A stretch of 64,000 nt of DNA from Zhongshania aquimaris (GTDB lineage: Bacteria > Pseudomonadota > Gammaproteobacteria > Pseudomonadales > Spongiibacteraceae), in NCBI RefSeq assembly GCF_019312595.1, contig NZ_JAHWDQ010000002.1:496001-560000 (forward strand), written 5' to 3'. The notes beneath the pieces are model-generated. The model worked only from the letters and a program-made list of their open reading frames with translations, was not told the DNA's origin and did no database searches. Positions 1 through 64,000 of the stretch are shown one piece after another. The position numbers and the translations under genes are program-made. Numbering within the stretch: the stretch's first letter is position 1; the number at the start of each line of letters is the position of its first letter.

Positions 1-525
1 TGCGCCAAGATGATGGAGGCTGGGAAAGATCTCCTAGTTTTTCCAGGTGGATCATATGAAGTGAATAAGCCTGCTAATCAGCGCTACCAGCTTAAATGGA
101 AAGAGCGGTATGGCTTTGTAAAGCTAGCTGCAATGCATGGCTACACCATACTTCCCTTTGCAACGATCGGCCCTGATGAATTTTACGGCCGCTATATGGA
201 AAGCGCACAGTGGTATAACTCAGCTTTGGGAAAACTACTTATCAGGCTTGGCGTGCTGAGCGGAGATGGGCGTACTGATTTGCTGCCGCCTATTCCTAAG
301 GGCGTGTGGGGTACATTAATTCCTAAGCCCGAGCGCTTTTATATGAGTATTGGAAAACCGATTTATCTGCGTGAGTATAAAGGACAAACTCTTGCGCAAA
401 ATCAACTTGAGGCAATACGCAACGAGACATCTGCAAGCATAGAAACGCAAATTCGAGACTTGCTATTAGCTAGAGCACAAAATGCAGAGCAAGAGGGTTG
501 GTTGAGGCGTCTACTTATACGGTAA
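1..525 (+). CDS. Lysophospholipid/diacylglycerol acyltransferase-like protein, 5'-truncated
   Basis: The reading frame is open from base 1, so the gene starts outside the window and only the last 174 codons are seen. Near the start of the visible part is the segment LLVFPGGSYEV, the FPGG-type motif of the PlsC/DGAT2-related acyltransferases, followed by KERYGFVKLAAMHG and the hydrophobic ILPFATIGPDEFY. In that family this region follows the catalytic HxxxxD box, which must lie upstream. The likely job is transfer of an acyl chain from acyl-CoA or acyl-ACP to a lipid hydroxyl at the inner membrane. It converges on the symporter gene across 57 bases with no clear terminator. The substrate cannot be told from this fragment. 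Confidence 0.75.
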   Translation, partial: CAKMMEAGKDLLVFPGGSYEVNKPANQRYQLKWKERYGFVKLAAMHGYTILPFATIGPDEFYGRYMESAQWYNSALGKLLIRLGVLSGDGRTDLLPPIPKGVWGTLIPKPERFYMSIGKPIYLREYKGQTLAQNQLEAIRNETSASIETQIRDLLLARAQNAEQEGWLRRLLIR

Positions 526-582
526 ACGTGGAGTTCTTTCTGATGATGGCCAGTTTTCTCAGTATGGATGCGCGTCTGATAG

Positions 583-1431
583 CTATGCAACGTTTGGTCG
601 TCTGACCACGACAATGACCATGCCTATGATAATCATGAAGACAGAGTAAAGCGCTGAAGGAATTGCGATGCTCATATTATTTAAAATAGTAGCTGCAATC
701 ATAAACGCCATAGCGCCATTCTGTATTCCGACTTCAATAAGCATGGTGGTGATTTCTTGCTCCTGGAGGCGGGCGATTTTCCCGCTGAGAAAGCCAGCTG
801 TATTACTCAATACGAGTAGTAATGCGACTGCGGTGCCGGCTACATTTACAGAGGATTTTATATTCTCCCATTGATCTATCCAGGTTAGTACCACCAGCAA
901 TATAAAGAACAGGGCGGTGATAAGTACCATCTTGGACTCAAGGTGAGATACCACATCAGGATACTTGTTCCGCAGTACCATGCCAATAACAAGGGGAAGT
1001 GCGGTAAGAGCAGAAATCTGAAGAATAATATTTAAAAATGAGAGTTCGAACGATTCAAGCTCGCCGCCTATAAGACGTGCGAAAGCTCCCATGATCAGTG
1101 GGATGATGAAAACGCTAGTAAGACTGGTAATTGCCGTTAAACCTATCGATAGCGCGGTATCACCTTTAGCTAGCCGCGTTAGCATATTCGAGGTGATACC
1201 GCCTGGGCAGGAGGCGATTAATACAAGGCCAAGACCTAGCGATGGGGAGAGGTCAATCGCCAAACTTATGGCGATAGCGAGTAGAGGCAAAAAAAGTAGC
1301 TGGACTAGCAATATAACGAATACCGCCTTGGGGCGATTTAAGAGCTCCTTGAAGTCATTTACTGTTAGACCTAGCCCCATACTCAGCATGATTAAGAAAA
1401 GACCGAGTGGAATTAAAGATTGAATGAGCAT
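583..1431 (-). CDS. Bile acid:sodium symporter (BASS/SBF) family transporter
   Basis: This 282-residue protein is very hydrophobic, with about nine to ten predicted membrane segments, and has the usual length of bacterial ASBT homologues. Around residues 72-85 it carries ASCPGGITSNMLT, the conserved crossover motif at the sodium/substrate site of the SBF family. The family imports bile acids or other organic anions, or pantoate-like acids, with sodium across the inner membrane. The nearby steroid-degradation genes make a steroid carboxylate a plausible substrate, but that is inference. It is transcribed alone and divergently from the first TonB receptor, sharing a 347-base intergenic region. 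Confidence 0.85.
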   Translation of the reverse strand: MLIQSLIPLGLFLIMLSMGLGLTVNDFKELLNRPKAVFVILLVQLLFLPLLAIAISLAIDLSPSLGLGLVLIASCPGGITSNMLTRLAKGDTALSIGLTAITSLTSVFIIPLIMGAFARLIGGELESFELSFLNIILQISALTALPLVIGMVLRNKYPDVVSHLESKMVLITALFFILLVVLTWIDQWENIKSSVNVAGTAVALLLVLSNTAGFLSGKIARLQEQEITTMLIEVGIQNGAMAFMIAATILNNMSIAIPSALYSVFMIIIGMVIVVVRRPNVA

Positions 1432-1561
1432 TGGATTGGATCTTTTCTCTGATTGGAATTTGAGTTTAGAACTATATTTGTACTGAGCGATTGAGTGGTT
1501 ATTGTAAACACATAAATTACGATATACGACTTACTGGATTGCTTATTAAAAATTACACTTC

Positions 1562-1580
1562 CTTAATGATAATAAGGATT
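1562..1580. promoter_or_regulatory. Possible Fur-box-like site in the 1432-1778 intergenic region
   Basis: The AT-rich gap between the symporter and the TonB receptor holds CTTAATGATAATAAGGATT, which I count as 13 of 19 matches to the classical Fur consensus and which has TCCTTA/TAAGGA arms (1560-1565 and 1573-1578). It lies about 200 bases before the receptor start. No clear -35/-10 pair was assigned. The match is modest and could be chance in AT-rich DNA. Nothing else was recognised in this gap. Confidence 0.25.
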
Positions 1581-1778
1581 ATAGCTCGTCATGCAGAGTA
1601 TGTGTAGTAAGGGTCGTTTGTAAGCTGAGTTATTAGTAGCTTAATTATCCTTTGATAAAAGCTCCTTATAATCATAAGTGCAATGTTGCAATGATACAGA
1701 TTCGAATATCTCTAAAAATATAATAAATGGCGTATTTTTAATACCATAAATATATGCCCATTCTAAGTGGGAGAAATG

Positions 1779-4262
1779 ATGAATAATAAAGCCCTGTTAG
1801 CTGGTCTTGCTGTAAATATGGCATTTTCCGGCCTTACTTTTGCAGAAACCTCAAAGAAAGGAATGCAGATAGAAGAGGTGGTGGTTACGGCTCGTAAAAG
1901 AGACGAAAGCCTGCAAGAGGTCCCCGTCGCCGTTACCGCTGTTTCAACTGCCGAAATGGCAGCAAACAATATATCAACCATTGCTGATTTGGCAAAAATT
2001 GCGCCTAGTTTGGACCAGCGAGAGGGCCGGAAGCAGGGCGCATTCTCAATCCGTGGGGTTGGTCAGACGCGCATTAACGAAGTGCAGGCCGATCCAGGTG
2101 TTGCGGTATACATGGATGGTGTATTCCTCGCGCGAAATGACAGTCAGCTAATTGACACGCTCGCATTGGAAAGTGTTCAAGTTCTTCGGGGGCCGCAGGG
2201 CACCTTGTTCGGTAAGAATAGCGTCGGTGGCGCTATATTGGTAACCACAAAAAATCCCTCCGACGAATTTGCGGTAAATATTAATACTAAAATTGATGAT
2301 ATGGGGCAGCGCGATTTTAAGGTTGCGTTCGATATCCCATTAATTGAAGGTAAGCTGTTTTCCAAGCTGACCTTGGGCTCGGTTAAGTCTGACGGTTATG
2401 CCGAAGATATTGATACCGGCGCTGGTATGGGTGATGACGATAGGCTTTTGGCTGCTCTGCAAGTGCTGTGGGATATCAATGATGATATGTCATTGAGAAC
2501 CATCGCTTACGTTAACAAGCAAGACGAAAACATGCCGCCGCATTATTGTCAGCAAGTTACCCTTGAGGGCTCCTTGAGCTACGCCCGTGCGCCGGGTCGT
2601 TCAGAGAACTATAACGAAGCGTGTACCGAAGCTGAAAAATTAATTGGAACAGGTAAGGTATCAACTGAAAACTACGGCGGTGAATTCACCTCGACTGATG
2701 CACTGTTTGGTGCAACGTATACCTGGAATACCCCCGTCGGTACGCTCAAGAGCATCACCTCGTATGTGCTGAAAGGTGATAATTACAGTGATTTTGATTT
2801 CGATGCTACCGATTTATTGGCGATCAGAAACACCACACACGTAAGGGATCAATTGCGTCGACAGGGTGTTTTTGACGAAGATGGCAGCCGTTATACATTA
2901 GGCGAGGAGTTGCAGTTTTCGGGTAGCGCCTTACAAGATAAATTGTCTTACACCGTCGGGCTATTCGGATCTTGGGAGTCTTTGGATAAGCAGCTTGAGG
3001 GGCAGGCGTCAACTAAAGAAGGGTGGATTGGATTTGAAAGCCTACCTGGGCTGCCGTCTGCCAATATGATTTGTGAGCTTGCAGGAATTCCCGCCTTGGA
3101 ATGTCTTTTTGTAAGAGGAGTGCATAACTCATCGATTACCTCTTATGACAATACTTCTTATGCGGTGTTTTCTCAGGCAGCTTACGACATAACACCCTCA
3201 CTCCAGTTAACCGCCGGCCTTCGTTATTCGTATGAGCAGCGGAAAATAAGCACTACCAAGATTGATGCGGCGACGGTACCGCCAATAGCAGGTTTGCCGA
3301 TCCCATTGCCCGTTACGATAATGACAGCGGCTCAGTTCGATATGTTAGAGGGCTCTGAGATCCCGCTCTCCCTCGGTGCTAATCGGCGCGAGGAGGTGGA
3401 CTTCGAACGCCTATCTCCGATGGCAAGTTTGTCTTGGGATATGTCAGAGAGCTTTAGCTTTGACAACGTAGATGCCTTGTTGGGCTACGTCACCGCAAGT
3501 GAAGGTTTTAAATCGGGTGGATTTAATGTTCTTCAATCCGGTATTGGTCACTACGATCCTGAGTATGTTATTAGTAAAGAGATTGGCGTGAAACTAGACG
3601 CCTTTGATCGACGCTTGCGCTTCAATACTGCTATATACAGGTCAGACTATAAAGATATACAGGTTGTTGTTGCTGATATTCCCGCTTTAGGGGCTCCCGA
3701 AATTAGTACTAATAATGCAGGCCTGGCCTTGATGCAGGGTATCGAGTTTGAGCTAACGTGGTTATTTAGTGAAAGCTTTATGATAAAGGCCTCTGGTAAC
3801 TATATTGATGCCGAGTTTAAGGAGTTTGATGACAAAGCTACTGATCCAATAACGGGCTCGGTGGTTACGGTAGATAGAAGCTCGGAGCCGTTTCCCTTCA
3901 TTCCTAAATATGTTTACAACATATCGGCTAGATACTCGTTGTTGACTACTGATTTCGGTGAGTTCGATTTTGTATTAAGTCGTAATACCAGAGATGATCA
4001 ATTCATCGGCGGGGACGCGATGGCGGGGCGCGCAGAATTTAGAGATGATGCTACTATAAAAGGATTTAGTACTTGGTCCTCCCGTATTTCTTGGACTCCA
4101 AGTGATGACAGTAAATTGGTCATCTCGCTTTATGGCAATAACCTTACTGACAAGGAGTATATTGCTACTGGAAGCGCGGTCTATTCAGGGTTTGGTTCTA
4201 ACTCAATAACAGTGGGTAGAGAACGGAATATCGGTTTAGAGCTAAGTTACGAGTTCAACTAA
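1779..4262 (+). CDS. TonB-dependent receptor
   Basis: This 827-residue outer-membrane receptor starts with a signal peptide ending FAE, then the TonB-box-like EEVVVTARKR, a plug domain to about residue 150 (VAVYMDGVFLAR, LRGPQGTLFGKNSVGG) and a 22-strand barrel ending in GRERNIGLELSYEFN. It imports a bulky substrate using TonB/ExbBD energy. The plug and early-barrel type is the one common in sphingomonad and marine gammaproteobacterial catabolic loci, so steroid or lipid uptake is more likely than a siderophore, though the substrate is not visible. ATG 1779 is chosen because GGAG sits six bases upstream; ATG 1776 and GTG 1767 are alternatives. A hairpin follows, then the DUF3604 lipoprotein. 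Confidence 0.93.
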   Translation: MNNKALLAGLAVNMAFSGLTFAETSKKGMQIEEVVVTARKRDESLQEVPVAVTAVSTAEMAANNISTIADLAKIAPSLDQREGRKQGAFSIRGVGQTRINEVQADPGVAVYMDGVFLARNDSQLIDTLALESVQVLRGPQGTLFGKNSVGGAILVTTKNPSDEFAVNINTKIDDMGQRDFKVAFDIPLIEGKLFSKLTLGSVKSDGYAEDIDTGAGMGDDDRLLAALQVLWDINDDMSLRTIAYVNKQDENMPPHYCQQVTLEGSLSYARAPGRSENYNEACTEAEKLIGTGKVSTENYGGEFTSTDALFGATYTWNTPVGTLKSITSYVLKGDNYSDFDFDATDLLAIRNTTHVRDQLRRQGVFDEDGSRYTLGEELQFSGSALQDKLSYTVGLFGSWESLDKQLEGQASTKEGWIGFESLPGLPSANMICELAGIPALECLFVRGVHNSSITSYDNTSYAVFSQAAYDITPSLQLTAGLRYSYEQRKISTTKIDAATVPPIAGLPIPLPVTIMTAAQFDMLEGSEIPLSLGANRREEVDFERLSPMASLSWDMSESFSFDNVDALLGYVTASEGFKSGGFNVLQSGIGHYDPEYVISKEIGVKLDAFDRRLRFNTAIYRSDYKDIQVVVADIPALGAPEISTNNAGLALMQGIEFELTWLFSESFMIKASGNYIDAEFKEFDDKATDPITGSVVTVDRSSEPFPFIPKYVYNISARYSLLTTDFGEFDFVLSRNTRDDQFIGGDAMAGRAEFRDDATIKGFSTWSSRISWTPSDDSKLVISLYGNNLTDKEYIATGSAVYSGFGSNSITVGRERNIGLELSYEFN

Positions 4263-4276
4263 TATAGGTATCGATT

Positions 4277-4310
4277 AAGTAGACTTTTCGACTTTGTCAA
4301 AAGTCTACTT
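4277..4310 (+). terminator. Stem-loop after TonB receptor
   Basis: Perfect 12-base arms AAGTAGACTTTT (4277-4288) and AAAAGTCTACTT (4299-4310) enclose a 10-base loop, starting 15 bases after the receptor stop. No long T-run follows, so it may be a weak terminator or an mRNA-stabilising hairpin between the receptor and the DUF3604 gene. Confidence 0.65.
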
Positions 4311-4400
4311 TCGCCGTTAAATAGCCTATTTTATAACTTTTTATTCCACCAAAATTAACTTGTTTTTAGATCAAATACATATCATAAGAAGAGAAATTTT

Positions 4401-6287
4401 ATGATCTTTACCCGTGTATTAGCGTTCGTATTTGTCACTTATGCTGTTGTTGGGTGTAGCCCGGTAGATGACCCTACCTTGTATCTGGCCTTCGACGCGG
4501 ACAACGCAATTAAGCCACGGGAAATGCCTCTCATACCGAAAAACCCTCAGCGAAATTTACTTTGGGGTGATACTCACATCCATACAAGTCTATCAACCGA
4601 CGCCCATGTTATGGGAGTTAGGGCCCTGCCTGATGACGCTTATGTCTATGCGAGAGGAGGTGAGATTGAACACGGCGCGGGGTATGGAATTCATCTTAGA
4701 AAACCTTTGGATTTTGCGGCGGTAACTGATCACTCAGAGTATTTGGGAGTAATGCGTGAAATAGACCCAGAGCTGCCACTATCGTCGCGATCACTTCGCC
4801 AAAGATTAATAGAAGACAGTCCGCTACGTACTACCATTGCATGGATACGTACAATGGTAATTTTCAATCCGCGTTTAGGAGAGATAAAAGACAGTGACAA
4901 AATGTCGGCAACCGCGTGGAAATCAATTATCGAGAGCGCTGAAAGAAATTATCAGCCTGGTCGTTTTACAACGTTTATAGGCTACGAATGGTCCTCTATG
5001 CCTGAAAAGAATAACTTGCATAGAGTTGTACTTTATAAAGGAAGTAGTGCCCCGGATATTCCGTTTAGCTCGCTAGATTCGCAGGATCCGCGAGACCTTT
5101 GGACGCAGCTTGAAAAGCAGCGCGCGGAAGGCATGGATAATATTGCTATTCCACACAACGGAAATGTCAGTGGTGGCTTGATGTATGGCCCCAATGCATT
5201 TGATGGTACGCCTATAGATAGTGATTATGCTGAAAGACGTATGCGCAATGAGCCGGTCAGTGAAATATTCCAGGTCAAAGGGCAATCTGAAACCCATCCA
5301 GAACTGTCACCTGAAGATGGCTTTGCCGACTTTGAAATATTTGACACTATCCTATCCGGCAAAATCAGGTACGCAGAGCCAAAGGGCGGATACGCTCGTG
5401 ATGCCTTGAGGTTGGGTATTGAGATGTCCCACAATGAGGGATTCAATCCATATCGCTTTGGTGTTATTGGCAGTACCGATACTCACAATGCGGCGTCACC
5501 GGTTGAAGAAGATAATTATTTTGGAAAACTTCCGCTATTTGATGGCAGTGCTGGCATAAGAATGGGTGAGAACGTTATTTTACCGGAAGACTATCAGCTT
5601 GCTCGACGCTGGGGAGCGTCAGGTCTTGCCGCCGTATGGGCCGAAGAGAATACTCGGGAATCTATTTTTGATGCTATCCGCCGCAAGGAGAGTTACGCTA
5701 CCTCGGGCCCTAGGATCACAGTAAGATTCTTTGGTGGCTGGAATTATCCAGAGGATATATTACAAGCCAGCGATCCTATTGATGTCGCGGAGAAAACCGG
5801 CGTACCTATGGGCGGAAGTTTACCAAAGACAATGTCTGCAAAAGAAGGAGCGCCGACATTTGTCGTGTGGGCACTTAAAGATCCAGATAGCGCGAACCTT
5901 GATCGTATTCAAATTATTAAGGGCTGGGTCGATGAGAGTGGTAAGTCACAAGAGAAAATATACGATGTTGCCTTGTCAGATAGTCGTAAGCCAAACCCGA
6001 AAACCGGGCAGGTGCCAGATGTGGGGAATACGGTAAACATTGAAGAGGCAACTTACGAAAATAGTATTGGTGATGTTCAGTTGTCGTCGCTGTGGACTGA
6101 TCCAGACTTTAGCCCAGATAGCACTGCGTTTTACTACGCTAGAGTGATTGAGATTCCTACCCCCAGATGGACGACCTACGATTCTGCGAAACTTGGTATC
6201 GCCGCACCTGAACCTACTACGATTCAAGAGCGCGCCGTAACGTCCGCTATTTGGTATGAACCGCAGAGAGATTCCGAGAAACTATGA
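4401..6287 (+). CDS. DUF3604 domain lipoprotein
   Basis: This 628-residue protein has a lipoprotein signal with lipobox VVGC (Cys19). Metal-binding-like motifs of a PHP-type fold follow: LLWGDTHIHTSLSTDA near residue 55, DFAAVTDHSEYLG near residue 108 and GVIGSTDTHN near residue 355. These His/Asp clusters suggest a metal-dependent hydrolase, but DUF3604 has no firmly established reaction. Length and motif order fit the family. It lies 138 bases after a TonB receptor gene and is probably anchored facing the periplasm, so processing of the imported compound is a reasonable guess. DUF3604 proteins often occur near steroid or terpenoid catabolism genes; that is recollection, not a search result. 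Confidence 0.85.
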   Translation: MIFTRVLAFVFVTYAVVGCSPVDDPTLYLAFDADNAIKPREMPLIPKNPQRNLLWGDTHIHTSLSTDAHVMGVRALPDDAYVYARGGEIEHGAGYGIHLRKPLDFAAVTDHSEYLGVMREIDPELPLSSRSLRQRLIEDSPLRTTIAWIRTMVIFNPRLGEIKDSDKMSATAWKSIIESAERNYQPGRFTTFIGYEWSSMPEKNNLHRVVLYKGSSAPDIPFSSLDSQDPRDLWTQLEKQRAEGMDNIAIPHNGNVSGGLMYGPNAFDGTPIDSDYAERRMRNEPVSEIFQVKGQSETHPELSPEDGFADFEIFDTILSGKIRYAEPKGGYARDALRLGIEMSHNEGFNPYRFGVIGSTDTHNAASPVEEDNYFGKLPLFDGSAGIRMGENVILPEDYQLARRWGASGLAAVWAEENTRESIFDAIRRKESYATSGPRITVRFFGGWNYPEDILQASDPIDVAEKTGVPMGGSLPKTMSAKEGAPTFVVWALKDPDSANLDRIQIIKGWVDESGKSQEKIYDVALSDSRKPNPKTGQVPDVGNTVNIEEATYENSIGDVQLSSLWTDPDFSPDSTAFYYARVIEIPTPRWTTYDSAKLGIAAPEPTTIQERAVTSAIWYEPQRDSEKL

Positions 6288-6483
6288 TGTCACGTCGCGG
6301 GATTCTACTGCGACTGTGGTAACTATCTTTATAAGTGAGAATTTATATAGTGCCTGATAATAACTTCGGTTCGACTTTGGTTACGTCAGAAGGTAAGTAG
6401 ACGCAAAAATTATTTGCGATTTATTCCTGGGAGCTAAAAATCTAACTACCAATTATTAAATATAGTGAGCGAGAAAGTACCGA

Positions 6484-7629
6484 ATGTTAACGTCGTTGGT
6501 TTATGAGTCTGAACATGAGATCTTTCGAGATTCAGTTAAAAAGTTCATGGCTACGGAAGTGGCGCCCTACCATGAGCAGTGGGAAGAAGGCGGACAAGTT
6601 GACAGAGGTTTATGGAGGAAGGCGGGTGAACAGGGCTTTCTTGCTCCTACAGTTCCAGAAGAGTACGGTGGGGTCGGAGTTGATTTTCGCTACAACGCCA
6701 TTCTCGATGAAGAATGTGCTCGCTCTGGGTTTACGGGGCTAGGCTGGAATTTACATTCTGATGTGGCAGTACCGTACATCGTTCGCCTTGGTACAGATGC
6801 GCAAAAGAAAAAGTATTTGCCGGCTTGCGTTAGCGGCGATATCGTTACCGCTATTGCCATGACTGAACCCTCTTCCGGATCGGATTTGCAGGGAATAAAA
6901 ACAACAGCAGTTCGAAATGGTGATTGCTTCTATATAAATGGCTCTAAAACATTTATTACAAACGGCCAGCATGCTGATGTCGTTATCGTTGTTGCAAAAA
7001 CCGATTCTGGTGCTGGCGCAGGTGGCATAAGTTTGTTCCTGGTGGAAGCTAGTACCGCTGGTTTTACGAAAGGGAGAAACCTGAAGAAAATTGGTTTGAA
7101 GGCGCAGGATACGTCTGAACTGTATTTTCAGGATGTCTGCGTACCAGCGGCATCGTTGCTCGGTGAGGAAGGTAAGGGCTTTACCTACTTGATGGAAGAA
7201 CTGCCGCAGGAGCGTTTGTGCGCTAGCATACTAGCGGTTCACAGTGCTCAAAATATTTTAGAGAAAACCGTCGATTACGTGTCTGAGCGTACCGCGTTTG
7301 GTAAACCGATTTCTTCTTTTCAGAATACGCAATTTAAACTTGCCGAGATGGACGCAGAGTTGACATCCGTCGGTGCATTTCTCGATCGATGTTTGGCCCT
7401 TCATTTAAACCGAAAATTAGACCGGGTGACCGCGGCAAAGCTCAAGCTGCTAACTACAGACTTGCAGGGGAAAATTATGGATGAGTGCCTGCAGTTGCAC
7501 GGAGGCTACGGGTATATGTGGGAGTATCCAGTGGCTCGCGCGTGGGCCGACGCGCGAATTCAACGGATCTATGGCGGCACTAACGAAATCATGAAAGTGA
7601 TTATCAGTCGGGCTTTGCTCAAATTATAG
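6484..7629 (+). CDS. Acyl-CoA dehydrogenase, long-chain (LCAD-like) type
   Basis: The 381-residue protein has the complete three-domain fold: N-terminal helical domain with FLAPTVPEEYGG, the flavin-contact segment AMTEPSSGSDLQGIKT (near residue 127), and a C-terminal domain ending QRIYGGTNEIMK. The usual MCAD catalytic Glu of YEGT is Gly here. Glu243 in EELPQERL is at the position used by LCAD and isovaleryl-CoA dehydrogenase, so an active enzyme is expected. It would introduce a 2,3-double bond into an acyl-CoA and pass electrons to ETF. It heads a cluster with a hydratase, a second dehydrogenase and an acyl-CoA ligase. A close paralogue is at 38160-39317. Confidence 0.93.
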   Translation: MLTSLVYESEHEIFRDSVKKFMATEVAPYHEQWEEGGQVDRGLWRKAGEQGFLAPTVPEEYGGVGVDFRYNAILDEECARSGFTGLGWNLHSDVAVPYIVRLGTDAQKKKYLPACVSGDIVTAIAMTEPSSGSDLQGIKTTAVRNGDCFYINGSKTFITNGQHADVVIVVAKTDSGAGAGGISLFLVEASTAGFTKGRNLKKIGLKAQDTSELYFQDVCVPAASLLGEEGKGFTYLMEELPQERLCASILAVHSAQNILEKTVDYVSERTAFGKPISSFQNTQFKLAEMDAELTSVGAFLDRCLALHLNRKLDRVTAAKLKLLTTDLQGKIMDECLQLHGGYGYMWEYPVARAWADARIQRIYGGTNEIMKVIISRALLKL

Positions 7630-7703
7630 TTGTAGAGCTAATCTGTGCTTATGTCGATAATCTATAAATATACTATTGCTAAAACTAATTTTCAGGGGTG
7701 TTT

Positions 7704-8507
7704 ATGTCGGATTCGACGTTGATTCAGGAACAATCAGAAACTGGCGTTTTACGCATTATCTTGAATCGGCCGGAAGTACATAACGCGTTTGACGATATCC
7801 AAATTCAGAGCTTGATTGAGGCATTAAGTTACGCACAAAGCGATCCCACCGTAAAAGTCGTTATTCTGGAAGGCTCAGGCAAGAGCTTTTCGGCGGGTGG
7901 CGACATCAATTACATGCGTCGCATGGGCAGCAATACGTATGAAGATAATATCGAGGACGCTAGCCGCCTTGCATTGTTAATGAAGACCCTTAATTTTTTG
8001 CCTAAACCTACTATTGCGAGGGTACACGGCGCTGCAATGGGCGGTGGCGTTGGCCTGGTTTGTTGTTGTGATTTCGCGATTGCCAGTCCTGCTGCAAAGC
8101 TAGCACTTAGCGAAATTAAGCTAGGTATGGTGCCGGCAACAATAGCCCCCTACGTGGTTCAAACGATTGGTCCGAAAGCGGCTAGGCGTTTGTTTATGAC
8201 CGGAGAAATGTTGAGCGCTGATAGCGCTCTGAAGCTAGGCTTCTTAAGTGAGCTTGTAGAAGAAGATCAGTTAGACGTGCGTATCGCCGAGCTCGCAGCG
8301 GTGCTTCTAGCTAACGCGCCCAATGGGCTGAGCAAAGTAAAGAAAATCGTTAGCGATGTTTCTCACGGTGAAATAGACGATGATATGATTGCCGGTACGG
8401 TTAAATTTATCGCCGATATTCGTGATTCGGATGAGGGGCGGGAAGGATTGAGCGCCTTTCTAGAAAAGCGGCCTCCTGCCTGGCAGGCTCAAGTCACGAA
8501 GAACTGA
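7704..8507 (+). CDS. Enoyl-CoA hydratase, LiuC/AtuE-like
   Basis: This 267-residue crotonase-fold protein has the oxyanion segment GAAMGGGVGLVCCCD and the segment ALSEIKLGMVPATIAPYVV. The latter is the pattern I associate with 3-methylglutaconyl-CoA hydratase (LiuC) and isohexenylglutaconyl-CoA hydratase (AtuE). The second catalytic Glu (LSEIKLG) is kept; the first, in GGGxE, is not, as in those relatives. It is expected to hydrate a branched enoyl-CoA. ATG 7704 is used because AGGGG is just upstream; GTG 7698 is less likely. No biotin-dependent carboxylase is nearby, so a complete leucine or terpene route is not shown. It lies between two acyl-CoA dehydrogenase genes. Confidence 0.88.
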   Translation: MSDSTLIQEQSETGVLRIILNRPEVHNAFDDIQIQSLIEALSYAQSDPTVKVVILEGSGKSFSAGGDINYMRRMGSNTYEDNIEDASRLALLMKTLNFLPKPTIARVHGAAMGGGVGLVCCCDFAIASPAAKLALSEIKLGMVPATIAPYVVQTIGPKAARRLFMTGEMLSADSALKLGFLSELVEEDQLDVRIAELAAVLLANAPNGLSKVKKIVSDVSHGEIDDDMIAGTVKFIADIRDSDEGREGLSAFLEKRPPAWQAQVTKN

Positions 8508-8794
8508 GAGCACGGAATAGTGTTGGTGTGAAATGAAGTCGATGGTGAAGATAAGCACATTTATACATCTTCTTAGCGTATACAACTTTCCATCGCAAAC
8601 CTATCTCAAGAGTTTCTATAGCTACTCTTTGTAAAAATACAAATTATCTGCAATGCCTAATAGATCGTATTCTGAAACTTTATACTGACTCGACTAAATG
8701 ATGGCGGTATGGATATCAGCACTCTTTTTGCCATATAGGACCGTGTAATTGCGGCGGGCAAAGTTCCTGACAATAGTATAGATGGATACAAGAT

Positions 8795-9964
8795 ATGAGC
8801 CAATTTTCACTAACGGCAGATCAGCAAGCTCTGCTTGATCATGTAGATCGGTTTGCAAAAGATCAGCTCTTACCGCTCGCAGAAAGAATGGACAATGAAG
8901 AGTGGTGGCCACCGGAAATTATGAGAAAGATTGGGGAACTTGGTTTCCTTGGCGTTACAGTCGCAGAAAAGTTCGGTGGTGCCGGTATGAGCTTGCTAGA
9001 GGCGGGTATCATTTTGCAGGGCATGGCTAGATATAACCATGCCTTCGCATTGTCATGGGTTGCCCACGATAACTTATGTGCAAATAATATCTATAAAAAC
9101 GGTAGCGCGTACATACAGGAAAAGTATTTGCCAAAATTGTGTTCAGGTGAGTGGATTGGCTGTCTCGGTCTAACTGAGCCCGGGGCCGGTTCCGACGCCC
9201 TAGGATCTATGCGTACCAAGGCAATACGTGACGGCGACGATTACGTAATCAATGGAACGAAGATCTATATCACTAATGGCCCGGTTGCTGACGTATGTTT
9301 GCTATACGCAAAGACCGAGCAGGGCAAGGGGTCGAAGGGGATTACTGCCTTCGTTGTAGAAACAAACACTCCCGGATTCAAAGTTGCACAAAAGCTGAAC
9401 AAAATGGGCTTCCGCGGCAGTCAAACGGCGGAGCTCGTTTTTGAAGACATGCGCGTTCCTGCTAGGAATATTGTGGGGGTAGAGCACGAGGGGCATCGCG
9501 TGGTAATGAGTGGCTTGGACTTTGAGCGCGCGATGATTGGCCCTATTAATGTTGGTATAGCCGAGCGAGCGCTCGCATTGTCAGTAAATTACGCAAAGAC
9601 CAGAGAGCAATTCGGAAAGCCAATTGCTGAGTTTCAAATGGTGCAGTCGCGCTTAGCAGATATGTACGTTTGGACGGAAACGATGAAAAACTTCTGTTGG
9701 ACAGTGCTATCGGAGGTGTCGGGTGTGGATGAGACCCAAGCAGGTCATGGAGAAATTCACGCGCGAACAGCTGCGTCGGTTATGTATTGTGCAGATACAT
9801 CTAATAAAGTGCTGAATAACGCCGTGCAGATATTTGGCGGCAGTGGATATATATGGGAATCGGAAATTAATCGGCTATTTCGTTCTATTAAATTACTTGA
9901 GATCGGCGCAGGTACCACGGAGGTCCGTAAAATGATAATAAGTGGTGAAATGCTGAAGGCATAG
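8795..9964 (+). CDS. Acyl-CoA dehydrogenase, isovaleryl-CoA dehydrogenase-like
   Basis: The 389-residue protein is a full-length acyl-CoA dehydrogenase with GLTEPGAGSDALGSMRTKA in the flavin domain and a C-terminal IGAGTTEVRKMIISGEML. Glu244 in SGLDFERAM falls where isovaleryl-CoA dehydrogenase keeps its catalytic base, and the YEGT glutamate is absent, so a branched or bulky acyl-CoA substrate is likely. Together with the LiuC-like hydratase this gives a branched-chain flavour to the 6.5-12 kb cluster. A 287-base gap with no recognised feature separates it from the hydratase, so it may have its own promoter. Confidence 0.92.
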   Translation: MSQFSLTADQQALLDHVDRFAKDQLLPLAERMDNEEWWPPEIMRKIGELGFLGVTVAEKFGGAGMSLLEAGIILQGMARYNHAFALSWVAHDNLCANNIYKNGSAYIQEKYLPKLCSGEWIGCLGLTEPGAGSDALGSMRTKAIRDGDDYVINGTKIYITNGPVADVCLLYAKTEQGKGSKGITAFVVETNTPGFKVAQKLNKMGFRGSQTAELVFEDMRVPARNIVGVEHEGHRVVMSGLDFERAMIGPINVGIAERALALSVNYAKTREQFGKPIAEFQMVQSRLADMYVWTETMKNFCWTVLSEVSGVDETQAGHGEIHARTAASVMYCADTSNKVLNNAVQIFGGSGYIWESEINRLFRSIKLLEIGAGTTEVRKMIISGEMLKA

Positions 9965-10170
9965 TGTGGCGGATGCGCAATGTGAATACGAGCGTCGCAA
10001 GGATGTCCGTGTTGTGAGGTGTGGAATTAGTTAAATAGTCATCATCTGCCGTGGTACGCAGTTCCAAATTTCAGTGTGCTCTGTCATATCCCGCCCGCAG
10101 CTTCTCAGCAAGCGATGGCCGTCGGCTATTGGCCTGTATGCGTAGATTCTGTGTTTACAGATCTGGCCGG

Positions 10171-10195
10171 TTATAGTAATTCAATTGGACTATAA
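10171..10195. promoter_or_regulatory. Inverted repeat upstream of acyl-CoA ligase (gap 9965-10332)
   Basis: TTATAGT (10171-10177) and ACTATAA (10189-10195) are perfect 7-base arms with an 11-base spacer, 138 bases before the ligase start. The geometry suits a dimeric repressor. The rest of this 368-base gap is non-coding with no other recognisable element; the DNA after the repeat is AT-rich and may hold the promoter. Confidence 0.4.
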
Positions 10196-10332
10196 TATTG
10201 GCAAGAATTAAATTTGTTCTAAAAATAAAAAAGTACTAGCGAAATATCATCTAATAATTTTATACGTCGACACGAGCGCGGTGTGCTTTTTGCGTCTTTT
10301 CTGTGTTGTCTGTGAACAAGTGGGAATGAACT

Positions 10333-11898
10333 ATGATGAGTTGTACGCAGCCCATTCGACGCGCTGCACAAGTGACACCGAATAATACGGCATTAATCTG
10401 CGGTGATAGAAAGCAGACGTTTGCAGAGACTCAGCACCGGATATCCTGCTTGGCGCACTTCCTTGTGGACGGTGGTTTTAAGGAAGGTGATCGCGCTGCA
10501 TTGCTGGCTTTAAATTCTGATAGATACTATGAGATTTTTTTTGCTATTCCGTGGTCTGGTGGGGTAGTAGTCCCACTTAATATACGATGGTCTTTAGCTG
10601 AGCTTCTGTACAGCTTGAATGACTCTGGTGCGAGCGTCATGTTTGTTGATGATATGTTCGTTAGTTTGGCAGAGAAAATTAACGACGAACTCGGAGCAGT
10701 GATTAGATTTATATACTTAGGTGATGGCGCGTGCCCTGAATGGATGTCGCGTTATGATGTAATGATGGATGTGAGTGAACCGCTATTAGATTCGGGTCGC
10801 TGTGGTGACGATCTGCTGGGCATTTTTTATACCGGTGGTACAACAGGATTCCCAAAAGGTGTCATGTTGTCACACAATAATTTTTACAGCAGCGCGCTTT
10901 CTATGATGAGCGAAATGGGGATAAGGACTCCGGACGTGCGTTATTTGCATGCCGCCCCTATGTTTCATATTGCTGACGCCGCCGTGGGTATGGCCAATAC
11001 ATTGGCGGGAAATACCCATGTTTTTATACCTGCATTTGAGCCGTCTTCCGTGATGAGCGCCATCGCAAAATTTGAAGTAACGGATGTGTTACTTGTCCCG
11101 ACGATGATTGGAATGCTGCTTGAGCATGAAGGGTTCGCATCTGCCAAGTTAAGTTCATTGAGAAAAATAGTGTATGGCGCGTCGCCTATGCCCCTCGGTG
11201 TTCTTCATAAAGCGATGGAAAAACTTTCTCACGTGGCCTTGTATCAGGCCTATGGGCAAACCGAGCTGGCGCCAGTTATTACGATACTGCGACCTGAACA
11301 CCACGTCCTAAAGGGAGACGGTGCAGATAAAGTCCGATCTGCAGGTCAAGCTAGCGTTATTGTCGAGATGAAAGTTATAGATTCTAATGGCGCACCGCTG
11401 ATTGCTGGCGAAGTTGGTGAGGTTTTGGTGAAAGGTCCGAATACCATGCTTGGCTATTGGGGAATGTCTGAGCAAACCAAATCAACAATCAATGACGGGT
11501 GGGTGCACACCGGTGATGCCGGTTATCTAGACGACGATGGGTTTTTATTTCTTGTTGATCGTGTAAAGGACATGATCGTTACCGGTGGCGAAAACGTCTT
11601 CTCGGCGGAGATAGAAAATGTGATTTCTCAACATCCGGACGTTTTAGAAGTCGCGGTGATCGGGATTCCCGACTTAAAGTGGGGGGAATCTGTTCATGCC
11701 GTTGTACGCCTTAGCCCTTTTAGTTCTCTTGGTGAGAGTGAATTAATAGAATATTGTCGTGCGGCGATAACCGCGTATAAGTGCCCTAGAAGTGTGACCT
11801 TTGTGTCAGAACCACTACCGACAACCAGTGTGGGAAAAATATCTAAAAAGGATATTCGTAAACCCTATTGGGATGGCAGTGATAGAGCGATAAATTAG
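10333..11898 (+). CDS. AMP-dependent acyl-CoA synthetase/ligase
   Basis: The 521-residue ANL-superfamily ligase has the P-loop YTGGTTGFPKGVMLSH (near residue 173), the adenine-site segment YQAYGQTE, the hinge region HTGDAGYLDDDGF and the C-terminal lysine motif TTSVGKISKKDIR. It activates a carboxylic acid to the acyl-AMP and then the CoA thioester, and so primes beta-oxidation by the dehydrogenases and hydratase upstream. The acid is unknown: medium- or long-chain, isoprenoid or steroid side chain are all possible. A second ATG lies at 10336. It is followed after 96 bases by a LuxR-type regulator. Confidence 0.92.
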   Translation: MMSCTQPIRRAAQVTPNNTALICGDRKQTFAETQHRISCLAHFLVDGGFKEGDRAALLALNSDRYYEIFFAIPWSGGVVVPLNIRWSLAELLYSLNDSGASVMFVDDMFVSLAEKINDELGAVIRFIYLGDGACPEWMSRYDVMMDVSEPLLDSGRCGDDLLGIFYTGGTTGFPKGVMLSHNNFYSSALSMMSEMGIRTPDVRYLHAAPMFHIADAAVGMANTLAGNTHVFIPAFEPSSVMSAIAKFEVTDVLLVPTMIGMLLEHEGFASAKLSSLRKIVYGASPMPLGVLHKAMEKLSHVALYQAYGQTELAPVITILRPEHHVLKGDGADKVRSAGQASVIVEMKVIDSNGAPLIAGEVGEVLVKGPNTMLGYWGMSEQTKSTINDGWVHTGDAGYLDDDGFLFLVDRVKDMIVTGGENVFSAEIENVISQHPDVLEVAVIGIPDLKWGESVHAVVRLSPFSSLGESELIEYCRAAITAYKCPRSVTFVSEPLPTTSVGKISKKDIRKPYWDGSDRAIN

Positions 11899-11994
11899 AT
11901 TTCTAGACGTTTCCGTATACGCTCTCTTAATGAGAAAGTTGCCCTGTTTTTGATATGTGACCTAACGTTACTAATTTACTCAGACTAAATTGAT

Positions 11995-13152
11995 ATGCGT
12001 CATTCAAGGAAGTTATTCAACAGCGAGCATCTAGACAACGGCCGAAGCGATTTTGGGTGGCTTGTTGGCGCTATATATGACTGCCTTTCCGCTGACCGTC
12101 CGGTACAAGATTTGCTAGTTTTGCTAGCCGAATATTTCCACGCTGAGATGGTTTCGCTCGTGCTGAGTGCGCCCAGAAAGGAAAGTAATGGCAAGATCTT
12201 AATTGTAAGTCGGCGTAGTTTGGGGGAAGTAAACTTTTATGAGGGCCAGGTTATCCCACTGAGCTCGACCAGAATCGCACAAGTTTCTAAGTCACCTTTA
12301 TTTCCGGCGTCATTTTTTGTTGACGATACAAAAAAATGTAAGATTTATGATCTGTTTTTAGAGTCGGTTGACTTCTATAATTCGTATACGGTTGATCTAT
12401 TTGATTGTGGCGAGGCAATGACCTTGCTGAAGATAGGTCGCGGTCGGGGCTTAAATCATTTCTCGGACTTAGAGAAAGACCTAATTAGCGTTCTCGTTCG
12501 GCATATAAGACAGTTTATGCGTCTATGTAATCACATTGAGCACCTGGAGATAGAGCGCAATATTTGCCATGATGTTATCGATAAATTCTCGCTGGCATCG
12601 ATAGTATTAGATCAACGTGGTCTGGTAGTGCATATTAACGGGAGTGCTGAAAAGTTGTTGCGCATAACACCTGAGCTTTGTATTGATACCGGTAGAGTCG
12701 TAATAGATGACTTTGCTGCTCAAGAAAAATTCGAAGGGATTATAGCTCGCATGCTTGCTGCGCGGCACAGTGATGCTCCCTGCCAATCAGAAACCATGCG
12801 TATTTCGCGGGACGGACATTCGTTAGATATGGGCTTAGCGATACGACCGTTGGCGGGAGCGCGAGATATATCGCCAGGTGCGCCAGCGATAGCTGTATTT
12901 ATTCGCGATGCAGGATTGTGCTCATCTGCGCCTATCACAGTTGTGAGCGAGCTTTTTGCACTTTCACCTACTGAGTCTCGTGTCGCTGTGTTATTGGCTG
13001 ATGGCCTTAGTTTAGTTGAAATCACGGAATTTCTTGGTATGGCGCATGCGACGGTGCGTACGCATCTTAGGTCTGTATTTAAGAAGATGGGCGTTGACCG
13101 TCAGGCATTAGTTGTAAGATTGATCATAACTAGCGTGGCAAATTTAGCGTAG
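11995..13152 (+). CDS. LuxR-type helix-turn-helix transcriptional regulator
   Basis: This 385-residue protein ends in a GerE/LuxR-type DNA-binding domain (about residues 318-380): FALSPTESRVAVLLADG, then the helix-turn-helix LVEITEFLGMAHATVRTHLRSVFKKMGV. The middle (about residues 195-300) resembles a PAS-like sensory domain. The N-terminal 190 residues are unassigned and may be GAF-like. No receiver-domain Asp or autoinducer-binding signature was recognised. It probably senses a small ligand and controls nearby catabolic genes. It is one of only two regulators in the window and therefore a candidate for the recurrent TTAAACTCGCATT word, but that link is untested. Confidence 0.85.
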   Translation: MRHSRKLFNSEHLDNGRSDFGWLVGAIYDCLSADRPVQDLLVLLAEYFHAEMVSLVLSAPRKESNGKILIVSRRSLGEVNFYEGQVIPLSSTRIAQVSKSPLFPASFFVDDTKKCKIYDLFLESVDFYNSYTVDLFDCGEAMTLLKIGRGRGLNHFSDLEKDLISVLVRHIRQFMRLCNHIEHLEIERNICHDVIDKFSLASIVLDQRGLVVHINGSAEKLLRITPELCIDTGRVVIDDFAAQEKFEGIIARMLAARHSDAPCQSETMRISRDGHSLDMGLAIRPLAGARDISPGAPAIAVFIRDAGLCSSAPITVVSELFALSPTESRVAVLLADGLSLVEITEFLGMAHATVRTHLRSVFKKMGVDRQALVVRLIITSVANLA

Positions 13153-13247
13153 CCACTTCTTTGTTTTCCTGTTGGAATTATCTGTTTATCTGCCTGAGAT
13201 TGTATAGTGACCGTGTTTTATCCTCCTAGTTTGGTACAGAAAGCGGC

Positions 13248-14198
13248 ATGAAGATTACTTTGCACAATTACCCTATTTTTAACTTTGTATTGCTGGGCAT
13301 GTTACTTTGGTTTGGGAAGTACTTTATAGAATGGCAAAATAGCTATCGTATAGAGGCACCTAGCGATGAAGTGCTTCAGGTCCAGTATCAGGACTGGGCG
13401 CGTCAACACCGAGTATTCCCTAACGCTGAGCAGCAGCAAGAGATTAGGCATTCAGAACTTGCCAGTCGCGTTTCTGTCGCTGAGGCCCTGCGGCGCGGTT
13501 TGTATCTTGATGATCCGATTATCTATCAGCGTCTGCTTAAAAATGCAGATTTTCTAGGGATTGAAGGTGACGAATCACAAAAGATCAGCGACGCATTAGC
13601 GCTCGACTTGCATAAGAGTGATGAGCTTATACGGCGGCGACTTGTGCAAAGTATAGAGTTAGAAGGGCGCGCTACAGCCTATCCCCTACCCGAGGTTGAC
13701 GAAGGGGCGTTGCGTGCCCGCTACGCCGAACATCTTGATAGATGGAAGATTTCTCCACGCATTGAATTTCATCATGTCTATTTGAGTGCAGATAACCCCA
13801 ATATTCAGTCGAAAGTGGCTTCTTTGCAGGAGATTTTACGGTCAAACTCGATTTCTGACGAACAAGCTTATTCGCTCGGAGATCCCTTCTTATTGGGTAA
13901 TAAAATGTCGCTGACAGAGCTGCCCAGATTAAAAGATACCTTTGGAGACGATTTCGCCAAAGCTTTAAACGAAGTGGCGGTCGCTAAAAAACCAGCAGGA
14001 AACTTAGCGTCTTGGGTTGGACCTCTGGGCTCAGCGTATGGGTCCCATTTCGTAAAAATAATAGCGTTTAAGGACAAATCCTACCGCGATTTCAACGAGG
14101 TAAAATTTATCCTTCAGCAAGAGTATGTATTGGAATTAGAGAATAAAGCGCTTAAAAGATATCTAGAAAAATTGCTAGATAAGTACAAGTTTCAGTGA
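13248..14198 (+). CDS. Membrane-anchored peptidyl-prolyl cis-trans isomerase (parvulin/PpiC-like)
   Basis: The 316-residue protein begins with one membrane segment (about residues 10-27), then a helical SurA/PpiD-like N-domain, then a weak rotamase-like region (about residues 150-290) with IEFHHVYLS and the later GPLGSAYGSHFVKI. The parvulin signature is degenerate, so activity is uncertain and a chaperone role is possible. It would face the periplasm. Its stop overlaps the earliest possible start of the HupE/UreJ-like gene, so the two are probably co-translated. I recall this pairing from other proteobacteria. Confidence 0.7.
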   Translation: MKITLHNYPIFNFVLLGMLLWFGKYFIEWQNSYRIEAPSDEVLQVQYQDWARQHRVFPNAEQQQEIRHSELASRVSVAEALRRGLYLDDPIIYQRLLKNADFLGIEGDESQKISDALALDLHKSDELIRRRLVQSIELEGRATAYPLPEVDEGALRARYAEHLDRWKISPRIEFHHVYLSADNPNIQSKVASLQEILRSNSISDEQAYSLGDPFLLGNKMSLTELPRLKDTFGDDFAKALNEVAVAKKPAGNLASWVGPLGSAYGSHFVKIIAFKDKSYRDFNEVKFILQQEYVLELENKALKRYLEKLLDKYKFQ

Positions 14199-15223
14199 GG
14201 ATGCCATTAGTCGATATGCGGCATATAAAAATACTGTTCACCTCTGCCACGCTCATTTTTTGTAGCTTTTACAGTGTGGGTGCGAGTGCCCATAAGTTAG
14301 CTCCGTCGCTACTAAAAATTATCGAAACCGATACGGGTATTTATCAAATTGTATGGCGCACGCCCAAGAACGCTGAAGTATCACCTCGGCCGGTTTTTCC
14401 GGAATCATGCGAGAGTACTAAGGCGACCGTTGTTTCTGTTAATACAGCATTTGAGCATCGCTGGCACGAGGTATGTCAGGACGGCTTAGCTGGGAAACTT
14501 ATTCGAATTGATTCCTTGGGAGCCAGTCGAACTGTCGCGATGCTTAATTTTAAGCCTCTGAGTGGCGTACCTCAGCAACGTATACTCACGGTGGATGCGC
14601 CGAACTATATAGTGCCAGAAGGGCAAGGTGGTGGCTCGGTATTTACTCAGTATGTTCAGTTGGGTATCGAGCACATTCTTGTTGGTACAGATCATCTCTT
14701 TTTTGTAACTGCCTTGCTGTTGCTCGCCACTTCGTGGCGATCGCTGCTTAAAACAGTTACAGCCTTTACGCTGGGACACAGTGTTACATTGGCCCTAGTC
14801 AGTCTTGGGTTAATTCCGCACTGGCCTGCCTTGGTTGAATTTTCGATTGCGGTAACAATATTGATTCTTGCCCTGGAGTTGAGCCGACCCACTGAAGGGG
14901 AGGGGCAGCATTATATTCGTAGGCATCAATGGTTGGTGGCCAGCGCGTTTGGACTTGTTCACGGCCTGGGTTTTGCGGGAGTACTTCAGGAAATTGGTCT
15001 CCCATACGGAGACGTGATATCTGCGTTACTCGCGTTTAATGTCGGCATTGAATTAGGACAACTTGTCTTTGTTGGGTTTGTCGCCGGTTTATTTTTTATA
15101 TTGCGTCGTAGCTCGATACCCGCTTATCAATTCCTTAGATCTGCAAGTATTTTAGCTATGGGCGGATTTTCCGTTTATTGGTGCCTGGATCGTGGTACAG
15201 AGATGTTGGGCCAAATTTTGTAG
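14195..15223 (+). CDS. HupE/UreJ-family membrane protein
   Basis: The protein has a signal peptide (cleavage likely after GASA), an extracytoplasmic domain of about 120 residues and then about six membrane helices. These include HILVGTDHLFFVTALLLLA and LVHGLGFAGVLQEIGLP, the His/Asp-containing helices typical of the HupE/UreJ_2 group. HupE/UreJ relatives are nickel or cobalt permeases, but this long subgroup with an extra N-domain has no proven function. GTG 14195, ATG 14201 and ATG 14216 are all possible starts, and no clear ribosome site decides. It overlaps the PPIase gene by four bases if the GTG is used. No obvious nickel enzyme is nearby. Confidence 0.8.
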   Translation: MRMPLVDMRHIKILFTSATLIFCSFYSVGASAHKLAPSLLKIIETDTGIYQIVWRTPKNAEVSPRPVFPESCESTKATVVSVNTAFEHRWHEVCQDGLAGKLIRIDSLGASRTVAMLNFKPLSGVPQQRILTVDAPNYIVPEGQGGGSVFTQYVQLGIEHILVGTDHLFFVTALLLLATSWRSLLKTVTAFTLGHSVTLALVSLGLIPHWPALVEFSIAVTILILALELSRPTEGEGQHYIRRHQWLVASAFGLVHGLGFAGVLQEIGLPYGDVISALLAFNVGIELGQLVFVGFVAGLFFILRRSSIPAYQFLRSASILAMGGFSVYWCLDRGTEMLGQIL

Positions 15224-15327
15224 CGTTTTCCCTTTTGTTGTTTGCCACTAAAATAACAATTCAGGGATGAGGGTACGCTATAAATTAGATGTACTTCGCG
15301 ATAGGCCGTTATCTACGTGCAAATCAA

Positions 15328-15379
15328 CCATATGGGATTAGGGGGTTCGCTCGCGGCCGCGGACTCCCCTCCCATGTGG
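15328..15379. terminator. Long imperfect hairpin between convergent genes
   Basis: CCATATGGGA (15328-15337) can pair with TCCCATGTGG (15370-15379), and inner GGGG (15341-15344) with CCCC (15366-15369), around a core containing palindromic GCGGCCGC. It abuts the stop codon of the minus-strand TonB receptor and faces the HupE/UreJ gene, so it could end transcription from both sides. There is no strong T-run. Confidence 0.55.
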
Positions 15380-15380
15380 A

Positions 15381-17768
15381 TTAATCTAAGTTGCCGAAGT
15401 TATAGCGGAAATCTATAGAGTATTGGGTTTCATCTGGATGAGTAATCGCAACGTAGTTACCACCTTGAATTATTGTGTCTAACACCATCATTCTTTCCTG
15501 TTCCTCGGTCAAGTTCTTTGCATTGAATATGACTGCCCAACGCTTATTTTCCGGGCCAATAGCTAAGCGTGCATTGAGCTTGGTGGTCGCTTCCTGGAAG
15601 GTCTTTTCGTCTAAATCGTAGTCTAAGTAATGCTCGCCTTGATAGAGTACGTCGAGTGCAAACATAGCGCCCAAGCCCCAGCTAGGAATAATTGGGAAAC
15701 GCATTGTCGGGGTGAGACTGGCGGAAATTTTCGGATTATAAGGTAGTTGTTTGCCGCTAAGGTCTTGCGATGGCGCCGCGTCTTGTCCGCATTCGGGTGC
15801 GGCATCTCTGTCATCCCAGGTTGTCGGGCCGCAGGGGAAGTTGCCGTATTTCGTTTCGTTGAAACCGAGACTACCCTGTACTGTCAGCCATGGCATTGGC
15901 GGCAGCCAGTTAAAGTCCACCTCGACGCCCCAGGACTCGGCTTCTTCCACATTTGTGGTGAATATCGCCGTGCCGTCAAAAATATTTAGCTGCAGATTGT
16001 CAAACTGCATGCTGTAAAGGGTGGCATTCACCTCTAACGTTTGTTGGAGAAGTCTACTTTTAATACCTAGCTCGGCGGATAATGCTTCTTCTGGTTTATA
16101 TTGTAGGTATCTCGTGTGGATAACTGGGCCGGAAAAGCCACCGCTCTTAAACCCCTTGGATATATTTCCAAATACCGTTAGTTCGTCTACCGGCGACCAA
16201 CTTATGGCAATCTTCGGCGAGAACTCATCCTCATTTATTTGATCTTTCTCGTAGTAATTTTCGGAGCCATTGGTAATGGAGGGTACTGGCGAGTCGGAAT
16301 AGTTAGATTGCTCGCCGGCAATGGTTTCCGTTCCTATCCGCAAGCCAAGTGTTGTGATGACGGAGTCTGAAAGATGCCAGTCAGCCTGCCCAAACAGCGC
16401 GTAAGTCTCTGATTTAGTGTGGACAGAAGTTTCGATAATAACATCTTCGGCGAGCCCCGAGGTTATGCCGATATCGGCGAGTTGAGAAAATAACCCGCCT
16501 AGAAAAGCGGGTAGTGGCACTCCGCGCCCCTCTGCAATTACCGGTGCTAATGCGATCAAACCGTCGTACACAATGAAGGTCTTTTGGCTTACATTGGACT
16601 CCGCTTGGCCTGCGAAAACCCCAAACATCCAATCAATTGATTCGCCCCAGCCAAAAAGGGGAAGGCTGTCAGCGCTGTAACGTAGTTCAAACTGCTGTTG
16701 CTTATATCGGTCAGGGCCGTCAGTTTGGAAATAGCCGGAATTGATGGGGCTGAAATCTGTATCTAATAGAAAAGGGGTGTCGATTCTGGCCCAGCTGACC
16801 AAGGCGCTGATACTGCTGTTTCGAAATTGTAAAAAGTCACCAATATCGATATTCGCTTTCAGCGCAATGGCATCGCTAGCACGATTAGAATATGTTGGAG
16901 AATTAGAAGATCGGGTGTCATTAAACTCGTCATCCTCTATTTTTGGATCTCTCTGTGCATAGGTGCTGCGTGCGGTGTCTGTAAGATGGGAGCTCTGAAA
17001 GCCATTACCTACGCCCTCATATTCAGTGCTAAAGGCGATTAGCTTAAGTTCTATGTCTTCATGGGGGAGGTAATCAAGTCGCACACGTACTGATTCATCT
17101 TTAAATTCCTCTTTTTCGTCGTTGCGCGCGGTATTGTATAGCCCAAGATATTTCTCCCGCTTTCGCCAACTGATGCGAGCAGCAAGAACATCGTCAATAA
17201 TCGGGAAGCTAACCGCCGCTTCGTAACGCTTGCCATCGAGTCGCTCTTCCGCCACTTGGACGTAGCCTTCTGGCTCAAAAGATGGCGATTTTGTGGTGAA
17301 GTTCAGCACGCCGGCTATGGTGTTTTTCCCGAACAATGTTCCCTGGGGGCCGCGTAACACTTCCAACCTTTCCAGGTCGAATACGCCGTCATTGGTGAAT
17401 GTGCTGCGACCGTAGCTTATACCATCAATCACTAATCCTACCGAGGGCTCTATATTTCTTGCCAGCGGTGGAGATCCGAAACCACGGATCATTGTTGAAC
17501 TATACTGCGGGTTTGACGCAGTGAATTTAACATTAGGTGTATATTGTACTAAGTCTTGAGCGTCAACAATTGCAGCTTCGCTAGCCATATCTCCCGATAA
17601 AGCCGAGACCGACATGGGTACGTCTTGAAGGCTCTGGGCTCGCTTTTGAGCAGTAACAATCACCTCTTCGAGCACTCTGCCTTGATTAGCTTGCGTGGAA
17701 AGAGCGATTGAACTAGCGGAAAACATAAGAACTATTACGCAAGGGCGTACATTAAATTTCGATGTCAT
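15381..17768 (-). CDS. TonB-dependent receptor
   Basis: This 795-residue receptor has a signal peptide (about residues 1-27), the TonB-box-like EEVIVTAQKR, a plug with RGFGSPPLARNIEPSVG and LRGPQGTLFGKNTIAG, and a long beta-barrel ending YSIDFRYNFGNLD. It should transport a large hydrophobic or complexed substrate across the outer membrane. The five residues after the last aromatic strand give a slightly unusual C-terminus. Upstream, 91-150 bases before the ATG, are ten tandem CTAGTT hexamers, which could affect expression. It lies in tandem behind another receptor gene but with a 293-base gap, so it is probably transcribed separately. Confidence 0.93.
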   Translation of the reverse strand: MTSKFNVRPCVIVLMFSASSIALSTQANQGRVLEEVIVTAQKRAQSLQDVPMSVSALSGDMASEAAIVDAQDLVQYTPNVKFTASNPQYSSTMIRGFGSPPLARNIEPSVGLVIDGISYGRSTFTNDGVFDLERLEVLRGPQGTLFGKNTIAGVLNFTTKSPSFEPEGYVQVAEERLDGKRYEAAVSFPIIDDVLAARISWRKREKYLGLYNTARNDEKEEFKDESVRVRLDYLPHEDIELKLIAFSTEYEGVGNGFQSSHLTDTARSTYAQRDPKIEDDEFNDTRSSNSPTYSNRASDAIALKANIDIGDFLQFRNSSISALVSWARIDTPFLLDTDFSPINSGYFQTDGPDRYKQQQFELRYSADSLPLFGWGESIDWMFGVFAGQAESNVSQKTFIVYDGLIALAPVIAEGRGVPLPAFLGGLFSQLADIGITSGLAEDVIIETSVHTKSETYALFGQADWHLSDSVITTLGLRIGTETIAGEQSNYSDSPVPSITNGSENYYEKDQINEDEFSPKIAISWSPVDELTVFGNISKGFKSGGFSGPVIHTRYLQYKPEEALSAELGIKSRLLQQTLEVNATLYSMQFDNLQLNIFDGTAIFTTNVEEAESWGVEVDFNWLPPMPWLTVQGSLGFNETKYGNFPCGPTTWDDRDAAPECGQDAAPSQDLSGKQLPYNPKISASLTPTMRFPIIPSWGLGAMFALDVLYQGEHYLDYDLDEKTFQEATTKLNARLAIGPENKRWAVIFNAKNLTEEQERMMVLDTIIQGGNYVAITHPDETQYSIDFRYNFGNLD

Positions 17769-17858
17769 GTGATTTGCTCAAGTTATTATTTTATGTTCGG
17801 GGAATCGTGCGTCCCGATTGCCCTAATTTATGATTTCGCTTTCGGCTACTTATACTTA

Positions 17859-17918
17859 CTAGTTCTAGTTCTAGTTCTAGTTCTAGTTCTAGTTCTAGTT
17901 CTAGTTCTAGTTCTAGTT
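17859..17918. repeat. Ten perfect tandem CTAGTT hexamers
   Basis: The 60 bases are ten uninterrupted copies of CTAGTT, seen on the minus strand as AACTAG. They lie in the 293-base gap between two receptor genes, 91-150 bases upstream of the start of the 15381-17768 receptor. Perfect short tandem repeats of this kind are prone to slipped-strand copy change. Each unit would alter spacing by 6 bases, about half a helical turn. This is not a coding repeat and not CRISPR-like. Confidence 0.97.
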
Positions 17919-18061
17919 TTTATTCCAAATTGAGGAGATTTAGTTAACGCGAGCGAGTCAATACTATGATTCTATAGAGTATGAATTTTCACCAGAAGAT
18001 CGCATTCGTGAACACTAAATAGACAAGCGGTGGCTAATCGGAGAAAGGTCGTGATCCATAA

Positions 18062-20452
18062 TTATTGATCAATGTCAAAATCCCACTTAATTTTCAGGCC
18101 ATAAAGTCGCGGTGGAGCTAGGGTAACCGTGCGGCCAAAGTCCTGTTGAAGAATGCTGCTAAAGTAGTCTTTGTCTTTGGCGTTATCAACGAAGGCAGTG
18201 AGTTGAAGTCCCCAGGGGTTGTAGAAGTAACTAGCACGCGCAGACCAGATCTCATACTGATCTTGTACATAGAAGGGGGAGTTTTGCGGCGTAGTGAAGT
18301 ACTCGCTTTTGTAGGAGTAATCTACTGCAATCTCGATGGCGCTGGCATCGCCAATATTGACGTATTGATTGACCGAAACCGACGACGAAAATTTGGGCGT
18401 GCGCGGCACGCGGTTGCCAGTGAAATCACGGGGCCCGTTGACAATGTCACCAATTGGAAGCGGCAGCTCGATGCCCAGTAAGGCGAGCGGTATATCTTCT
18501 AAACCGCCGGGGCCAAAATAGAGACCAGTTGTGTCGTCGAAGCCTTCGCCATTTTTATAGTCGGAAAATTCAGAGTTTATGTAAGTCGCGCCTCCGGTCA
18601 CGGCTAAGCCGGGATTGAATTCAGGCATCGGTTGCCATTGAAAATCAAACTCGATACCTTTTGCTTCTGCCGTACCGGCATTGGAATAACGTACAGTTGC
18701 GCCAGACGTAAACGAAACTATACCTGTTAAAAGGTCTTTGGTTTTAGATGCAAAAATTGCTGCATTGAACGTCAAGGTCTTGTCTAGCCACTCTGATTTA
18801 AAACCTAGTTCAGCTGCGGTGGCTTCTTCGCCTTCAACGGCATTCGGGTTGCCAAAGAAATTAACGATGTTATAGGTCGGGCTCTTATAGCCGCGCTGTA
18901 AGGAAGCGTAAACTTGAGTGGCTTCGTTTGGAAACCATTGCAGGGCAATTTTTGGCGAGAAAGTTTCTTCTTCAAGCGGCGGTGCATCAAATTCTGAAAT
19001 GAGAATATTGCGCGAGTAATCATTACCCTCGTAATAGGCTTGCGAAATACCGGGGGTAAGGGTATCGACTAGATAGAGGTTCGCGTTGCCGATTTCTCTA
19101 GTTTCCTCTTGGTATCTCGCGCCGAAAGTAAGCCCCCATTCACTACTAAAATTATATGTTCCCTGGAAATAGATAGCGTCAGATTCGGTGTAAAGTAAAC
19201 CGCCTGATTCCAAGGTTACCTTTGGGGTTCCCGCTAGAATATCGCCAAGTTCCTCGGGTAGAAGGCCGGTAGCAAAGCCGTTGTTAAGAAAAAAGAATAG
19301 ACGTCCAAAGCCACCTTCGGCTTCCAGCCGGTAATAGCCCGCAACCCATTCAAATTTATCTGCGCCAGGCGTGTACTGATTGGATAGGAGTTGTAACTCG
19401 TAGGTTTTTTGTTCGTTGTACTGATCGTAGGTAAAAAAGCCTGCACGATCTTCATCAGTGGAGTCATAATCAAACTGGCCAAAGTCGACCTTGGCTAACT
19501 GGTCGCCGTAAGTAAATTTAAGGTCTACAGGGCCTGGCCGCCACTCAAGAGTAGCGCCAGCCATGGTATTGATTGTGCCATTTCCCCCTTTGAAATTGGT
19601 GTCAGTATTTCGGTCTGCTTCGTCTACCTCAGCGCCAGCGCCAAGAATTAAAGAGGGACGGGTATTTTCCTGTACTAATGAATTTCCGTTGAACTGATTA
19701 ATATACGATCCGATTAGGGTTGCCGAGAATATATCGCTGTCCCATTTAATTTTTATTCTGCCGCCCTCAGAAAAGTCCTCCCTAATTGGAAAGTAATTGC
19801 CATTACTAAAATTATCACCGTAATTCTCCTGGCTATCTTTGAAGCCGGCGAATGTAATACCGAGGCCATCAATGATGGGTAGCCCGAGATATGCTTGGAA
19901 TTGCTGCGCGTCGTAGTTGCCTGCTACGTACTTAATGCTACCGACGATCTCGTCCACCGGCGGGTCTTTTGTGATAATGCTAATCGCCCCGGCTGTGGCG
20001 TTCCTGCCAAACAAAGTGCCCTGTGGGCCTTTTAAAACCTCGACCCGTTCTACTGGTCCTAAGGTGTCTTGTTTTCCCTGACTTGCGGGGATATTAATAC
20101 CGTCGATATACGTTGCCACGCTGGGATCCGCATTTGGTAGAAATGCATCACTACCTACACCGCGGATATAGATTAATGTATATCCATAGGTATACGTGAA
20201 TGTAACTCCCGGCGTAATTCGTTGTAGATCAGCGGTATCTTCAATATTGAATGCATCTAGTTTGTCGCCCGAAAAAGCCTGTATTGCAATCGGCACGTCC
20301 TGCGAGTCTTGCTCGCGTTTTTGGGCAGTAACTACTATCTCTTCGATCAGACGGTTTTTTCTGACATTGTCAGTGTCTTTTGCGGCTTGCGCGATTACCC
20401 ACGTCGGAAGACAAGATATGGCGGCGATAACTAGCGGTAAACTTGTTTTCAT
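18062..20452 (-). CDS. TonB-dependent receptor
   Basis: The receptor has a signal peptide starting MKTSLPLVIAAIS and ending near VIAQA, the TonB-box-like EEIVVTAQKREQ, a plug with RGVGSDAFLPNADPSVA and LKGPQGTLFGRNATAG, and a barrel ending LYGLKIKWDFDIDQ. ATG 20452 is preferred because a normal signal peptide begins there (797 residues); an upstream ATG at 20545 would add 31 residues in front of it. About 180 bases upstream of ATG 20452 is the recurrent word TTAAAGCTCGCATT followed by a second TCGCATT, also found before the receptor at 33629-35848. Shared control of these two receptors is therefore likely. Confidence 0.92.
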   Translation of the reverse strand: MKTSLPLVIAAISCLPTWVIAQAAKDTDNVRKNRLIEEIVVTAQKREQDSQDVPIAIQAFSGDKLDAFNIEDTADLQRITPGVTFTYTYGYTLIYIRGVGSDAFLPNADPSVATYIDGINIPASQGKQDTLGPVERVEVLKGPQGTLFGRNATAGAISIITKDPPVDEIVGSIKYVAGNYDAQQFQAYLGLPIIDGLGITFAGFKDSQENYGDNFSNGNYFPIREDFSEGGRIKIKWDSDIFSATLIGSYINQFNGNSLVQENTRPSLILGAGAEVDEADRNTDTNFKGGNGTINTMAGATLEWRPGPVDLKFTYGDQLAKVDFGQFDYDSTDEDRAGFFTYDQYNEQKTYELQLLSNQYTPGADKFEWVAGYYRLEAEGGFGRLFFFLNNGFATGLLPEELGDILAGTPKVTLESGGLLYTESDAIYFQGTYNFSSEWGLTFGARYQEETREIGNANLYLVDTLTPGISQAYYEGNDYSRNILISEFDAPPLEEETFSPKIALQWFPNEATQVYASLQRGYKSPTYNIVNFFGNPNAVEGEEATAAELGFKSEWLDKTLTFNAAIFASKTKDLLTGIVSFTSGATVRYSNAGTAEAKGIEFDFQWQPMPEFNPGLAVTGGATYINSEFSDYKNGEGFDDTTGLYFGPGGLEDIPLALLGIELPLPIGDIVNGPRDFTGNRVPRTPKFSSSVSVNQYVNIGDASAIEIAVDYSYKSEYFTTPQNSPFYVQDQYEIWSARASYFYNPWGLQLTAFVDNAKDKDYFSSILQQDFGRTVTLAPPRLYGLKIKWDFDIDQ

Positions 20453-20630
20453 AGGCAGTGATACCAATACTTTCTTATAGTTACTAATAATGAACAATGA
20501 AATCAAATTAATCACAGGCGCGGCGCTTGACCGAGTCGTTCGCACGGCATATGGGTAACAACCGAACTCTGAGTTACATAAGTATTTTGTAGCTCATTGC
20601 TACGTCTCATTTTCCATAAAACGTGCTTAA

Positions 20631-20663
20631 TTAAAGCTCGCATTCTGATCGCATTTTGATCAG
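20631..20663. promoter_or_regulatory. Operator-like word TTAAAGCTCGCATT with repeats (gap 20453-20929)
   Basis: TTAAAGCTCGCATT (20631-20644) is followed by a second TCGCATT (20649-20655), 11 bases after the first TCGCATT. CTGATC (20645-20650) and GATCAG (20658-20663) form an inverted repeat across the second copy. The same 14-mer and the same 11-base spacing recur at 35934-35958. The site lies between the divergent receptor and DapB-like genes. Nothing else is evident in this intergenic stretch. Confidence 0.65.
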
Positions 20664-20929
20664 AGGGGGCTCCAGAGTATTGTGGAATGCCGTGCGGCTC
20701 GACGTTTTAGGGCCTGAAAGCGGAATCGATATGGCAAATACGAGCAATAATCGAATAGTAATTCAGCCGAAATACTGATTAATTGTTTAGCGAAAATATT
20801 GCGGATTCTGCTTGTTGTGAGGTGGCTGTTGTTTGCAGAAAAAGGGCATTTAGCGGCTAGGTGGACACGCTTTGGCAGCAGGTATGAATGTTAAATTGCA
20901 TAGTAAAATAAAACTGTAGAGATCTGTAT

Positions 20930-21961
20930 ATGACAAATTCAGAGAAACCTCGACTGGTAATTTATGGCGTCGGCCAGTTCGGAAAACACGTTGTACGTTT
21001 TGCTGTGCAGAAGGGCTGGCCAATAGTCGCGGCCGTGAATCGCGCTGGTGACAAAGTGGGTAAAGATGTAGGAGAGTTGGCGGGTATTGAAGCGCTTGGT
21101 GTGCTTGTTCAGGATTGCGATAGCGTAGATTACGCAAGTCTAGATGCCGATATTGGCGTGGTAACGACAACCAACTTACTAGATGTAAATCACCAAGCGC
21201 ATACTCGTTTGTTGAGTGCCGGCTTAAATGTGGTCTGTCATGGTACGGAATCGTATTACCCTAAAGCTAACAACCCTGAATTAGCAGTTAAGTTAGATGC
21301 CCTCGCAAAAGAGCGTGGCGTGACATTCACCGGGTCGGGAATATGGGATATGTCGCGTATTTGGTCCGGGATGTTAGTCGCTGGCCCGACAGTGGAATTA
21401 ACCTCGCTTTTCCATTCTAGTCGAACTGATATTGTTCCTCAGTGCGAGAGTAAAGAGCAGACTTACCCGTTTGGTAATACCCTCACCGTTGAGGAATTTC
21501 ACGCGAGAGGTTTGAGTAAAAATCCGATAGCAAAATCGTACAAGTCTATTCCCGAACACGTCTTGGCTGGATTGGGATACACCATTAAGAATACTAAATC
21601 CTATGTTGAGCCAGCAGTGTTTGATGAGGATTATGAAAGTGAGTTTATGGAGTGCGTTATTCCGGCGGGCAACTGCGTTGGTATTCGGATAATTGCAGAA
21701 ATTGAAACGGAAGAAGGCGTGACGGCCAAGTCGGAAATCGAGGTGCGCCATTTTAGGGATGACGATGTTGAGCATATGTTTTGGGAGGTAAACGGTAACC
21801 CGAAAGCGCGAATGCGAGTAGAGCGCGAAGACTCCTCGTATATGTCGGCAGCTTGCCTATTCAACCGTATACCCGACGTTATTGCTGCACCGCCAGGTAT
21901 TCAGCCGGTGTCCAAATTGGGGCCGCTGAAATCAACCGCGCTGATCAACACCAGATCTTAA
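20930..21961 (+). CDS. Dihydrodipicolinate-reductase-like NAD(P)-dependent dehydrogenase
   Basis: The 343-residue protein starts with a Rossmann nucleotide site, LVIYGVGQFGKHVVRFA, then a fold resembling the DapB / 2,4-diaminopentanoate dehydrogenase group (VVTTTNLLDVNHQAHTRLL, SGIWDMSRIWSG). Length exceeds true DapB (about 270), and lysine synthesis is not suggested by the neighbours. The substrate is unknown; an imine or keto intermediate is possible. It begins a run of five forward genes (this gene, sulfotransferase, carboxylic acid reductase, alcohol dehydrogenase, MAPEG protein) with gaps of 18-52 bases, so one operon is likely. Confidence 0.75.
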   Translation: MTNSEKPRLVIYGVGQFGKHVVRFAVQKGWPIVAAVNRAGDKVGKDVGELAGIEALGVLVQDCDSVDYASLDADIGVVTTTNLLDVNHQAHTRLLSAGLNVVCHGTESYYPKANNPELAVKLDALAKERGVTFTGSGIWDMSRIWSGMLVAGPTVELTSLFHSSRTDIVPQCESKEQTYPFGNTLTVEEFHARGLSKNPIAKSYKSIPEHVLAGLGYTIKNTKSYVEPAVFDEDYESEFMECVIPAGNCVGIRIIAEIETEEGVTAKSEIEVRHFRDDDVEHMFWEVNGNPKARMRVEREDSSYMSAACLFNRIPDVIAAPPGIQPVSKLGPLKSTALINTRS

Positions 21962-22006
21962 TCAGCGGCAGGATTTTATCTAAATATTATAATTTAAGGG
22001 TTCAAT

Positions 22007-23194
22007 ATGTTGGATAAACAGCGGTATGAGGCGCAATGCCTAGAGTTAGATGCGGGTAAGCTGATTGTGGAAGCGCAGCGCTTAGCTGGTTTGACAGATT
22101 TCGGACCATTCGAGTTTGAAACGGCTTTAAGAAAATTGCTTGATTGTTTTGCGAAAGATATGCCGCTCAGTGAGCAGGGCATGGCGCTACTTAAGGCAGA
22201 TATAGTCCGCCTGCTAGTCAACCGCTTGCGCATGGAACGAGATATCAAGGCGCATCCAGAGATTTTGCAAGAAGACGTATCCGATCCGTTCATTATCATC
22301 GGTCTGCCAAGATCAGGCACAACTAAACTGCATAAAATGTTCTCCGCTCCAGATACGGTACAGAAAACATTGTTTTGGCGAATGCAAAACCCCGCACCCT
22401 TTCCAGATGCAGTGCCAGGAGAGCCAGATCCAAGAATTGCTGCTATCGCGAACTCAGGCCTTCTAACCGATGATAATCCAGATATGAACGCGGCGCACCC
22501 GATCGCGATAGAGGAGGTCGAGGAAGAGGGGCTTGTATATCAGATGAGCTTCAAGGACTACACGTGGAGTCAGCTGTTGGACAGCCCAGAATATTTTGAC
22601 TGGATAATGTCGGAGTCGAGTACAGAAGGCTACAGCTTGGCCAAGCGTGTTTTTCAGTATCTGCAGTGGCAGGACGGCGGTAAGCGTGGCCGGCCCTGGG
22701 TCTTTAAATCTGTTCCGCATTTTGCTTATTTGGATACCTTGCTTGAGCATTTCCCAAGAGCGACGTTTATACAGCCGCATCGCGACCCGCACAAATGCAT
22801 TCCATCCTTTGCAAAATTTACCAGCGGCTTGGCGCACATCTATGCCGACTCGCTTGATGAACATAAACACGGAGCTGAAACATTAAGAACCTGGAGTATT
22901 GCAATGAAGCGCTTCCTCGATGTGCGGGACCGTTTGCAATTAGATGATCGCATCCTCGATGTGGATTACGAGCTTGTGCGCCACGATCCAATGAAAATAG
23001 TGCGTGAGGCCTATGCAAAGTCGCCTTATGAGTTAAGCCCTGAGGCCGATGAGAAAATGTTGGCTTGGCATACACACAACGTTCAGGGTAAGCACGGCAA
23101 GCATGAGTACTCGCTGGCGGAATTCGGCTTAACGCCCGATGATATAGAAGATAACTTTGGTCACTACATGAGCCGATTTATAAATAAGCACTGA
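22007..23194 (+). CDS. PAPS-dependent sulfotransferase family protein
   Basis: The 395-residue protein has the 5'-phosphosulfate loop FIIIGLPRSGTTKLHK (about residues 85-100) and the 3'-phosphate motif QPHRDPHKCIPSFAKF (about residues 257-272), both of the sulfotransferase family. PWVFKSVPHFAYLDTLLEHFP fits the intervening strand and helix. It should move sulfate from PAPS to a hydroxyl group, probably of a lipid-like acceptor. AAGGG lies seven bases before ATG 22007. It is 18 bases upstream of the carboxylic acid reductase gene, so the acceptor could be the alcohol made by that enzyme and the following dehydrogenase; this is inference. Confidence 0.88.
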   Translation: MLDKQRYEAQCLELDAGKLIVEAQRLAGLTDFGPFEFETALRKLLDCFAKDMPLSEQGMALLKADIVRLLVNRLRMERDIKAHPEILQEDVSDPFIIIGLPRSGTTKLHKMFSAPDTVQKTLFWRMQNPAPFPDAVPGEPDPRIAAIANSGLLTDDNPDMNAAHPIAIEEVEEEGLVYQMSFKDYTWSQLLDSPEYFDWIMSESSTEGYSLAKRVFQYLQWQDGGKRGRPWVFKSVPHFAYLDTLLEHFPRATFIQPHRDPHKCIPSFAKFTSGLAHIYADSLDEHKHGAETLRTWSIAMKRFLDVRDRLQLDDRILDVDYELVRHDPMKIVREAYAKSPYELSPEADEKMLAWHTHNVQGKHGKHEYSLAEFGLTPDDIEDNFGHYMSRFINKH

Positions 23195-23212
23195 TACCTT
23201 TAGGCCAATCGA

Positions 23213-26200
23213 ATGAATAATAACGAGAGACCTGTCGAGCAGCAGGACCGCATAATGCAGAAGATGCAAGCATTGATAAAAAGCGATTCGCAGCTGGCAT
23301 TGTTGATTCCATCGCCGGCGGTGGGCGAAGCAATTTGCGCCCCAGATTTAAGTCTGGCGGAAACGATGGATCGTGCTTTTACGGGCTACGCTGATCGCGA
23401 AGCACTTGGATCTCGCGATTACGATATTGTTTGGTCTCCAGAGTATGAGCTGCATAGCCGCGCGTATAAACCTAAATTCAACACCATTAGCTATGCACAG
23501 TTACAAAGCCGCATACACGCGATTGCCAATGTATGGAAGGATCACCCAGATTATTATGTAAAGCCGGATGAGCGTGTTTGTATCTTTGGATTTACCAGTG
23601 CTGAGTTTACTACTTTAGATTTTGCCACTGCCTATGTTCAAGCCATTACGGTGCCCATGCAAACGGGTACGTCGCAGCAGACCATCGACCAGATATTCGA
23701 GACAATTCGGCCGGCGACAGTGGCTGTTACCGCGAAAAATTTAGTATCGATGGCCGAGCATGTTGCCGGTAAATCTTATATTCGCAATCTTATCGTCTTT
23801 GAGTATGACGAGCGTGACAGCAACGATCAGGCGGCATTTCTTGCGGCAAAAGCTATTCTTGAGGACGAACGCGCCTCCGCGAACTTTATCTCGTTGCAAG
23901 ATTTGGTTGCTCTGGCGAAACGCTCAGGATGGACTCACCTGGCGCCGCATCCCGATGGCGGTGATCGTGTTGCTTCCATTGTCCACTCGTCTGGCAGTAG
24001 CGGCACACCGAAGGCAGCGATGGTGTCGGAAAAGGCAATTCGCTATTACTGGACCAGTATTGTTGAAAATGGGCCGCCTATTGTGGCGCTGTGTCTCGCG
24101 CCATTTAGTCATCTCCTGGGCAAGGGAACGCTTGTTTCTGTGTTAAAGCATGGCGGAACGGCATATTTCACGCTGGCACCCGATATGTCCACCCTGTTTG
24201 ACGACATTCGAATTGCAAGGCCCACTTTCGTAGGTTTTTTCCCACGAATAATAGAACTGATCTATCAGCACTATCAGAATGAAGTTGCTCGGCGTCTGCG
24301 CATGGGTGAGAGCGATGGTACGAGCGATCAGACTGTGCGTGAGCAGGTAAAGCGCGAGCTTGGCCAATCCTACTTAGGCGATAGATTGTGCTTTGCTTTA
24401 TTCGGCGGGTCGCAGATGTCCGCTGAAGTGCGATCGTTCTTCTCGGACTGTTTCGACGTGCAGCTCATGGACGCCTATGGCAATACCGAGGGTGGACAAG
24501 TTGCCGTAAACGGCTTTGTTCAGCGGCCACCGGTATTGGACTACCGACTTAGAGATGTTCCGGAGCTGGGCTACTACACAAGCGACAAACCCTATCCCCG
24601 CGGTGAGTTTTGCTTTAAAAGTATCCAGAGTATTAGCGGATACTATAAGGCGCCGGAAGCGTCGGAAAAATTATTTGATGAAGATGGCTTTATCTGCACT
24701 GGCGATATTGTTGAGGAGTATGAAACCGATCATATCGCCATCATTGATCGCCGCAATGATGTATTAAAACTCTCGCAGGGCGAGTACGTCCCGATTGGCT
24801 CTTTGGGGCCAATTTTTGAGGGCGCAAGTGATGTAATAAGTCAGATCTATATTTACGGCAATTCTCAGCGTGCGTATCTGCTAGCCGTGATTGTGCCTAA
24901 TAGTACCGTAGTGGAGACCTATCTTGGCGACAAGCCGAGTGCCGACGCGGTGCGGGCTTTAATTCATCAAGAGTTGCACCGTGTTGCGAAAGAAGAGGGC
25001 ATTAAAAGCTTTGAGATTCCGAAGGACTTTATCGTCGAATGGGAACTGTTTAGTGAAGAAAACGGCCTGCTTTCCGGCTTGCGTAAGAAATTAAGGCCCG
25101 CGCTGGAAAGGAAGTATGGCGAGCGCCTTGAGGCCATATACGAAAGCCAAGAGGACGCGAGCAAAGCGAAGCGGCGGGAGTTAATCGAAGATAAAGATTC
25201 CCTGAGTGTTCCAGAAATATTAAGCAAACTATTAGAAATTGATCTTAATATTCATGTCGCCAGCAGCACAATGTCTTCCACCTTTTATGAATTGGGCGGT
25301 GATTCATTGGGTGCCGTACTTTTCTCACAGTCACTTGAAGAAGTGTTTGGGGTTGAAGTAGCGGCGGATATGATTCTTAGTCCAACCGGTAACCTCGCCA
25401 AGTGGTCTGCATATATTCAGAAATCACTTCTAGGAAAGTCTGAACGTCCGAATTTTGCCAGTATTCACGGTAAGGGCGCGACCAGGATTACCCGCGAAGA
25501 CCTCGATTTAACTCATTTCATTGCCCCCGCTATTCTCAATAGTAGCCGAGAACTATCGGCACCGCCGGGCCAAGAAAGTACCGTACTACTAACGGGTGCC
25601 AATGGCTTTCTCGGGCGCTTTGTATGTTTGGCGTGGCTGGAAAAATTGGCGCTTACTGGCGGGAAACTGGTTTGCTTAATTCGGGCTGCCGACAACACTT
25701 CCGCAAAGGCGCGGCTCGACAGCGCCTATTCAGGTCAAGATCCGCAACTCGAGTCGCGTTATCAGACCTTGGCCGCCAAGCACCTGGAAGTAATTGCTGC
25801 GGACGTCGGTGAAGAAAAAATGGGTCTCAGCGACGCCGATTATCAACGCTTGCTGCGTAATGTAGATCGCGTTGTTCACGTGGCTGCACTGGTTAATCAT
25901 CGATTCTCATACGCAAATTTGTTTGGTGCGAACGTGTTGGGTACCGCCGAGGTAATTAAGTTCTCTCTGTTAGAGCATAAGAAAAATATCGACTTTATTT
26001 CAACCGTGGCCGTCTACTCCTTGCTGGATACCAGTGAAGTGAGTAGTGAGGAGTCGCCGCTCCTCGATAGCATTGCGCTGAGCGACGATTATGCGTCGGG
26101 GTATGCGGCGAGCAAATGGGCTTGCGAGCAGCTATTACAGAATGCCAACCAGCATTGCGGTCTCGGCATCAATGTATTTCGCGGCGACATGATGTTGCCC

Positions 26201-26785
26201 CATCAACACTATATTGGTCAGGCAAATACAGCGGATATCTTTGTTCGATTGATCTTCAGCATTATCCACACTGGCCTCGCCCCCTATTCATTCTTTCCAC
26301 TGCAAGAAGGTGGTGGCAAGAGACAGGGGCATTACGATGGCGTTCCGGTGGATGTCGTGGCTGCGGCTGTGGTTGGCGCACAAGGTAAACCTGGCGAATA
26401 CCAAACATTTAATATTGAAAATTATCATAGCGATGATGGTTGCTCGCTCGATGCGTTTGTTGACTGGATTGACGTGGAAGGATATCCCATTAAACGCGTT
26501 AGGGATTACCGCGAATGGTTTGATACTTTTAAAGCTGCGCATTTAAATTTGTCGGAAGCTCAGCGCGGCCACTCGGCCTTAGACGTTTTAAGTGCCTTTT
26601 CGGCTCCGCAAGCGCTTGCCAATGAGTTGATGCAGTGCGACAGGTTTAAGCGTCTTGTGGCTGATCTGCTCGGTGAGAGCGGGCTGCCTCATCTTTCGCA
26701 AAATTATATTAGGAAATGCCTGCGAGACATGAATGCGCTGGGGCTGATAGACGTGCCGGCAGCGAATAACTATAAAGTCGTGTAA
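23213..26785 (+). CDS. car: Carboxylic acid reductase (adenylation-carrier-reductase)
   Basis: At 1190 residues this matches the usual CAR length and domain order. The adenylation domain has a P-loop around residue 259 (HSSGSSGTPKAAM) and LMDAYGNTEGG. The carrier domain has phosphopantetheine Ser698 in YELGGDSLGAVL. The NAD(P)H thioester reductase domain starts near residue 792 (VLLTGANGFLGRFV) and has the SDR pair in YASGYAASKWACEQLL. It activates a free acid with ATP, loads it on the carrier arm and releases the aldehyde. It needs a phosphopantetheinyl transferase, not seen here. A zinc alcohol dehydrogenase follows 19 bases later and could take the aldehyde to the alcohol. The substrate range is not visible. 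Confidence 0.95.
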   Translation: MNNNERPVEQQDRIMQKMQALIKSDSQLALLIPSPAVGEAICAPDLSLAETMDRAFTGYADREALGSRDYDIVWSPEYELHSRAYKPKFNTISYAQLQSRIHAIANVWKDHPDYYVKPDERVCIFGFTSAEFTTLDFATAYVQAITVPMQTGTSQQTIDQIFETIRPATVAVTAKNLVSMAEHVAGKSYIRNLIVFEYDERDSNDQAAFLAAKAILEDERASANFISLQDLVALAKRSGWTHLAPHPDGGDRVASIVHSSGSSGTPKAAMVSEKAIRYYWTSIVENGPPIVALCLAPFSHLLGKGTLVSVLKHGGTAYFTLAPDMSTLFDDIRIARPTFVGFFPRIIELIYQHYQNEVARRLRMGESDGTSDQTVREQVKRELGQSYLGDRLCFALFGGSQMSAEVRSFFSDCFDVQLMDAYGNTEGGQVAVNGFVQRPPVLDYRLRDVPELGYYTSDKPYPRGEFCFKSIQSISGYYKAPEASEKLFDEDGFICTGDIVEEYETDHIAIIDRRNDVLKLSQGEYVPIGSLGPIFEGASDVISQIYIYGNSQRAYLLAVIVPNSTVVETYLGDKPSADAVRALIHQELHRVAKEEGIKSFEIPKDFIVEWELFSEENGLLSGLRKKLRPALERKYGERLEAIYESQEDASKAKRRELIEDKDSLSVPEILSKLLEIDLNIHVASSTMSSTFYELGGDSLGAVLFSQSLEEVFGVEVAADMILSPTGNLAKWSAYIQKSLLGKSERPNFASIHGKGATRITREDLDLTHFIAPAILNSSRELSAPPGQESTVLLTGANGFLGRFVCLAWLEKLALTGGKLVCLIRAADNTSAKARLDSAYSGQDPQLESRYQTLAAKHLEVIAADVGEEKMGLSDADYQRLLRNVDRVVHVAALVNHRFSYANLFGANVLGTAEVIKFSLLEHKKNIDFISTVAVYSLLDTSEVSSEESPLLDSIALSDDYASGYAASKWACEQLLQNANQHCGLGINVFRGDMMLPHQHYIGQANTADIFVRLIFSIIHTGLAPYSFFPLQEGGGKRQGHYDGVPVDVVAAAVVGAQGKPGEYQTFNIENYHSDDGCSLDAFVDWIDVEGYPIKRVRDYREWFDTFKAAHLNLSEAQRGHSALDVLSAFSAPQALANELMQCDRFKRLVADLLGESGLPHLSQNYIRKCLRDMNALGLIDVPAANNYKVV

Positions 26786-26804
26786 CAAAAATTGGGGAAT
26801 TGTG

Positions 26805-27809
26805 ATGATAAAGGCCTATGCAGCATCGTTACCGGGTGGACCACTCGAAGCGTTTGAATATGATCCTGGAGTATTGGGTATTACCGAAGTTGAGTTAGAC
26901 GTTCTGTACGCGGGAATTTGTCACACCGACCTCGGCATGATTGATAACGATTGGGGCTTCTCTCAATATCCACTTGTTCCCGGGCACGAAATTGTTGGCC
27001 GAGTTTCGCAGCTAGGCGCCGGCGTTAAATCTCTGCAAATCGGACAGATCGTCGGGCTAGGCTTTCATGCCGGATACTGTTTGGCATGTGATGAATGTAA
27101 TAGCGGTGATCATAATCTATGTGCTGCGGCACGTCCGATCATGGCGGGGCGTCATGGTGGGTTCGCCGATAAGGTCCGCGCTGAAGAGGCAAGTCTTGTA
27201 GCTATTCCAGACTCTATCGATCTGAGCTCAGCTGGCCCTATGTTTTGTGCAGGCGTAACGGTATTTAATCCGTTTTTGCAGTTCAATATAAAGCCATCTG
27301 ACAAGGTGGCAATTGTGGGTATCGGGGGTTTGGGACACCTCGCACTGCAAGTCGCCAATGCCTGGGGCTGCGAAGTAACCGCGTTTACGTCAAGCGGTAA
27401 AAAAATAGAGGAGGCGTATTCACTCGGTGCCCATCATACCTTGAATTCGAAAGACCCTGATCAAATCGCGTCAGCGGCCGGAAAATTTGACTTGATTATT
27501 TCTGCGGTAGACGTTTCCCTAGATTGGCGTTTGTATCTGCAAACCTTAAAGCCACGTGGTCGTTTACATTTTGTGGGCGCGTCAGCGATACCGCTGGATC
27601 TTACGCCACTGGACTTAATGAGCGCTCAACTTTCCCTGTCGGGATCAATGGTGGGTAGTCCGTCTACAATGGTAAAAATGCTAGATTTTTTCCAGCGCCA
27701 TGATATCAAGCCAGTCGTGGAAATGTGTTATTTCGATGAAATTAACGATGCGATAGCTAAGTTAAGAAATGAAAAAGTTTACTACCGACTGGTGTTGCAG
27801 CATCGATAA
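26805..27809 (+). CDS. Zinc-dependent alcohol dehydrogenase (medium-chain, YahK/CAD-like)
   Basis: The 334-residue MDR protein has catalytic-zinc residues in AGICHTDLG and VPGHEIVG, the four-cysteine structural zinc lobe YCLACDECNSGDHNLC, and the nucleotide motif AIVGIGGLGHLALQ. The family interconverts primary alcohols and aldehydes with NADP(H) or NAD(H). Placed directly after the carboxylic acid reductase gene, it most simply reduces the aldehyde product. ATG 26805 is preferred since GGGG ends seven bases before it; GTG 26802 is in the same frame. Confidence 0.92.
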   Translation: MIKAYAASLPGGPLEAFEYDPGVLGITEVELDVLYAGICHTDLGMIDNDWGFSQYPLVPGHEIVGRVSQLGAGVKSLQIGQIVGLGFHAGYCLACDECNSGDHNLCAAARPIMAGRHGGFADKVRAEEASLVAIPDSIDLSSAGPMFCAGVTVFNPFLQFNIKPSDKVAIVGIGGLGHLALQVANAWGCEVTAFTSSGKKIEEAYSLGAHHTLNSKDPDQIASAAGKFDLIISAVDVSLDWRLYLQTLKPRGRLHFVGASAIPLDLTPLDLMSAQLSLSGSMVGSPSTMVKMLDFFQRHDIKPVVEMCYFDEINDAIAKLRNEKVYYRLVLQHR

Positions 27810-27861
27810 CTGGCTTGGGTTCGCGGCGCTAAATACAATAACCTCATAACGAGAATTTACT

Positions 27862-28260
27862 ATGTCAATTCCACTACTCTGTATTGCACTACTGGCTATT
27901 CTGCTTATCTCTTTGGCGTTTACGGTGTCCATGGCGCGTGGAAAATCCAACATGATGTACGGATACAAGACCGACCCTGAAGATCGCTTATACAAAGCAG
28001 TCCGCGCCCACGGTAATGCTACTGAATACGCCCCCATCATAGCGATATTGATTTATATCCTAAGCACAATGCCGATTTCTATGTGGGTAATGTGGTGCAT
28101 GATAATAGTGACACTATCACGTTACCTGGCAGCGGCGGGTCTGCTGTTCCCCACGTCGTTGGCCAAGCCCAATGTTCTGAGAGTAGTGGGAACCCTGGGT
28201 ACCTATCTGGCGGCTTTGGGCCTGTGTGTTGCGCTTTTCCTAAAGGCAGTCAATTTGTAA
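27862..28260 (+). CDS. MAPEG family membrane protein
   Basis: This 132-residue protein has about four membrane helices and the MAPEG-type segment AVRAHGNATEYAPIIAIL near residue 47. MAPEG proteins (microsomal GST and leukotriene C4 synthase relatives) sit in the membrane, and some conjugate glutathione to or isomerise lipophilic compounds; bacterial ones are mostly uncharacterised. It follows the alcohol dehydrogenase by 52 bases and may be the last gene of that operon. A detoxifying role for reactive aldehyde or lipid intermediates is a guess from context. Confidence 0.85.
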   Translation: MSIPLLCIALLAILLISLAFTVSMARGKSNMMYGYKTDPEDRLYKAVRAHGNATEYAPIIAILIYILSTMPISMWVMWCMIIVTLSRYLAAAGLLFPTSLAKPNVLRVVGTLGTYLAALGLCVALFLKAVNL

Positions 28261-28291
28261 AGTGCAAATCTTCTGCTTTCGTATGCGGGGC

Positions 28292-28307
28292 TACGATAAC
28301 TATCGTA
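28292..28307. promoter_or_regulatory. Short palindrome before arylsulfatase
   Basis: TACGATA-AC-TATCGTA (7-base arms, 2-base centre) lies 62 bases upstream of the sulfatase ATG and is followed by a run of A. With no T-run on the plus strand it looks more like a protein-binding site than a terminator. Confidence 0.35.
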
Positions 28308-28368
28308 AAAAGATGTCAATATTCTACCTATACGCGGCATTGTTCGCGTTCAAGACATGGAAAATTGA

Positions 28369-30651
28369 ATGAGATTACTACCTATGTTTGCGCGGCTCTG
28401 TGTGGTCGTTATTTTTATTATTTGGCTACTCCCGGTACACGCTGAGCAAGTACCCCCTGAAATCCCCGTGGTGAAACCACCCCAAGATGCGCCCAGTGTT
28501 GTAGTGGTGTTATTAGACGATGTGGGTTTTGGTGCGTCGAGTACCTTTGGTGGGGTTATTGCTACTCCAACGCTGGATGCCTTGGCTAATGAGGGCTTGC
28601 GGTATAATCATTTCCACACAACTGCAATTTGCTCGCCCACGCGTGCCGCGCTATTAACTGGGCGTGACGCTCATGTGGCGGGAGTCGGCACGGTAATGAA
28701 TCTCGCCAATAGTTATCCCGGCTACCAAGGGATTTTAAACCCCGCCGCGGCAACGGTGGCGGAGGTGCTTAGGCAGAATGGTTATAGCACCGCCGCTTTT
28801 GGTAAGTGGCATCTCACGCCCAGTTGGGAAAGCTCTCCCACTGGGCCTTTTGATCGTTGGCCGACTGGGGCGGGTTTCGATAAGTTTTATGGCTTTCTCG
28901 GTGGCGAGACTGATCAGTTTGAACCCACCCTGTATGAAGGTACTACGCCTGTGCACCGCCCCGTCGGGGATAATTATCATTTAAGCGAAGACCTCGCTGA
29001 ACAGGCTGTGGGTTGGATGCGGTTGCAGCAGTCCATCGCCCCGGACAAACCTTTTTTCGTGTATTTTTCGCCGGGTGCCACTCACGCACCGCATCAAGCA
29101 CCTCCCGCCTGGATTGAAAAGTATCGTGGTGCATTTGATACCGGCTGGGATGCGTTTCGGAAAACTGTGTTTGCACGTCAGAAAGCCCTCGGTGTTGTCC
29201 CGGCAAACACCATCCTGACTTCACGTCCCGATCTTTTGCCGGCGTGGGATAGTCTGAGTGCGGATGAACGCAAAGTGGCGGCGCGCATGATGGAGGTCTA
29301 CGCCGGCTTTCTTGCCCACACCGATGCCCAGATTGGGAAGCTGGTGCAGTCTTTAAAAGACAGCGGCCGTTTTGACAACACCTTATTTATTTACATCGTT
29401 GGTGACAATGGCGGTAGTGGTGAGGGCGGATTACAAGGTGGCGTAAATTACATGGGCGCGCTGCAAGGGTTGCCTGAACCGATAGAGACGAAGCTTGAGC
29501 GTCTCGATGCCTATGGCTCGGCCGACAGTTACCTTAATTACCCGGCGGCCTGGGCATGGGCTAGCAATACTCCCTTCCAGTGGATGAAACAAATTGCCTC
29601 GCATTTGGGCGGCACGCGCAATCCGATGGTCGTGACCTGGCCCAAAGGTATTCGCGACGCGGGCGGTCTGCGCTCCCAGTTTGGACACGTTAACGATATC
29701 GTCCCGACCATTCTGGCTGCGGCGAAGATCGCCGCCCCTGACACAGTCAATGGTGTGCTCCAGCTAGCTATGGACGGTAATAGCCTTGTGAGCACATTCG
29801 ACTCTGCCGATGCGCCGGAGGTGCATCACACCCAGTATTTTGAAGTGATTGGTAATCGCGCCATTTACCACGATGGTTGGATGGCTTCGGCGTTTCACGG
29901 AAAAATGCCGTGGACGGTTGCGATGGGAAGCCGTTCACGCGCCATAGAAGATGACAGATGGGAGCTTTATGATCTGACGAAGGACTTTAGCCAGGCACAT
30001 GACCTTGCAGCCAGCCACCCCAAAAAGCTTAAGAAAATGCAGGCGCGCTTCAACCAAGAAGCTGCACGGGTAGGCATTCTGCCATTGCGTGACGCATCCG
30101 AGGAGCGTACGCCAATGCCTCGCTTGAATGCCGGGCGAACATTATTCACCTACTATGCCGGCGCAGTGGGGATTCCAGAAAGTCAGGCACCGCCAATGAT
30201 GAATCGATCATGGGTGTTGCAAGCCACATTAACCGTTGAAGACATAAAGCCAAGCGGCGTAGTAGCAACCGTCGGCGGCACCACCGCAGGCTGGTCGCTA
30301 TATTTAGACTCGGATAGCCGACCAATATTTGAATACCGTGTATTCGAAGTGGCGAGCGTGAAAATCCCGGCTAACCAGATTCTGACGGATGGATCCCACC
30401 AACTTCGGGTAGTGTTCAACTACGATGGCCCCGGCTACGCAAAGGGTGGCACCTTGCGTTTGTTGGTCAATGGCAAAGAGCAAGGTGTCGCAAACGTACC
30501 GGCCACACCGCCGGCGTTTTTCTCTATCGACGAGACGTTTGATATTGGGGTTGATACCGGTTCACCGGCGGGCCATTACCCTGCGGGTTCTGCAATCGGG
30601 TATCCCCTAACTGGCGGTGTGCTAGAGCAAGTTGACGTAGAGTTGCGTTGA
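28369..30651 (+). CDS. Arylsulfatase (type I, formylglycine-dependent), exported
   Basis: The 760-residue protein has a signal peptide (to about residue 25, VHA-E), the metal-binding start VVLLDDVGFGASSTFGG and the sulfatase signature CSPTRAALLTGRD with Cys88 as formylglycine precursor. It continues as a full sulfatase domain to about residue 570 (IVGDNGGSGEGG, HVNDIVPTIL) and ends with a beta-rich C-terminal region common in AtsA-like enzymes. It would hydrolyse sulfate esters in the periplasm after modification by a formylglycine-generating enzyme, not seen here. A steroid or alkyl sulfate substrate fits the neighbourhood, which also has a sulfotransferase. Confidence 0.93.
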   Translation: MRLLPMFARLCVVVIFIIWLLPVHAEQVPPEIPVVKPPQDAPSVVVVLLDDVGFGASSTFGGVIATPTLDALANEGLRYNHFHTTAICSPTRAALLTGRDAHVAGVGTVMNLANSYPGYQGILNPAAATVAEVLRQNGYSTAAFGKWHLTPSWESSPTGPFDRWPTGAGFDKFYGFLGGETDQFEPTLYEGTTPVHRPVGDNYHLSEDLAEQAVGWMRLQQSIAPDKPFFVYFSPGATHAPHQAPPAWIEKYRGAFDTGWDAFRKTVFARQKALGVVPANTILTSRPDLLPAWDSLSADERKVAARMMEVYAGFLAHTDAQIGKLVQSLKDSGRFDNTLFIYIVGDNGGSGEGGLQGGVNYMGALQGLPEPIETKLERLDAYGSADSYLNYPAAWAWASNTPFQWMKQIASHLGGTRNPMVVTWPKGIRDAGGLRSQFGHVNDIVPTILAAAKIAAPDTVNGVLQLAMDGNSLVSTFDSADAPEVHHTQYFEVIGNRAIYHDGWMASAFHGKMPWTVAMGSRSRAIEDDRWELYDLTKDFSQAHDLAASHPKKLKKMQARFNQEAARVGILPLRDASEERTPMPRLNAGRTLFTYYAGAVGIPESQAPPMMNRSWVLQATLTVEDIKPSGVVATVGGTTAGWSLYLDSDSRPIFEYRVFEVASVKIPANQILTDGSHQLRVVFNYDGPGYAKGGTLRLLVNGKEQGVANVPATPPAFFSIDETFDIGVDTGSPAGHYPAGSAIGYPLTGGVLEQVDVELR

Positions 30652-31113
30652 ATGTGCTAGCTGCATTCATATTGCAGTAGGTGCAGTTCGCGGCAAGTTC
30701 AAACTCGCCCAGCTCGATACAAGCCAGTCTTAATGGCACTAACACTCTACACTTGTCGCTTCACGCCTAGGGTTTACGTTCTGCCATGCCAAATTTAGTT
30801 TTCCCGCTATACCTGGGTCGGCAATACTCTTCGTTAGCAGATAAACCGGCTTTGCTTGGGAGCTGGTTTGTCGCTCTCTCAAACTCCCCAGGTCCGTAGT
30901 AAATGAATAGTATATTTTCGCCGAGCGAAGATTTATGCTCGTATTTCCAGCGTGCTATGCTCGTTTTATCGAGGCGCGCGTTAGTATGAATATTTAAATT
31001 ATCTTCATTAAATTAGTAATTTACGTTAGCGTCGCCGATATAACAAATTTGGCAAAACTCGAATGCGTGTTATTACAATATTAACTTCTTTGCAACCACA
31101 GGAGGAGAAAGGT
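30652..31113. other. Intergenic region without recognised gene
   Basis: These 462 bases between the sulfatase and panB hold no convincing ORF. The right half is AT-rich and probably contains the panB promoter. GCGCGCGTTAGTATG near 30975-30990 superficially resembles the right end of an integron attC core, but no partner left arm was found. Confidence 0.5.
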
Positions 31114-31899
31114 ATGAAGATAAATCCGCAAGATTTTATAGCAATGAAGGGCTCTAAGCCCATACCTATGTTGACCGCCTATACCTGTCCGATTGCCAGA
31201 AGTATCGAAAAAGCAGAGGTTCCAGTGATTCTAGTTGGTGATACGGTCGGAATGGTTGAAATGGGCTTTGATAGCACCCGCGATGTCACCATAGAACACA
31301 TGGAATACCACATAGGTGCTGTGCGGCGCGGTGCTAAGAAAACCCATATAATAGGTGACTTGCCTTACGGTACAGATGTAGACCCGGGAACAGCATTTAC
31401 CAATGCGCAGCGGCTTATCCAGGCAGGTGCAGACAGCGTGAAACTGGAAGGTCCCAATATCCAGGTCATCCAGTACTTGGTGAAACACAATATTCCTGTG
31501 GTAGGACATACAGGCTTGCTCCCCCAGACGGCTATGAATTTCAAGCAAGTCGGCCAGTCAAGCGAGGACGCGAAGAGAATCATAAAGGAAGCTCAAGCAA
31601 TTGAGAATGCGGGTGCATTCATGGTGGTCCTTGAACATATCCCTTATTCGCTAGCAGGCGAGATTACCGAGTATTTGTCTATTCCCACTATTGGTATCGG
31701 TGCAGGCCCTGACTGTGATGGGCAAGTTTTGGTAATTAACGATGCACTGGGGCTCGGTGATTACTGGCCTCCTTTTTCGAAGCAGTATGCGTACGTCAGT
31801 AAAACGGTTCTGAAAGTGGCAAACGAGTTTTCCGAGGAGGTTGAGTCAATGAAGTTTCCGAGCAACATCATTCAACTCACTGGTACCAACAGAAGTTAA
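31114..31899 (+). CDS. panB: 3-methyl-2-oxobutanoate hydroxymethyltransferase (PanB) homologue
   Basis: At 261 residues it has PanB length. It keeps metal ligands in LVGDTVGM, GDLPY and VKLEGP, the catalytic Glu in VLEHIP, and the family run IPTIGIGAGPDCDGQVLV. The enzyme adds a hydroxymethyl group from methylene-tetrahydrofolate to 2-oxoisovalerate on the way to pantothenate and CoA. ATG 31114 follows a very strong AGGAGGAG site; a longer frame from 31063 is unlikely. It is not next to panC and is fairly diverged from the E. coli sequence, so it may be a second copy or act on a related 2-oxoacid. An attC-like sequence overlaps its stop. Confidence 0.88.
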   Translation: MKINPQDFIAMKGSKPIPMLTAYTCPIARSIEKAEVPVILVGDTVGMVEMGFDSTRDVTIEHMEYHIGAVRRGAKKTHIIGDLPYGTDVDPGTAFTNAQRLIQAGADSVKLEGPNIQVIQYLVKHNIPVVGHTGLLPQTAMNFKQVGQSSEDAKRIIKEAQAIENAGAFMVVLEHIPYSLAGEITEYLSIPTIGIGAGPDCDGQVLVINDALGLGDYWPPFSKQYAYVSKTVLKVANEFSEEVESMKFPSNIIQLTGTNRS

Positions 31900-31943
31900 T
31901 AAGGTGGTCAATGGGGCGCTAACTACGCTACGCACTGTTGGTG
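31895..31943. other. Degenerate attC-like sequence between panB and nuclease gene
   Basis: The first part, TTAATAAGGTGGTCAATGGG at 31896-31915 followed by GCG, lines up with the left half of the attC-like site at 33423 (pattern TTAAyAAG....TCAAT..GGGCG). The right end, CACTGTTGGTG, contains GTTGGTG at 31937, one mismatch from core GTTRRRY. I could not find well-paired L arms, so this may be a decayed or hybrid site marking the left boundary of a cassette. Confidence 0.4.
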
Positions 31944-31961
31944 CCTAAAAAGAGGGATCGA

Positions 31962-33422
31962 GTGAATATTTATTTTTCAGACTATTTTGGGGTGACCAAA
32001 GATGAGTTTGATGCTTATGGTGTATTCAATGTATCTCTCATTAATGACCTCCCTGTCTTTATCGATCCATTTCTTCTGTTTGGCAGTGAGAAAGATGAGT
32101 ATCAAAAGCTTCATCAGGAAATAATTAAATACATCACCTTCCTACGGGAAATGTCAGATAAAGGTACTATTTCTAAAGGCCTGATAAAGCACTGGTTCCT
32201 TTTTCCAGAAGTAAAACAGAATTGGCTTGGCTATAGCAAAGTAGGTAATGGTGGATCAGGATTGGGCGCTAAGTTTGCTAGCGCACTAAATAGCAATTTA
32301 AGTTCTATCTTTAATGATTTTGGCAATGAACAGATAACGCAAAGCAGTCATCTTGAAAAGCTATGCTTAGTAAAGGATCGTGTGGGTAAAGACTCAATCA
32401 GTGACTTTACAACGAATTTGATAAAAGGTTACCTGTGCATATACACCCAGAATTTTGCAAAGGAATATTTGGATAAGTCGAAGTGTAAGGAAGTTAGTGT
32501 AAAACATGCAAAGTTTGACTATCAAACTCGAAGATGGATCTCCAAGAGATATAACTTGCCATTTATAGACGGCGATTTCGTTTTACTCACTCCAAAAGAT
32601 ATTCTTACTAAGGACGAAGCATGGATTAACAAGTATGACATCACTGGTGACTTTGACGAGATAGCGGAGTCTATTGCAAATATTGAGCTGCGAGCTCAAA
32701 TTAATGAATATCTGTTATGACAGATACCGGAGCGCGCAAATCAAAGAGAAATAAATAAGGCAATATCTAGAACGCTTCTGAAATTCCCTGTGCTAATTGA
32801 TCATTATGTTAGATACAAAGAAGATCATGGCGATGAGGCTGTAGCACTAAGCGAACAAAAAGTAAAAGAAACCGAAGCCATCTTTATACGGCAGGTTACT
32901 AATTTAGTTGAAGTGCTTCGAGCACAGATAACTTTCTACTCTCAAAAGGGTGATACTTTTGATGAGGCCTACAATCGAGTTATGTTTCTAAAGCAGGTCA
33001 TATAAAATAACGATGGATATCGTCTTTTCTATGTAAAAGGAGAGCCCGTAAAGCGATAATCTGATTTACAACTAATTTTCCGTCTAACTTGGTACGCAGC
33101 AGAAGAAGATGTAAACGCCGAAGTGAATAATGGTCGCGGCCCCGTGGACTACAAAATATCTAGGGGTTCAAAAGACAGCACGCTCGTTGAATTTAAGTTA
33201 GCTAGCAACAGTAAGCTGAAACAGAATCTTGCAAAGCAAGTCGAGGTATACAAGTCTGCCAATCAGACGAACAAACCCATAAAAGTTATTCTCTATTTTA
33301 CTGACTCAGAATTAGAGAAACTTTTGAAGGCGCTCAAAGAATTGGAGTTGAGTCAAGGTAAGGAGCTCATTTTAATCGATGCTAGAGCTACCAATAAGCC
33401 CTCTGGCTCCAATGCAAAATGA
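31962..33422 (+). pseudogene. Nuclease-like protein gene with three in-frame stop codons
   Basis: One reading frame runs from GTG 31962 (AGAGGG five bases upstream) to TGA 33422, about 486 codons. It is interrupted by TGA at 32718, TAA at 33003 and TAA at 33057, with no frameshift. Protein-like sequence continues across each stop: QIPERANQREINKA after the first, NNDGYRLFYVKGEPVKR after the second, FRLTWYAAEEDVNAEV after the third. The C-terminal GPVDY...TLVEFKLA is the Asp...Glu-x-Lys pattern of PD-(D/E)xK nucleases, so the intact protein may have been a restriction or defence nuclease. The N-terminal domain is unrecognised. It is AT-richer than its neighbours and flanked by attC-like DNA, suggesting capture as an integron cassette. 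Confidence 0.75.
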
Positions 33423-33484
33423 ATTTAACAAGCGCATCAATTAGGGCGATCACAAGTTCGCGCCTACTACGCGAGCGTTAAAAT
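33423..33484 (+). other. attC-like integron recombination site
   Basis: The site begins one base after the stop codon. R'' is ATTTAAC (33423-33429), fitting RYYYAAC. L'' is TAGGGCG (33442-33448) and L' is CGCCTA (33461-33466); they pair with one unpaired G in L'', the extrahelical base typical of attC. R' is GTTAAAA (33477-33483), matching GTTRRRY except the last base, and R''/R' are complementary apart from that. The 12-base loop makes it a short attC of about 62 bases. No integron integrase gene is in the window. Confidence 0.6.
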
Positions 33485-33584
33485 AATACTGGTTTCAATA
33501 TTCGGTAATAACCAGCCATTAGTTCCATCGAAGCCCTAATGACATATTTAAACTGCTAAGAAACCGCCGGCTGCGAATAAAAAG

Positions 33585-33604
33585 GGGCCAATAAATATTG
33601 GCCC
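33585..33604 (-). terminator. Rho-independent terminator of TonB receptor
   Basis: GGGCCAATA and TATTGGCCC form a nearly perfect stem. Read on the minus strand it is followed by CCTTTTTATTC, a T-run. It lies 24 bases beyond the stop of the 33629-35848 receptor and is a good intrinsic terminator for it. Confidence 0.85.
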
Positions 33605-33628
33605 AAAAGAGACGTAAATAAACCTGGA

Positions 33629-35848
33629 TTAGAAATCGTAGTTTACGGTCACGCCGTAAGTCGATGGTGGAGCGAGTGTACCCATGATGGAGTACGAGGT
33701 GGATACCGCAAATTTAGAGGTATAGTACTCTTCGTCAGTTATATTCTTCGCCCATATGCTCAGAGAGAGTTTTTCGTCACGATGACGGAATTTAACATTT
33801 GCGTTATAGGTAGTGATGGCATTTTCGCTCATATTGTCGGTATTGAATGCTGAGAAATAGATGCGGCTTCTATGATATGCACCGACATTAACACTAATTA
33901 TGTCGCCGCTTTCGAGATTGAAATCATATTCACCATTTATATTTGCGGTAAGTTCCGGTGCTTGTACTAACTCGTTACCAGCGAACTGTTGAGTTATAAA
34001 AGTGCTTGAGTCATTTGGATCGCAGCCTGCTGTACCACCAGCGCATGGGTCTAGCTCGTTAACTGAAGTAAATTCCTTTATTTCAGTGTCGAGGTAACCG
34101 AGCTGAGCGTTAATGCGTAGATCGCGCGATGCTACCCAGCTTAGCTCCACCTCTGCGCCCATGATTTCTGATTCACCGGCATTTTCGAGCTTGGAACCAA
34201 AGGCGCCACCTGGTGCGGGGGTTGTTTTGCCCAATTGCATATTAGTGAAATCGTAGACGAAAGCGGCAGCGCTTAGGCTTAGAGTTCTATCAAGGAATAG
34301 GCCTTTAACGCCAACTTCAAACGCATCAACTTCTTCAGGGTCGACAAACGCTGAAATCTGACCGAGGTTTGCAGCACCGCTTTTGAATCCCTGAGAAAAT
34401 TTAGCGTAAAGGTTGATGTCCTCAACGGGTTGATACTCGACACCTATATCGACGGTAAAGTCGTTCCAATCACCGTCGTCTGCAAAAGGTATCGTTCCGC
34501 CAGGGGTAGTGAACTGATCTGATTTTTTACGTTCTTCAACACTGTAGCGACCACCTAGTGTTAGCGACCATGCTTCGGAAAGGAAAAAGTTAAAATTTGC
34601 GAAAAGCGCTGATGCTTCTACATCCATAACACCTTTTACACGTACGATCGCATCTGGAGGTCCGTTAACACCGACAGGATCTAATCCTAGTGGCGAGTTA
34701 GCGTTTAGTTTTTCTTTATAGTAGTAAGCGCCAACTAAGCCGTCCGTTTTATCGCCGCTAAAATGCAGTTGAAACTCTTGTGAGAACGATTCAGTTTCGC
34801 GGGCATTATATACATTTAATCCTGGAATTAACGATGCATCCATATCCTGGATGTTTACCGAGTCAAAGGTGCGGTGAGCAGTAATCGAGGTTGCCGCTAA
34901 TTGGTCGTCGATATCCCAATTTATAGTTGCATTGTAGGCGTCTGAATTACGTATATTAAAAGCGGGCGCATAGTTGGAGCGGATGTTACGTGGGTTGTCC
35001 GCTGTTAAGCCGGTAGAACCGATGGGCGGTAGTGTGGCGGGATTGTTCGTTCCGTCAGTTTCGATGAAATGCAGTACGTAGGCGTTATCGTCTTCTCGCT
35101 GTCTTGAACCCGACAAGAGCATGTTTAGGTTGTCAGCAGCTCTATACTCAAGTTGGATACGGCCGGAAAGTTGATTTGCATCGTCGATGTCCGTTGCGAA
35201 GAGTTCGTTCTCGCCATAGCCTTCTCGCTTATTGGCTTTCAAGGCAATCCGTCCCAATAGTTTATTGTCGATAATAGTTCCGCCAATCGCTGCTTCGGTG
35301 GTTATTAAGCTGTAGTTGCCAAGGGTGGTATGGATGTAGCCCGTCGTCTCTTCAGTTGGTTTATTGGTGATGAGATTGATTGAGCCGCCGGTAGAGTTAC
35401 GGCCGTAGAGGCTGCCCTGTGGCCCCCTAAGTACTTCGACCCGCTCTAAATCGTAAAACACGCCGAGTTGGGCTTGTCCGGGTGAAACCACTACGCCGTC
35501 TACATGGAGGGCAACGGAAGGGTCTATGCCGAAGAAATTACTGACCAAGCCAATGCCGCGAATGAATATTTTTGCGGTTCCGAAGTCAGTCCCTATTGAC
35601 ACATTTGGCGAAAATGACTCAAGATCTAGCACGTTGACTACCTGGTAGTCATTCAATTTTTCGCTAGTGACAGCGGTTATCGAAGCACCTACATCCTGTA
35701 ATGATTCCTGGCGTTTTTGCGCCGTAACAATCACCTCTTCGATTGTGTACTTGGTGTCGTCCTGAGAATAAGCTGGTGTTGCTGAGAGAGATAGCCCTGT
35801 CACTGCCGTCAACAGAGCGATATTCGTTACGGATCTGTTTTTTATCAT
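33629..35848 (-). CDS. TonB-dependent receptor
   Basis: The 739-residue receptor has a signal peptide (about residues 1-28, TPAYS-Q), the TonB-box-like EEVIVTAQKRQES, a plug with RGIGLVSNFFGIDPSVA and LRGPQGSLYGRNSTGG, and a barrel whose last strand YGVTVNYDF ends in the canonical terminal Phe. It is the shortest of the four receptors here. A strong terminator follows it. The word TTAAAGCTCGCATT plus a second TCGCATT lies 86 bases upstream, identical to that before the 18062-20452 receptor. Substrate unknown; hydrophobic catabolic substrates are likely from context. Confidence 0.94.
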   Translation of the reverse strand: MIKNRSVTNIALLTAVTGLSLSATPAYSQDDTKYTIEEVIVTAQKRQESLQDVGASITAVTSEKLNDYQVVNVLDLESFSPNVSIGTDFGTAKIFIRGIGLVSNFFGIDPSVALHVDGVVVSPGQAQLGVFYDLERVEVLRGPQGSLYGRNSTGGSINLITNKPTEETTGYIHTTLGNYSLITTEAAIGGTIIDNKLLGRIALKANKREGYGENELFATDIDDANQLSGRIQLEYRAADNLNMLLSGSRQREDDNAYVLHFIETDGTNNPATLPPIGSTGLTADNPRNIRSNYAPAFNIRNSDAYNATINWDIDDQLAATSITAHRTFDSVNIQDMDASLIPGLNVYNARETESFSQEFQLHFSGDKTDGLVGAYYYKEKLNANSPLGLDPVGVNGPPDAIVRVKGVMDVEASALFANFNFFLSEAWSLTLGGRYSVEERKKSDQFTTPGGTIPFADDGDWNDFTVDIGVEYQPVEDINLYAKFSQGFKSGAANLGQISAFVDPEEVDAFEVGVKGLFLDRTLSLSAAAFVYDFTNMQLGKTTPAPGGAFGSKLENAGESEIMGAEVELSWVASRDLRINAQLGYLDTEIKEFTSVNELDPCAGGTAGCDPNDSSTFITQQFAGNELVQAPELTANINGEYDFNLESGDIISVNVGAYHRSRIYFSAFNTDNMSENAITTYNANVKFRHRDEKLSLSIWAKNITDEEYYTSKFAVSTSYSIMGTLAPPSTYGVTVNYDF

Positions 35849-35933
35849 CTTGATTGCCCATTAAAATATTATAGTTAGAAGGTGTACTCTAGATTTTAGA
35901 GATTATCAGCAAGTTCTAATAAGTTCTGCTTAC

Positions 35934-35958
35934 TTAAAGCTCGCATTTAGGTCGCATT
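35934..35958. promoter_or_regulatory. Operator-like word TTAAAGCTCGCATT with second TCGCATT
   Basis: TTAAAGCTCGCATT at 35934-35947 and a second TCGCATT at 35952-35958, 11 bases after the first TCGCATT, sit upstream of the minus-strand receptor. The 14-mer and spacing equal those at 20631-20655. Confidence 0.65.
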
Positions 35959-36028
35959 AATTTTCGTTAGAATGGTAGCTGGCGAAATATGCTTTGGGAA
36001 TGCTTTTTGCTTTTGCGTGACTGAATGA

Positions 36029-37288
36029 CTACTTCTCACATTGGGCGGCAAGTTCATCTCTAAACTGGGGCGCGGCAATATTTATCAGAGCCTCTGCGCG
36101 CTCTACAGTTGACTTATAGGCAAGGCTCGCTATGCCGTACTCTGTAACGACGTAGTCCACATCTGTGCGTGGGATGCTGACAATTGATTGATCACCTAGT
36201 CGTGCTGTGATTCTTGATTGTATGCCTTTGGCCGCGGTTGCGGGCAGTGCGATGATCGACCGTCCATTGCGAGATAGGCGAGCGCCTCGGATAAAATCCA
36301 GTGCGCCGCCAGTGCCGCTAATCTGCTTATTATTGACCATTTCGGCGTTAACCTGACCAAACAAATCAACCTCAACGGCGGAGTTAATGGACACGAAGTT
36401 TTTTAACGCTGAGATAATGCGTATGTCGTGGGTGTAAGAAACGGGGCGAAATTTTAGCGACTTACAGTTTGCCGCCCACTGGTAAAATGGCTCATCGCCC
36501 AGCGCAAATCCGGTGATATGTTCGCCGATATCGATGGCTTTGTTCTCGCCGGTGAAGACACCTAAGTCTATTAAATTAGCTACCGCCTTGGTGATCATTC
36601 CGCTGTGTATTCCCAAGCCTCGATGGCTGGATAACATACTTAAAATAGCGTCCGGTATATTGCCGATGCCAAACTGAAGGGTGTCGCCGTTCTCGATCAG
36701 GTTGACGACATTGCGAGCTATGCGGTCAGCTTCTGGCGATGCCTTATAATCCGCTGTCGTGGGCAGCGTGTGACACGCTTCCACCGCGTAGTGTATATCG
36801 CGGTATGCAATACTCGGGCTGCCGTATGTGCGAGGCATAGCGCTATTTATCTCGGCAATTACGGTGTTGGCACGAGCAAGCAGAGCGGGTACAAAATCTA
36901 CGGTCGGACCAAGGCTACACTGGCCATTGCGATCAGGCGCGCTGGTTTGAATCAGCACCGTATCAATCGTTGGCAGTGCTTCAATGTAACGAATGATTTC
37001 ACTGTAGTGGAGAGGAAGGAATTTTGTCTTACCTGACTGCAATGATGAGTTTAGTTCGCCAAATACGAAGAAAGTATTGAAAGTGGCTGTCTCGTGAAAG
37101 GCTGTTGGCAGATAGTTATTTACGCCAGGAACCATGACAGAAATAAAGTTAACTCCTTCCCCCGCAGATGGGTTGCTGGCCAAGGCATTTAGCAGAGATG
37201 TTGGCTCACCGATACCACCCTGAACAAACACGGTGCTGCCAGGTGCTAGCAACTTGCTCGCTTGTATGGGGCTGATTAATTTGGTCAT
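36029..37288 (-). CDS. Acetyl-CoA hydrolase/transferase-like protein
   Basis: The 419-residue protein has the two-half fold of the 4-hydroxybutyrate-CoA-transferase/acetyl-CoA-hydrolase family: VFVQGGIGEPTSLLNAL near the start, LQFGIGNIPDAILSML, and VDYVVTEYGIASLAYKSTVERAEALI near the end. In transferases the middle motif reads GIHTEM with catalytic Glu; here it is GIHSGM, so classical glutamyl-CoA transferase chemistry is doubtful and hydrolysis or another role is possible. ATG 37288 is chosen; the frame extends to 37384 but would overlap the SDR gene. It is 28 bases after that SDR and likely in the same operon with the acyl-CoA dehydrogenase. Confidence 0.8.
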   Translation of the reverse strand: MTKLISPIQASKLLAPGSTVFVQGGIGEPTSLLNALASNPSAGEGVNFISVMVPGVNNYLPTAFHETATFNTFFVFGELNSSLQSGKTKFLPLHYSEIIRYIEALPTIDTVLIQTSAPDRNGQCSLGPTVDFVPALLARANTVIAEINSAMPRTYGSPSIAYRDIHYAVEACHTLPTTADYKASPEADRIARNVVNLIENGDTLQFGIGNIPDAILSMLSSHRGLGIHSGMITKAVANLIDLGVFTGENKAIDIGEHITGFALGDEPFYQWAANCKSLKFRPVSYTHDIRIISALKNFVSINSAVEVDLFGQVNAEMVNNKQISGTGGALDFIRGARLSRNGRSIIALPATAAKGIQSRITARLGDQSIVSIPRTDVDYVVTEYGIASLAYKSTVERAEALINIAAPQFRDELAAQCEK

Positions 37289-37316
37289 TTTTTCGCCATC
37301 GTTCCTTGATATATGC

Positions 37317-38108
37317 TCAGAGACTAAAGCCGCCATCAAGGACCAGGGTTTGTCCGGTAACGAAGCGCGCGCGATCCGATCCAAAGAAGACGACTGCGTC
37401 TGCGACTTCTGCTGCCGTGCCGAGGCGCTTTAATGAGGAATTTCTGATAGCAGCTTCGACGTACTCTTCGCTGTATTCCGTGCCGCGCATACGCTGGAAC
37501 AGGCCTGCATCAATTAGACCCAGGGCCACGGTATTGGCGCGAATACCGAATTTACCTTCTTCCCGTGCAATACCTGTTATTAAGGCGTCTATCGCTGCTT
37601 TAGGCGCGACCGAAAGGATGTCTCGGTTGGGCCATCGCGATAAGCCGGCAGTACTGATGACAACATAGGAGCCGCCGTGTTCTCGCAAATGCGGGAGTGA
37701 GGCGTGGACAATATTAAAGAAGCCGTTGGCATCGTTGTTCATCACTTCGCGCCATTTGCTTGGCGATAATTGATTGATGAACATCATCGGTATATTGGAG
37801 CCGGTGGCATTGACGATGGTGTGAATCCGTTTATACTTCTGAATCACCGTTGCAAAAAAATCATTTACCTCTTGTTCGTGTTCGATTGCCAAGGGGTAGC
37901 TTGCCACATTGCCGCCAAGCTCTTGCACAGCGCTGCTCACAGCTGCTGCCTTGTCTTTATTATTGCGGTAGGTAAAGACGATGTTTGCGCCTGCTTCTGA
38001 TAAGCCTTTACAAATTTCGCTGCCGATACCCCCGCTGCCGCCGATCACAACCGCCACACCCTTTGGGAAGTCGGTTCTCGAACGTGCTACTTGTGGTGAG
38101 TCACTCAT
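37317..38108 (-). CDS. Short-chain dehydrogenase/reductase with altered active site
   Basis: The 263-residue SDR has a cofactor loop VVIGGSGGIGSEIC, but instead of NNAG it shows VNATG. Around residues 153-170, where YxxxK is expected after STAG, it reads DILSVAPKAAID: Ser166 replaces the catalytic Tyr and Lys170 is kept. The C-terminus RFVTGQTLVLDGGFSL is normal. A changed reaction (for example dehydratase, isomerase or enoyl reductase-like) or a structural role is possible. I recall similar SVAPK proteins in other genomes, which would mean a real subfamily rather than damage. It lies between the CoA-transferase-like and acyl-CoA dehydrogenase genes. Confidence 0.85.
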   Translation of the reverse strand: MSDSPQVARSRTDFPKGVAVVIGGSGGIGSEICKGLSEAGANIVFTYRNNKDKAAAVSSAVQELGGNVASYPLAIEHEQEVNDFFATVIQKYKRIHTIVNATGSNIPMMFINQLSPSKWREVMNNDANGFFNIVHASLPHLREHGGSYVVISTAGLSRWPNRDILSVAPKAAIDALITGIAREEGKFGIRANTVALGLIDAGLFQRMRGTEYSEEYVEAAIRNSSLKRLGTAAEVADAVVFFGSDRARFVTGQTLVLDGGFSL

Positions 38109-38159
38109 AATAGTTTCCTGTTCAATAATTTCTTTTATGAATTTCAGATGGTGGGCAGC

Positions 38160-39317
38160 CTAGAGCTTGCGGCCAATGATCTCTTTCATGATTTCGTTAG
38201 TGCCGCCGTAAATCATTTGCGGACGAGCATCTATCCACGCTCTGGCAATGGGATATTCAAGTATGTATCCATAGCCGCCGTGTAATTGTAGGCAGGTGTC
38301 TATGACGCGATTTTGCAGTTCCGTGCACCACCACTTGGCCATGGCGGATGCCTCTGCATCTAGTTTGTTTGCGACGAGCAATTCAAGGCAGTTATCAATG
38401 TAGACGCGACCAATCTGGGTTTCACTTTTACATTCTGCCAATTTGAATTTGGTATTTTGAAAATCGGAAAGTGGTTTATTGAAGACCTGGCGATTTTTTA
38501 CATAGTCGATGGTATGGCTCAGTGCGGCCTCGGCGCCGGCGATAGCGCGGATGGCGATAATGAGTCTTTCCCATGCGAGTTCTTCCATCATGTACTGAAA
38601 GCCTAGGCCAGGCTCACCTAAAATATTAGAAGCTGGCACGCGAACGTTATTAAAGAATAGCTCAGCAGTGTCCTGCGCCTTTTGGCCTATTTTGTTTAAG
38701 GTAGATCCTTTGGTGAACCCTTCCCGATTAGCTTCTACGAGAACGAGAGATATGCCCTTAGCACCGGAGTCAGAGTCTGTTTTTACCGCCAGGATGATCA
38801 AGTCGGTTAAGTAGCCATTGGTAATGAAGGTTTTAGAGCCGTTGATCACTAGCTCGTCCCCGTCGCGGATGGCTTTTGTTTTTATTTGTTTGAGATCAGA
38901 TCCGGCCCCCGGCTCGGTCATACCCAATGAGCCAATGACTTCGCCGCGCGCCATTTTTGGCAGCCATTTTGATTTTTGTTCTTCTGTCCCCAGGCGATTT
39001 ATGTAGCAGGCGACGATCTCCGAGTGCATCGCAAACCCTGGCCCGACGGAATTGGCGTACTGCTGCTCTTCAATAATGATGGCGCTGTATTTGCGGCAAA
39101 CACCCGATCCGCCGTAGTTTTCTGGAATAGTAGTGCAAAGCATACCGAGCTCGCCTGCTTTACGCCAAACCTCGCGGCTGACATAGCCCTGTGCCATCCA
39201 GTCTTCCATATTGGGGACGATCTCGTCCTCCATAAATCGGCGGACAGACTGCCTGAATATTTTCTGTTCGTCACAGAAAATGGTGCGCTCAATCGGCATA
39301 GTCAGACTGTTATTCAT
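38160..39317 (-). CDS. Acyl-CoA dehydrogenase, long-chain (LCAD-like) type
   Basis: The 385-residue full-length enzyme has the flavin-domain motif GMTEPGAGSDLKQIKT and C-terminal QMIYGGTNEIMKEIIGRKL. YEGT has Gly in place of Glu, while Glu250 in EELAWERLII is in the LCAD catalytic position. It closely resembles the 6484-7629 gene product. It should desaturate an acyl-CoA and reduce ETF. GGGAG precedes the ATG by four bases. It is the first gene of a minus-strand set with the SDR and the CoA-transferase-like gene, and is divergent from the DUF1330 gene across a 327-base region with operator-like repeats. Confidence 0.93.
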   Translation of the reverse strand: MNNSLTMPIERTIFCDEQKIFRQSVRRFMEDEIVPNMEDWMAQGYVSREVWRKAGELGMLCTTIPENYGGSGVCRKYSAIIIEEQQYANSVGPGFAMHSEIVACYINRLGTEEQKSKWLPKMARGEVIGSLGMTEPGAGSDLKQIKTKAIRDGDELVINGSKTFITNGYLTDLIILAVKTDSDSGAKGISLVLVEANREGFTKGSTLNKIGQKAQDTAELFFNNVRVPASNILGEPGLGFQYMMEELAWERLIIAIRAIAGAEAALSHTIDYVKNRQVFNKPLSDFQNTKFKLAECKSETQIGRVYIDNCLELLVANKLDAEASAMAKWWCTELQNRVIDTCLQLHGGYGYILEYPIARAWIDARPQMIYGGTNEIMKEIIGRKL

Positions 39318-39501
39318 ATCACTCCCGCTATTGTTTTGAATGTATTCACACAGATCATTTCAGCGCGATACTGAGGTTAATGTTGCTAGTGTTAATCGCG
39401 AATTCATACTGATTTTGTGGATTGTAAATGCCGTATTAGGAAATTTTTAAACGTAGAAGCTGCTTATCGTTAGTTGAAAATTCTAGAGTCATGGGTGCTC
39501 A

Positions 39502-39591
39502 GGTTTAACTCGCCTTACTATAAGGTCACGCGAGAGGTCGGTATCGATTTCGCTAGAAGGTGTTTTTCACTAAGCGAAAGCGAGTTCAACC
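39502..39591. promoter_or_regulatory. 15-base inverted repeats in divergent promoter region 39318-39644
   Basis: GGTTTAACTCGCCTT (39502-39516) and AAAGCGAGTTCAACC (39577-39591) are inverted copies matching at 13 of 15 positions, 60 bases apart. Each resembles the TTAAACTCGCATT word found elsewhere, and each is oriented toward one of the two divergent genes. They probably bind a common regulator. No other element was assigned in this gap. Confidence 0.5.
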
Positions 39592-39644
39592 TGAAAGTCA
39601 TTAAGCACTAGAATTTACGCAGTCTTAATTGCAGTGGGGTTCTT

Positions 39645-39944
39645 ATGCCTGTCTATCTTCTTGGTCAATTACAGGTGAAAAACTGGGGCTGGTATAAACA
39701 GTATCAAGAGGTTACTGAGGCGCTAGTGAAGAAACACGATGGTCGATATCTCGTAAAGTCTGCACAAGTTGATCAGTTAGAAGGTGGCTCCACTCCGCCT
39801 AGCGCAGTTGTAGTGATCGAATTCCCATCAGTAGAACACGCACAGCAGTGGTACCAAGACCCTGATTATCAGCCGATGATTGAGTTGCGAAAAATAAGCG
39901 ATGTGGACACCGAGCTTTTATTAGTCAGCGGTGTTTCAAGCTAA
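39645..39944 (+). CDS. DUF1330 domain protein
   Basis: This 99-residue protein matches the DUF1330 group, small ferredoxin-like alpha/beta barrel proteins: YLLGQLQVKNWGWYKQY at the start, then HDGRYLVKSAQVDQLEGG and the core VVVIEFPSVEHAQQWYQDPDYQPM. No reaction is firmly known for the family. It is 23 bases upstream of an acyl-CoA dehydrogenase and begins a run of forward genes (39645-45302), so it may assist that pathway. Confidence in the family is high and in the function nil. Confidence 0.85.
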   Translation: MPVYLLGQLQVKNWGWYKQYQEVTEALVKKHDGRYLVKSAQVDQLEGGSTPPSAVVVIEFPSVEHAQQWYQDPDYQPMIELRKISDVDTELLLVSGVSS

Positions 39945-39967
39945 AATAAATTTTGGGATTGAGAAGT

Positions 39968-41131
39968 ATGTTGCATTTTCAGGATAGTGAACATGTGTCG
40001 ATGATACGAGACACCATTGCGCGTTTCGTTGAAAAGGAAATGCCAAGAAGCCTCGCCCGACAGTGGGACAAGGATAATTATTTCCCTAGAGATATTCATA
40101 ACAAGTTGGTCGAACTCGGATTGATGGGATTGACGGTGCCCGAGGCTTACGGCGGTAGCGGAGTTGATATTACTGCAACGGTAATGGTTATAGAGCATCT
40201 TTGCGCCAGAAGCCTGGCGGTAGGTGGAGGCTATATACAGTCGGCGTGTTACGCCGGATTAAACCTCGGCGAAGTCGCCAGCGAGGCCCAGAAGAAGGAA
40301 TTGCTTCCTAAGGTTATTGAGGATGGCTTGATCTTCGCCTACGGGATCAGTGAACCAGACGTGGGGGCCGATGTTTCAAGTGTGAAGACCACGGCCCGTC
40401 GCGATGGTGATTATATTGTTGTTAATGGCAACAAGCGGTTTTGCTCCGGCGCGGCGGTGGCCGACTATATCTACACGCTCGTGCGTAGCGGTCCAGCAGA
40501 AGATCGTTATAAAAACCTATCTCTTGTTTTAATCCCGCCGGACACTCAGGGCGTTAGTTTGGATTTACAGGGGACGTTAGGCCTTAAGGGTGTTGGCACC
40601 TACGACGTATCCTTCGATGAGGTGAGAATTCCAGCATCGGCAATTATCGGTGGTGAAGAGGGTTGGAATAACGGCTGGTCAAAATTGGTGGGGCCGGGCT
40701 TGGATATTGAAAAGTTAGAGGTGGCAGCCATGGCATTGGGCATCGCCACCGCCGCTGTCAATGACGCATGGGCTTACTCGCAAGAACGTGTTCAATTTGG
40801 CAAGCCAATCTGCAAGATTCAGTCGATTCGCCATATGCTCGCGGAAGTGAAGACCAAATTAGAAGCGTGTCGCTTGATGACCTACCACGCCGCGGGGCTT
40901 ATTGATCAGAATAAAAACGCCTCAGTAGAAACCTCAATGACGAAGCTCTTTGTCTGCGATACCGCCCGCGATATCACGATAACGTGCCAAGAGCTGATGG
41001 GCGCTTATGGCTATGTCAAAGATTTTGATATGGAGCGCTATGTGCGGGACGTTCTTATTATGCCGATTATCGGTGGATCATCTGCGATTCAGAAAAATAA
41101 TATTGCCAACCGGCTTAATCTGCCCCGCTAA
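39968..41131 (+). CDS. Acyl-CoA dehydrogenase
   Basis: The 387-residue enzyme has the standard fold, with VPEAYGGSGVDI, GISEPDVGADVSSVKTTAR in the flavin domain, ERVQFGKPICKIQ and a C-terminal PIIGGSSAIQKNNIANR. YEGT is replaced by IGGSS, and a Glu in GLDIEKLEVAAM lies at the isovaleryl/LCAD catalytic position. It would oxidise an acyl-CoA, probably with a bulky acyl group. ATG 39968 is chosen over TTG 39953, which lacks a ribosome site. It lies between the DUF1330 gene and the HMG-CoA-synthase-like fusion gene. Confidence 0.92.
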   Translation: MLHFQDSEHVSMIRDTIARFVEKEMPRSLARQWDKDNYFPRDIHNKLVELGLMGLTVPEAYGGSGVDITATVMVIEHLCARSLAVGGGYIQSACYAGLNLGEVASEAQKKELLPKVIEDGLIFAYGISEPDVGADVSSVKTTARRDGDYIVVNGNKRFCSGAAVADYIYTLVRSGPAEDRYKNLSLVLIPPDTQGVSLDLQGTLGLKGVGTYDVSFDEVRIPASAIIGGEEGWNNGWSKLVGPGLDIEKLEVAAMALGIATAAVNDAWAYSQERVQFGKPICKIQSIRHMLAEVKTKLEACRLMTYHAAGLIDQNKNASVETSMTKLFVCDTARDITITCQELMGAYGYVKDFDMERYVRDVLIMPIIGGSSAIQKNNIANRLNLPR

Positions 41132-41216
41132 CAATCTCGTCATTCCGATTTTATATTTACATTGAATGTCGTGGCGAACGGGCCTGTAGACAAACTATTT
41201 TGATAGGAGATGCTTT

Positions 41217-42659
41217 GTGACAAAAAGGGGAATTGTTTCACTGGGTGGATATATTCCTCGTCAGCGTCTTAGCCGTAAGGCAATTGCCGAGGCCTATAGC
41301 TGGCTTAGACCGGGCGGGGTATCGAATGCCAAGGGTAAGCGAGCGATAGCTTCATACGATGAAGACGCATTGACGATGGCGGTAGAGGCAGCTAACAATG
41401 CCTTGCGTGATGTACCGCTAGACAAGGTGCGTAAGTTATTTTTCGCGTCTACTTCTATGCCTTTTTCAGACCGCCAAAACGCGGCAGTTATTGCTGAGGC
41501 ATTGTCGCTTCCCAGGAATTTGTTCTGCGCGGATATTGGTGGAAGTTTGAAGTCCGGCTTAAGTGCATTACGTCAAGCCTTGGAGTCCGGCGAGAACGCA
41601 GTCGTTGTCGCCGCAGAAAAACGCGCGGCTAAGCCCGCTAGTGCGCAGGAAATGTCCTTTGGAGACGGCGCTGCCGCTTTCGGGGTTGGCGATAGTGAGC
41701 TGCTGGCGGAATACCTTGGCGCGTATTCGGTATCGGTTGATATGACCGACCACTACCGTGAGCGAGATTCGAAATATGGCTATTACTTAGAAGATCGTTG
41801 GATTCGCGACGAGGGTTATTTAAAGCTAATTCCCGAATCCATTGCGGGTTTGCTGAAGCAAGCAGGGGTAGCCGGCGGGGCTATAGACCACGTTGTTATG
41901 GTCGGCCCGGACTTGTCTGCCAGGAAGAAAATATCATCGCAGTGCGACTTGTCTGTTAATGCACTGGGCGATGACTTATATGATGTTTGCGGTGATACAG
42001 GAAGCGCTCATCCCCTCGTTTTATTGGCTTACACCATCGAGAATGCCAGCCCAGGTCAATTAATCTTAGTGTCGGGTTTTGCGCAGGGCTGCGAAAGCAT
42101 GTTGTTCCGCGTCGCGGACGATGTTGGCCGGTGCAAAAATTATAGCGGCATCACAAATTCCTTGGCGCAAGCAAAGCCATCAGATGACTACGTTCGCTAC
42201 CTGTCGTTTTCTAATGCGCTTGACCTGGACTGGGGCATTCGCGCCGAGAGAGATAATCGCACTGCCCATTCTGTTTTTTATCGAAAGCGTGACGCCGTAA
42301 CGAGTTTTATGGGCGGGCACTGTACCTTATGTAATACCAAGCAGTTCCCGCAGTCACGCGTCTGTGTGAATCCCGACTGTCGAGCATTGGACACTCAAGT
42401 AGCAGAGCCTTTCAAAGATAAAAAATCTTATGTGAAATCGTTCACCAAAGATTGGCTGGCGCATTGTTACAACCCACCCTTTGTATATGGAAATGTGGAA
42501 TTTGAAGGTGGCGGTTTTGTCATGATGGAAATTGTTGAAGCGGAAGATCAGGAGCTAGGTGTTGGGACACCGTTAAAGATGACGTTTCGTATTAAGGATC
42601 GCGATGCGCAGCGAGCCTACCATCGCTATTTTTGGAAGGCGGCGGTCGTTGCCGAATAG
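41217..42659 (+). CDS. HMG-CoA-synthase/KAS III-like domain fused to zinc-ribbon OB-fold (DUF35)
   Basis: In this 480-residue protein residues 1-335 follow the thiolase-fold HMG-CoA synthase/KAS III pattern (GIVSLGGYIPRQRLSR, MSFGDGAAAFGVGD). Residues 350-475 form a DUF35 domain with a zinc ribbon (HCTLCNTKQF...VCVNPDC) and OB-fold. Where KAS III enzymes have the Cys nucleophile in a DINAACSG-like motif, this reads ADIGGSLKSG, so condensing activity is doubtful. DUF35 domains partner thiolase-like proteins such as the steroid side-chain aldolase Ltp2. The next gene is an SCP-x thiolase 34 bases downstream, so a thiolase/DUF35 complex for carbon-carbon cleavage is likely. Confidence 0.82.
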   Translation: MTKRGIVSLGGYIPRQRLSRKAIAEAYSWLRPGGVSNAKGKRAIASYDEDALTMAVEAANNALRDVPLDKVRKLFFASTSMPFSDRQNAAVIAEALSLPRNLFCADIGGSLKSGLSALRQALESGENAVVVAAEKRAAKPASAQEMSFGDGAAAFGVGDSELLAEYLGAYSVSVDMTDHYRERDSKYGYYLEDRWIRDEGYLKLIPESIAGLLKQAGVAGGAIDHVVMVGPDLSARKKISSQCDLSVNALGDDLYDVCGDTGSAHPLVLLAYTIENASPGQLILVSGFAQGCESMLFRVADDVGRCKNYSGITNSLAQAKPSDDYVRYLSFSNALDLDWGIRAERDNRTAHSVFYRKRDAVTSFMGGHCTLCNTKQFPQSRVCVNPDCRALDTQVAEPFKDKKSYVKSFTKDWLAHCYNPPFVYGNVEFEGGGFVMMEIVEAEDQELGVGTPLKMTFRIKDRDAQRAYHRYFWKAAVVAE

Positions 42660-42693
42660 GCATGGTGAACAAACTAATACAGTAGGGTAATTC

Positions 42694-43893
42694 ATGGCGA
42701 GTGGAATTAGAGATAAGGTCGTGATCATCGGCATGGGGTGCACGCCCTTTGGTGAGCACTGGGATAAGGGCGCGGATGATCTTATTGTCGACGCGTTTGA
42801 AGAAGCGGTGGCAGACGCGAATATAGACAGGGATCAAATAGATGCTGCGTGGTTCGGTCTCTCTCATGACGAGCAAAGTTTAAGTAAATCAGCCATTTCA
42901 CTTGTGCAGGCCCTGCGGCTGCCAAATATTTCCGCCACCCGTGTTGAGAATCTATGTGCGACGGGGTCTGAAGCCTTGCGCGGTGCAATCTATGCGGTAG
43001 CGGCAGGGGGAAGTGATATTGCCTTGGCGTTGGGCGTTGAAAAATTAAAAGATACGGGTTATGGCGGATTGCCAGAGCGAACGAAAGGGACATTTGATGA
43101 TATGTGGTATCCCAATGTCACCGCGCCGGGGTCTTTTGCACAGCTAGCGATTGCCTATGCTGAGAAGCATGGCATCAGCATGGATCAGCTTAAAGAGGCG
43201 ATGGCACACGTGTCGTGGAAGAGTCACGAAAATGGCGTGCGCAATCCGAAGGCACATCTTAGAAAAACCTTATCTAAAGAAAGTATCGTTCGCGCGCCGA
43301 TGATCTCTTATCCACTTGGTCTGTTTGATTGCTGTGGTGTAAGTGATGGCTCTGCTTGCGCGATAGTTACGACGCCGGAGAATGCCGAGCGCATGGGTTT
43401 AACAGGAAATTTAGTGAGTGTTAAAGCGTCGCAAATTGCGGTGAGTAATGGCTCGGAAATGTCATTCGGGGCTTGGGACGGCAGTTACACGCAGACGACA
43501 CGTATCGCCGCACAGCGCGCATACGCTGAAGCCGGTATAGCAAACCCAAGAGAAGAATTAGATTTAATTGAAGTACACGATTGTTTTTCCATTACCGAAC
43601 TCGTTGTTATGGAAGACTTGGGCTTGTCTGATGAGGGCCGCGCGTGGCGCGATATTCTTGCCGGGCGCTACGACCGGGACGGCGACATTCCCTGTAATGT
43701 TGATGGCGGGCTAAAGTGCTTCGGACATCCGATCGGCGCCAGCGGCCTGCGTATGGTTTACGAGCTGTATCAACAAATACAAGGTCGTGCCGGCGAGCGC
43801 CAGTTGGTAAATCCAAAGCAAGGTTTAAGTCATAACCTTGGCGGTTTTCCAAATCGCAACGTCTGCAGTATTACGGTAGTAGGGCAATACTGA
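42694..43893 (+). CDS. SCP-x/acetyl-CoA acetyltransferase-type thiolase
   Basis: The 399-residue thiolase has candidate nucleophile Cys88 in VENLCATGSEAL, EVHDCFSITE (near residue 293) and CFGHPIGASGLRM (near residue 345), the active-site His and second Cys regions. SCP-2/SCP-x thiolases cut 3-ketoacyl-CoA of branched or steroid side chains, or act as aldolases when paired with DUF35 proteins. It directly follows such a DUF35 fusion and precedes an SDR, consistent with the last steps of one beta-oxidation turn. Confidence 0.92.
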   Translation: MASGIRDKVVIIGMGCTPFGEHWDKGADDLIVDAFEEAVADANIDRDQIDAAWFGLSHDEQSLSKSAISLVQALRLPNISATRVENLCATGSEALRGAIYAVAAGGSDIALALGVEKLKDTGYGGLPERTKGTFDDMWYPNVTAPGSFAQLAIAYAEKHGISMDQLKEAMAHVSWKSHENGVRNPKAHLRKTLSKESIVRAPMISYPLGLFDCCGVSDGSACAIVTTPENAERMGLTGNLVSVKASQIAVSNGSEMSFGAWDGSYTQTTRIAAQRAYAEAGIANPREELDLIEVHDCFSITELVVMEDLGLSDEGRAWRDILAGRYDRDGDIPCNVDGGLKCFGHPIGASGLRMVYELYQQIQGRAGERQLVNPKQGLSHNLGGFPNRNVCSITVVGQY

Positions 43894-43950
43894 TAGTAAA
43901 CATTGAGTTGAATGGCTAAGTTTTGGCTAGATAGAGATAGGTGGATAGCA

Positions 43951-44724
43951 ATGCAAGATAAAACATCATTGGCTGGGCGAGTCATCATGATTACCGGTGC
44001 CGGGCAGGGTATTGGGCGGGCGCTGGCAGAATACGCAGCGGCAAAGGGGGCGCGTGTCGCCTTGGTCGATATTAATCAGCAACTCTTATCTGAAACTGTC
44101 GAGCTGATTGGTGAAGAGCATGCGCGGGCCTATGTAGGCGATATAACCAATGAAAGTTTTGTACAGAGTACGGTAAATAATATCGTCGATGACTTTGGTG
44201 ACTTACATGGCCTGATTAACAATGCAGGTATTGTTCGTGCGGCGATGGTACACAAAATGACGCTCGCGCAGTGGCAGCAGGTTATTGATGTGAATCTCAC
44301 TGGTGCCTTTATTTGTTTGCAGGCGGTGGGGAAATACCTAATTCACAAGGCAAACAGTGGCGATCCGAACCCAGGTAGTATTGTAAATGTTTCCTCAGAT
44401 GCAGGACGGCGTGGGACAGTGGGCCAGATTAACTACGGAGCGGCCAAATCCGGCGTTTTAGGTTTGACGATGTCAGCTGCACGTGAGTGGGGCGTCTACA
44501 ATATTAATGTTAATAGCGTCTGCTTTGGAATGGTTGAGACGGCCATGACAGAGACAGTTCGGCAGGAAAAGTTTAGAGAAAAATATTTACGACAGATCCC
44601 GCTTGGTCGCTTCTCGACACCTGAGGATGTCGCGCCGGCGACGTGTATGCTGCTATCGGATATGGCTAGTTATATTACCGGTCAGCATCTCAGTATTAGT
44701 GGGGGATTTCATATCGGCGCCTAG
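43951..44724 (+). CDS. SDR oxidoreductase, 3-hydroxyacyl-CoA dehydrogenase/FabG-like
   Basis: The 257-residue classical SDR has GAGQGIGRA as cofactor loop, NNAG, Ser in VSSDAGRRG, the YGAAK catalytic pair and SISGGFHIG at the end. It would oxidise a 3-hydroxyacyl-CoA or a steroid hydroxyl with NAD(P). ATG 43951 is preferred because AGGTGG lies six bases upstream; an in-frame ATG at 43912 would add 13 residues. It sits between the thiolase and MaoC hydratase genes, which favours the 3-hydroxyacyl-CoA role. Its stop codon lies inside a long stem-loop. Confidence 0.9.
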   Translation: MQDKTSLAGRVIMITGAGQGIGRALAEYAAAKGARVALVDINQQLLSETVELIGEEHARAYVGDITNESFVQSTVNNIVDDFGDLHGLINNAGIVRAAMVHKMTLAQWQQVIDVNLTGAFICLQAVGKYLIHKANSGDPNPGSIVNVSSDAGRRGTVGQINYGAAKSGVLGLTMSAAREWGVYNINVNSVCFGMVETAMTETVRQEKFREKYLRQIPLGRFSTPEDVAPATCMLLSDMASYITGQHLSISGGFHIGA

Positions 44725-44780
44725 CAGGCGCTTGAAAACTACCTCGCTTGCGTCTGCGGCGTTTTTCAACTGCCTGCTAG
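44721..44780 (+). terminator. Long two-part stem-loop overlapping SDR stop codon
   Basis: CTAGCAGGC (44721-44729) pairs perfectly with GCCTGCTAG (44772-44780), and inner TTGAAAAC (44732-44739) with GTTTTTCAA (44761-44769), around a GC-rich loop. AT-rich TATTTCTAAATTTC follows. It may attenuate transcription into the MaoC gene; the stop codon TAG is within the left arm. Confidence 0.6.
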
Positions 44781-44831
44781 TATTTCTAAATTTCTACTCG
44801 GTGTGATCGCATCGGGATAAGGACAATTAAG

Positions 44832-45302
44832 ATGATAAAAGACATTAAGTTTAATGATGTGCCGGCGTTGCGGAGCTTAATCTCCGACGAGTTTGGTGAA
44901 TTTGGCGAGGAATATTTAATTAGCCAAGAGATGATAATGCTATTTGCTGATCTCACAAATGATCATCAGTGGATACACGTCGATGTCGAGCGTGCACGAG
45001 CTGAGAGCCCATTCGGCGATACTATCGCGCACGGGTTTTTAACATTGGCATTGGCGACGACCTTGCGGCCGAAGCTGGATTTCAATATTACCGGTTATAG
45101 CAATGCCATGAACTACGGAATTGACCAGTTGCGATTTCTCGCACCGGTGATTGTTGGTTCAAGTGTTCATGCTTGTATTCGTTTCGATTCGGTTGAAGAG
45201 AAATCCAGCGGTACCTTAATTACTTTAGAAATGGCGATCCACGTTGTTGGTAGCGGCAAACCTTCTATTATATTCAAATGGAAATTGCTTTATCGGCCAT
45301 AG
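44832..45302 (+). CDS. MaoC-family (R)-enoyl-CoA hydratase
   Basis: The 156-residue single hot-dog protein has the hydratase motif FADLTNDHQWIHVDVERA with catalytic Asp/His (about residues 37-54) and FGDTIAHGFLTLALATTL. It would add water to a trans-2-enoyl-CoA to give the (R)-3-hydroxyacyl-CoA. It is the last forward gene of the 39645-45302 set and is followed by a bidirectional terminator facing the crotonase gene. MaoC hydratases serve steroid side-chain oxidation in actinobacteria (ChsH1/H2), but here only one single-domain copy is visible. Confidence 0.9.
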   Translation: MIKDIKFNDVPALRSLISDEFGEFGEEYLISQEMIMLFADLTNDHQWIHVDVERARAESPFGDTIAHGFLTLALATTLRPKLDFNITGYSNAMNYGIDQLRFLAPVIVGSSVHACIRFDSVEEKSSGTLITLEMAIHVVGSGKPSIIFKWKLLYRP

Positions 45303-45325
45303 TCAGTTCTAGTCTGACTACGGCC
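45295..45325. terminator. Bidirectional terminator between convergent genes
   Basis: GGCCATAGTCAG (45295-45306) and CTGACTACGGCC (45314-45325) form a 12-pair stem with one mismatch and a 7-base loop between the MaoC and crotonase stops. It is followed by TAATTTCTGTATT; the T-run is imperfect. Confidence 0.75.
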
Positions 45326-45343
45326 TAATTTCTGTATTCGTAA

Positions 45344-46135
45344 TTATTTGTTGAGAAATCGACCCAGCGCTTGATGGTGCTGTTCATGGGTGTGACAAAG
45401 ACTTTGTTGCGCCGCGCAGAAGTCGAGGAAGTCGGGCAGCTCCAGACGTTCACTTACTTGTAGTAATCGCTTCGATATTCGCAGCGCTTCTCGCGGTTTT
45501 TTGGCAAATTCCGCAGCCATATTTTTAGCATAGGGAATAAGTTCGGCTGCTGGCACAACCTCCAGAAATAGCCCGATATTCTTTGCTTCATCAGCGCCAA
45601 CAATACGGCCGGAGAATGTCATTTCGGCGGCTCTCTGTTTGCCGACAACACGCGGAAGAAACCAGGCGCCACCGTCGCCGGGAATAATCCCAAGGTTTAC
45701 GAACGTTTCGCCCACTTTGGCGTGATCGGATCCGATTCGTATATCGCACATACAGGCAACGTCTAAGCCCGCGCCTATCGCCGCACCATTGACAGCCGCG
45801 ATGGCGGGAACTTCCAGTTGGTATAGTGCACGAGCCATTTTTTGAATGCCTCGGCGATAGCGGTCTTGTATTTCTATCGGGTTACCTCCGAACATTCCCA
45901 CTCGATCATACATATCTTTAACATTGCCGCCAGACGAAAAAGCGTTGCCGTTGCCGGTGATGATCAGGGCACCAACTTCATGATGCTCATTGACCCAGTC
46001 TACTGTCGCAATAATATCGTCAACTAAGGCCGTGCCGGTTAAGGCGTTGCGCACGTCATCGCGGTTAAAGTACAACGTTGCTATACCGTCTTCCAGCGTA
46101 AGTTCTGCGTCACTTAGGTTGAGTGTCTTCTTCAT
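45344..46135 (-). CDS. Enoyl-CoA hydratase/isomerase family protein
   Basis: The 263-residue crotonase has FSSGGNVKDM for CoA binding, the oxyanion hole GAAIGAGLDVACMCD and VGETFVNLGIIPGDGGAWFLPR. The first catalytic Glu is Asp in GAGLD; GET or GD residues may supply the second acid. It probably hydrates the enoyl-CoA made by the adjacent dehydrogenase pair. ATG 46135 is chosen because AGGTAA precedes it; it overlaps nothing and lies 7 bases after the small dehydrogenase subunit gene, forming one operon with it. Confidence 0.9.
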   Translation of the reverse strand: MKKTLNLSDAELTLEDGIATLYFNRDDVRNALTGTALVDDIIATVDWVNEHHEVGALIITGNGNAFSSGGNVKDMYDRVGMFGGNPIEIQDRYRRGIQKMARALYQLEVPAIAAVNGAAIGAGLDVACMCDIRIGSDHAKVGETFVNLGIIPGDGGAWFLPRVVGKQRAAEMTFSGRIVGADEAKNIGLFLEVVPAAELIPYAKNMAAEFAKKPREALRISKRLLQVSERLELPDFLDFCAAQQSLCHTHEQHHQALGRFLNK

Positions 46136-46142
46136 AAGTTTA

Positions 46143-47204
46143 TTACCTGGCGTCACTTCGATTGGTAAGTTCTTTCCAAAGGTTTGTCTGTCCTATTTGT
46201 ACAAGCTGTTGGCCTAAATAATTAGCCCAGTGGCGATCATTGCCAAACTCGCCGCGCCACGACCAGAGTCGCTGGGTAAAGTGGTGCAGGCGATGTTCTT
46301 GGGTAAATCCGATTGCGCCGTGAACTTGATGAGCAATGGAAGTGGATTCACCAATTGCGCGATTAGCGCGTAGTTTCGCGGCAGCGATTTCGAAATCGGC
46401 ATCACCTTTATCGTAAGCGTGGCAGGCGGAGTTGGCTGCGCAGCTCGCCGCCGCGGCGTGTTCAGCGAGTAGTGCAATTTGATGCTGAATCGCTTGAAAC
46501 TTACTAAGGGCTCGACCAAATTGTTTGCGTTCCTGCACGTACTGTACGGATAATTGAAGTGCTGCTTCTAATGCGCCGGCGATCTGAGCAGCTTTGAGTA
46601 ATGCGCCCGCAACAAGAACTTGATTTGAGCTAGAGTCTAGTTTCTTAAGGTCAATGAGAGGCGCATTGACAAAGCTGAGGCTATCGCGGGATTCGTTTGC
46701 TTCGTTAAGGTGTTGTGCAGAAGTTGATGCGTGTGAGGTTGCTATCAGCGCGAAGTAGCACTCGCCCTGACTTTTGCAATGGAACAGTGCTGTCGGCGCA
46801 GCGACTCCCCAGGGAAGTGCGGGTACATCGCCACTAAAAAGGATTTGATCTGAACTTTTGTCATGTTGAATGCTTGCGGTATGGGCTGTCCCGATAGTGA
46901 TAGCGGAATCGGGAATCGGCATATTACAGTCTTGAAGTAGCTTTTTCGCGATAATGGTTTCACCGATCGGCATCGGAATAGCGTGAAAGCCTATCTGCTT
47001 AAATATCGCGAAGCCGTCCTGCCATCCGCCGCCGAAGCCACCGTTGTCTTCAGACAGTAATAAGTTGCTTATACCTAAGTCTTCGATGGCTCGCCATAGT
47101 TGGTCAAACACCGGTTTTTCGTAGGTTTCGGGCATACCGTTGGCCATGAGATCGGAAAACAAGCGATCGACGGAGGTAGTTAAAATATCGGTAAACTCAT
47201 TCAT
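46143..47204 (-). CDS. Acyl-CoA dehydrogenase, small/non-catalytic subunit type (FadE27/ChsE-like)
   Basis: The 353-residue protein has the acyl-CoA dehydrogenase fold but degenerate motifs: the N-domain is short, TEPxxGSD is missing, and the C-terminal domain keeps ERKQFGRALSKFQAIQHQIA and AHQVHGAIGFTQEHRLHH. This pattern matches the second subunit of heterotetrameric alpha2beta2 steroid acyl-CoA dehydrogenases. Its start overlaps the stop of the 47201-48349 gene by four bases, so both should be made in equal amounts and act as one enzyme. Confidence 0.85.
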   Translation of the reverse strand: MNEFTDILTTSVDRLFSDLMANGMPETYEKPVFDQLWRAIEDLGISNLLLSEDNGGFGGGWQDGFAIFKQIGFHAIPMPIGETIIAKKLLQDCNMPIPDSAITIGTAHTASIQHDKSSDQILFSGDVPALPWGVAAPTALFHCKSQGECYFALIATSHASTSAQHLNEANESRDSLSFVNAPLIDLKKLDSSSNQVLVAGALLKAAQIAGALEAALQLSVQYVQERKQFGRALSKFQAIQHQIALLAEHAAAASCAANSACHAYDKGDADFEIAAAKLRANRAIGESTSIAHQVHGAIGFTQEHRLHHFTQRLWSWRGEFGNDRHWANYLGQQLVQIGQTNLWKELTNRSDAR

Positions 47205-48349
47205 CTTAAGCCCAACCCCTTACTAATAATGCCGCGCAATATTTCCCGTGTACCGCCTCGCAAAGAAAATGACGGAGAAGCTTTGAGCAAGTAACTCAAT
47301 ACGTCAGCCGTTGATTGGCTGGATGGGCTGTTGTTTTCAGTGTTAAGCGCCGCCTGGATGTTATGCGGTAGCTGCTGTTCAAAACATGCACCCAGATCTT
47401 TTACGATGGTCGCTTCCAGTATTGCCGACTTGTCGGTGGCCAATTTTCCCGTCACTGATAACGACATCTGCCGTAAGGTCCAGAGTTCGGCAGCAATGTT
47501 TCCAGCGAGATTGAGTTCGAGTTCAGAAGGTTCATCTTGAATTTCGCCAAGGAAATGTTCGTACAGCTGATAGCTGCTTAGGTAGCGCTCGGGTCCGCTT
47601 CGCTCCAAAGCGAGCTCAGCATTTACCTGCGCCCAGCCGTCGCCTAATTGACCCAATAACATGTCGTCGCTGACGAATACATTGTCGAGAAATACCTCGC
47701 CAAAATGTACTTCGCCGGTGTGATCGGTGATGCCATTTCTGGTGACTCCGGGGGAGTTTAGGTCGATCAGAAATTGGCTTAGACCGGCGTGTCGGTTGTT
47801 CTCGTCCTTACCCGTTCGCACTAAGGTAATCATCACGTGCGCGTGCTGAACTATCGTTGTCCAAATCTTCGACCCGTTGATGAGCCAGCCACCGTCGGTG
47901 CGCGTAGCGTGGGTGCTTATGGACGCCAAATCAGACCCTGAGTTTGGTTCGCTCATACCGATACAAAAATACAACTCACCTTTGGCGACCGCGGGAATAA
48001 AACGCTGACGCGCAGCTTCAGTGCCAAATCGCAGTATTTGCGGCCCGCTTTGGCGATCTGCGATCCAGTGCGCGGCTACCGGAGCGCCCGCCGCGAGTAA
48101 TTCTTCTACCACGACATATCGCTCCAGGGTACTGCGTTCGTGACCGCCGTATTTTTTGGGCCACGTCATCCCGATCCAGCCTTGCTGCCCCAGCTTTCGG
48201 CTAAACTCGCTGTCAAATCCCGTCCAGGTGTGGGCGCGCTGGACTGGCGTGTAATCGACAAGCGCTTCTTTCAGAAAAGCGCGCACCTCAGAACGGAGCT
48301 GCCTAACGTGATGGGGCAGCTCAAAGGGTGTGAAATCGTAGTTAGTCAT
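47201..48349 (-). CDS. Acyl-CoA dehydrogenase, large subunit type (FadE26/ChsE-like)
   Basis: The 382-residue protein has WPKKYGGHERSTLERYV, the flavin motif GMSEPNSGSDLASISTHA, KIWTTIVQHAHVMITLVRT and a C-terminal RGGTREILRGIISKGLG. A Glu in LALERSGPERYL lies where the heteromeric steroid dehydrogenases keep the base. The WTT segment and RGGT ending are typical of these bulky-substrate enzymes. With the overlapping downstream gene it probably forms an alpha2beta2 dehydrogenase for a steroid side-chain CoA ester. It is the first gene of a minus-strand trio ending with a crotonase. Confidence 0.9.
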   Translation of the reverse strand: MTNYDFTPFELPHHVRQLRSEVRAFLKEALVDYTPVQRAHTWTGFDSEFSRKLGQQGWIGMTWPKKYGGHERSTLERYVVVEELLAAGAPVAAHWIADRQSGPQILRFGTEAARQRFIPAVAKGELYFCIGMSEPNSGSDLASISTHATRTDGGWLINGSKIWTTIVQHAHVMITLVRTGKDENNRHAGLSQFLIDLNSPGVTRNGITDHTGEVHFGEVFLDNVFVSDDMLLGQLGDGWAQVNAELALERSGPERYLSSYQLYEHFLGEIQDEPSELELNLAGNIAAELWTLRQMSLSVTGKLATDKSAILEATIVKDLGACFEQQLPHNIQAALNTENNSPSSQSTADVLSYLLKASPSFSLRGGTREILRGIISKGLGLR

Positions 48350-48455
48350 ATCGCTTTGTGAGAATCCAATTTAGAGGAATAAGTAGCTAGTCAGCGTACA
48401 ATTGAGTTGCCAGGCGGAGCGCTTCCCCGCCTATTCTCTGTGAAGGGCGGAGGAT

Positions 48456-49250
48456 CTATTTTCCGATGAATTTAGGTTTCTCTTTGTTCTGAAAAGCTTC
48501 CAATGCGATTCGATGATCTTCTAGTAGCTGAGTAATATTTTCAAAACTCGCGGCGCGGTCTATGACCGCATTCGCAGTAACTTTTAAACCCGCATTGATA
48601 GAGGCTTTGGTCCACTTTATGGCGTGCTTTGCCCCTGAAGCTAGACGCTTAGCCATCTTGTTAACGACTTCATCTAGCTCTTCGGCGGGAACCGCCTGGG
48701 TAATTAGACCTATGTCGGCAGCTTCCTGGCCTTTGATGGCATCGCCGGTGAGGAGATAACGCTTTGCTCTAGCGTAGCCGATAAGCTGCGGCCATATAAC
48801 TGCGCCGCCATCACCAGCAACAAGCCCAATCGAGACGTGCGGATCTGCAAATACTGATTCGGGAGTGGCATATATAAAGTCGCAAAACAGTGCAAGAGAA
48901 CAGCCTAAACCTATTGCTGGACCATTTACCTTGGCGATGATTGGTTTTTCTAAATCCAGTAAAGCGTGTTGAATCTTGCGGTCTTTGCGAATCGCTTCAC
49001 TAGTGCTGATTGGGTCGCCATGCATCTCTAGTAACATGTCTAGATCACCGCCGGCACAGAATGCGTTATTTGAACCGGTTAGTATGATGATATCAACGTC
49101 GTCGTCATTGTCGACTTCGTGAAATATTTTGAAGAACTCACCGTGAAGTTGGGCGTTGAGCGCATTTTTAACCTCGGGCCGATTTATAGTGATTGTTAGT
49201 ATGTGATCTTCTTTTGTGATTTTTAGCGCTTCGTAGTGATCGTAATTCAT
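48456..49250 (-). CDS. Crotonase-family protein lacking both catalytic glutamates
   Basis: The 264-residue protein has FCAGGDLDML, an oxyanion segment GPAIGLGCSLALFCD and FADPHVSIGLVAGDGGAVIWPQLIG. Neither of the hydratase glutamates is present: GGGxE reads GLGCS and the second position reads ADPH. A recognisable crotonase subgroup with ADPHVxxGLVAGDGGA exists in actinobacteria and proteobacteria, so this is not damage, but hydratase activity should not be assumed. ATG 49250 has GGAG seven bases upstream. The acyl-CoA ligase gene lies directly upstream, 32 bases away. Confidence 0.88.
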   Translation of the reverse strand: MNYDHYEALKITKEDHILTITINRPEVKNALNAQLHGEFFKIFHEVDNDDDVDIIILTGSNNAFCAGGDLDMLLEMHGDPISTSEAIRKDRKIQHALLDLEKPIIAKVNGPAIGLGCSLALFCDFIYATPESVFADPHVSIGLVAGDGGAVIWPQLIGYARAKRYLLTGDAIKGQEAADIGLITQAVPAEELDEVVNKMAKRLASGAKHAIKWTKASINAGLKVTANAVIDRAASFENITQLLEDHRIALEAFQNKEKPKFIGK

Positions 49251-49282
49251 ACTGCTCTCCAAATGATTCAGGAATTCTGTGA

Positions 49283-50914
49283 TTATGAGTTTTCTTCGAT
49301 ATTGGTGTTAATTTCGAAGTGCTTACTCATTAGTTCTTTGAGTAAAAACTTCTTAACTTTGCCAGAGTGAGTTGCGGGGAAATTGTCGATAAAGGCGATA
49401 TATTTTGGTACTTTCCAGCGCGATACGCGTTCACTGCACCAGGCGCGAATTTCAGCAGGGCTTGCATGGTTCTCATTGTTGGTTCGCAGCACAGCGCAGG
49501 CTTCTTCTCCGTATTTTTCATCGGCTAGGCCAATAACGGCTGCGTCTATAACATCGGGATGTTCTAGTAGGTAATTCTCTATCTCGGCGGGGGAAAGGTT
49601 TTCGCCGCCGCGAATGATCATTTCCTTCGATCGACCGACGATACTGATATATCCCGATGAGGTCATCTTGGCTAGATCACCAGATTTAAACCAATCGCCC
49701 CCATCAAATGCATTGTCGTTGTCAGTCTTTTCACGATAGCCCAGCATTCTGCCCGGACCTTTATAGCAAAGTTCACCCGCTACGTTGTGGGCCACTATTT
49801 CACCACTGGCGTCGGTGATTTTGACGCTGACCCCGCTTAATGGCTGGCCGCTACTTTCCGATTTTGTTTTGGTGTTGTCGCTTACTACCGTTGATGTGGT
49901 GACCCCGCAGGTTTCAGTTTGGCCGTAGCAGTTCAGCACTTCGACGCCAAAGTTTTCTTCGCAGCGCTTTATTAAGTAGGCTGGGACTTGTGCGCCTCCC
50001 AGGACAATACGTTTCAACGCTGAGAAATCACGTTGGGCAAAAGAGGGGCTTTCTAGCATGGCGGTAATCATTGTGGGGACGCCAATAAACCCGGTGCACT
50101 TTTCTTGTTCCAGTATGTCGAGTGTTTGTTCTGACTTAAAAATATAGAGTGGTAAGGTCGTCGCGCCATTGAGCGCGGCCCCAGGTATAGAGTTGCCCGA
50201 TCCGCCAACATGGAATAATGGAAAGCCGTGACACACCCGACTATCTTCTGTGAACCCCCAGCGGAGGTAGGAATTCTTTGCGGTTGTGGTAATTGCGCTA
50301 TGCGTGAGCTGAGCGGCTTTGGGTTTGCCTGTTGTTCCCGATGTGTACTGGATCATCAGAATGTCGTCAGGGGCCACAGATGCCAAGTGGGATAGGGCTG
50401 GCTCTTTGGCGAGTAGCTCTTGTACGCCCGATGAAAACGAGTACACACCCCTGAGCGTCGGAACCTGGTCTTTGACCGCGTGGATAATATCTATGAGTTG
50501 GTTGTCTCCCACCGTGTCTGCGTGGAAGATTGCCACTACATCGCTTGCGTTTAAGGCATAGGCTAGTTCAGCTCTTTTATACAGCGGATTGAGCGCAACA
50601 ATAATAAGACCCGCTTTGGCGAGCGCGTATTCTAGTAGTATCCATTCGGGGTGGTTAGGCCCCCATATTGCGATTTTGTCGCCTGGCTCAAAGCCTTGTG
50701 AAAGAATATTTGCAGCTAAGCGATCTGCTAAATTATTGAGCTCAAGGTAGGTCCATCTTGTTTCAATGATATTAGGTTGACAGTTGTAGACGACGGCTTC
50801 TCTATCGGGCCACAGCGTTGCGCCTTCAGTCAATGCATCGCCAAGTGTTTGCGATAGAACCTCAGCAGGTGGGGAATCTGCGAGCCAAATAGAGTAGTTT
50901 GAATCAGGTTTCAT
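49283..50914 (-). CDS. AMP-dependent acyl-CoA synthetase/ligase
   Basis: The 543-residue ANL ligase has P-loop YTSGTTGKPKAAQLTHS (near residue 192), YGQTETCG, the hinge SGDLAKMTSSGY, RGGENLSPAEIEN and C-terminal lysine motif THSGKVKKFLLKE. It converts a carboxylic acid to its CoA ester, presumably the steroid or fatty side chain handled by the neighbouring dehydrogenase/crotonase genes. An AAACTCG-N11-CGAGTTT inverted repeat containing the recurrent regulatory word lies 108 bases upstream. The downstream crotonase is probably in the same transcript. Confidence 0.93.
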   Translation of the reverse strand: MKPDSNYSIWLADSPPAEVLSQTLGDALTEGATLWPDREAVVYNCQPNIIETRWTYLELNNLADRLAANILSQGFEPGDKIAIWGPNHPEWILLEYALAKAGLIIVALNPLYKRAELAYALNASDVVAIFHADTVGDNQLIDIIHAVKDQVPTLRGVYSFSSGVQELLAKEPALSHLASVAPDDILMIQYTSGTTGKPKAAQLTHSAITTTAKNSYLRWGFTEDSRVCHGFPLFHVGGSGNSIPGAALNGATTLPLYIFKSEQTLDILEQEKCTGFIGVPTMITAMLESPSFAQRDFSALKRIVLGGAQVPAYLIKRCEENFGVEVLNCYGQTETCGVTTSTVVSDNTKTKSESSGQPLSGVSVKITDASGEIVAHNVAGELCYKGPGRMLGYREKTDNDNAFDGGDWFKSGDLAKMTSSGYISIVGRSKEMIIRGGENLSPAEIENYLLEHPDVIDAAVIGLADEKYGEEACAVLRTNNENHASPAEIRAWCSERVSRWKVPKYIAFIDNFPATHSGKVKKFLLKELMSKHFEINTNIEENS

Positions 50915-51021
50915 GATTAAGCACGATTTCTTATGATGAATTGGTCGATAGCCAATAATTACACGGTGTGTAATGGAATAATTTTTCCTGAATAAGAATC
51001 GTATGATTTACTCAATTCACA

Positions 51022-51048
51022 TTAAACTCGCATTTAAAATCCGAGTTT
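51022..51048. promoter_or_regulatory. Operator-like word TTAAACTCGCATT with inverted repeat
   Basis: TTAAACTCGCATT (51022-51034) overlaps the inverted repeat AAACTCG (51024-51030) / CGAGTTT (51042-51048) with an 11-base spacer, upstream of the acyl-CoA ligase gene. This is the most symmetrical copy and suggests a dimeric regulator. Confidence 0.65.
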
Positions 51049-51139
51049 TTGAATCGTTAGAAATAGCCGGGGGATAGCCACCTATAAAAAAATAGGTGCT
51101 ATTTTATTGAATTGAAAGTATTGAAAGACGCCATCTGTT

Positions 51140-51916
51140 TCAAGATCTTCTCTTGTTGAGAAATTTACTAACAATGGATTGTGTTTCTGCGGAGCGCAGA
51201 CGAGTTGAAAACTCCAAAGCCTCTTCATCAATAGCAGCCAGAGTCTGTTGTTGGAGCCTCTTAGTCATGAGTCGTTTTGTTGCCAGTAAGGCAGCGGTGG
51301 GTTTTGATGCGAGAATTTGGGCATTGTGATATGCGTATGATAGAAGCTCGTCTGCCGGCAACGCCTTATTCACAATACCAAGGGAAACGGCTTGGTTGCT
51401 GTCGAATTGATCACCAATCATGAGAAGTTCTACGGCTTTAGCGCGGCCTAATCTTTCCGGTAGGATCATGGTTGATGCGAACTCAGGCACAAGCCCGAGT
51501 GTCAGAAAAGGCATTTTGAAGGAGCAGGAGTCTGAGGCGTAGATTAAATCGCAGTGCAAAAGTAATGTGACGCCTATGCCAATTGCGTGACCGTTTACCG
51601 CTGCAATAATAGGTTTTTTAAAACTGGCTAGGGTGTTCATGAAGTGAAAAGAAGATTTTTCGTTGTACGGCATTTCTGCAGAGTTTTGGAATGCTCCGAT
51701 GTCGTTTCCTGCGGTGAAGTAGTCACCTGATGCGGTTAGGATTACGACCTTGATACCCCTGTTTTCTTCAGCATCATTTAATAGTTGAATCAAGCTATCG
51801 TACATTGCGTAGCTAAGCGCATTTTTCTTCTGTACTCTGTTTAATGTGATGGTTAAGATGTTTTCCGAGAGCGATGTCAGTATCTCGTTGGGGGGTTCGC
51901 TGGCTTCATGAGTCAT
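51140..51916 (-). CDS. Enoyl-CoA isomerase-like crotonase (Delta3-Delta2 type)
   Basis: The 258-residue crotonase has FTAGNDIGAF, GHAIGIGVTLLLHCD and FKMPFLTLGLVPEFAS. Hydratase glutamates are absent, but the Glu in LVPEFAS lines up with the single catalytic Glu of Delta3,Delta2-enoyl-CoA isomerases (TPF..LG..PEG pattern). It would shift double bonds so that unsaturated acyl chains can enter beta-oxidation. It is separated by 225 bases from the ligase gene and has its own upstream repeat. Confidence 0.87.
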   Translation of the reverse strand: MTHEASEPPNEILTSLSENILTITLNRVQKKNALSYAMYDSLIQLLNDAEENRGIKVVILTASGDYFTAGNDIGAFQNSAEMPYNEKSSFHFMNTLASFKKPIIAAVNGHAIGIGVTLLLHCDLIYASDSCSFKMPFLTLGLVPEFASTMILPERLGRAKAVELLMIGDQFDSNQAVSLGIVNKALPADELLSYAYHNAQILASKPTAALLATKRLMTKRLQQQTLAAIDEEALEFSTRLRSAETQSIVSKFLNKRRS

Positions 51917-51969
51917 GGTTTTGGATTCGCACGCTAATATTACGATTTTACTGCGCTAAGACCTTTTAC

Positions 51970-51992
51970 TTTGTAATAAAAAATACTACAAA
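51970..51992. promoter_or_regulatory. Inverted repeat and partial regulatory word before crotonase
   Basis: TTTGTAATA (51970-51978) and TACTACAAA (51984-51992) are inverted arms with one mismatch and a 5-base spacer, 54-76 bases before the crotonase ATG. TAAACTCGC (51994-52002) directly follows and matches part of the recurrent TTAAACTCGCATT word. The whole gap 51917-52196 is otherwise featureless. Confidence 0.4.
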
Positions 51993-52196
51993 ATAAACTC
52001 GCTTATTGTGGCGGCTCCACAGTAGCGTCTCCCTATCTTATTTTTATGAAGGTGCTTTGGTCGTATTTTTTTGGGTTGTGTGGACTTGCGGCGACTAAAA
52101 CGGTGCAAAGGTCTCCTGCTATACCCTACTCACAAATAGTGCAGTGATATGCCGCCGTCTGTAGCGAATGCCTGCCAGGCACTACTGAGCTTGGTG

Positions 52197-53057
52197 CTAC
52201 TGGATACAGGCATCGCTGTACTCGGTCGGGTCACCCAGCATGCCCCTGGGCGACGGTGGCTGCTCGCCCTGGATATCCTGAACATTGTATTCCAGAGCCA
52301 GTTCGGCGGCATAGTAGACCTTGCCACTGCGTTTCAGCCTTTCGGGATCTCCCCAGAGTGCATCGATAACCCGGCCGGGAAATTCCGGCGATTCGGCCAC
52401 CGCGACAATTTCCGAGTAGAGTTCGGGGTGTTCAGTAAAGACCTTGAGACTGCGCTCGGTCTTCAGAAGCCCCATCCACAACGACAGCGCGGTCACCCCA
52501 AAGGGACGGAAATCTACCGCCATATCGTGAGCCATTTTATCGACGGCGGCTTTCCCTGCACCGTAGGCCGGACCGTGCATATAGCAGCGACCGCCAGCAG
52601 AAGAGGTATTCACAATTAGGCCGGCGGCGCTTTTCAACAACAACGGCGCGCCAAAATAGCTGGAAACATAGCTGGAGCGCGCGCCGACATCCAGAATATC
52701 TTGCAAGGCTAACGGCTTCTCCCAAAATGGACCTGGCAGGATCAACCCGTGCGGCACAAGCAAGGCATTGTTGACTAGAATGTCCAGCCGCCCCTGCTCT
52801 TTTTCGATGACAGCAAATAGGGATCCCACTTCCTGATCCTGGCGATGATCGCAGGCTATCGCACGCGCAGTAGCCCCTCGTGATTCGATCTCGGCAGCGG
52901 TGCTCGCGAGACTGCCCGGCAGTTCAGCATCACCCTCCTGCAAAGTACGGCCAGTGATGTAGATAACACTGCCGGGCTTCGATAGTGCCAGCGCAATTCC
53001 TTTTCCGGCCCCCCGGCTAGCGCCGGTAACGAGAATAACCCGCTCTGCTGTCATCAT
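52197..53057 (-). CDS. Short-chain dehydrogenase/reductase (DHRS1-like)
   Basis: The 286-residue SDR has cofactor loop VTGASRGAGKGIA, NNALL in place of NNAG, Ser in NTSSAGG and the YGAGK catalytic pair, so it should be active. The overall pattern resembles DHRS1-type proteins. By eye its codons are clearly more G/C-rich in third position than the neighbouring genes, and it is flanked by non-operonic gaps, suggesting later acquisition. The substrate is unknown. It lies 94 bases downstream of the tetR gene on the same strand and may be co-transcribed with it. Confidence 0.87.
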   Translation of the reverse strand: MMTAERVILVTGASRGAGKGIALALSKPGSVIYITGRTLQEGDAELPGSLASTAAEIESRGATARAIACDHRQDQEVGSLFAVIEKEQGRLDILVNNALLVPHGLILPGPFWEKPLALQDILDVGARSSYVSSYFGAPLLLKSAAGLIVNTSSAGGRCYMHGPAYGAGKAAVDKMAHDMAVDFRPFGVTALSLWMGLLKTERSLKVFTEHPELYSEIVAVAESPEFPGRVIDALWGDPERLKRSGKVYYAAELALEYNVQDIQGEQPPSPRGMLGDPTEYSDACIQ

Positions 53058-53151
53058 GGCGCTCCGTGTTTCTTTCCGTGGGTACCTAGGTACTTGAATA
53101 ATGTAATCTTCGGATCTTTGGTCATCGTCCTATCCACGTTTTGTAGCGACG

Positions 53152-53781
53152 TTACTCGGTAAGATATTTCAATACCATAGAGGATAGTTCATCGATAAAT
53201 TCGTCTTCGGAAATGTCGGAAGGTTGCTTTTCCAAATATCGGATGCAATTACTGGTTATTGTGTTTTCTACAATAAACAGTGCAGTGTTCAGATCTTTTA
53301 CCGTTAATTCAATCTGGTGTTGCTTAAGATAGGCAAGATTGGTGACAAAGGTGAAATTCTCTGTGGTTAATTTTGCGTAGGTGTCTTTAAGCCGTGGTAC
53401 TTGGTAGCGAATACGAAATAGCACGAATTCATTTTCTTTGTAAATGGATAGCAGTAGCCGAGTCATAGTCGGAATCATGACTTGGATGGGTTCGGTCATT
53501 AATTCCATTAATTTGTCTCGCAGTTCATCTGCGGCTTTTGATACCACGCTTTCGATAAGGGCGTAAATGATGGTCTCTTTGTTAGAAAAATATTGGTAGA
53601 GGGTTCCAATACTTACGCCAGCAACATCTGCAATGTGATTGGTCGTAAGATGAGCATAACCCTCTTTTTCCAGTATTTTTTTTGTTGCATCCATTATGGA
53701 GTCAACAGTCATTTGAGCCCTTTCCTGGCTGGGTAGCTTGCGAGCAGCAAAATCCTTAGATGACTCTTCTGATTTTTTCAT
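53152..53781 (-). CDS. TetR-family transcriptional regulator
   Basis: The 209-residue protein has a TetR DNA-binding domain at residues 22-68: SIMDATKKILEKEGYAHLTTNHIADVAGVSIGTLYQYFSNKE, followed by an all-helical ligand domain. TetR proteins usually repress until a small ligand, often an acyl-CoA or steroid, binds. A weak inverted repeat TACTAC (53837-53842)/GTAATA (53851-53856) lies 56 bases upstream and could be an autoregulatory site. It is a good candidate for control of the side-chain or ring-cleavage genes on either side. Confidence 0.92.
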   Translation of the reverse strand: MKKSEESSKDFAARKLPSQERAQMTVDSIMDATKKILEKEGYAHLTTNHIADVAGVSIGTLYQYFSNKETIIYALIESVVSKAADELRDKLMELMTEPIQVMIPTMTRLLLSIYKENEFVLFRIRYQVPRLKDTYAKLTTENFTFVTNLAYLKQHQIELTVKDLNTALFIVENTITSNCIRYLEKQPSDISEDEFIDELSSMVLKYLTE

Positions 53782-54199
53782 AGGGTACTTTGCTCTTGGT
53801 TAACAATGGTGCTGATATTTTATTTATACTGAATCTTACTACAATAAAGCGTAATACCAAATGGTGATTGCTGCGCCGAGCTCTGGAGCCCAGCAATTAG
53901 AGGCTTTTCGGTCATCCTTGTTTAGTATAAGAATTGCTGCGGAGAGTTTTGTGTATCACAGCAGGTGTTTGTGCAGAAGTGCTCTGCTAGTGCTTATTTA
54001 TTAGACTATGGGCCTTGTCTATCGTAAAGCTAGCTCGCTAGCGTCCATGCTGATTTACAGATAATCGCTTTGCATAGATATCTCCGCTATCTGTCTACTG
54101 CAGTCGAGGTGTTGTTGGAGTGCGCCGGTCAGTAACTTATCTCGGGTAATGCTGTGCGATATCGTTAGTAAATAACATAATTTTCAAATAGTTATGATC
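53782..54199. other. Intergenic region between tetR promoter and dioxygenase end
   Basis: This 418-base stretch holds the presumed tetR promoter and the weak TACTAC/GTAATA repeat. No ORF, RNA or clear terminator for the dioxygenase gene was recognised. Confidence 0.5.
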
Positions 54200-55096
54200 T
54201 TAGCTTAGCGCTTCTGGGAAATTAAATTCATGTCCCCAAAAGCTTTGTAAGCGGCTGCTTGTTGGCACAAAATTGTCCCAGTCCACTTGCCAGCCATCGC
54301 AGCCAAACTCAATTTCGAAGCCTGATGGGCTGCGCATATAGAAGGACACCATGCGGTCGTTGGTGTGCCTGCCCAATGACGCGGTGACATGGATGTTATT
54401 TGCCTTGCAGCGGTCTAGGGCATAACCGACATCGTCGAGACTTTTCACTTCTAGCATCATGTGTATTAAGCCTGCGGGATGACCGATTTCAAACAGGGCC
54501 AGACTATGGTGGCGCGGGTTATCGCAGTGAAGAAAGTGTAGGCCTTTGGTAGGCGCTGATGGCGCCAGCTCCACGTCCATATAGTCGGTCTCATGAAAGC
54601 CTAGTATTTCGGTGTAGAACTGGTGGCATTTCGCGAGGCTTGGCGTGGGCAGCACCACGTGCCCCATGCCCATATTTCCAGTTACAAAGCCAGAGACGCC
54701 CTGCGGAGAATTGAACAGGTCATAGTCATTTATGCGCCCGTGGTAGAGCTCTAGTTGATTGCCATCTGGGTCTAGGGTCCGAGCGAGTTCCTTTACGCAG
54801 CGACTGTCGGCGAGGTCTTTTCCGCAGCGCTCAACTTGGTGACCTGCTACTTCGAGATCGGCAATTACGCTGTTGTAGTGTGCCTTGTCTTTTAATTCCC
54901 ACCCAGAGAATAGAAAGCGATCTGTATTTCCTGGGGTAATGACCATTCGAAAGGCGCGATCATCGATTTGTAAGTACAGCTTATCCTCGCCTAGTTTGGT
55001 GTTTACCATCACGCCGAGCACCTCGGTCGCAAAATGGCGCCACTCGTCTAAGTTTGTACTTTCGATTCCGATATAGCCGAGACTGGATACTGTCAT
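54200..55096 (-). CDS. Extradiol ring-cleavage dioxygenase (HsaC/TesB/BphC-like)
   Basis: From ATG 55096 the protein has 298 residues, close to BphC and HsaC length. Iron ligands are visible as His146 (GMGHVVL), His212 (GLIHMMLEV) and Glu263 (FEIEFGCDG), nearly the spacing of BphC (146/210/260). Second-sphere His in PRHHSLAL and His/Tyr in GRHTNDRMVSFYM are also present. It should cleave a catechol next to its hydroxyls; with KstD-type genes adjacent, 3,4-dihydroxy-9,10-seco-steroid is the likely substrate. The frame extends to 55195 without a matching domain, so the shorter start is favoured. The recurrent word TTAAACTCGCATT lies 124 bases upstream. Confidence 0.92.
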   Translation of the reverse strand: MTVSSLGYIGIESTNLDEWRHFATEVLGVMVNTKLGEDKLYLQIDDRAFRMVITPGNTDRFLFSGWELKDKAHYNSVIADLEVAGHQVERCGKDLADSRCVKELARTLDPDGNQLELYHGRINDYDLFNSPQGVSGFVTGNMGMGHVVLPTPSLAKCHQFYTEILGFHETDYMDVELAPSAPTKGLHFLHCDNPRHHSLALFEIGHPAGLIHMMLEVKSLDDVGYALDRCKANNIHVTASLGRHTNDRMVSFYMRSPSGFEIEFGCDGWQVDWDNFVPTSSRLQSFWGHEFNFPEALS

Positions 55097-55219
55097 ATTG
55101 ATCATCTTATTGGTTGACGTTGCCGCTGAGTTCGCTAGCCACGTGCTGTTTGTTGGGTGTAAATCGCTGCTTTGGCGAAGTGCTATAGGGATCACAACTT
55201 AGGATTAAAGCCCTTCATT

Positions 55220-55232
55220 TTAAACTCGCATT
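55220..55232. promoter_or_regulatory. Operator-like word TTAAACTCGCATT (gap 55097-55481)
   Basis: An exact copy of the 13-mer lies between the divergent dioxygenase and KstD-like genes. A partial match, AAACGAGTGTGAA near 55351, is oriented toward the forward gene. Nothing else was recognised in this 385-base gap. Confidence 0.6.
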
Positions 55233-55481
55233 TTGGGTTTGAGATGATTTTGAAAGTTTACAGCTGTGATTAAAGAGCGTGCGAAAAAATTGGGAGAAAG
55301 GTACAGAAACTGGAGGCTTGAAGATCAATGAAATCAGTAAAATGAGTAATAAACGAGTGTGAATTGAGGCTTGTCATGAATAGTGTGGAAGCAGAATTTT
55401 ACGTTGTTCTTTCGGCTTTTAGACAGTAGCCGATTAGTGGCAGTAATAGCGCTATAACAAAGATAAGATACTGGAGCTTCA

Positions 55482-57110
55482 ATGAAAAAGACGACGGGTA
55501 TTGAGCGACGAAAATTTATTAAAGGTGTTGCCGGTGGTGCCTTGCTGGCGACCGCTCAGGTAGCCAGCAGTGCGCGGGCAGACGACAAGCCTGTTGCCAG
55601 CGACTGGGATCGCGAAGTCGATGTGGTGGTGATTGGTTCTGGGACCGGTTTATGTGCAGCACTGGTTTGTGCCAAGGCGGGGAATGATGTGATTGTCTTG
55701 GAGAAAAACAGCGGCCCGGGTGGCAATACACTGGTTTCTGGTGGTGTGTTGTGGATCCCTAATAATCACGTGATGGCAAAGAATGGTTTAGCAGACAGCC
55801 GAAATCAGGCGATGGCCTACCTGCGTAAGCTAGCGCAGGGCCAGTCGGATGAGACGTTGATGGAGGCCTTTTTGGATAATGGGCCTGAAGCCGTTCAATT
55901 TATAGAGTTCAATACTGATATTACATGGCGGGCGACCCAAATACCGGGAATAGACCGAGTGTCTGATTATCATCCGGAATGGCATGGGAGCGTGCCGTAC
56001 GGCCGCTCAATTGAGCCTGAGACAGACATTATCGGGCATATGGCCGGAGGCTATCTGGTGTCATCGCTGCTGGTGTCGGCTCAGAAGGCGGGTGTTGAAT
56101 TACTCACCGAGGCGCCCGCCACCGAGTTGGTGACTCGAACGTTCGCGGACGGTAGCAAGAAAGTTATAGGTGTTATCGCGGAGTATCAGGGCCAATTACT
56201 GCGTATCCGAGTGCGCAATGGGGTGCTAATCGCGAGTGGCGGATTTGAACGTAATAGTACGATGAAGACGCATTTCTTGCGTGGTCCTTCGCCCTATACC
56301 TTGGGAACCGAAACAAATACCGGTGACGGCATACGTATGGGGATGGCGATAGGCGCGGACTTGCGCAATATGAATGAGCTGTGGGGCATTACTGTTTATA
56401 AGGGCGACGCAGAAATTAATGGCGCTAAACGAGGTGGTATTTCGTTGATGGCCCAGTTTGATCGATCTACTCCCGGCATGATTTGCGTGAATCGATATGG
56501 TGAACGTTTTTGTAATGAGTCTGCGGATTATGACTCTACTTGGCGAAGCTATCACACATGGGAAAATTGGGGAGACCTGAGATATAGAAACTTACCGGCA
56601 TTTCACATCTTTGACCACACCAGCCGTGAGCGTTTCGGAATTTTTGGTCGGAGCAAAGATCAGTCATTACCTGATTGGATTGCTAAAGCGGATACGCTGT
56701 CAGGCTTAGCGAAAAAGTTGGGTATTGATGAGGCCGGCCTAAATGCGACGGTAGCGCGTTTTAACATGGGGGCTCGCGAAGGTCGGGATCCGGATTTTCA
56801 TCGGGGAGAGAGTGCGTGGGATGTGCACGGCACGGGTGATTCCTCGTTAGTCCTAGCCCCGCTGGAGCAAGGTCCATTTTACGGCGCGGAGGTTTCTCCA
56901 GCAGACCTGGGAACCTGTGGCGGCCTCCGTGTTAATTCTCAAGCGCAAGTGATTGATGTTTTTGAGCGCCCTATTGAAGGGCTGTATTGCGCTGGAAATG
57001 CGTCCGGTGTTGGCTCTCCAGGGGCTAGCTATGGGGGCGGTGGTGGAACGATAGGTCCCGCAATGACGTTTTCCTATATAGCAGGTAAAGCACTTTCAGC
57101 TTTGAGTTAG
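55482..57110 (+). CDS. Tat-exported FAD dehydrogenase, 3-ketosteroid Delta1-dehydrogenase-like
   Basis: The 542-residue flavoprotein opens with a twin-arginine signal (ERRKFIKGVAGGALLATA, cleavage near SARA), then the FAD-binding VVVIGSGTGLCAALVCAKAG and GGNTLVSGGVLWIPNN. It ends with GLYCAGNASGVG and ASYGGGGGTIGPAMTF, where Tyr517 and the Gly four residues on line up with the KstD catalytic Tyr/Gly. It probably introduces a double bond into ring A of a 3-ketosteroid or a related ketone. Known KstD proteins are not normally Tat-exported, so action in the periplasm would be unusual. It converges on the other KstD gene, with a terminator between them. Confidence 0.85.
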   Translation: MKKTTGIERRKFIKGVAGGALLATAQVASSARADDKPVASDWDREVDVVVIGSGTGLCAALVCAKAGNDVIVLEKNSGPGGNTLVSGGVLWIPNNHVMAKNGLADSRNQAMAYLRKLAQGQSDETLMEAFLDNGPEAVQFIEFNTDITWRATQIPGIDRVSDYHPEWHGSVPYGRSIEPETDIIGHMAGGYLVSSLLVSAQKAGVELLTEAPATELVTRTFADGSKKVIGVIAEYQGQLLRIRVRNGVLIASGGFERNSTMKTHFLRGPSPYTLGTETNTGDGIRMGMAIGADLRNMNELWGITVYKGDAEINGAKRGGISLMAQFDRSTPGMICVNRYGERFCNESADYDSTWRSYHTWENWGDLRYRNLPAFHIFDHTSRERFGIFGRSKDQSLPDWIAKADTLSGLAKKLGIDEAGLNATVARFNMGAREGRDPDFHRGESAWDVHGTGDSSLVLAPLEQGPFYGAEVSPADLGTCGGLRVNSQAQVIDVFERPIEGLYCAGNASGVGSPGASYGGGGGTIGPAMTFSYIAGKALSALS

Positions 57111-57150
57111 AAAATTAATAGACGGCTTGCGGCGAATCATATTTGTACGG

Positions 57151-57171
57151 AAGTGAGCTAGCAGCTCACTT
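57151..57171. terminator. Bidirectional terminator between two KstD-type genes
   Basis: Perfect arms AAGTGAGCT (57151-57159) and AGCTCACTT (57163-57171) with a 3-base loop lie between convergent stops at 57110 and 57198. A long T-run is absent, so strength is uncertain. Confidence 0.7.
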
Positions 57172-57197
57172 TACAGATGTCACAATATTTGACTCAC

Positions 57198-58895
57198 CTA
57201 ACACTCTGTATCAGCGATGTGTTTTGCAGCGAGGTAGCCAAAGGTCATTGCCGGACCAAGGGTCGAACCAGGGCCTGGGTATGTGGTGAGTATACCCATT
57301 GCACAGTTACCCGTGGCATATAGTCCGGGTATGGGATCGCCGCTGGTGGTAAGTACCCGTGCTTGTTCATCAATTACCATTCCGCCCATGGTGCCAAAGT
57401 CACCGGCATCAAGCTTCATTGCGTAGAACGGTGGCTTAGCGAGCGGCGCCAAACAGGGGTTCGGTTCCACTGTTGGGTCAGAGTAATACCGATCATAGGC
57501 TGAATCGCCGCGGCCGAAGTCACAGTCTTTACCGGTCTTGGCGTACTCATTCACTTGTATCACGGTTTCCTCAAGGGCTTTCGCATCCACACCGATCGTT
57601 CTTGCAAGTGCACTCAGGCTATTTTCTTTCGATAAAAATCCACTTGTAAAATAGGATTTTGGAATTAAAAAATCTGGCCACATCTTGCCGGGAAACAGCG
57701 GGCCGACAATATAATTTTTGCGGTGGGTAGAATCAAAAATCATGTGGTAGGGCTCGTTTGAGTCGCCCTTTATGTGTTTACTATGGAGTTCCTTAATAAA
57801 TGACATATAGTTTTGCGATTCATTGGCAATGCGTTTTCCTGATGAGTCTATTACGTAGTTACCTGGCAGGGATTTCTCAAAGATACTCAGACGCGGGTAG
57901 CTTTCGCCTGGTACTGATATGGTATTTGTCCACCATGCACTGTTCATAAGCCGAGTGGCTGCGCCGATACGTTTTGCGGCAAGCAAGCTATCACCCGTAT
58001 TGCACCTACTGCCGGCGCTCCACTGAGCGTCAGTGGGGCGGGGAAGATTTTCGACACGCAAGTCTTGATTGTGTTCGAATCCTCCCGCGGCAAGGATCAC
58101 ACCCATTTTCGCGCGGATATTCAGCGGTGTGCCATTTCGCTCAGCCCTAACGCCGACAACACGACCATCTTCAAGCAGCAAGTCGAGCAATTTCGTATTG
58201 AGATGAAGTGGTATATCTCGTTTTAGTAACGATAACCGTAAGCGTGCAATACCGGCCGCGCCCATAGTCAGCCTGCGAGACTGCTTGCCCTTTATTCGCA
58301 TGGGAATGTCGAGAATGTATTTGATAAGCTCCCTAGCAACGATTGTTAACCACCCAGGGAGTTGGCCCATTAGCAAGTGCAATTCCTGCTGAGTAAATTG
58401 CAAGCGATCAAATACCTTGATCATTGGATTCGGTGCGTTTTGATATTGAAATTGTTCACCGAGATCTGAAGTTCTTATCGGCGCAGGCTCCATTGAGCGG
58501 TGGCCAGTTTTGGCGCCCTTGGCGCTAGAAAAATAGTCGGGGTATTCGGCAAGACTTTCATATCTAACATCACTATTCTTATGCAGAAAGTCGATCATTT
58601 CTGGGCCGTACTTCAGGTAAGTGCGTAACATCTCATCGCTGGTGTCTTCGCTGGGGATGGTTTCGCGAAGGTAGCTAAATGCTTCATCTAGCGAATCTTC
58701 TGCGGCCGCAGCCTTAGCATACCGATTACATGGAACCCACACGCCGCCACCTGACATTGCACTTGTGCCACCGTAGTATTTGTCCTTTTCGATAATCATC
58801 ACACTTTCGGCGCCGAGAATATGGGAGCTCAGTGCAGCGGTCATACCGCCATTTCCACTTCCGACTACCAGTACGTCAACTTCAATATCTTTCAT
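57198..58895 (-). CDS. kstD: 3-ketosteroid Delta1-dehydrogenase
   Basis: The 565-residue protein has VDVLVVGSGNGGMTAALSSH for FAD, GGTSAMSGGGVWVPCNRYA, and the family-defining C-terminus GLYATGNCAMGILTTYPGPGSTLGPAMTFGYLAAKH with Tyr539 and Gly543 at the KstD Tyr/Gly catalytic positions. It should remove hydrogens from C1 and C2 of a 3-ketosteroid, a key step before B-ring opening. No signal peptide is seen. It is the last gene of the set hydratase, acetaldehyde dehydrogenase, aldolase, FAD protein, KstD, and lies 51 bases after the preceding FAD gene. Confidence 0.92.
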   Translation of the reverse strand: MKDIEVDVLVVGSGNGGMTAALSSHILGAESVMIIEKDKYYGGTSAMSGGGVWVPCNRYAKAAAAEDSLDEAFSYLRETIPSEDTSDEMLRTYLKYGPEMIDFLHKNSDVRYESLAEYPDYFSSAKGAKTGHRSMEPAPIRTSDLGEQFQYQNAPNPMIKVFDRLQFTQQELHLLMGQLPGWLTIVARELIKYILDIPMRIKGKQSRRLTMGAAGIARLRLSLLKRDIPLHLNTKLLDLLLEDGRVVGVRAERNGTPLNIRAKMGVILAAGGFEHNQDLRVENLPRPTDAQWSAGSRCNTGDSLLAAKRIGAATRLMNSAWWTNTISVPGESYPRLSIFEKSLPGNYVIDSSGKRIANESQNYMSFIKELHSKHIKGDSNEPYHMIFDSTHRKNYIVGPLFPGKMWPDFLIPKSYFTSGFLSKENSLSALARTIGVDAKALEETVIQVNEYAKTGKDCDFGRGDSAYDRYYSDPTVEPNPCLAPLAKPPFYAMKLDAGDFGTMGGMVIDEQARVLTTSGDPIPGLYATGNCAMGILTTYPGPGSTLGPAMTFGYLAAKHIADTEC

Positions 58896-58946
58896 ATCGA
58901 CCTTCTTCCTGGAACATTGCTTATCATTTGGTGGTCATTACAGCCA

Positions 58947-60614
58947 TTATTTTGATTTTGCTAAGGCGGCGCTGTGACCAGCGCGGCGGCCGGAATAGAC
59001 GCAATCGGCTAGTGATAGGCCGCTAACATAAGAGTTTGAGCAGATACCGACCGCGCTTCGACCTGCGGCAAACAAGCCGCCTATACTATTGCCGTCGACG
59101 TCTAATACCGCGCCTGTCTGTTCATTGACGCTTAGCCCCCCCAGTGTTATCGCAAAGCAGGGAACCCGCCAGTTCTGCAAGGAGATATCGATAGCGTAGA
59201 AGGGGCTCTGCTTGATAGCTTGAAGAAAGTCAGTCGCTTTGTGGTATCTGTCTTTTCCAGCAATGGCATCTGAATTGTAATTGTCGATTGTGCGCTGAAG
59301 TTGCGAATAGTTAATCCGGCACTTGTCCGCTAAGCCATCCAGTGTTGTCGCTTTTCTTGAGGAAATGCTTAGGAACAATCGCGCTGGCGCCCATTGGAAT
59401 AGTTGCATCTTGCCTATTCGAGTTTCTGCGCTTGCCTCAGTCATCATTTTCTCGTCGAGGATAAGGTAGGCGCGCTCGCAACCATTTTCTAAAACGCGAT
59501 CAGCTGCCGTGGCGCCGTAGAGATCTTCGTTACATATCCGCTCACCTTTCTCGTTGACGATAATCCCTTTCAGCATAGTATTTGGCGGTGCGAAAAAGCG
59601 CCAGGCAGAGACCTTGTTCATGTGCTGTACTCGGCCGCCAGCGCTCACGCCTAAACTGATTCCCATGCCTATACAATCCTCCCCCAGTGGGCGCGCAGGT
59701 GTATAAGAAGGAGCGAGCGTCTTAACTAAATGACGATTATAAATATATCCACCTGCGCTTAAGATAACGCCCTGATTTACTCTTAGAAATTTAGTTTTTC
59801 CGCGGCGGCGCAGTCGGTGAACCAGTTTTCGAATTAGTGTTCCTGTTTTAGGTTCAAGCACGGCAAATTTATTCGCCAGCCGGTTCACTGCCTTTATTGT
59901 GGCCTGGGTAATTTTATTGTCCGGAGCTTGTAAGTACTCGACTCCCACCACGCGATCTTGTTGATCTAGAATTAGTCGGGTAGCTTCGCAGTGCGGTTTT
60001 ATCTCAATATTATCGTGCTGCTGAGCAGATTGATTTAGAGACTCGAAGAGTACACGACCGGTGAACCCTTTGCCTTTCACGCGGTGGCCGCGACGGGCGG
60101 GTGTGGCGATATCTCGGTAGGGTGATGCGAGTTCGTTGCCGGAATAGTAAAGAAAATAGTTTTCTGGGGGATATGATGTCTTTTCGTTATAGGGCGTACT
60201 GTCAAAAGTGACACCGTGCTTTTCCAGCCATGCTAGATTTGGATTGCTCTGTTCGCAAAAATGGCGAAGGGTCTCCTCGGACACGGCACCCAGGGTTTCC
60301 TGGCGCAAATAGTTCATCATATTCTCAGCGCTGTCTTCGACGCCTGCTTGACTCTGGTAGGTGGTGCCGCCGCCAGCGTAGATGATACCGCCACTCAGCG
60401 CGCTTGCGCCGCCGCCATTGAGGCGGTCGAGCACCGTCACCTTAACTCCCAGAGAACTGGCTTCAAGTGCTGCACATGCACCGGCGGCGCCGTACCCTAT
60501 TACTGCGACATCAGTGGTATTGTCCCAAATAATATCGTTGCAGTGCTGAACTCGGTATGAGGTGCTAACCTGGGATTTCAGGGTATCTAGTATATTTTTG
60601 TTATTGATACTCAT
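58947..60614 (-). CDS. FAD-binding dehydrogenase, KstD/Delta4-ene dehydrogenase-like
   Basis: The 555-residue flavoprotein has VAVIGYGAAGACAALEASS, GGGASALSGGIIYAGGG and a C-terminal GLFAAGRSAVGICSNSYVSGLSLADCVYSGRRAG. The Tyr-Pro-Gly-x-Gly motif of KstD is replaced by SNSYVSG, so position specificity differs. Roles such as Delta4(5alpha/5beta)-dehydrogenation (TesI-like) or removal of another steroid hydrogen pair are plausible. No signal peptide. It is paired with kstD and follows the aldolase gene by 109 bases. Confidence 0.83.
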   Translation of the reverse strand: MSINNKNILDTLKSQVSTSYRVQHCNDIIWDNTTDVAVIGYGAAGACAALEASSLGVKVTVLDRLNGGGASALSGGIIYAGGGTTYQSQAGVEDSAENMMNYLRQETLGAVSEETLRHFCEQSNPNLAWLEKHGVTFDSTPYNEKTSYPPENYFLYYSGNELASPYRDIATPARRGHRVKGKGFTGRVLFESLNQSAQQHDNIEIKPHCEATRLILDQQDRVVGVEYLQAPDNKITQATIKAVNRLANKFAVLEPKTGTLIRKLVHRLRRRGKTKFLRVNQGVILSAGGYIYNRHLVKTLAPSYTPARPLGEDCIGMGISLGVSAGGRVQHMNKVSAWRFFAPPNTMLKGIIVNEKGERICNEDLYGATAADRVLENGCERAYLILDEKMMTEASAETRIGKMQLFQWAPARLFLSISSRKATTLDGLADKCRINYSQLQRTIDNYNSDAIAGKDRYHKATDFLQAIKQSPFYAIDISLQNWRVPCFAITLGGLSVNEQTGAVLDVDGNSIGGLFAAGRSAVGICSNSYVSGLSLADCVYSGRRAGHSAALAKSK

Positions 60615-60723
60615 GCTGCCGGAGCCCTTCCGAAGTAACTTATTTATAAAGTCATAACTAACGATTATTTTGCTGGTACTTGCTCGCTATTCGCGGGTTT
60701 TTCTTGCATTTCTGCTTATTTCA

Positions 60724-61746
60724 CTAGGCGTTCGCTTTGGCCATCTCCATTGCAACGTCTTCGATCAGGTCTTCCTGGCCGCCAATGGCTTTGCGTTTTG
60801 CCATTTCCAAAAGGATGTTTTGAGACGGCACACCGTATTTTTTGCTGGCGCGCTTGGCGAAGAGTAGGAATGACGAGTAAACCCCCGCATAACCTAGAAT
60901 GAGTGAGTCTCGATCTACGCGAATTGGATGATCCATCATCGGCGTCACCAGGTCTTCAGCGACGTCCATGAGCTTGAAAAGGTCTACATTCGTGTCAGCA
61001 CCGAGACGATCAAGCGTCGCGGCGAAAACCTCGAGAGGCGTGTTACCCGCTCCGGCGCCCAAGCCCGCGGCTGATCCATCGATGCGATTGGCGCCGGCTT
61101 CCAGTGCCGTCAATGAGTTTGCGACACCCATGCCCATGTTGTGGTGACCGTGAAACCCAAGCTCGGTGCGCGGGTCCAGCTCCTGGCGCAGCAGTTGGAT
61201 TCTGGCGCTAACGTCGTCGGGCAGCATATAGCCTGCGGAGTCCGTGCAGTAAATACAGTTTGCGCCATACGATTCCATTAGTTTGGCTTGCTCAAGGAGG
61301 GCTTGCGGAGAGATCATATGTGCCATCATTAAAAAGCCAACCGTATCGAGCCCCATTTTTCGAGACAGCCCAATATGTTGTTCGGAAACGTCTGCCTCAG
61401 TGCAATGAGTAGCAACGCGAATGGTGCCAACACCACAGTCTGCCGCCATCCTTAAATGCTCTACTGTACCGATGCCGGGCAGTAGCAAAGCGGAAATCCG
61501 CGCGTTTTTCATCTTGGGAACAACGGCATTCAGATACTCCTGGTCGGAGTGCGCAGGGAAGCCGTAGTTGACTGACGCACCGCCGAGCCCATCGCCGTGA
61601 GTGACCTCAATAATCGGGATCCCCGCTGCATCCAGACCGCTTGCGATATCTACCATCTGCTCTAGGCTGATTTGATGACGCTTTGGGTGCATGCCGTCCC
61701 TCAGGCACATATCGTGAAGGGTGACTTTTCTGCCTTTTAAGTTCAT
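60724..61746 (-). CDS. tesG: 4-hydroxy-2-oxovalerate/oxohexanoate aldolase (HsaF/TesG/DmpG)
   Basis: The 340-residue enzyme has [18 protein letters not shown] with metal-binding Asp, [15 protein letters not shown], the HxH metal pair in [11 protein letters not shown] and [13 protein letters not shown], all of the DmpG/BphI family at normal length. It splits 4-hydroxy-2-oxo acids into pyruvate and an aldehyde. The aldehyde passes directly to the partner dehydrogenase encoded 17 bases upstream. In the steroid pathway the substrate is the six-carbon acid from ring A. The tes name is by context; dmpG, mhpE or hsaF are equivalents. Confidence 0.95.
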
Positions 61747-61763
61747 TGCTTAAGCCTGTGTTT

Positions 61764-62666
61764 TTATGAGCTATGTGAAGTGGGCTGCTTAAAGACGGAT
61801 TGCGCATACATCTCTGCAGTCCTTAATGCCGCCGCTGTCATGATGTCTAAATTCCCTGAATACTTTGGAAGGAAATCGCCCAAGCCTTCTACTTCCATAA
61901 AGCAAGTGACTCGATTTTCTTCAAAGATGGGCCCATTCTTGAGCTTGTATCCTGGGACGTATTTTTGTACTTCTGCGACCATGTTTAGTACTGACGCGGT
62001 GATTGCCTCTTGATCGGGCGTATCGCTGGTGAGGCAGTGAATGGTGTCCCGCATAATGAGCGGCGGCTCGGCAGGATTAATCACAATTATTGCCTTGCCT
62101 ACTTTAGCGCCACCAATCGCCTCGATGGCGCTGGCGGTGGTACGCGTGAACTCGTCAATATTTTTGCGGGTACCAGGGCCGACAGACTTCGATGAAACCG
62201 TTGCTACGATTTCGCCGTAGTCGACGGCTTGCACGCGACTGACCGCAGCGACAATGGGAATGGTTGCCTGGCCACCGCACGTCACCATATTGACATTGCT
62301 TTTATGGCCTTCATTTATCAGCGTTTGCAGATTAACCGGCGGAATACAAAATGGACCGATTGCCGCAGGTGTTAAATCAATCATCATTGCGCTTTGCTCA
62401 TTCACTAGCGTAGAGTTCTTGGCGTGCGCGTATGCCGATGTCGCATCAAAGACGATTGCAATGCCATCATCTTTCATACTAGGAATCATGCCCTCGACTC
62501 CGTCGGTGGTGACGTTTAAACCAAGTTCCCTGGCGCGTTGAATACCAGCGGAGTCTTCAATCCCTACCATCCATACTGGTTCTATCCATTGGCTTCGCAG
62601 TGCTTTCAGCAACAGGTCGGTACCGATATTTCCCGGGCCGATAATGGCGGCCTTTAGTTTGTTCAT
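61764..62666 (-). CDS. tesF: Acylating acetaldehyde/propionaldehyde dehydrogenase (HsaG/TesF/DmpF)
   Basis: The 300-residue protein has [18 protein letters not shown] for NAD, the catalytic Cys130 in [12 protein letters not shown] (132 in DmpF) and [14 protein letters not shown]. It oxidises the aldehyde from the aldolase to acyl-CoA; in steroid ring-A breakdown this gives propionyl-CoA. It is three bases after the hydratase gene and 17 before the aldolase gene, a tight operon. Equivalent names are hsaG and dmpF. Confidence 0.95.
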
Positions 62667-62669
62667 AGC

Positions 62670-63476
62670 CTAGTTTGCCTTCTGTTTAAAGCTTATGTTT
62701 GTCGAGCCATAGCCAATTAGCTCCATGGTAAACGTGTCGCCGGGTTTAGCGGGTTCGAGTGGAACCACTGAACCTGACAGTATAATTTCACCGGCTTTGA
62801 AGCTGGTGCCGAACTCGCCGAGCGTGTTTGCTAGCCATGCCACGGCAGTGAGTGGGTTGCCTTGCACGGCTGAACCGAGGCCCTGACTCACAAGACACCC
62901 ATTTTTATGCATGACGATTTTTAAGTTGGCGAGATCAATTCCGGTGGGATTTATATGCTCGTCTCCCAGCGCGTAAAATCCGCAGGATGCGTTATCAGCG
63001 ATGGTGTCCTGGATTTTTATACGCCAGTTGTTAATTCGTGAATCTACAATTTCAAAGCAGGGGATAATGTACTCAGTGGCCGTCAGTACGTCCTGTTCAC
63101 TTACCCCCGGTCCCTGCAGGTCGCTTTTAAGTTTGAAGGCTATTTCCGCTTCGACCTGAGGTTGGATTAGGGCGTTTGCGATATCTATTTCTGCGCCGTT
63201 TGGCACGGCCATGGCGCTCGTCAGAAATCCGAAATCCGGTTGAAATACACCTAGCATCTCCTGAACACTGGCGGATGTGACGCCTATTTTCTTGCCTACA
63301 ATGGTTTCGCCATTTTTGTCGATTCGCGCCTGAAGAAATCCCCGTGATATGTGATACGCGTCATCAATACTTATCTCTGGGAAGCGTTCGGTAAAAGGCA
63401 GAATGGGTGTGCATGTCGTCATCGCATCGAACAGTTCTTTAGAAAGTTCGAGTCGTTGCTGGTTTGTTAAACTCAT
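62670..63476 (-). CDS. tesE: 2-hydroxypenta/hexa-2,4-dienoate hydratase (HsaE/TesE/MhpD)
   Basis: The 268-residue member of the fumarylacetoacetase-like hydratase family has KKIGVTSASVQEMLGVFQPDFGFL, the metal-site residues in QPQVEAEIAFKL and ILSGSVVPLEPAKPGDTFTM near the end. It adds water to the dienoate released after meta-cleavage and hydrolysis. ATG 63476 is used since GGGGAC precedes it; the frame opens at 63503. It is the first gene of the operon. The word TTAAACTCGCATT lies 151 bases upstream. Confidence 0.92.
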   Translation of the reverse strand: MSLTNQQRLELSKELFDAMTTCTPILPFTERFPEISIDDAYHISRGFLQARIDKNGETIVGKKIGVTSASVQEMLGVFQPDFGFLTSAMAVPNGAEIDIANALIQPQVEAEIAFKLKSDLQGPGVSEQDVLTATEYIIPCFEIVDSRINNWRIKIQDTIADNASCGFYALGDEHINPTGIDLANLKIVMHKNGCLVSQGLGSAVQGNPLTAVAWLANTLGEFGTSFKAGEIILSGSVVPLEPAKPGDTFTMELIGYGSTNISFKQKAN

Positions 63477-63626
63477 GAAGTCCCCGTCGAAGTGTTGTCG
63501 CAATTAACGCCGCGTCGATTCAGATATTAATGAACGCGTAATCGCCTAAGTCGCAGACTTTAAAAAGTAACGAAGCTGCGCATCAGCAATATTGGTTGGT
63601 CATGATAGGAGTGGGACGAACTCATC

Positions 63627-63666
63627 TTAAACTCGCATTCCGTATATCGCGGGAGGTAAATGCGAG
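63627..63666. promoter_or_regulatory. Operator-like word with inverted repeat (gap 63477-63801)
   Basis: TTAAACTCGCATT (63627-63639) and AATGCGAG (63659-63666) form 8-base inverted arms CTCGCATT/AATGCGAG with a 19-base spacer. Each arm is oriented toward one of the divergent operons (hydratase and flavin reductase). Nothing else was assigned in this 325-base gap. Confidence 0.65.
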
Positions 63667-63789
63667 CACAAACCAAGTACTACTTATATGTGTGGGTATG
63701 CCATTGTGAATGGCAGATTTGGTCGGAAGTTAATTTTCTATAGGACAAGCTCATCGATATAGCCAGCGCGCGTATATCAGAGTAAATAA

Positions 63790-64000
<211 letters not shown>

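Follow-up and report, generated by a model that had tools for sequence, protein, structure and literature searches.

Does the short intergenic word that recurs among the steroid-degradation genes of Zhongshania aquimaris mark a regulon and, if so, which protein reads it? A sequence-only reading of the 64-kb stretch analysed here (the window) had reported a 13-mer, TTAAACTCGCATT, at 51022, 55220 and 63627 and a 14-mer, TTAAAGCTCGCATT, at 20631 and 35934, and had proposed a steroid or lipid regulon. All three exact copies of the former and both of the latter were recovered, all five are intergenic and upstream of minus-strand genes, and Pfam and NCBIfam searches bore out the identities of the genes named as targets (the TonB receptors, the ligase, the dioxygenase and the tesE operon). 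The second TCGCATT placed 11 bases on in the 14-mer copies is seen at 20649 and 35952. Chance repetition is as improbable as had been claimed, with an exact 13-mer expected 0.0024 times per 64 kb and 0.16 times per genome from base composition; with up to two mismatches the window holds nine matches to the 13-mer against a shuffled mean of 2.4, and none of 100 shuffles reaches nine.

Beyond the three in the window, no exact 13-mer occurs elsewhere in the 4.25-Mb genome, and a whole-genome search for TTAAANCTCGCATT found none beyond the window's two 14-mer copies. Random scatter or placement inside genes would have spoken against a regulon; the main copies lie outside genes and are oriented toward one, and every exact copy in the genome lies inside one block of steroid-degradation genes. 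This block extends past an integrase at 70191-71423 and was seemingly acquired; an attachment-site repeat for an island was looked for and none was found. Allowing up to two mismatches brings the genome count close to background (93 + 58 vs 75 + 54 for the reversed pattern), so that only exact and extended forms are informative, and a one-mismatch copy at 48584, within a gene, is probably due to chance. At a second HsaC locus of the same genome (C1, 810-870 kb) the top matrix score, 14.2, is within a gene, and a one-mismatch word at C1:825585 was set aside as probable chance. Among relatives, the literal 13/14-mer has a match in 19 of 115 genomes (the window's own included), mostly one apiece, and is thus uninformative.

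The two spellings prove to be a single ungapped element, a direct repeat of 11-bp period that reads AAwGCGAG-TTn-AAnnTGAG in gene direction. Of 24 sites, 17 have a -10-like TAnnnT 31-32 nt past the first base of the element, against 15 in all at the 38 other offsets, so TTnAAn is probably the -35 box and the element looks like an operator built into a promoter, not a free-standing word. The half-site AAwGCGAG would then lie at about -44 to -37; next come the -35-like TTnAAn, the second direct half-site AAnnTGAG, displaced by one helical turn, and the -10-like TAnnnT. Inverted repeats, not direct ones such as this, are the usual targets of TetR dimers; an inverted third half-site, AAnnTGAGC-N4-GCTCAnnTT, is recognizable in the sites of two other genomes (G012, G116), and its three matches in the window are at chance level, none of them at element sites. 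The block, the regulator that we propose and the predicted sites are as follows, with scores for R1, a matrix of 13 sites outside the window's genome:

17700-64000, no strand: window part of the block that congener G005 lacks at the syntenic position and that runs on to about 72 kb.
20626-20655, minus strand: predicted operator with three direct half-sites (AATGCGAT, AATGCGAG, TAATTAAG; 11-bp period), containing the 14-mer at 20631, before TonB receptor 18062-20545; 7.0 bits with R1; the all-site matrix R2, of which it is a member by construction, gives 13.8 bits.
35929-35958, minus strand: predicted operator with three direct half-sites (AATGCGAC, AATGCGAG, TAAGTAAG), containing the 14-mer at 35934, before TonB receptor 33629-35848; 9.8 bits.
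39480-39516, minus strand: predicted operator-promoter (-35-like TTAAAC, -10-like TAGAAT) before acyl-CoA dehydrogenase 38160-39317; 13.2 bits.
39577-39614, plus strand: predicted operator-promoter (-10-like TAGAAT) before a probable DUF1330/acyl-CoA dehydrogenase/thiolase operon, 39645-45302; 13.4 bits.
50998-51034, minus strand: predicted operator-promoter (-35-like TTTAAT, -10-like TACGAT) before a probable acyl-CoA ligase operon, 45344-50914; 19.5 bits.
51994-52005, minus strand: weak, doubtful copy before enoyl-CoA hydratase 51140-51916; 6.3 bits.
53152-53781, minus strand: TetR-family regulator, 209 aa (TetR_N, E 6.2e-13), proposed cognate repressor.
55196-55232, minus strand: predicted operator-promoter (-10-like TAAGTT) before an extradiol dioxygenase (HsaC/TesB-like), 54200-55195; 16.2 bits.
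63602-63639, minus strand: predicted operator-promoter (-35-like TTTAAG, -10-like TATCAT) before the tesE-like hydratase/aldehyde dehydrogenase/aldolase operon; 19.7 bits, the best in the genome.
63659-63679, plus strand: weak copy facing the divergent flavin reductase (63802)/KshA/HsaA-like/HsaD-like genes; 4.1 bits.

TAnnnT at offset 31-32 is absent at 20626-20655, 35929-35958 and 63659-63679. The listed GTG start of the dioxygenase abuts the -10 box and family homology begins at residue 36, so its true start is probably near 55105. Relatives of this dioxygenase are found at six SAR86 loci (48-50% identity). The weaker copies that had been read near 39502, 39577 and 51994 are all present; on the outside matrix the first two, as 39516 (minus) and 39577 (plus), score 13.2 and 13.4 bits, the third only 6.3.

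A genome scan with a matrix built from such sites had been suggested, and this was run in the main: with R1 the five top-ranking sites among the 150 of 2608 first-look candidates scored in this genome all belong to the block, at 19.7, 19.5, 16.2, 13.4 and 13.2 bits (next 12.3), the last two being no higher than the best in control genomes G010 and G018 (13.6 and 13.5 bits). Over 195 kb, ten of the 12 R1 matches of at least 12 are block sites, and none of 500 column-permuted matrices equals the top score of R1 or its 12 matches, a comparison in which R1 is not wholly independent because the window supplied the matrix or pattern by which its sites were located. Second-tier upstream regions as a group are not above control upstream regions (rank test P 0.12); 4 of 36 second-tier sites exceed all 52 controls.

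Beyond this genome, the loci of four TetR orthologues were chosen by TetR alone and fetched before any motif search there. Strong intergenic copies occur at two of the four (G012, G116), relaxed copies in G028, and one relaxed match only in G130; a scan with the window matrix gives four intergenic sites of at least 16 in G012 and seven in G116 (60 kb). The site before the acyl-CoA ligase is common to the window's genome (G000), G012 and G116, and that before TonB receptors to G000 and G116, both being relaxed in G028; a divergent pair like 39516 (minus)/39577 (plus) also occurs in G116. Both the R1 ranking and these copies before orthologous genes support the steroid or lipid regulon that had been proposed. 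In the other scanned stretches (seven plus four) the single match of at least 16, at 17.6 in G002, is within a gene, as is the next best (14.2). The G002 match, the highest of the congener HsaC-neighbour stretches, was taken as chance; in these stretches (G001, G002, G004, G005, G007, G008, G010) the top match is within a gene except in G007:600k (8.1, intergenic).

The distribution of the element points to one regulator. The protein at 53152-53781 belongs to the TetR family by its length, about 200 residues, and by the TetR HTH domain at its N-terminus, and is the only regulator recognized among block ORFs of at least 99 aa; three ORFs of the block have no Pfam domain. Orthologues occur in five of 390 genomes of the order at 352-379 bits (next best 126), with the HTH conserved among all five. 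At least two strict copies of the element are found in three of the 390 (the window's genome, G012 and G116), all among the five with a TetR orthologue; G028 and G130 have the orthologue and lack a strict copy. The hypergeometric P of 1e-6 for this co-occurrence is overstated, since the pattern came from the G000, G012 and G116 sites, the two-copy cut was set after the counts were seen, and G000 and G012 share a genus. The tetR orthologue has a copy of the element 138 nt upstream in G012 and 237 nt upstream in G116, and the single copies in G226 and G245 each adjoin more distant TetR genes. In G653, a weak look-alike (4.9) adjoins the gene for a distant TetR relative (149 bits). Conserved before orthologues and distributed with one regulator, the sites qualify as a coherent local regulon.

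The sequences show the element and its TAnnnT spacing; they also show that in this genome it is confined to the block, that it stands before orthologous genes and that it is distributed with TetR. We propose, with a probability of about 0.8, that the word represents the conserved portion of an operator embedded in the sigma-70-type promoters of the steroid-degradation block, with TetR as the likely repressor. On the best reading of these sequences, TetR would repress about eight promoters, which together serve two TonB receptors and a steroid pathway that is complete. It most likely sits on the half-sites as dimers, where it would block RNA polymerase; the releasing ligand may be a steroid or steroid-CoA breakdown product, upon which the receptor, side-chain and ring-degradation operons would open together. 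Here we infer direct binding by TetR, repression rather than activation, and the identity of the ligand.

Half-sites centred near -40 and repeated directly at 11 bp would also suit a class II activator next to the -35 box, encoded off the island or by one of its domain-less ORFs, and no copy of the element precedes tetR in this genome. Such an activator is nonetheless unlikely, as TetR is the only recognized regulator among the window genes matching the G012 and G116 stretches, and copies adjoin tetR orthologues and more distant tetR genes alike. The sequence-only reading had named two candidate regulators, of which TetR is favoured by its distribution and by these adjoining copies. The other, the LuxR/TeiR-like protein at 11995-13152, would bind the word on the analogy of TesR/TeiR, which drives steroid genes in Comamonas; it carries a LuxR-type HTH and is encoded close to the block, and proteins of this kind are described as steroid regulators in Proteobacteria (PMC6678751). 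Yet it lies outside the block, has no homologue at E 1e-20 in the G012 or G116 stretches, and has a 69% orthologue in G005, where the best matrix score (12.5 bits) is background; we rejected it on distribution and consider its role improbable. Descent of the copies from duplicated promoters, or from a small repeat element, with no regulatory meaning left to them might be suggested by the exact identity of the 13-mers inside one block, but is scarcely credible: flanking sequences are not alike between the copies, and the element recurs before orthologous genes in other genera at a fixed spacing to a -10-like box.

The proposed TetR repressor can be set against several described regulators. The KstR operator, TnnAACnnGTTnnA, has no match in the window, and the window TetR scores 30.3 bits on the KstR model (NCBIfam NF033703) against a curated cut-off of 280. 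KstR and KstR2 of Actinobacteria are described as TetR-type repressors that govern the uptake of steroids and the degradation of their side chains and rings (PMC6678751, PMC8399759), the KstR operator being reported upstream of its own gene (PMC8700777); according to one review, KstR homologues are absent from bile-acid-degrading Proteobacteria (PMC8399759). EdcR of Caenibius tardaugens, the estrogen repressor, is likewise described as a TetR-type repressor in a proteobacterial steroid cluster, and its proposed operator overlaps the -10 box (PMC8700777); the two systems are likened here by description and operator, and matches to the proposed EdcR palindrome, TnnCnnTACnAnTnGTAnnGnnA, are no more frequent in the window than chance allows (two with up to two mismatches, shuffled mean 1.88). 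TesR/TeiR of Comamonas testosteroni, a regulator of the same 9,10-seco pathway in Proteobacteria (PMC6678751), is by contrast of the LuxR family and needed for induction, and the window's LuxR is not linked to the sites. TetR-family precedents on pseudo-direct or non-palindromic DNA are described for MtrR and Mce3R (PMC6755732, PMC11667970), whose operators are likened here by description only; Mce3R, unlike the window TetR, is a double TetR protein.

Knowledge of how Proteobacteria control steroid degradation is limited, according to a review (PMC8399759). The present analysis yields a candidate regulator, about eight promoters and an operator sequence, together with related clusters in a congener and in two further genera of the same order. 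The odds seem roughly even that these belong to an undescribed family of dedicated TetR repressors of complete sterol/bile-acid pathways in scattered Proteobacteria, reading tandem direct half-sites in 11-bp steps around the -35 box and moving together with its regulon as a mobile steroid island, next to a LuxR-adjacent steroid cluster that is the host's own. The element may represent a direct-repeat TetR operator, and possibly a part for a steroid biosensor.

The sequence-only reading had placed three exact copies of a 13-mer (51022, 55220 and 63627) and two of a 14-mer (20631 and 35934) in the window (C5:496001-560000 of the Zhongshania aquimaris genome, G000). These positions were confirmed, and no exact copy occurs elsewhere in G000 (4.25 Mb, 12 contigs). 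An exact 13-mer is expected 0.16 times per genome, and the repetition is beyond chance, as claimed; copies with up to two mismatches occur in G000 at a count near background. Because the copies align without gaps, the 14-mer and 13-mer represent one element with substitutions, reading toward the downstream gene as AATGCGAG, then [CT]TTwAnnT[GA]A. A matrix of the five sites recovers second-tier copies at 63659(+), 39516(-) and 39577(+), plus weaker ones, which are intergenic and gene-oriented. Direct periodicity is strongest at 11 bp, whether in G000 (eight sites), in G012 (same genus) and G116 together (10 sites), or in all 18. Three 11-bp units occur at receptor sites twice in G000 and once, with a poorer first unit, in G116; the receptor site of G028 is without this arrangement. 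At 63632-63666, two copies lie back to back, 19 bp separating their first bases, in the divergent region separating a tesE-like operon from the flavin reductase/KshA genes.

The TetR-family protein at 53152-53781 is the sole regulator recognised (among ORFs of about 90 aa or more) within the steroid-degradation block that runs from ~17700 to ~72 kb. Its orthologs in G012, G116, G028 and G130 (37–42% identity) score 352–379 bits, the next protein in 390 genomes scoring 126. Copies in relatives had been proposed as a check. The ortholog loci were chosen solely for their TetR ortholog, and two of the four contain strong copies: with the window matrix, G012 has four sites of at least 16 bits in 40 kb and G116 seven in 60 kb, each lying between genes and pointing at one. 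Comparison stretches (the C1 cluster of G000, G001, G002, G004 twice, the congener G005, G007 three times, G008 and G010) gave one match of at least 16 (17.6, in G002) and a next best of 14.2, both within genes. In G012 and G116 the target genes include tetR itself, the ortholog of the acyl-CoA ligase 49283-50914, genes for acyl-CoA dehydrogenases and for a ChsH2/KAS-III-like protein and, in G116, one for a TonB receptor; the divergent pair 39516/39577 of the window resembles a divergent pair in G116. The 40 kb of G028 (GC 65%) hold three relaxed matches, each between genes and facing one, and G130 has one. The G028 matches lie as follows:
upstream of a receptor
upstream of the ligase
upstream of an FAD enzyme
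In G012, G116, and the G245 and G226 sites, the repeat leads into an inverted half-site (AAnnTGAGC-N4-GCTCAnnTT) whose quality varies; G000 lacks it.

A search of 390 genomes of the order for AANGCGAGTTNNANNTGAG gives 17 matches, spread over 12 genomes. The reversed pattern gives 10 single matches in 10 genomes (counted from the table), and single matches are therefore background. Of the nine single matches, the two that were inspected (G226, G245) both adjoin tetR-family genes; that of G226 overlaps the ORF as called (the longest one) but is upstream of the first ATG in it. At least two matches occur in G000 (2), G012 (2) and G116 (4), all among the five genomes with the TetR ortholog, an overlap whose hypergeometric P of ~1e-6 overstates the case because sites of those same three genomes supplied the pattern and the cut was chosen afterwards. 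The distribution does show that, within the 390, clustered copies are confined to these three genomes. In the whole-genome scan that had also been suggested, a matrix (R1) from 13 sites of G012, G116, G226 and G245, themselves originally located by a window-derived matrix or pattern, puts five window sites first in G000 (150 of 2608 first-look candidates scored); the lowest two (13.4 and 13.2 bits) are no higher than the top scores of G010 and G018 (13.6 and 13.5), which are without a TetR ortholog. Over a 195-kb stretch, 500 column-permuted matrices all fall short of the real maximum and of the real count of 12 matches of at least 12 bits; those 12 comprise 10 block sites, one upstream of a cluster-A gene (-6325) and one within a gene. 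A matrix of all 21 sites (R2) lists seven window sites, in it by construction, and then falls to 11.3 bits.

By Pfam and NCBIfam, the block encodes two receptors, a sulfotransferase (22007-23194), a carboxylic-acid-reductase-like protein (23213-26785), a sulfatase (28369-30651), side-chain beta-oxidation enzymes, a dioxygenase, ketosteroid dehydrogenases, hydratase/aldolase/acetaldehyde dehydrogenase, flavin reductase, KshA, and HsaA-like and HsaD-like proteins, which we take from established knowledge to be a complete-looking 9,10-seco pathway. ORFs 31938, 33123 and 69650 had no Pfam matches. The sulfotransferase, reductase-like protein and sulfatase perhaps point to sulfated steroids, and a ketopantoate hydroxymethyltransferase of CoA biosynthesis (31063-31899) is perhaps there to meet CoA demand. 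G000 has four HsaC-like dioxygenases (C5:491799, left of the window; 54200-55195; C1:827837; C1:853537) and two adjacent large steroid clusters, one beside the LuxR gene (11995-13152) and common to G005, the other in the TetR block.

The block is likely to be mobile. From -14378 to 17669 (window numbering) G005 matches at 82–95% DNA identity, with gaps; the match then picks up again only at 72057, and G005 carries 8.6 kb of different DNA in this place. In a search of 293 relatives, nothing more than 52% identical to the block's dioxygenase turned up. Two features lie beyond the window end (window numbering):
70191-71423, phage-type integrase with an Arm-DNA-bind_2 domain
72245-72321, tRNA-Arg(CCG)
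The G005 match ends inside this tRNA, and no tRNA is called at the corresponding place in G005. Mobility is put no higher than likely because no attachment repeats were found for the island and a single match of 243 bp defines its right edge. PMC4810484 describes proteobacterial steroid pathways as patchy and horizontally spread, in line with an island.

Of 24 sites, four have TAnnnT, which played no part in site selection, at offset 31 and 13 have it at offset 32 (five of the eight G000 sites at one or the other), against 15 in all at the other 38 offsets (20 to 59), counts that include orthologous sites of related genomes and so are not independent observations. If TAnnnT is the -10, then the conserved TTnAAn occupies the -35 position, the spacer being 17–18 bp. 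The seven sites without it at 31 or 32 are:
20644, 35947 and 63659 in G000
the sites ahead of the tetR ortholog in G012 and in G116
two of the three G028 sites

Promoter occlusion is the usual way in which TetR proteins repress. As the elements span about -44 to -25, repression is favoured; activation, whether by TetR itself or by some unseen protein, is the less likely alternative. No TetR regulon with this operator was found by title in the open-licence PMC literature, within the terms tried; there is precedent for TetR proteins acting on pseudo-direct or non-palindromic DNA (PMC6755732, PMC11667970). In the repression reading, TetR would silence the pathway until an intermediate released it, as happens with KstR (PMC6678751, PMC8399759) and EdcR (PMC8700777). 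At G245:C31:5421-5439 (L126, L188) the same operator has a TetR gene on one side and an MPAB/rubber-oxygenase-type gene on the other, and from the position of this site the operator type may also serve other lipid oxidation.
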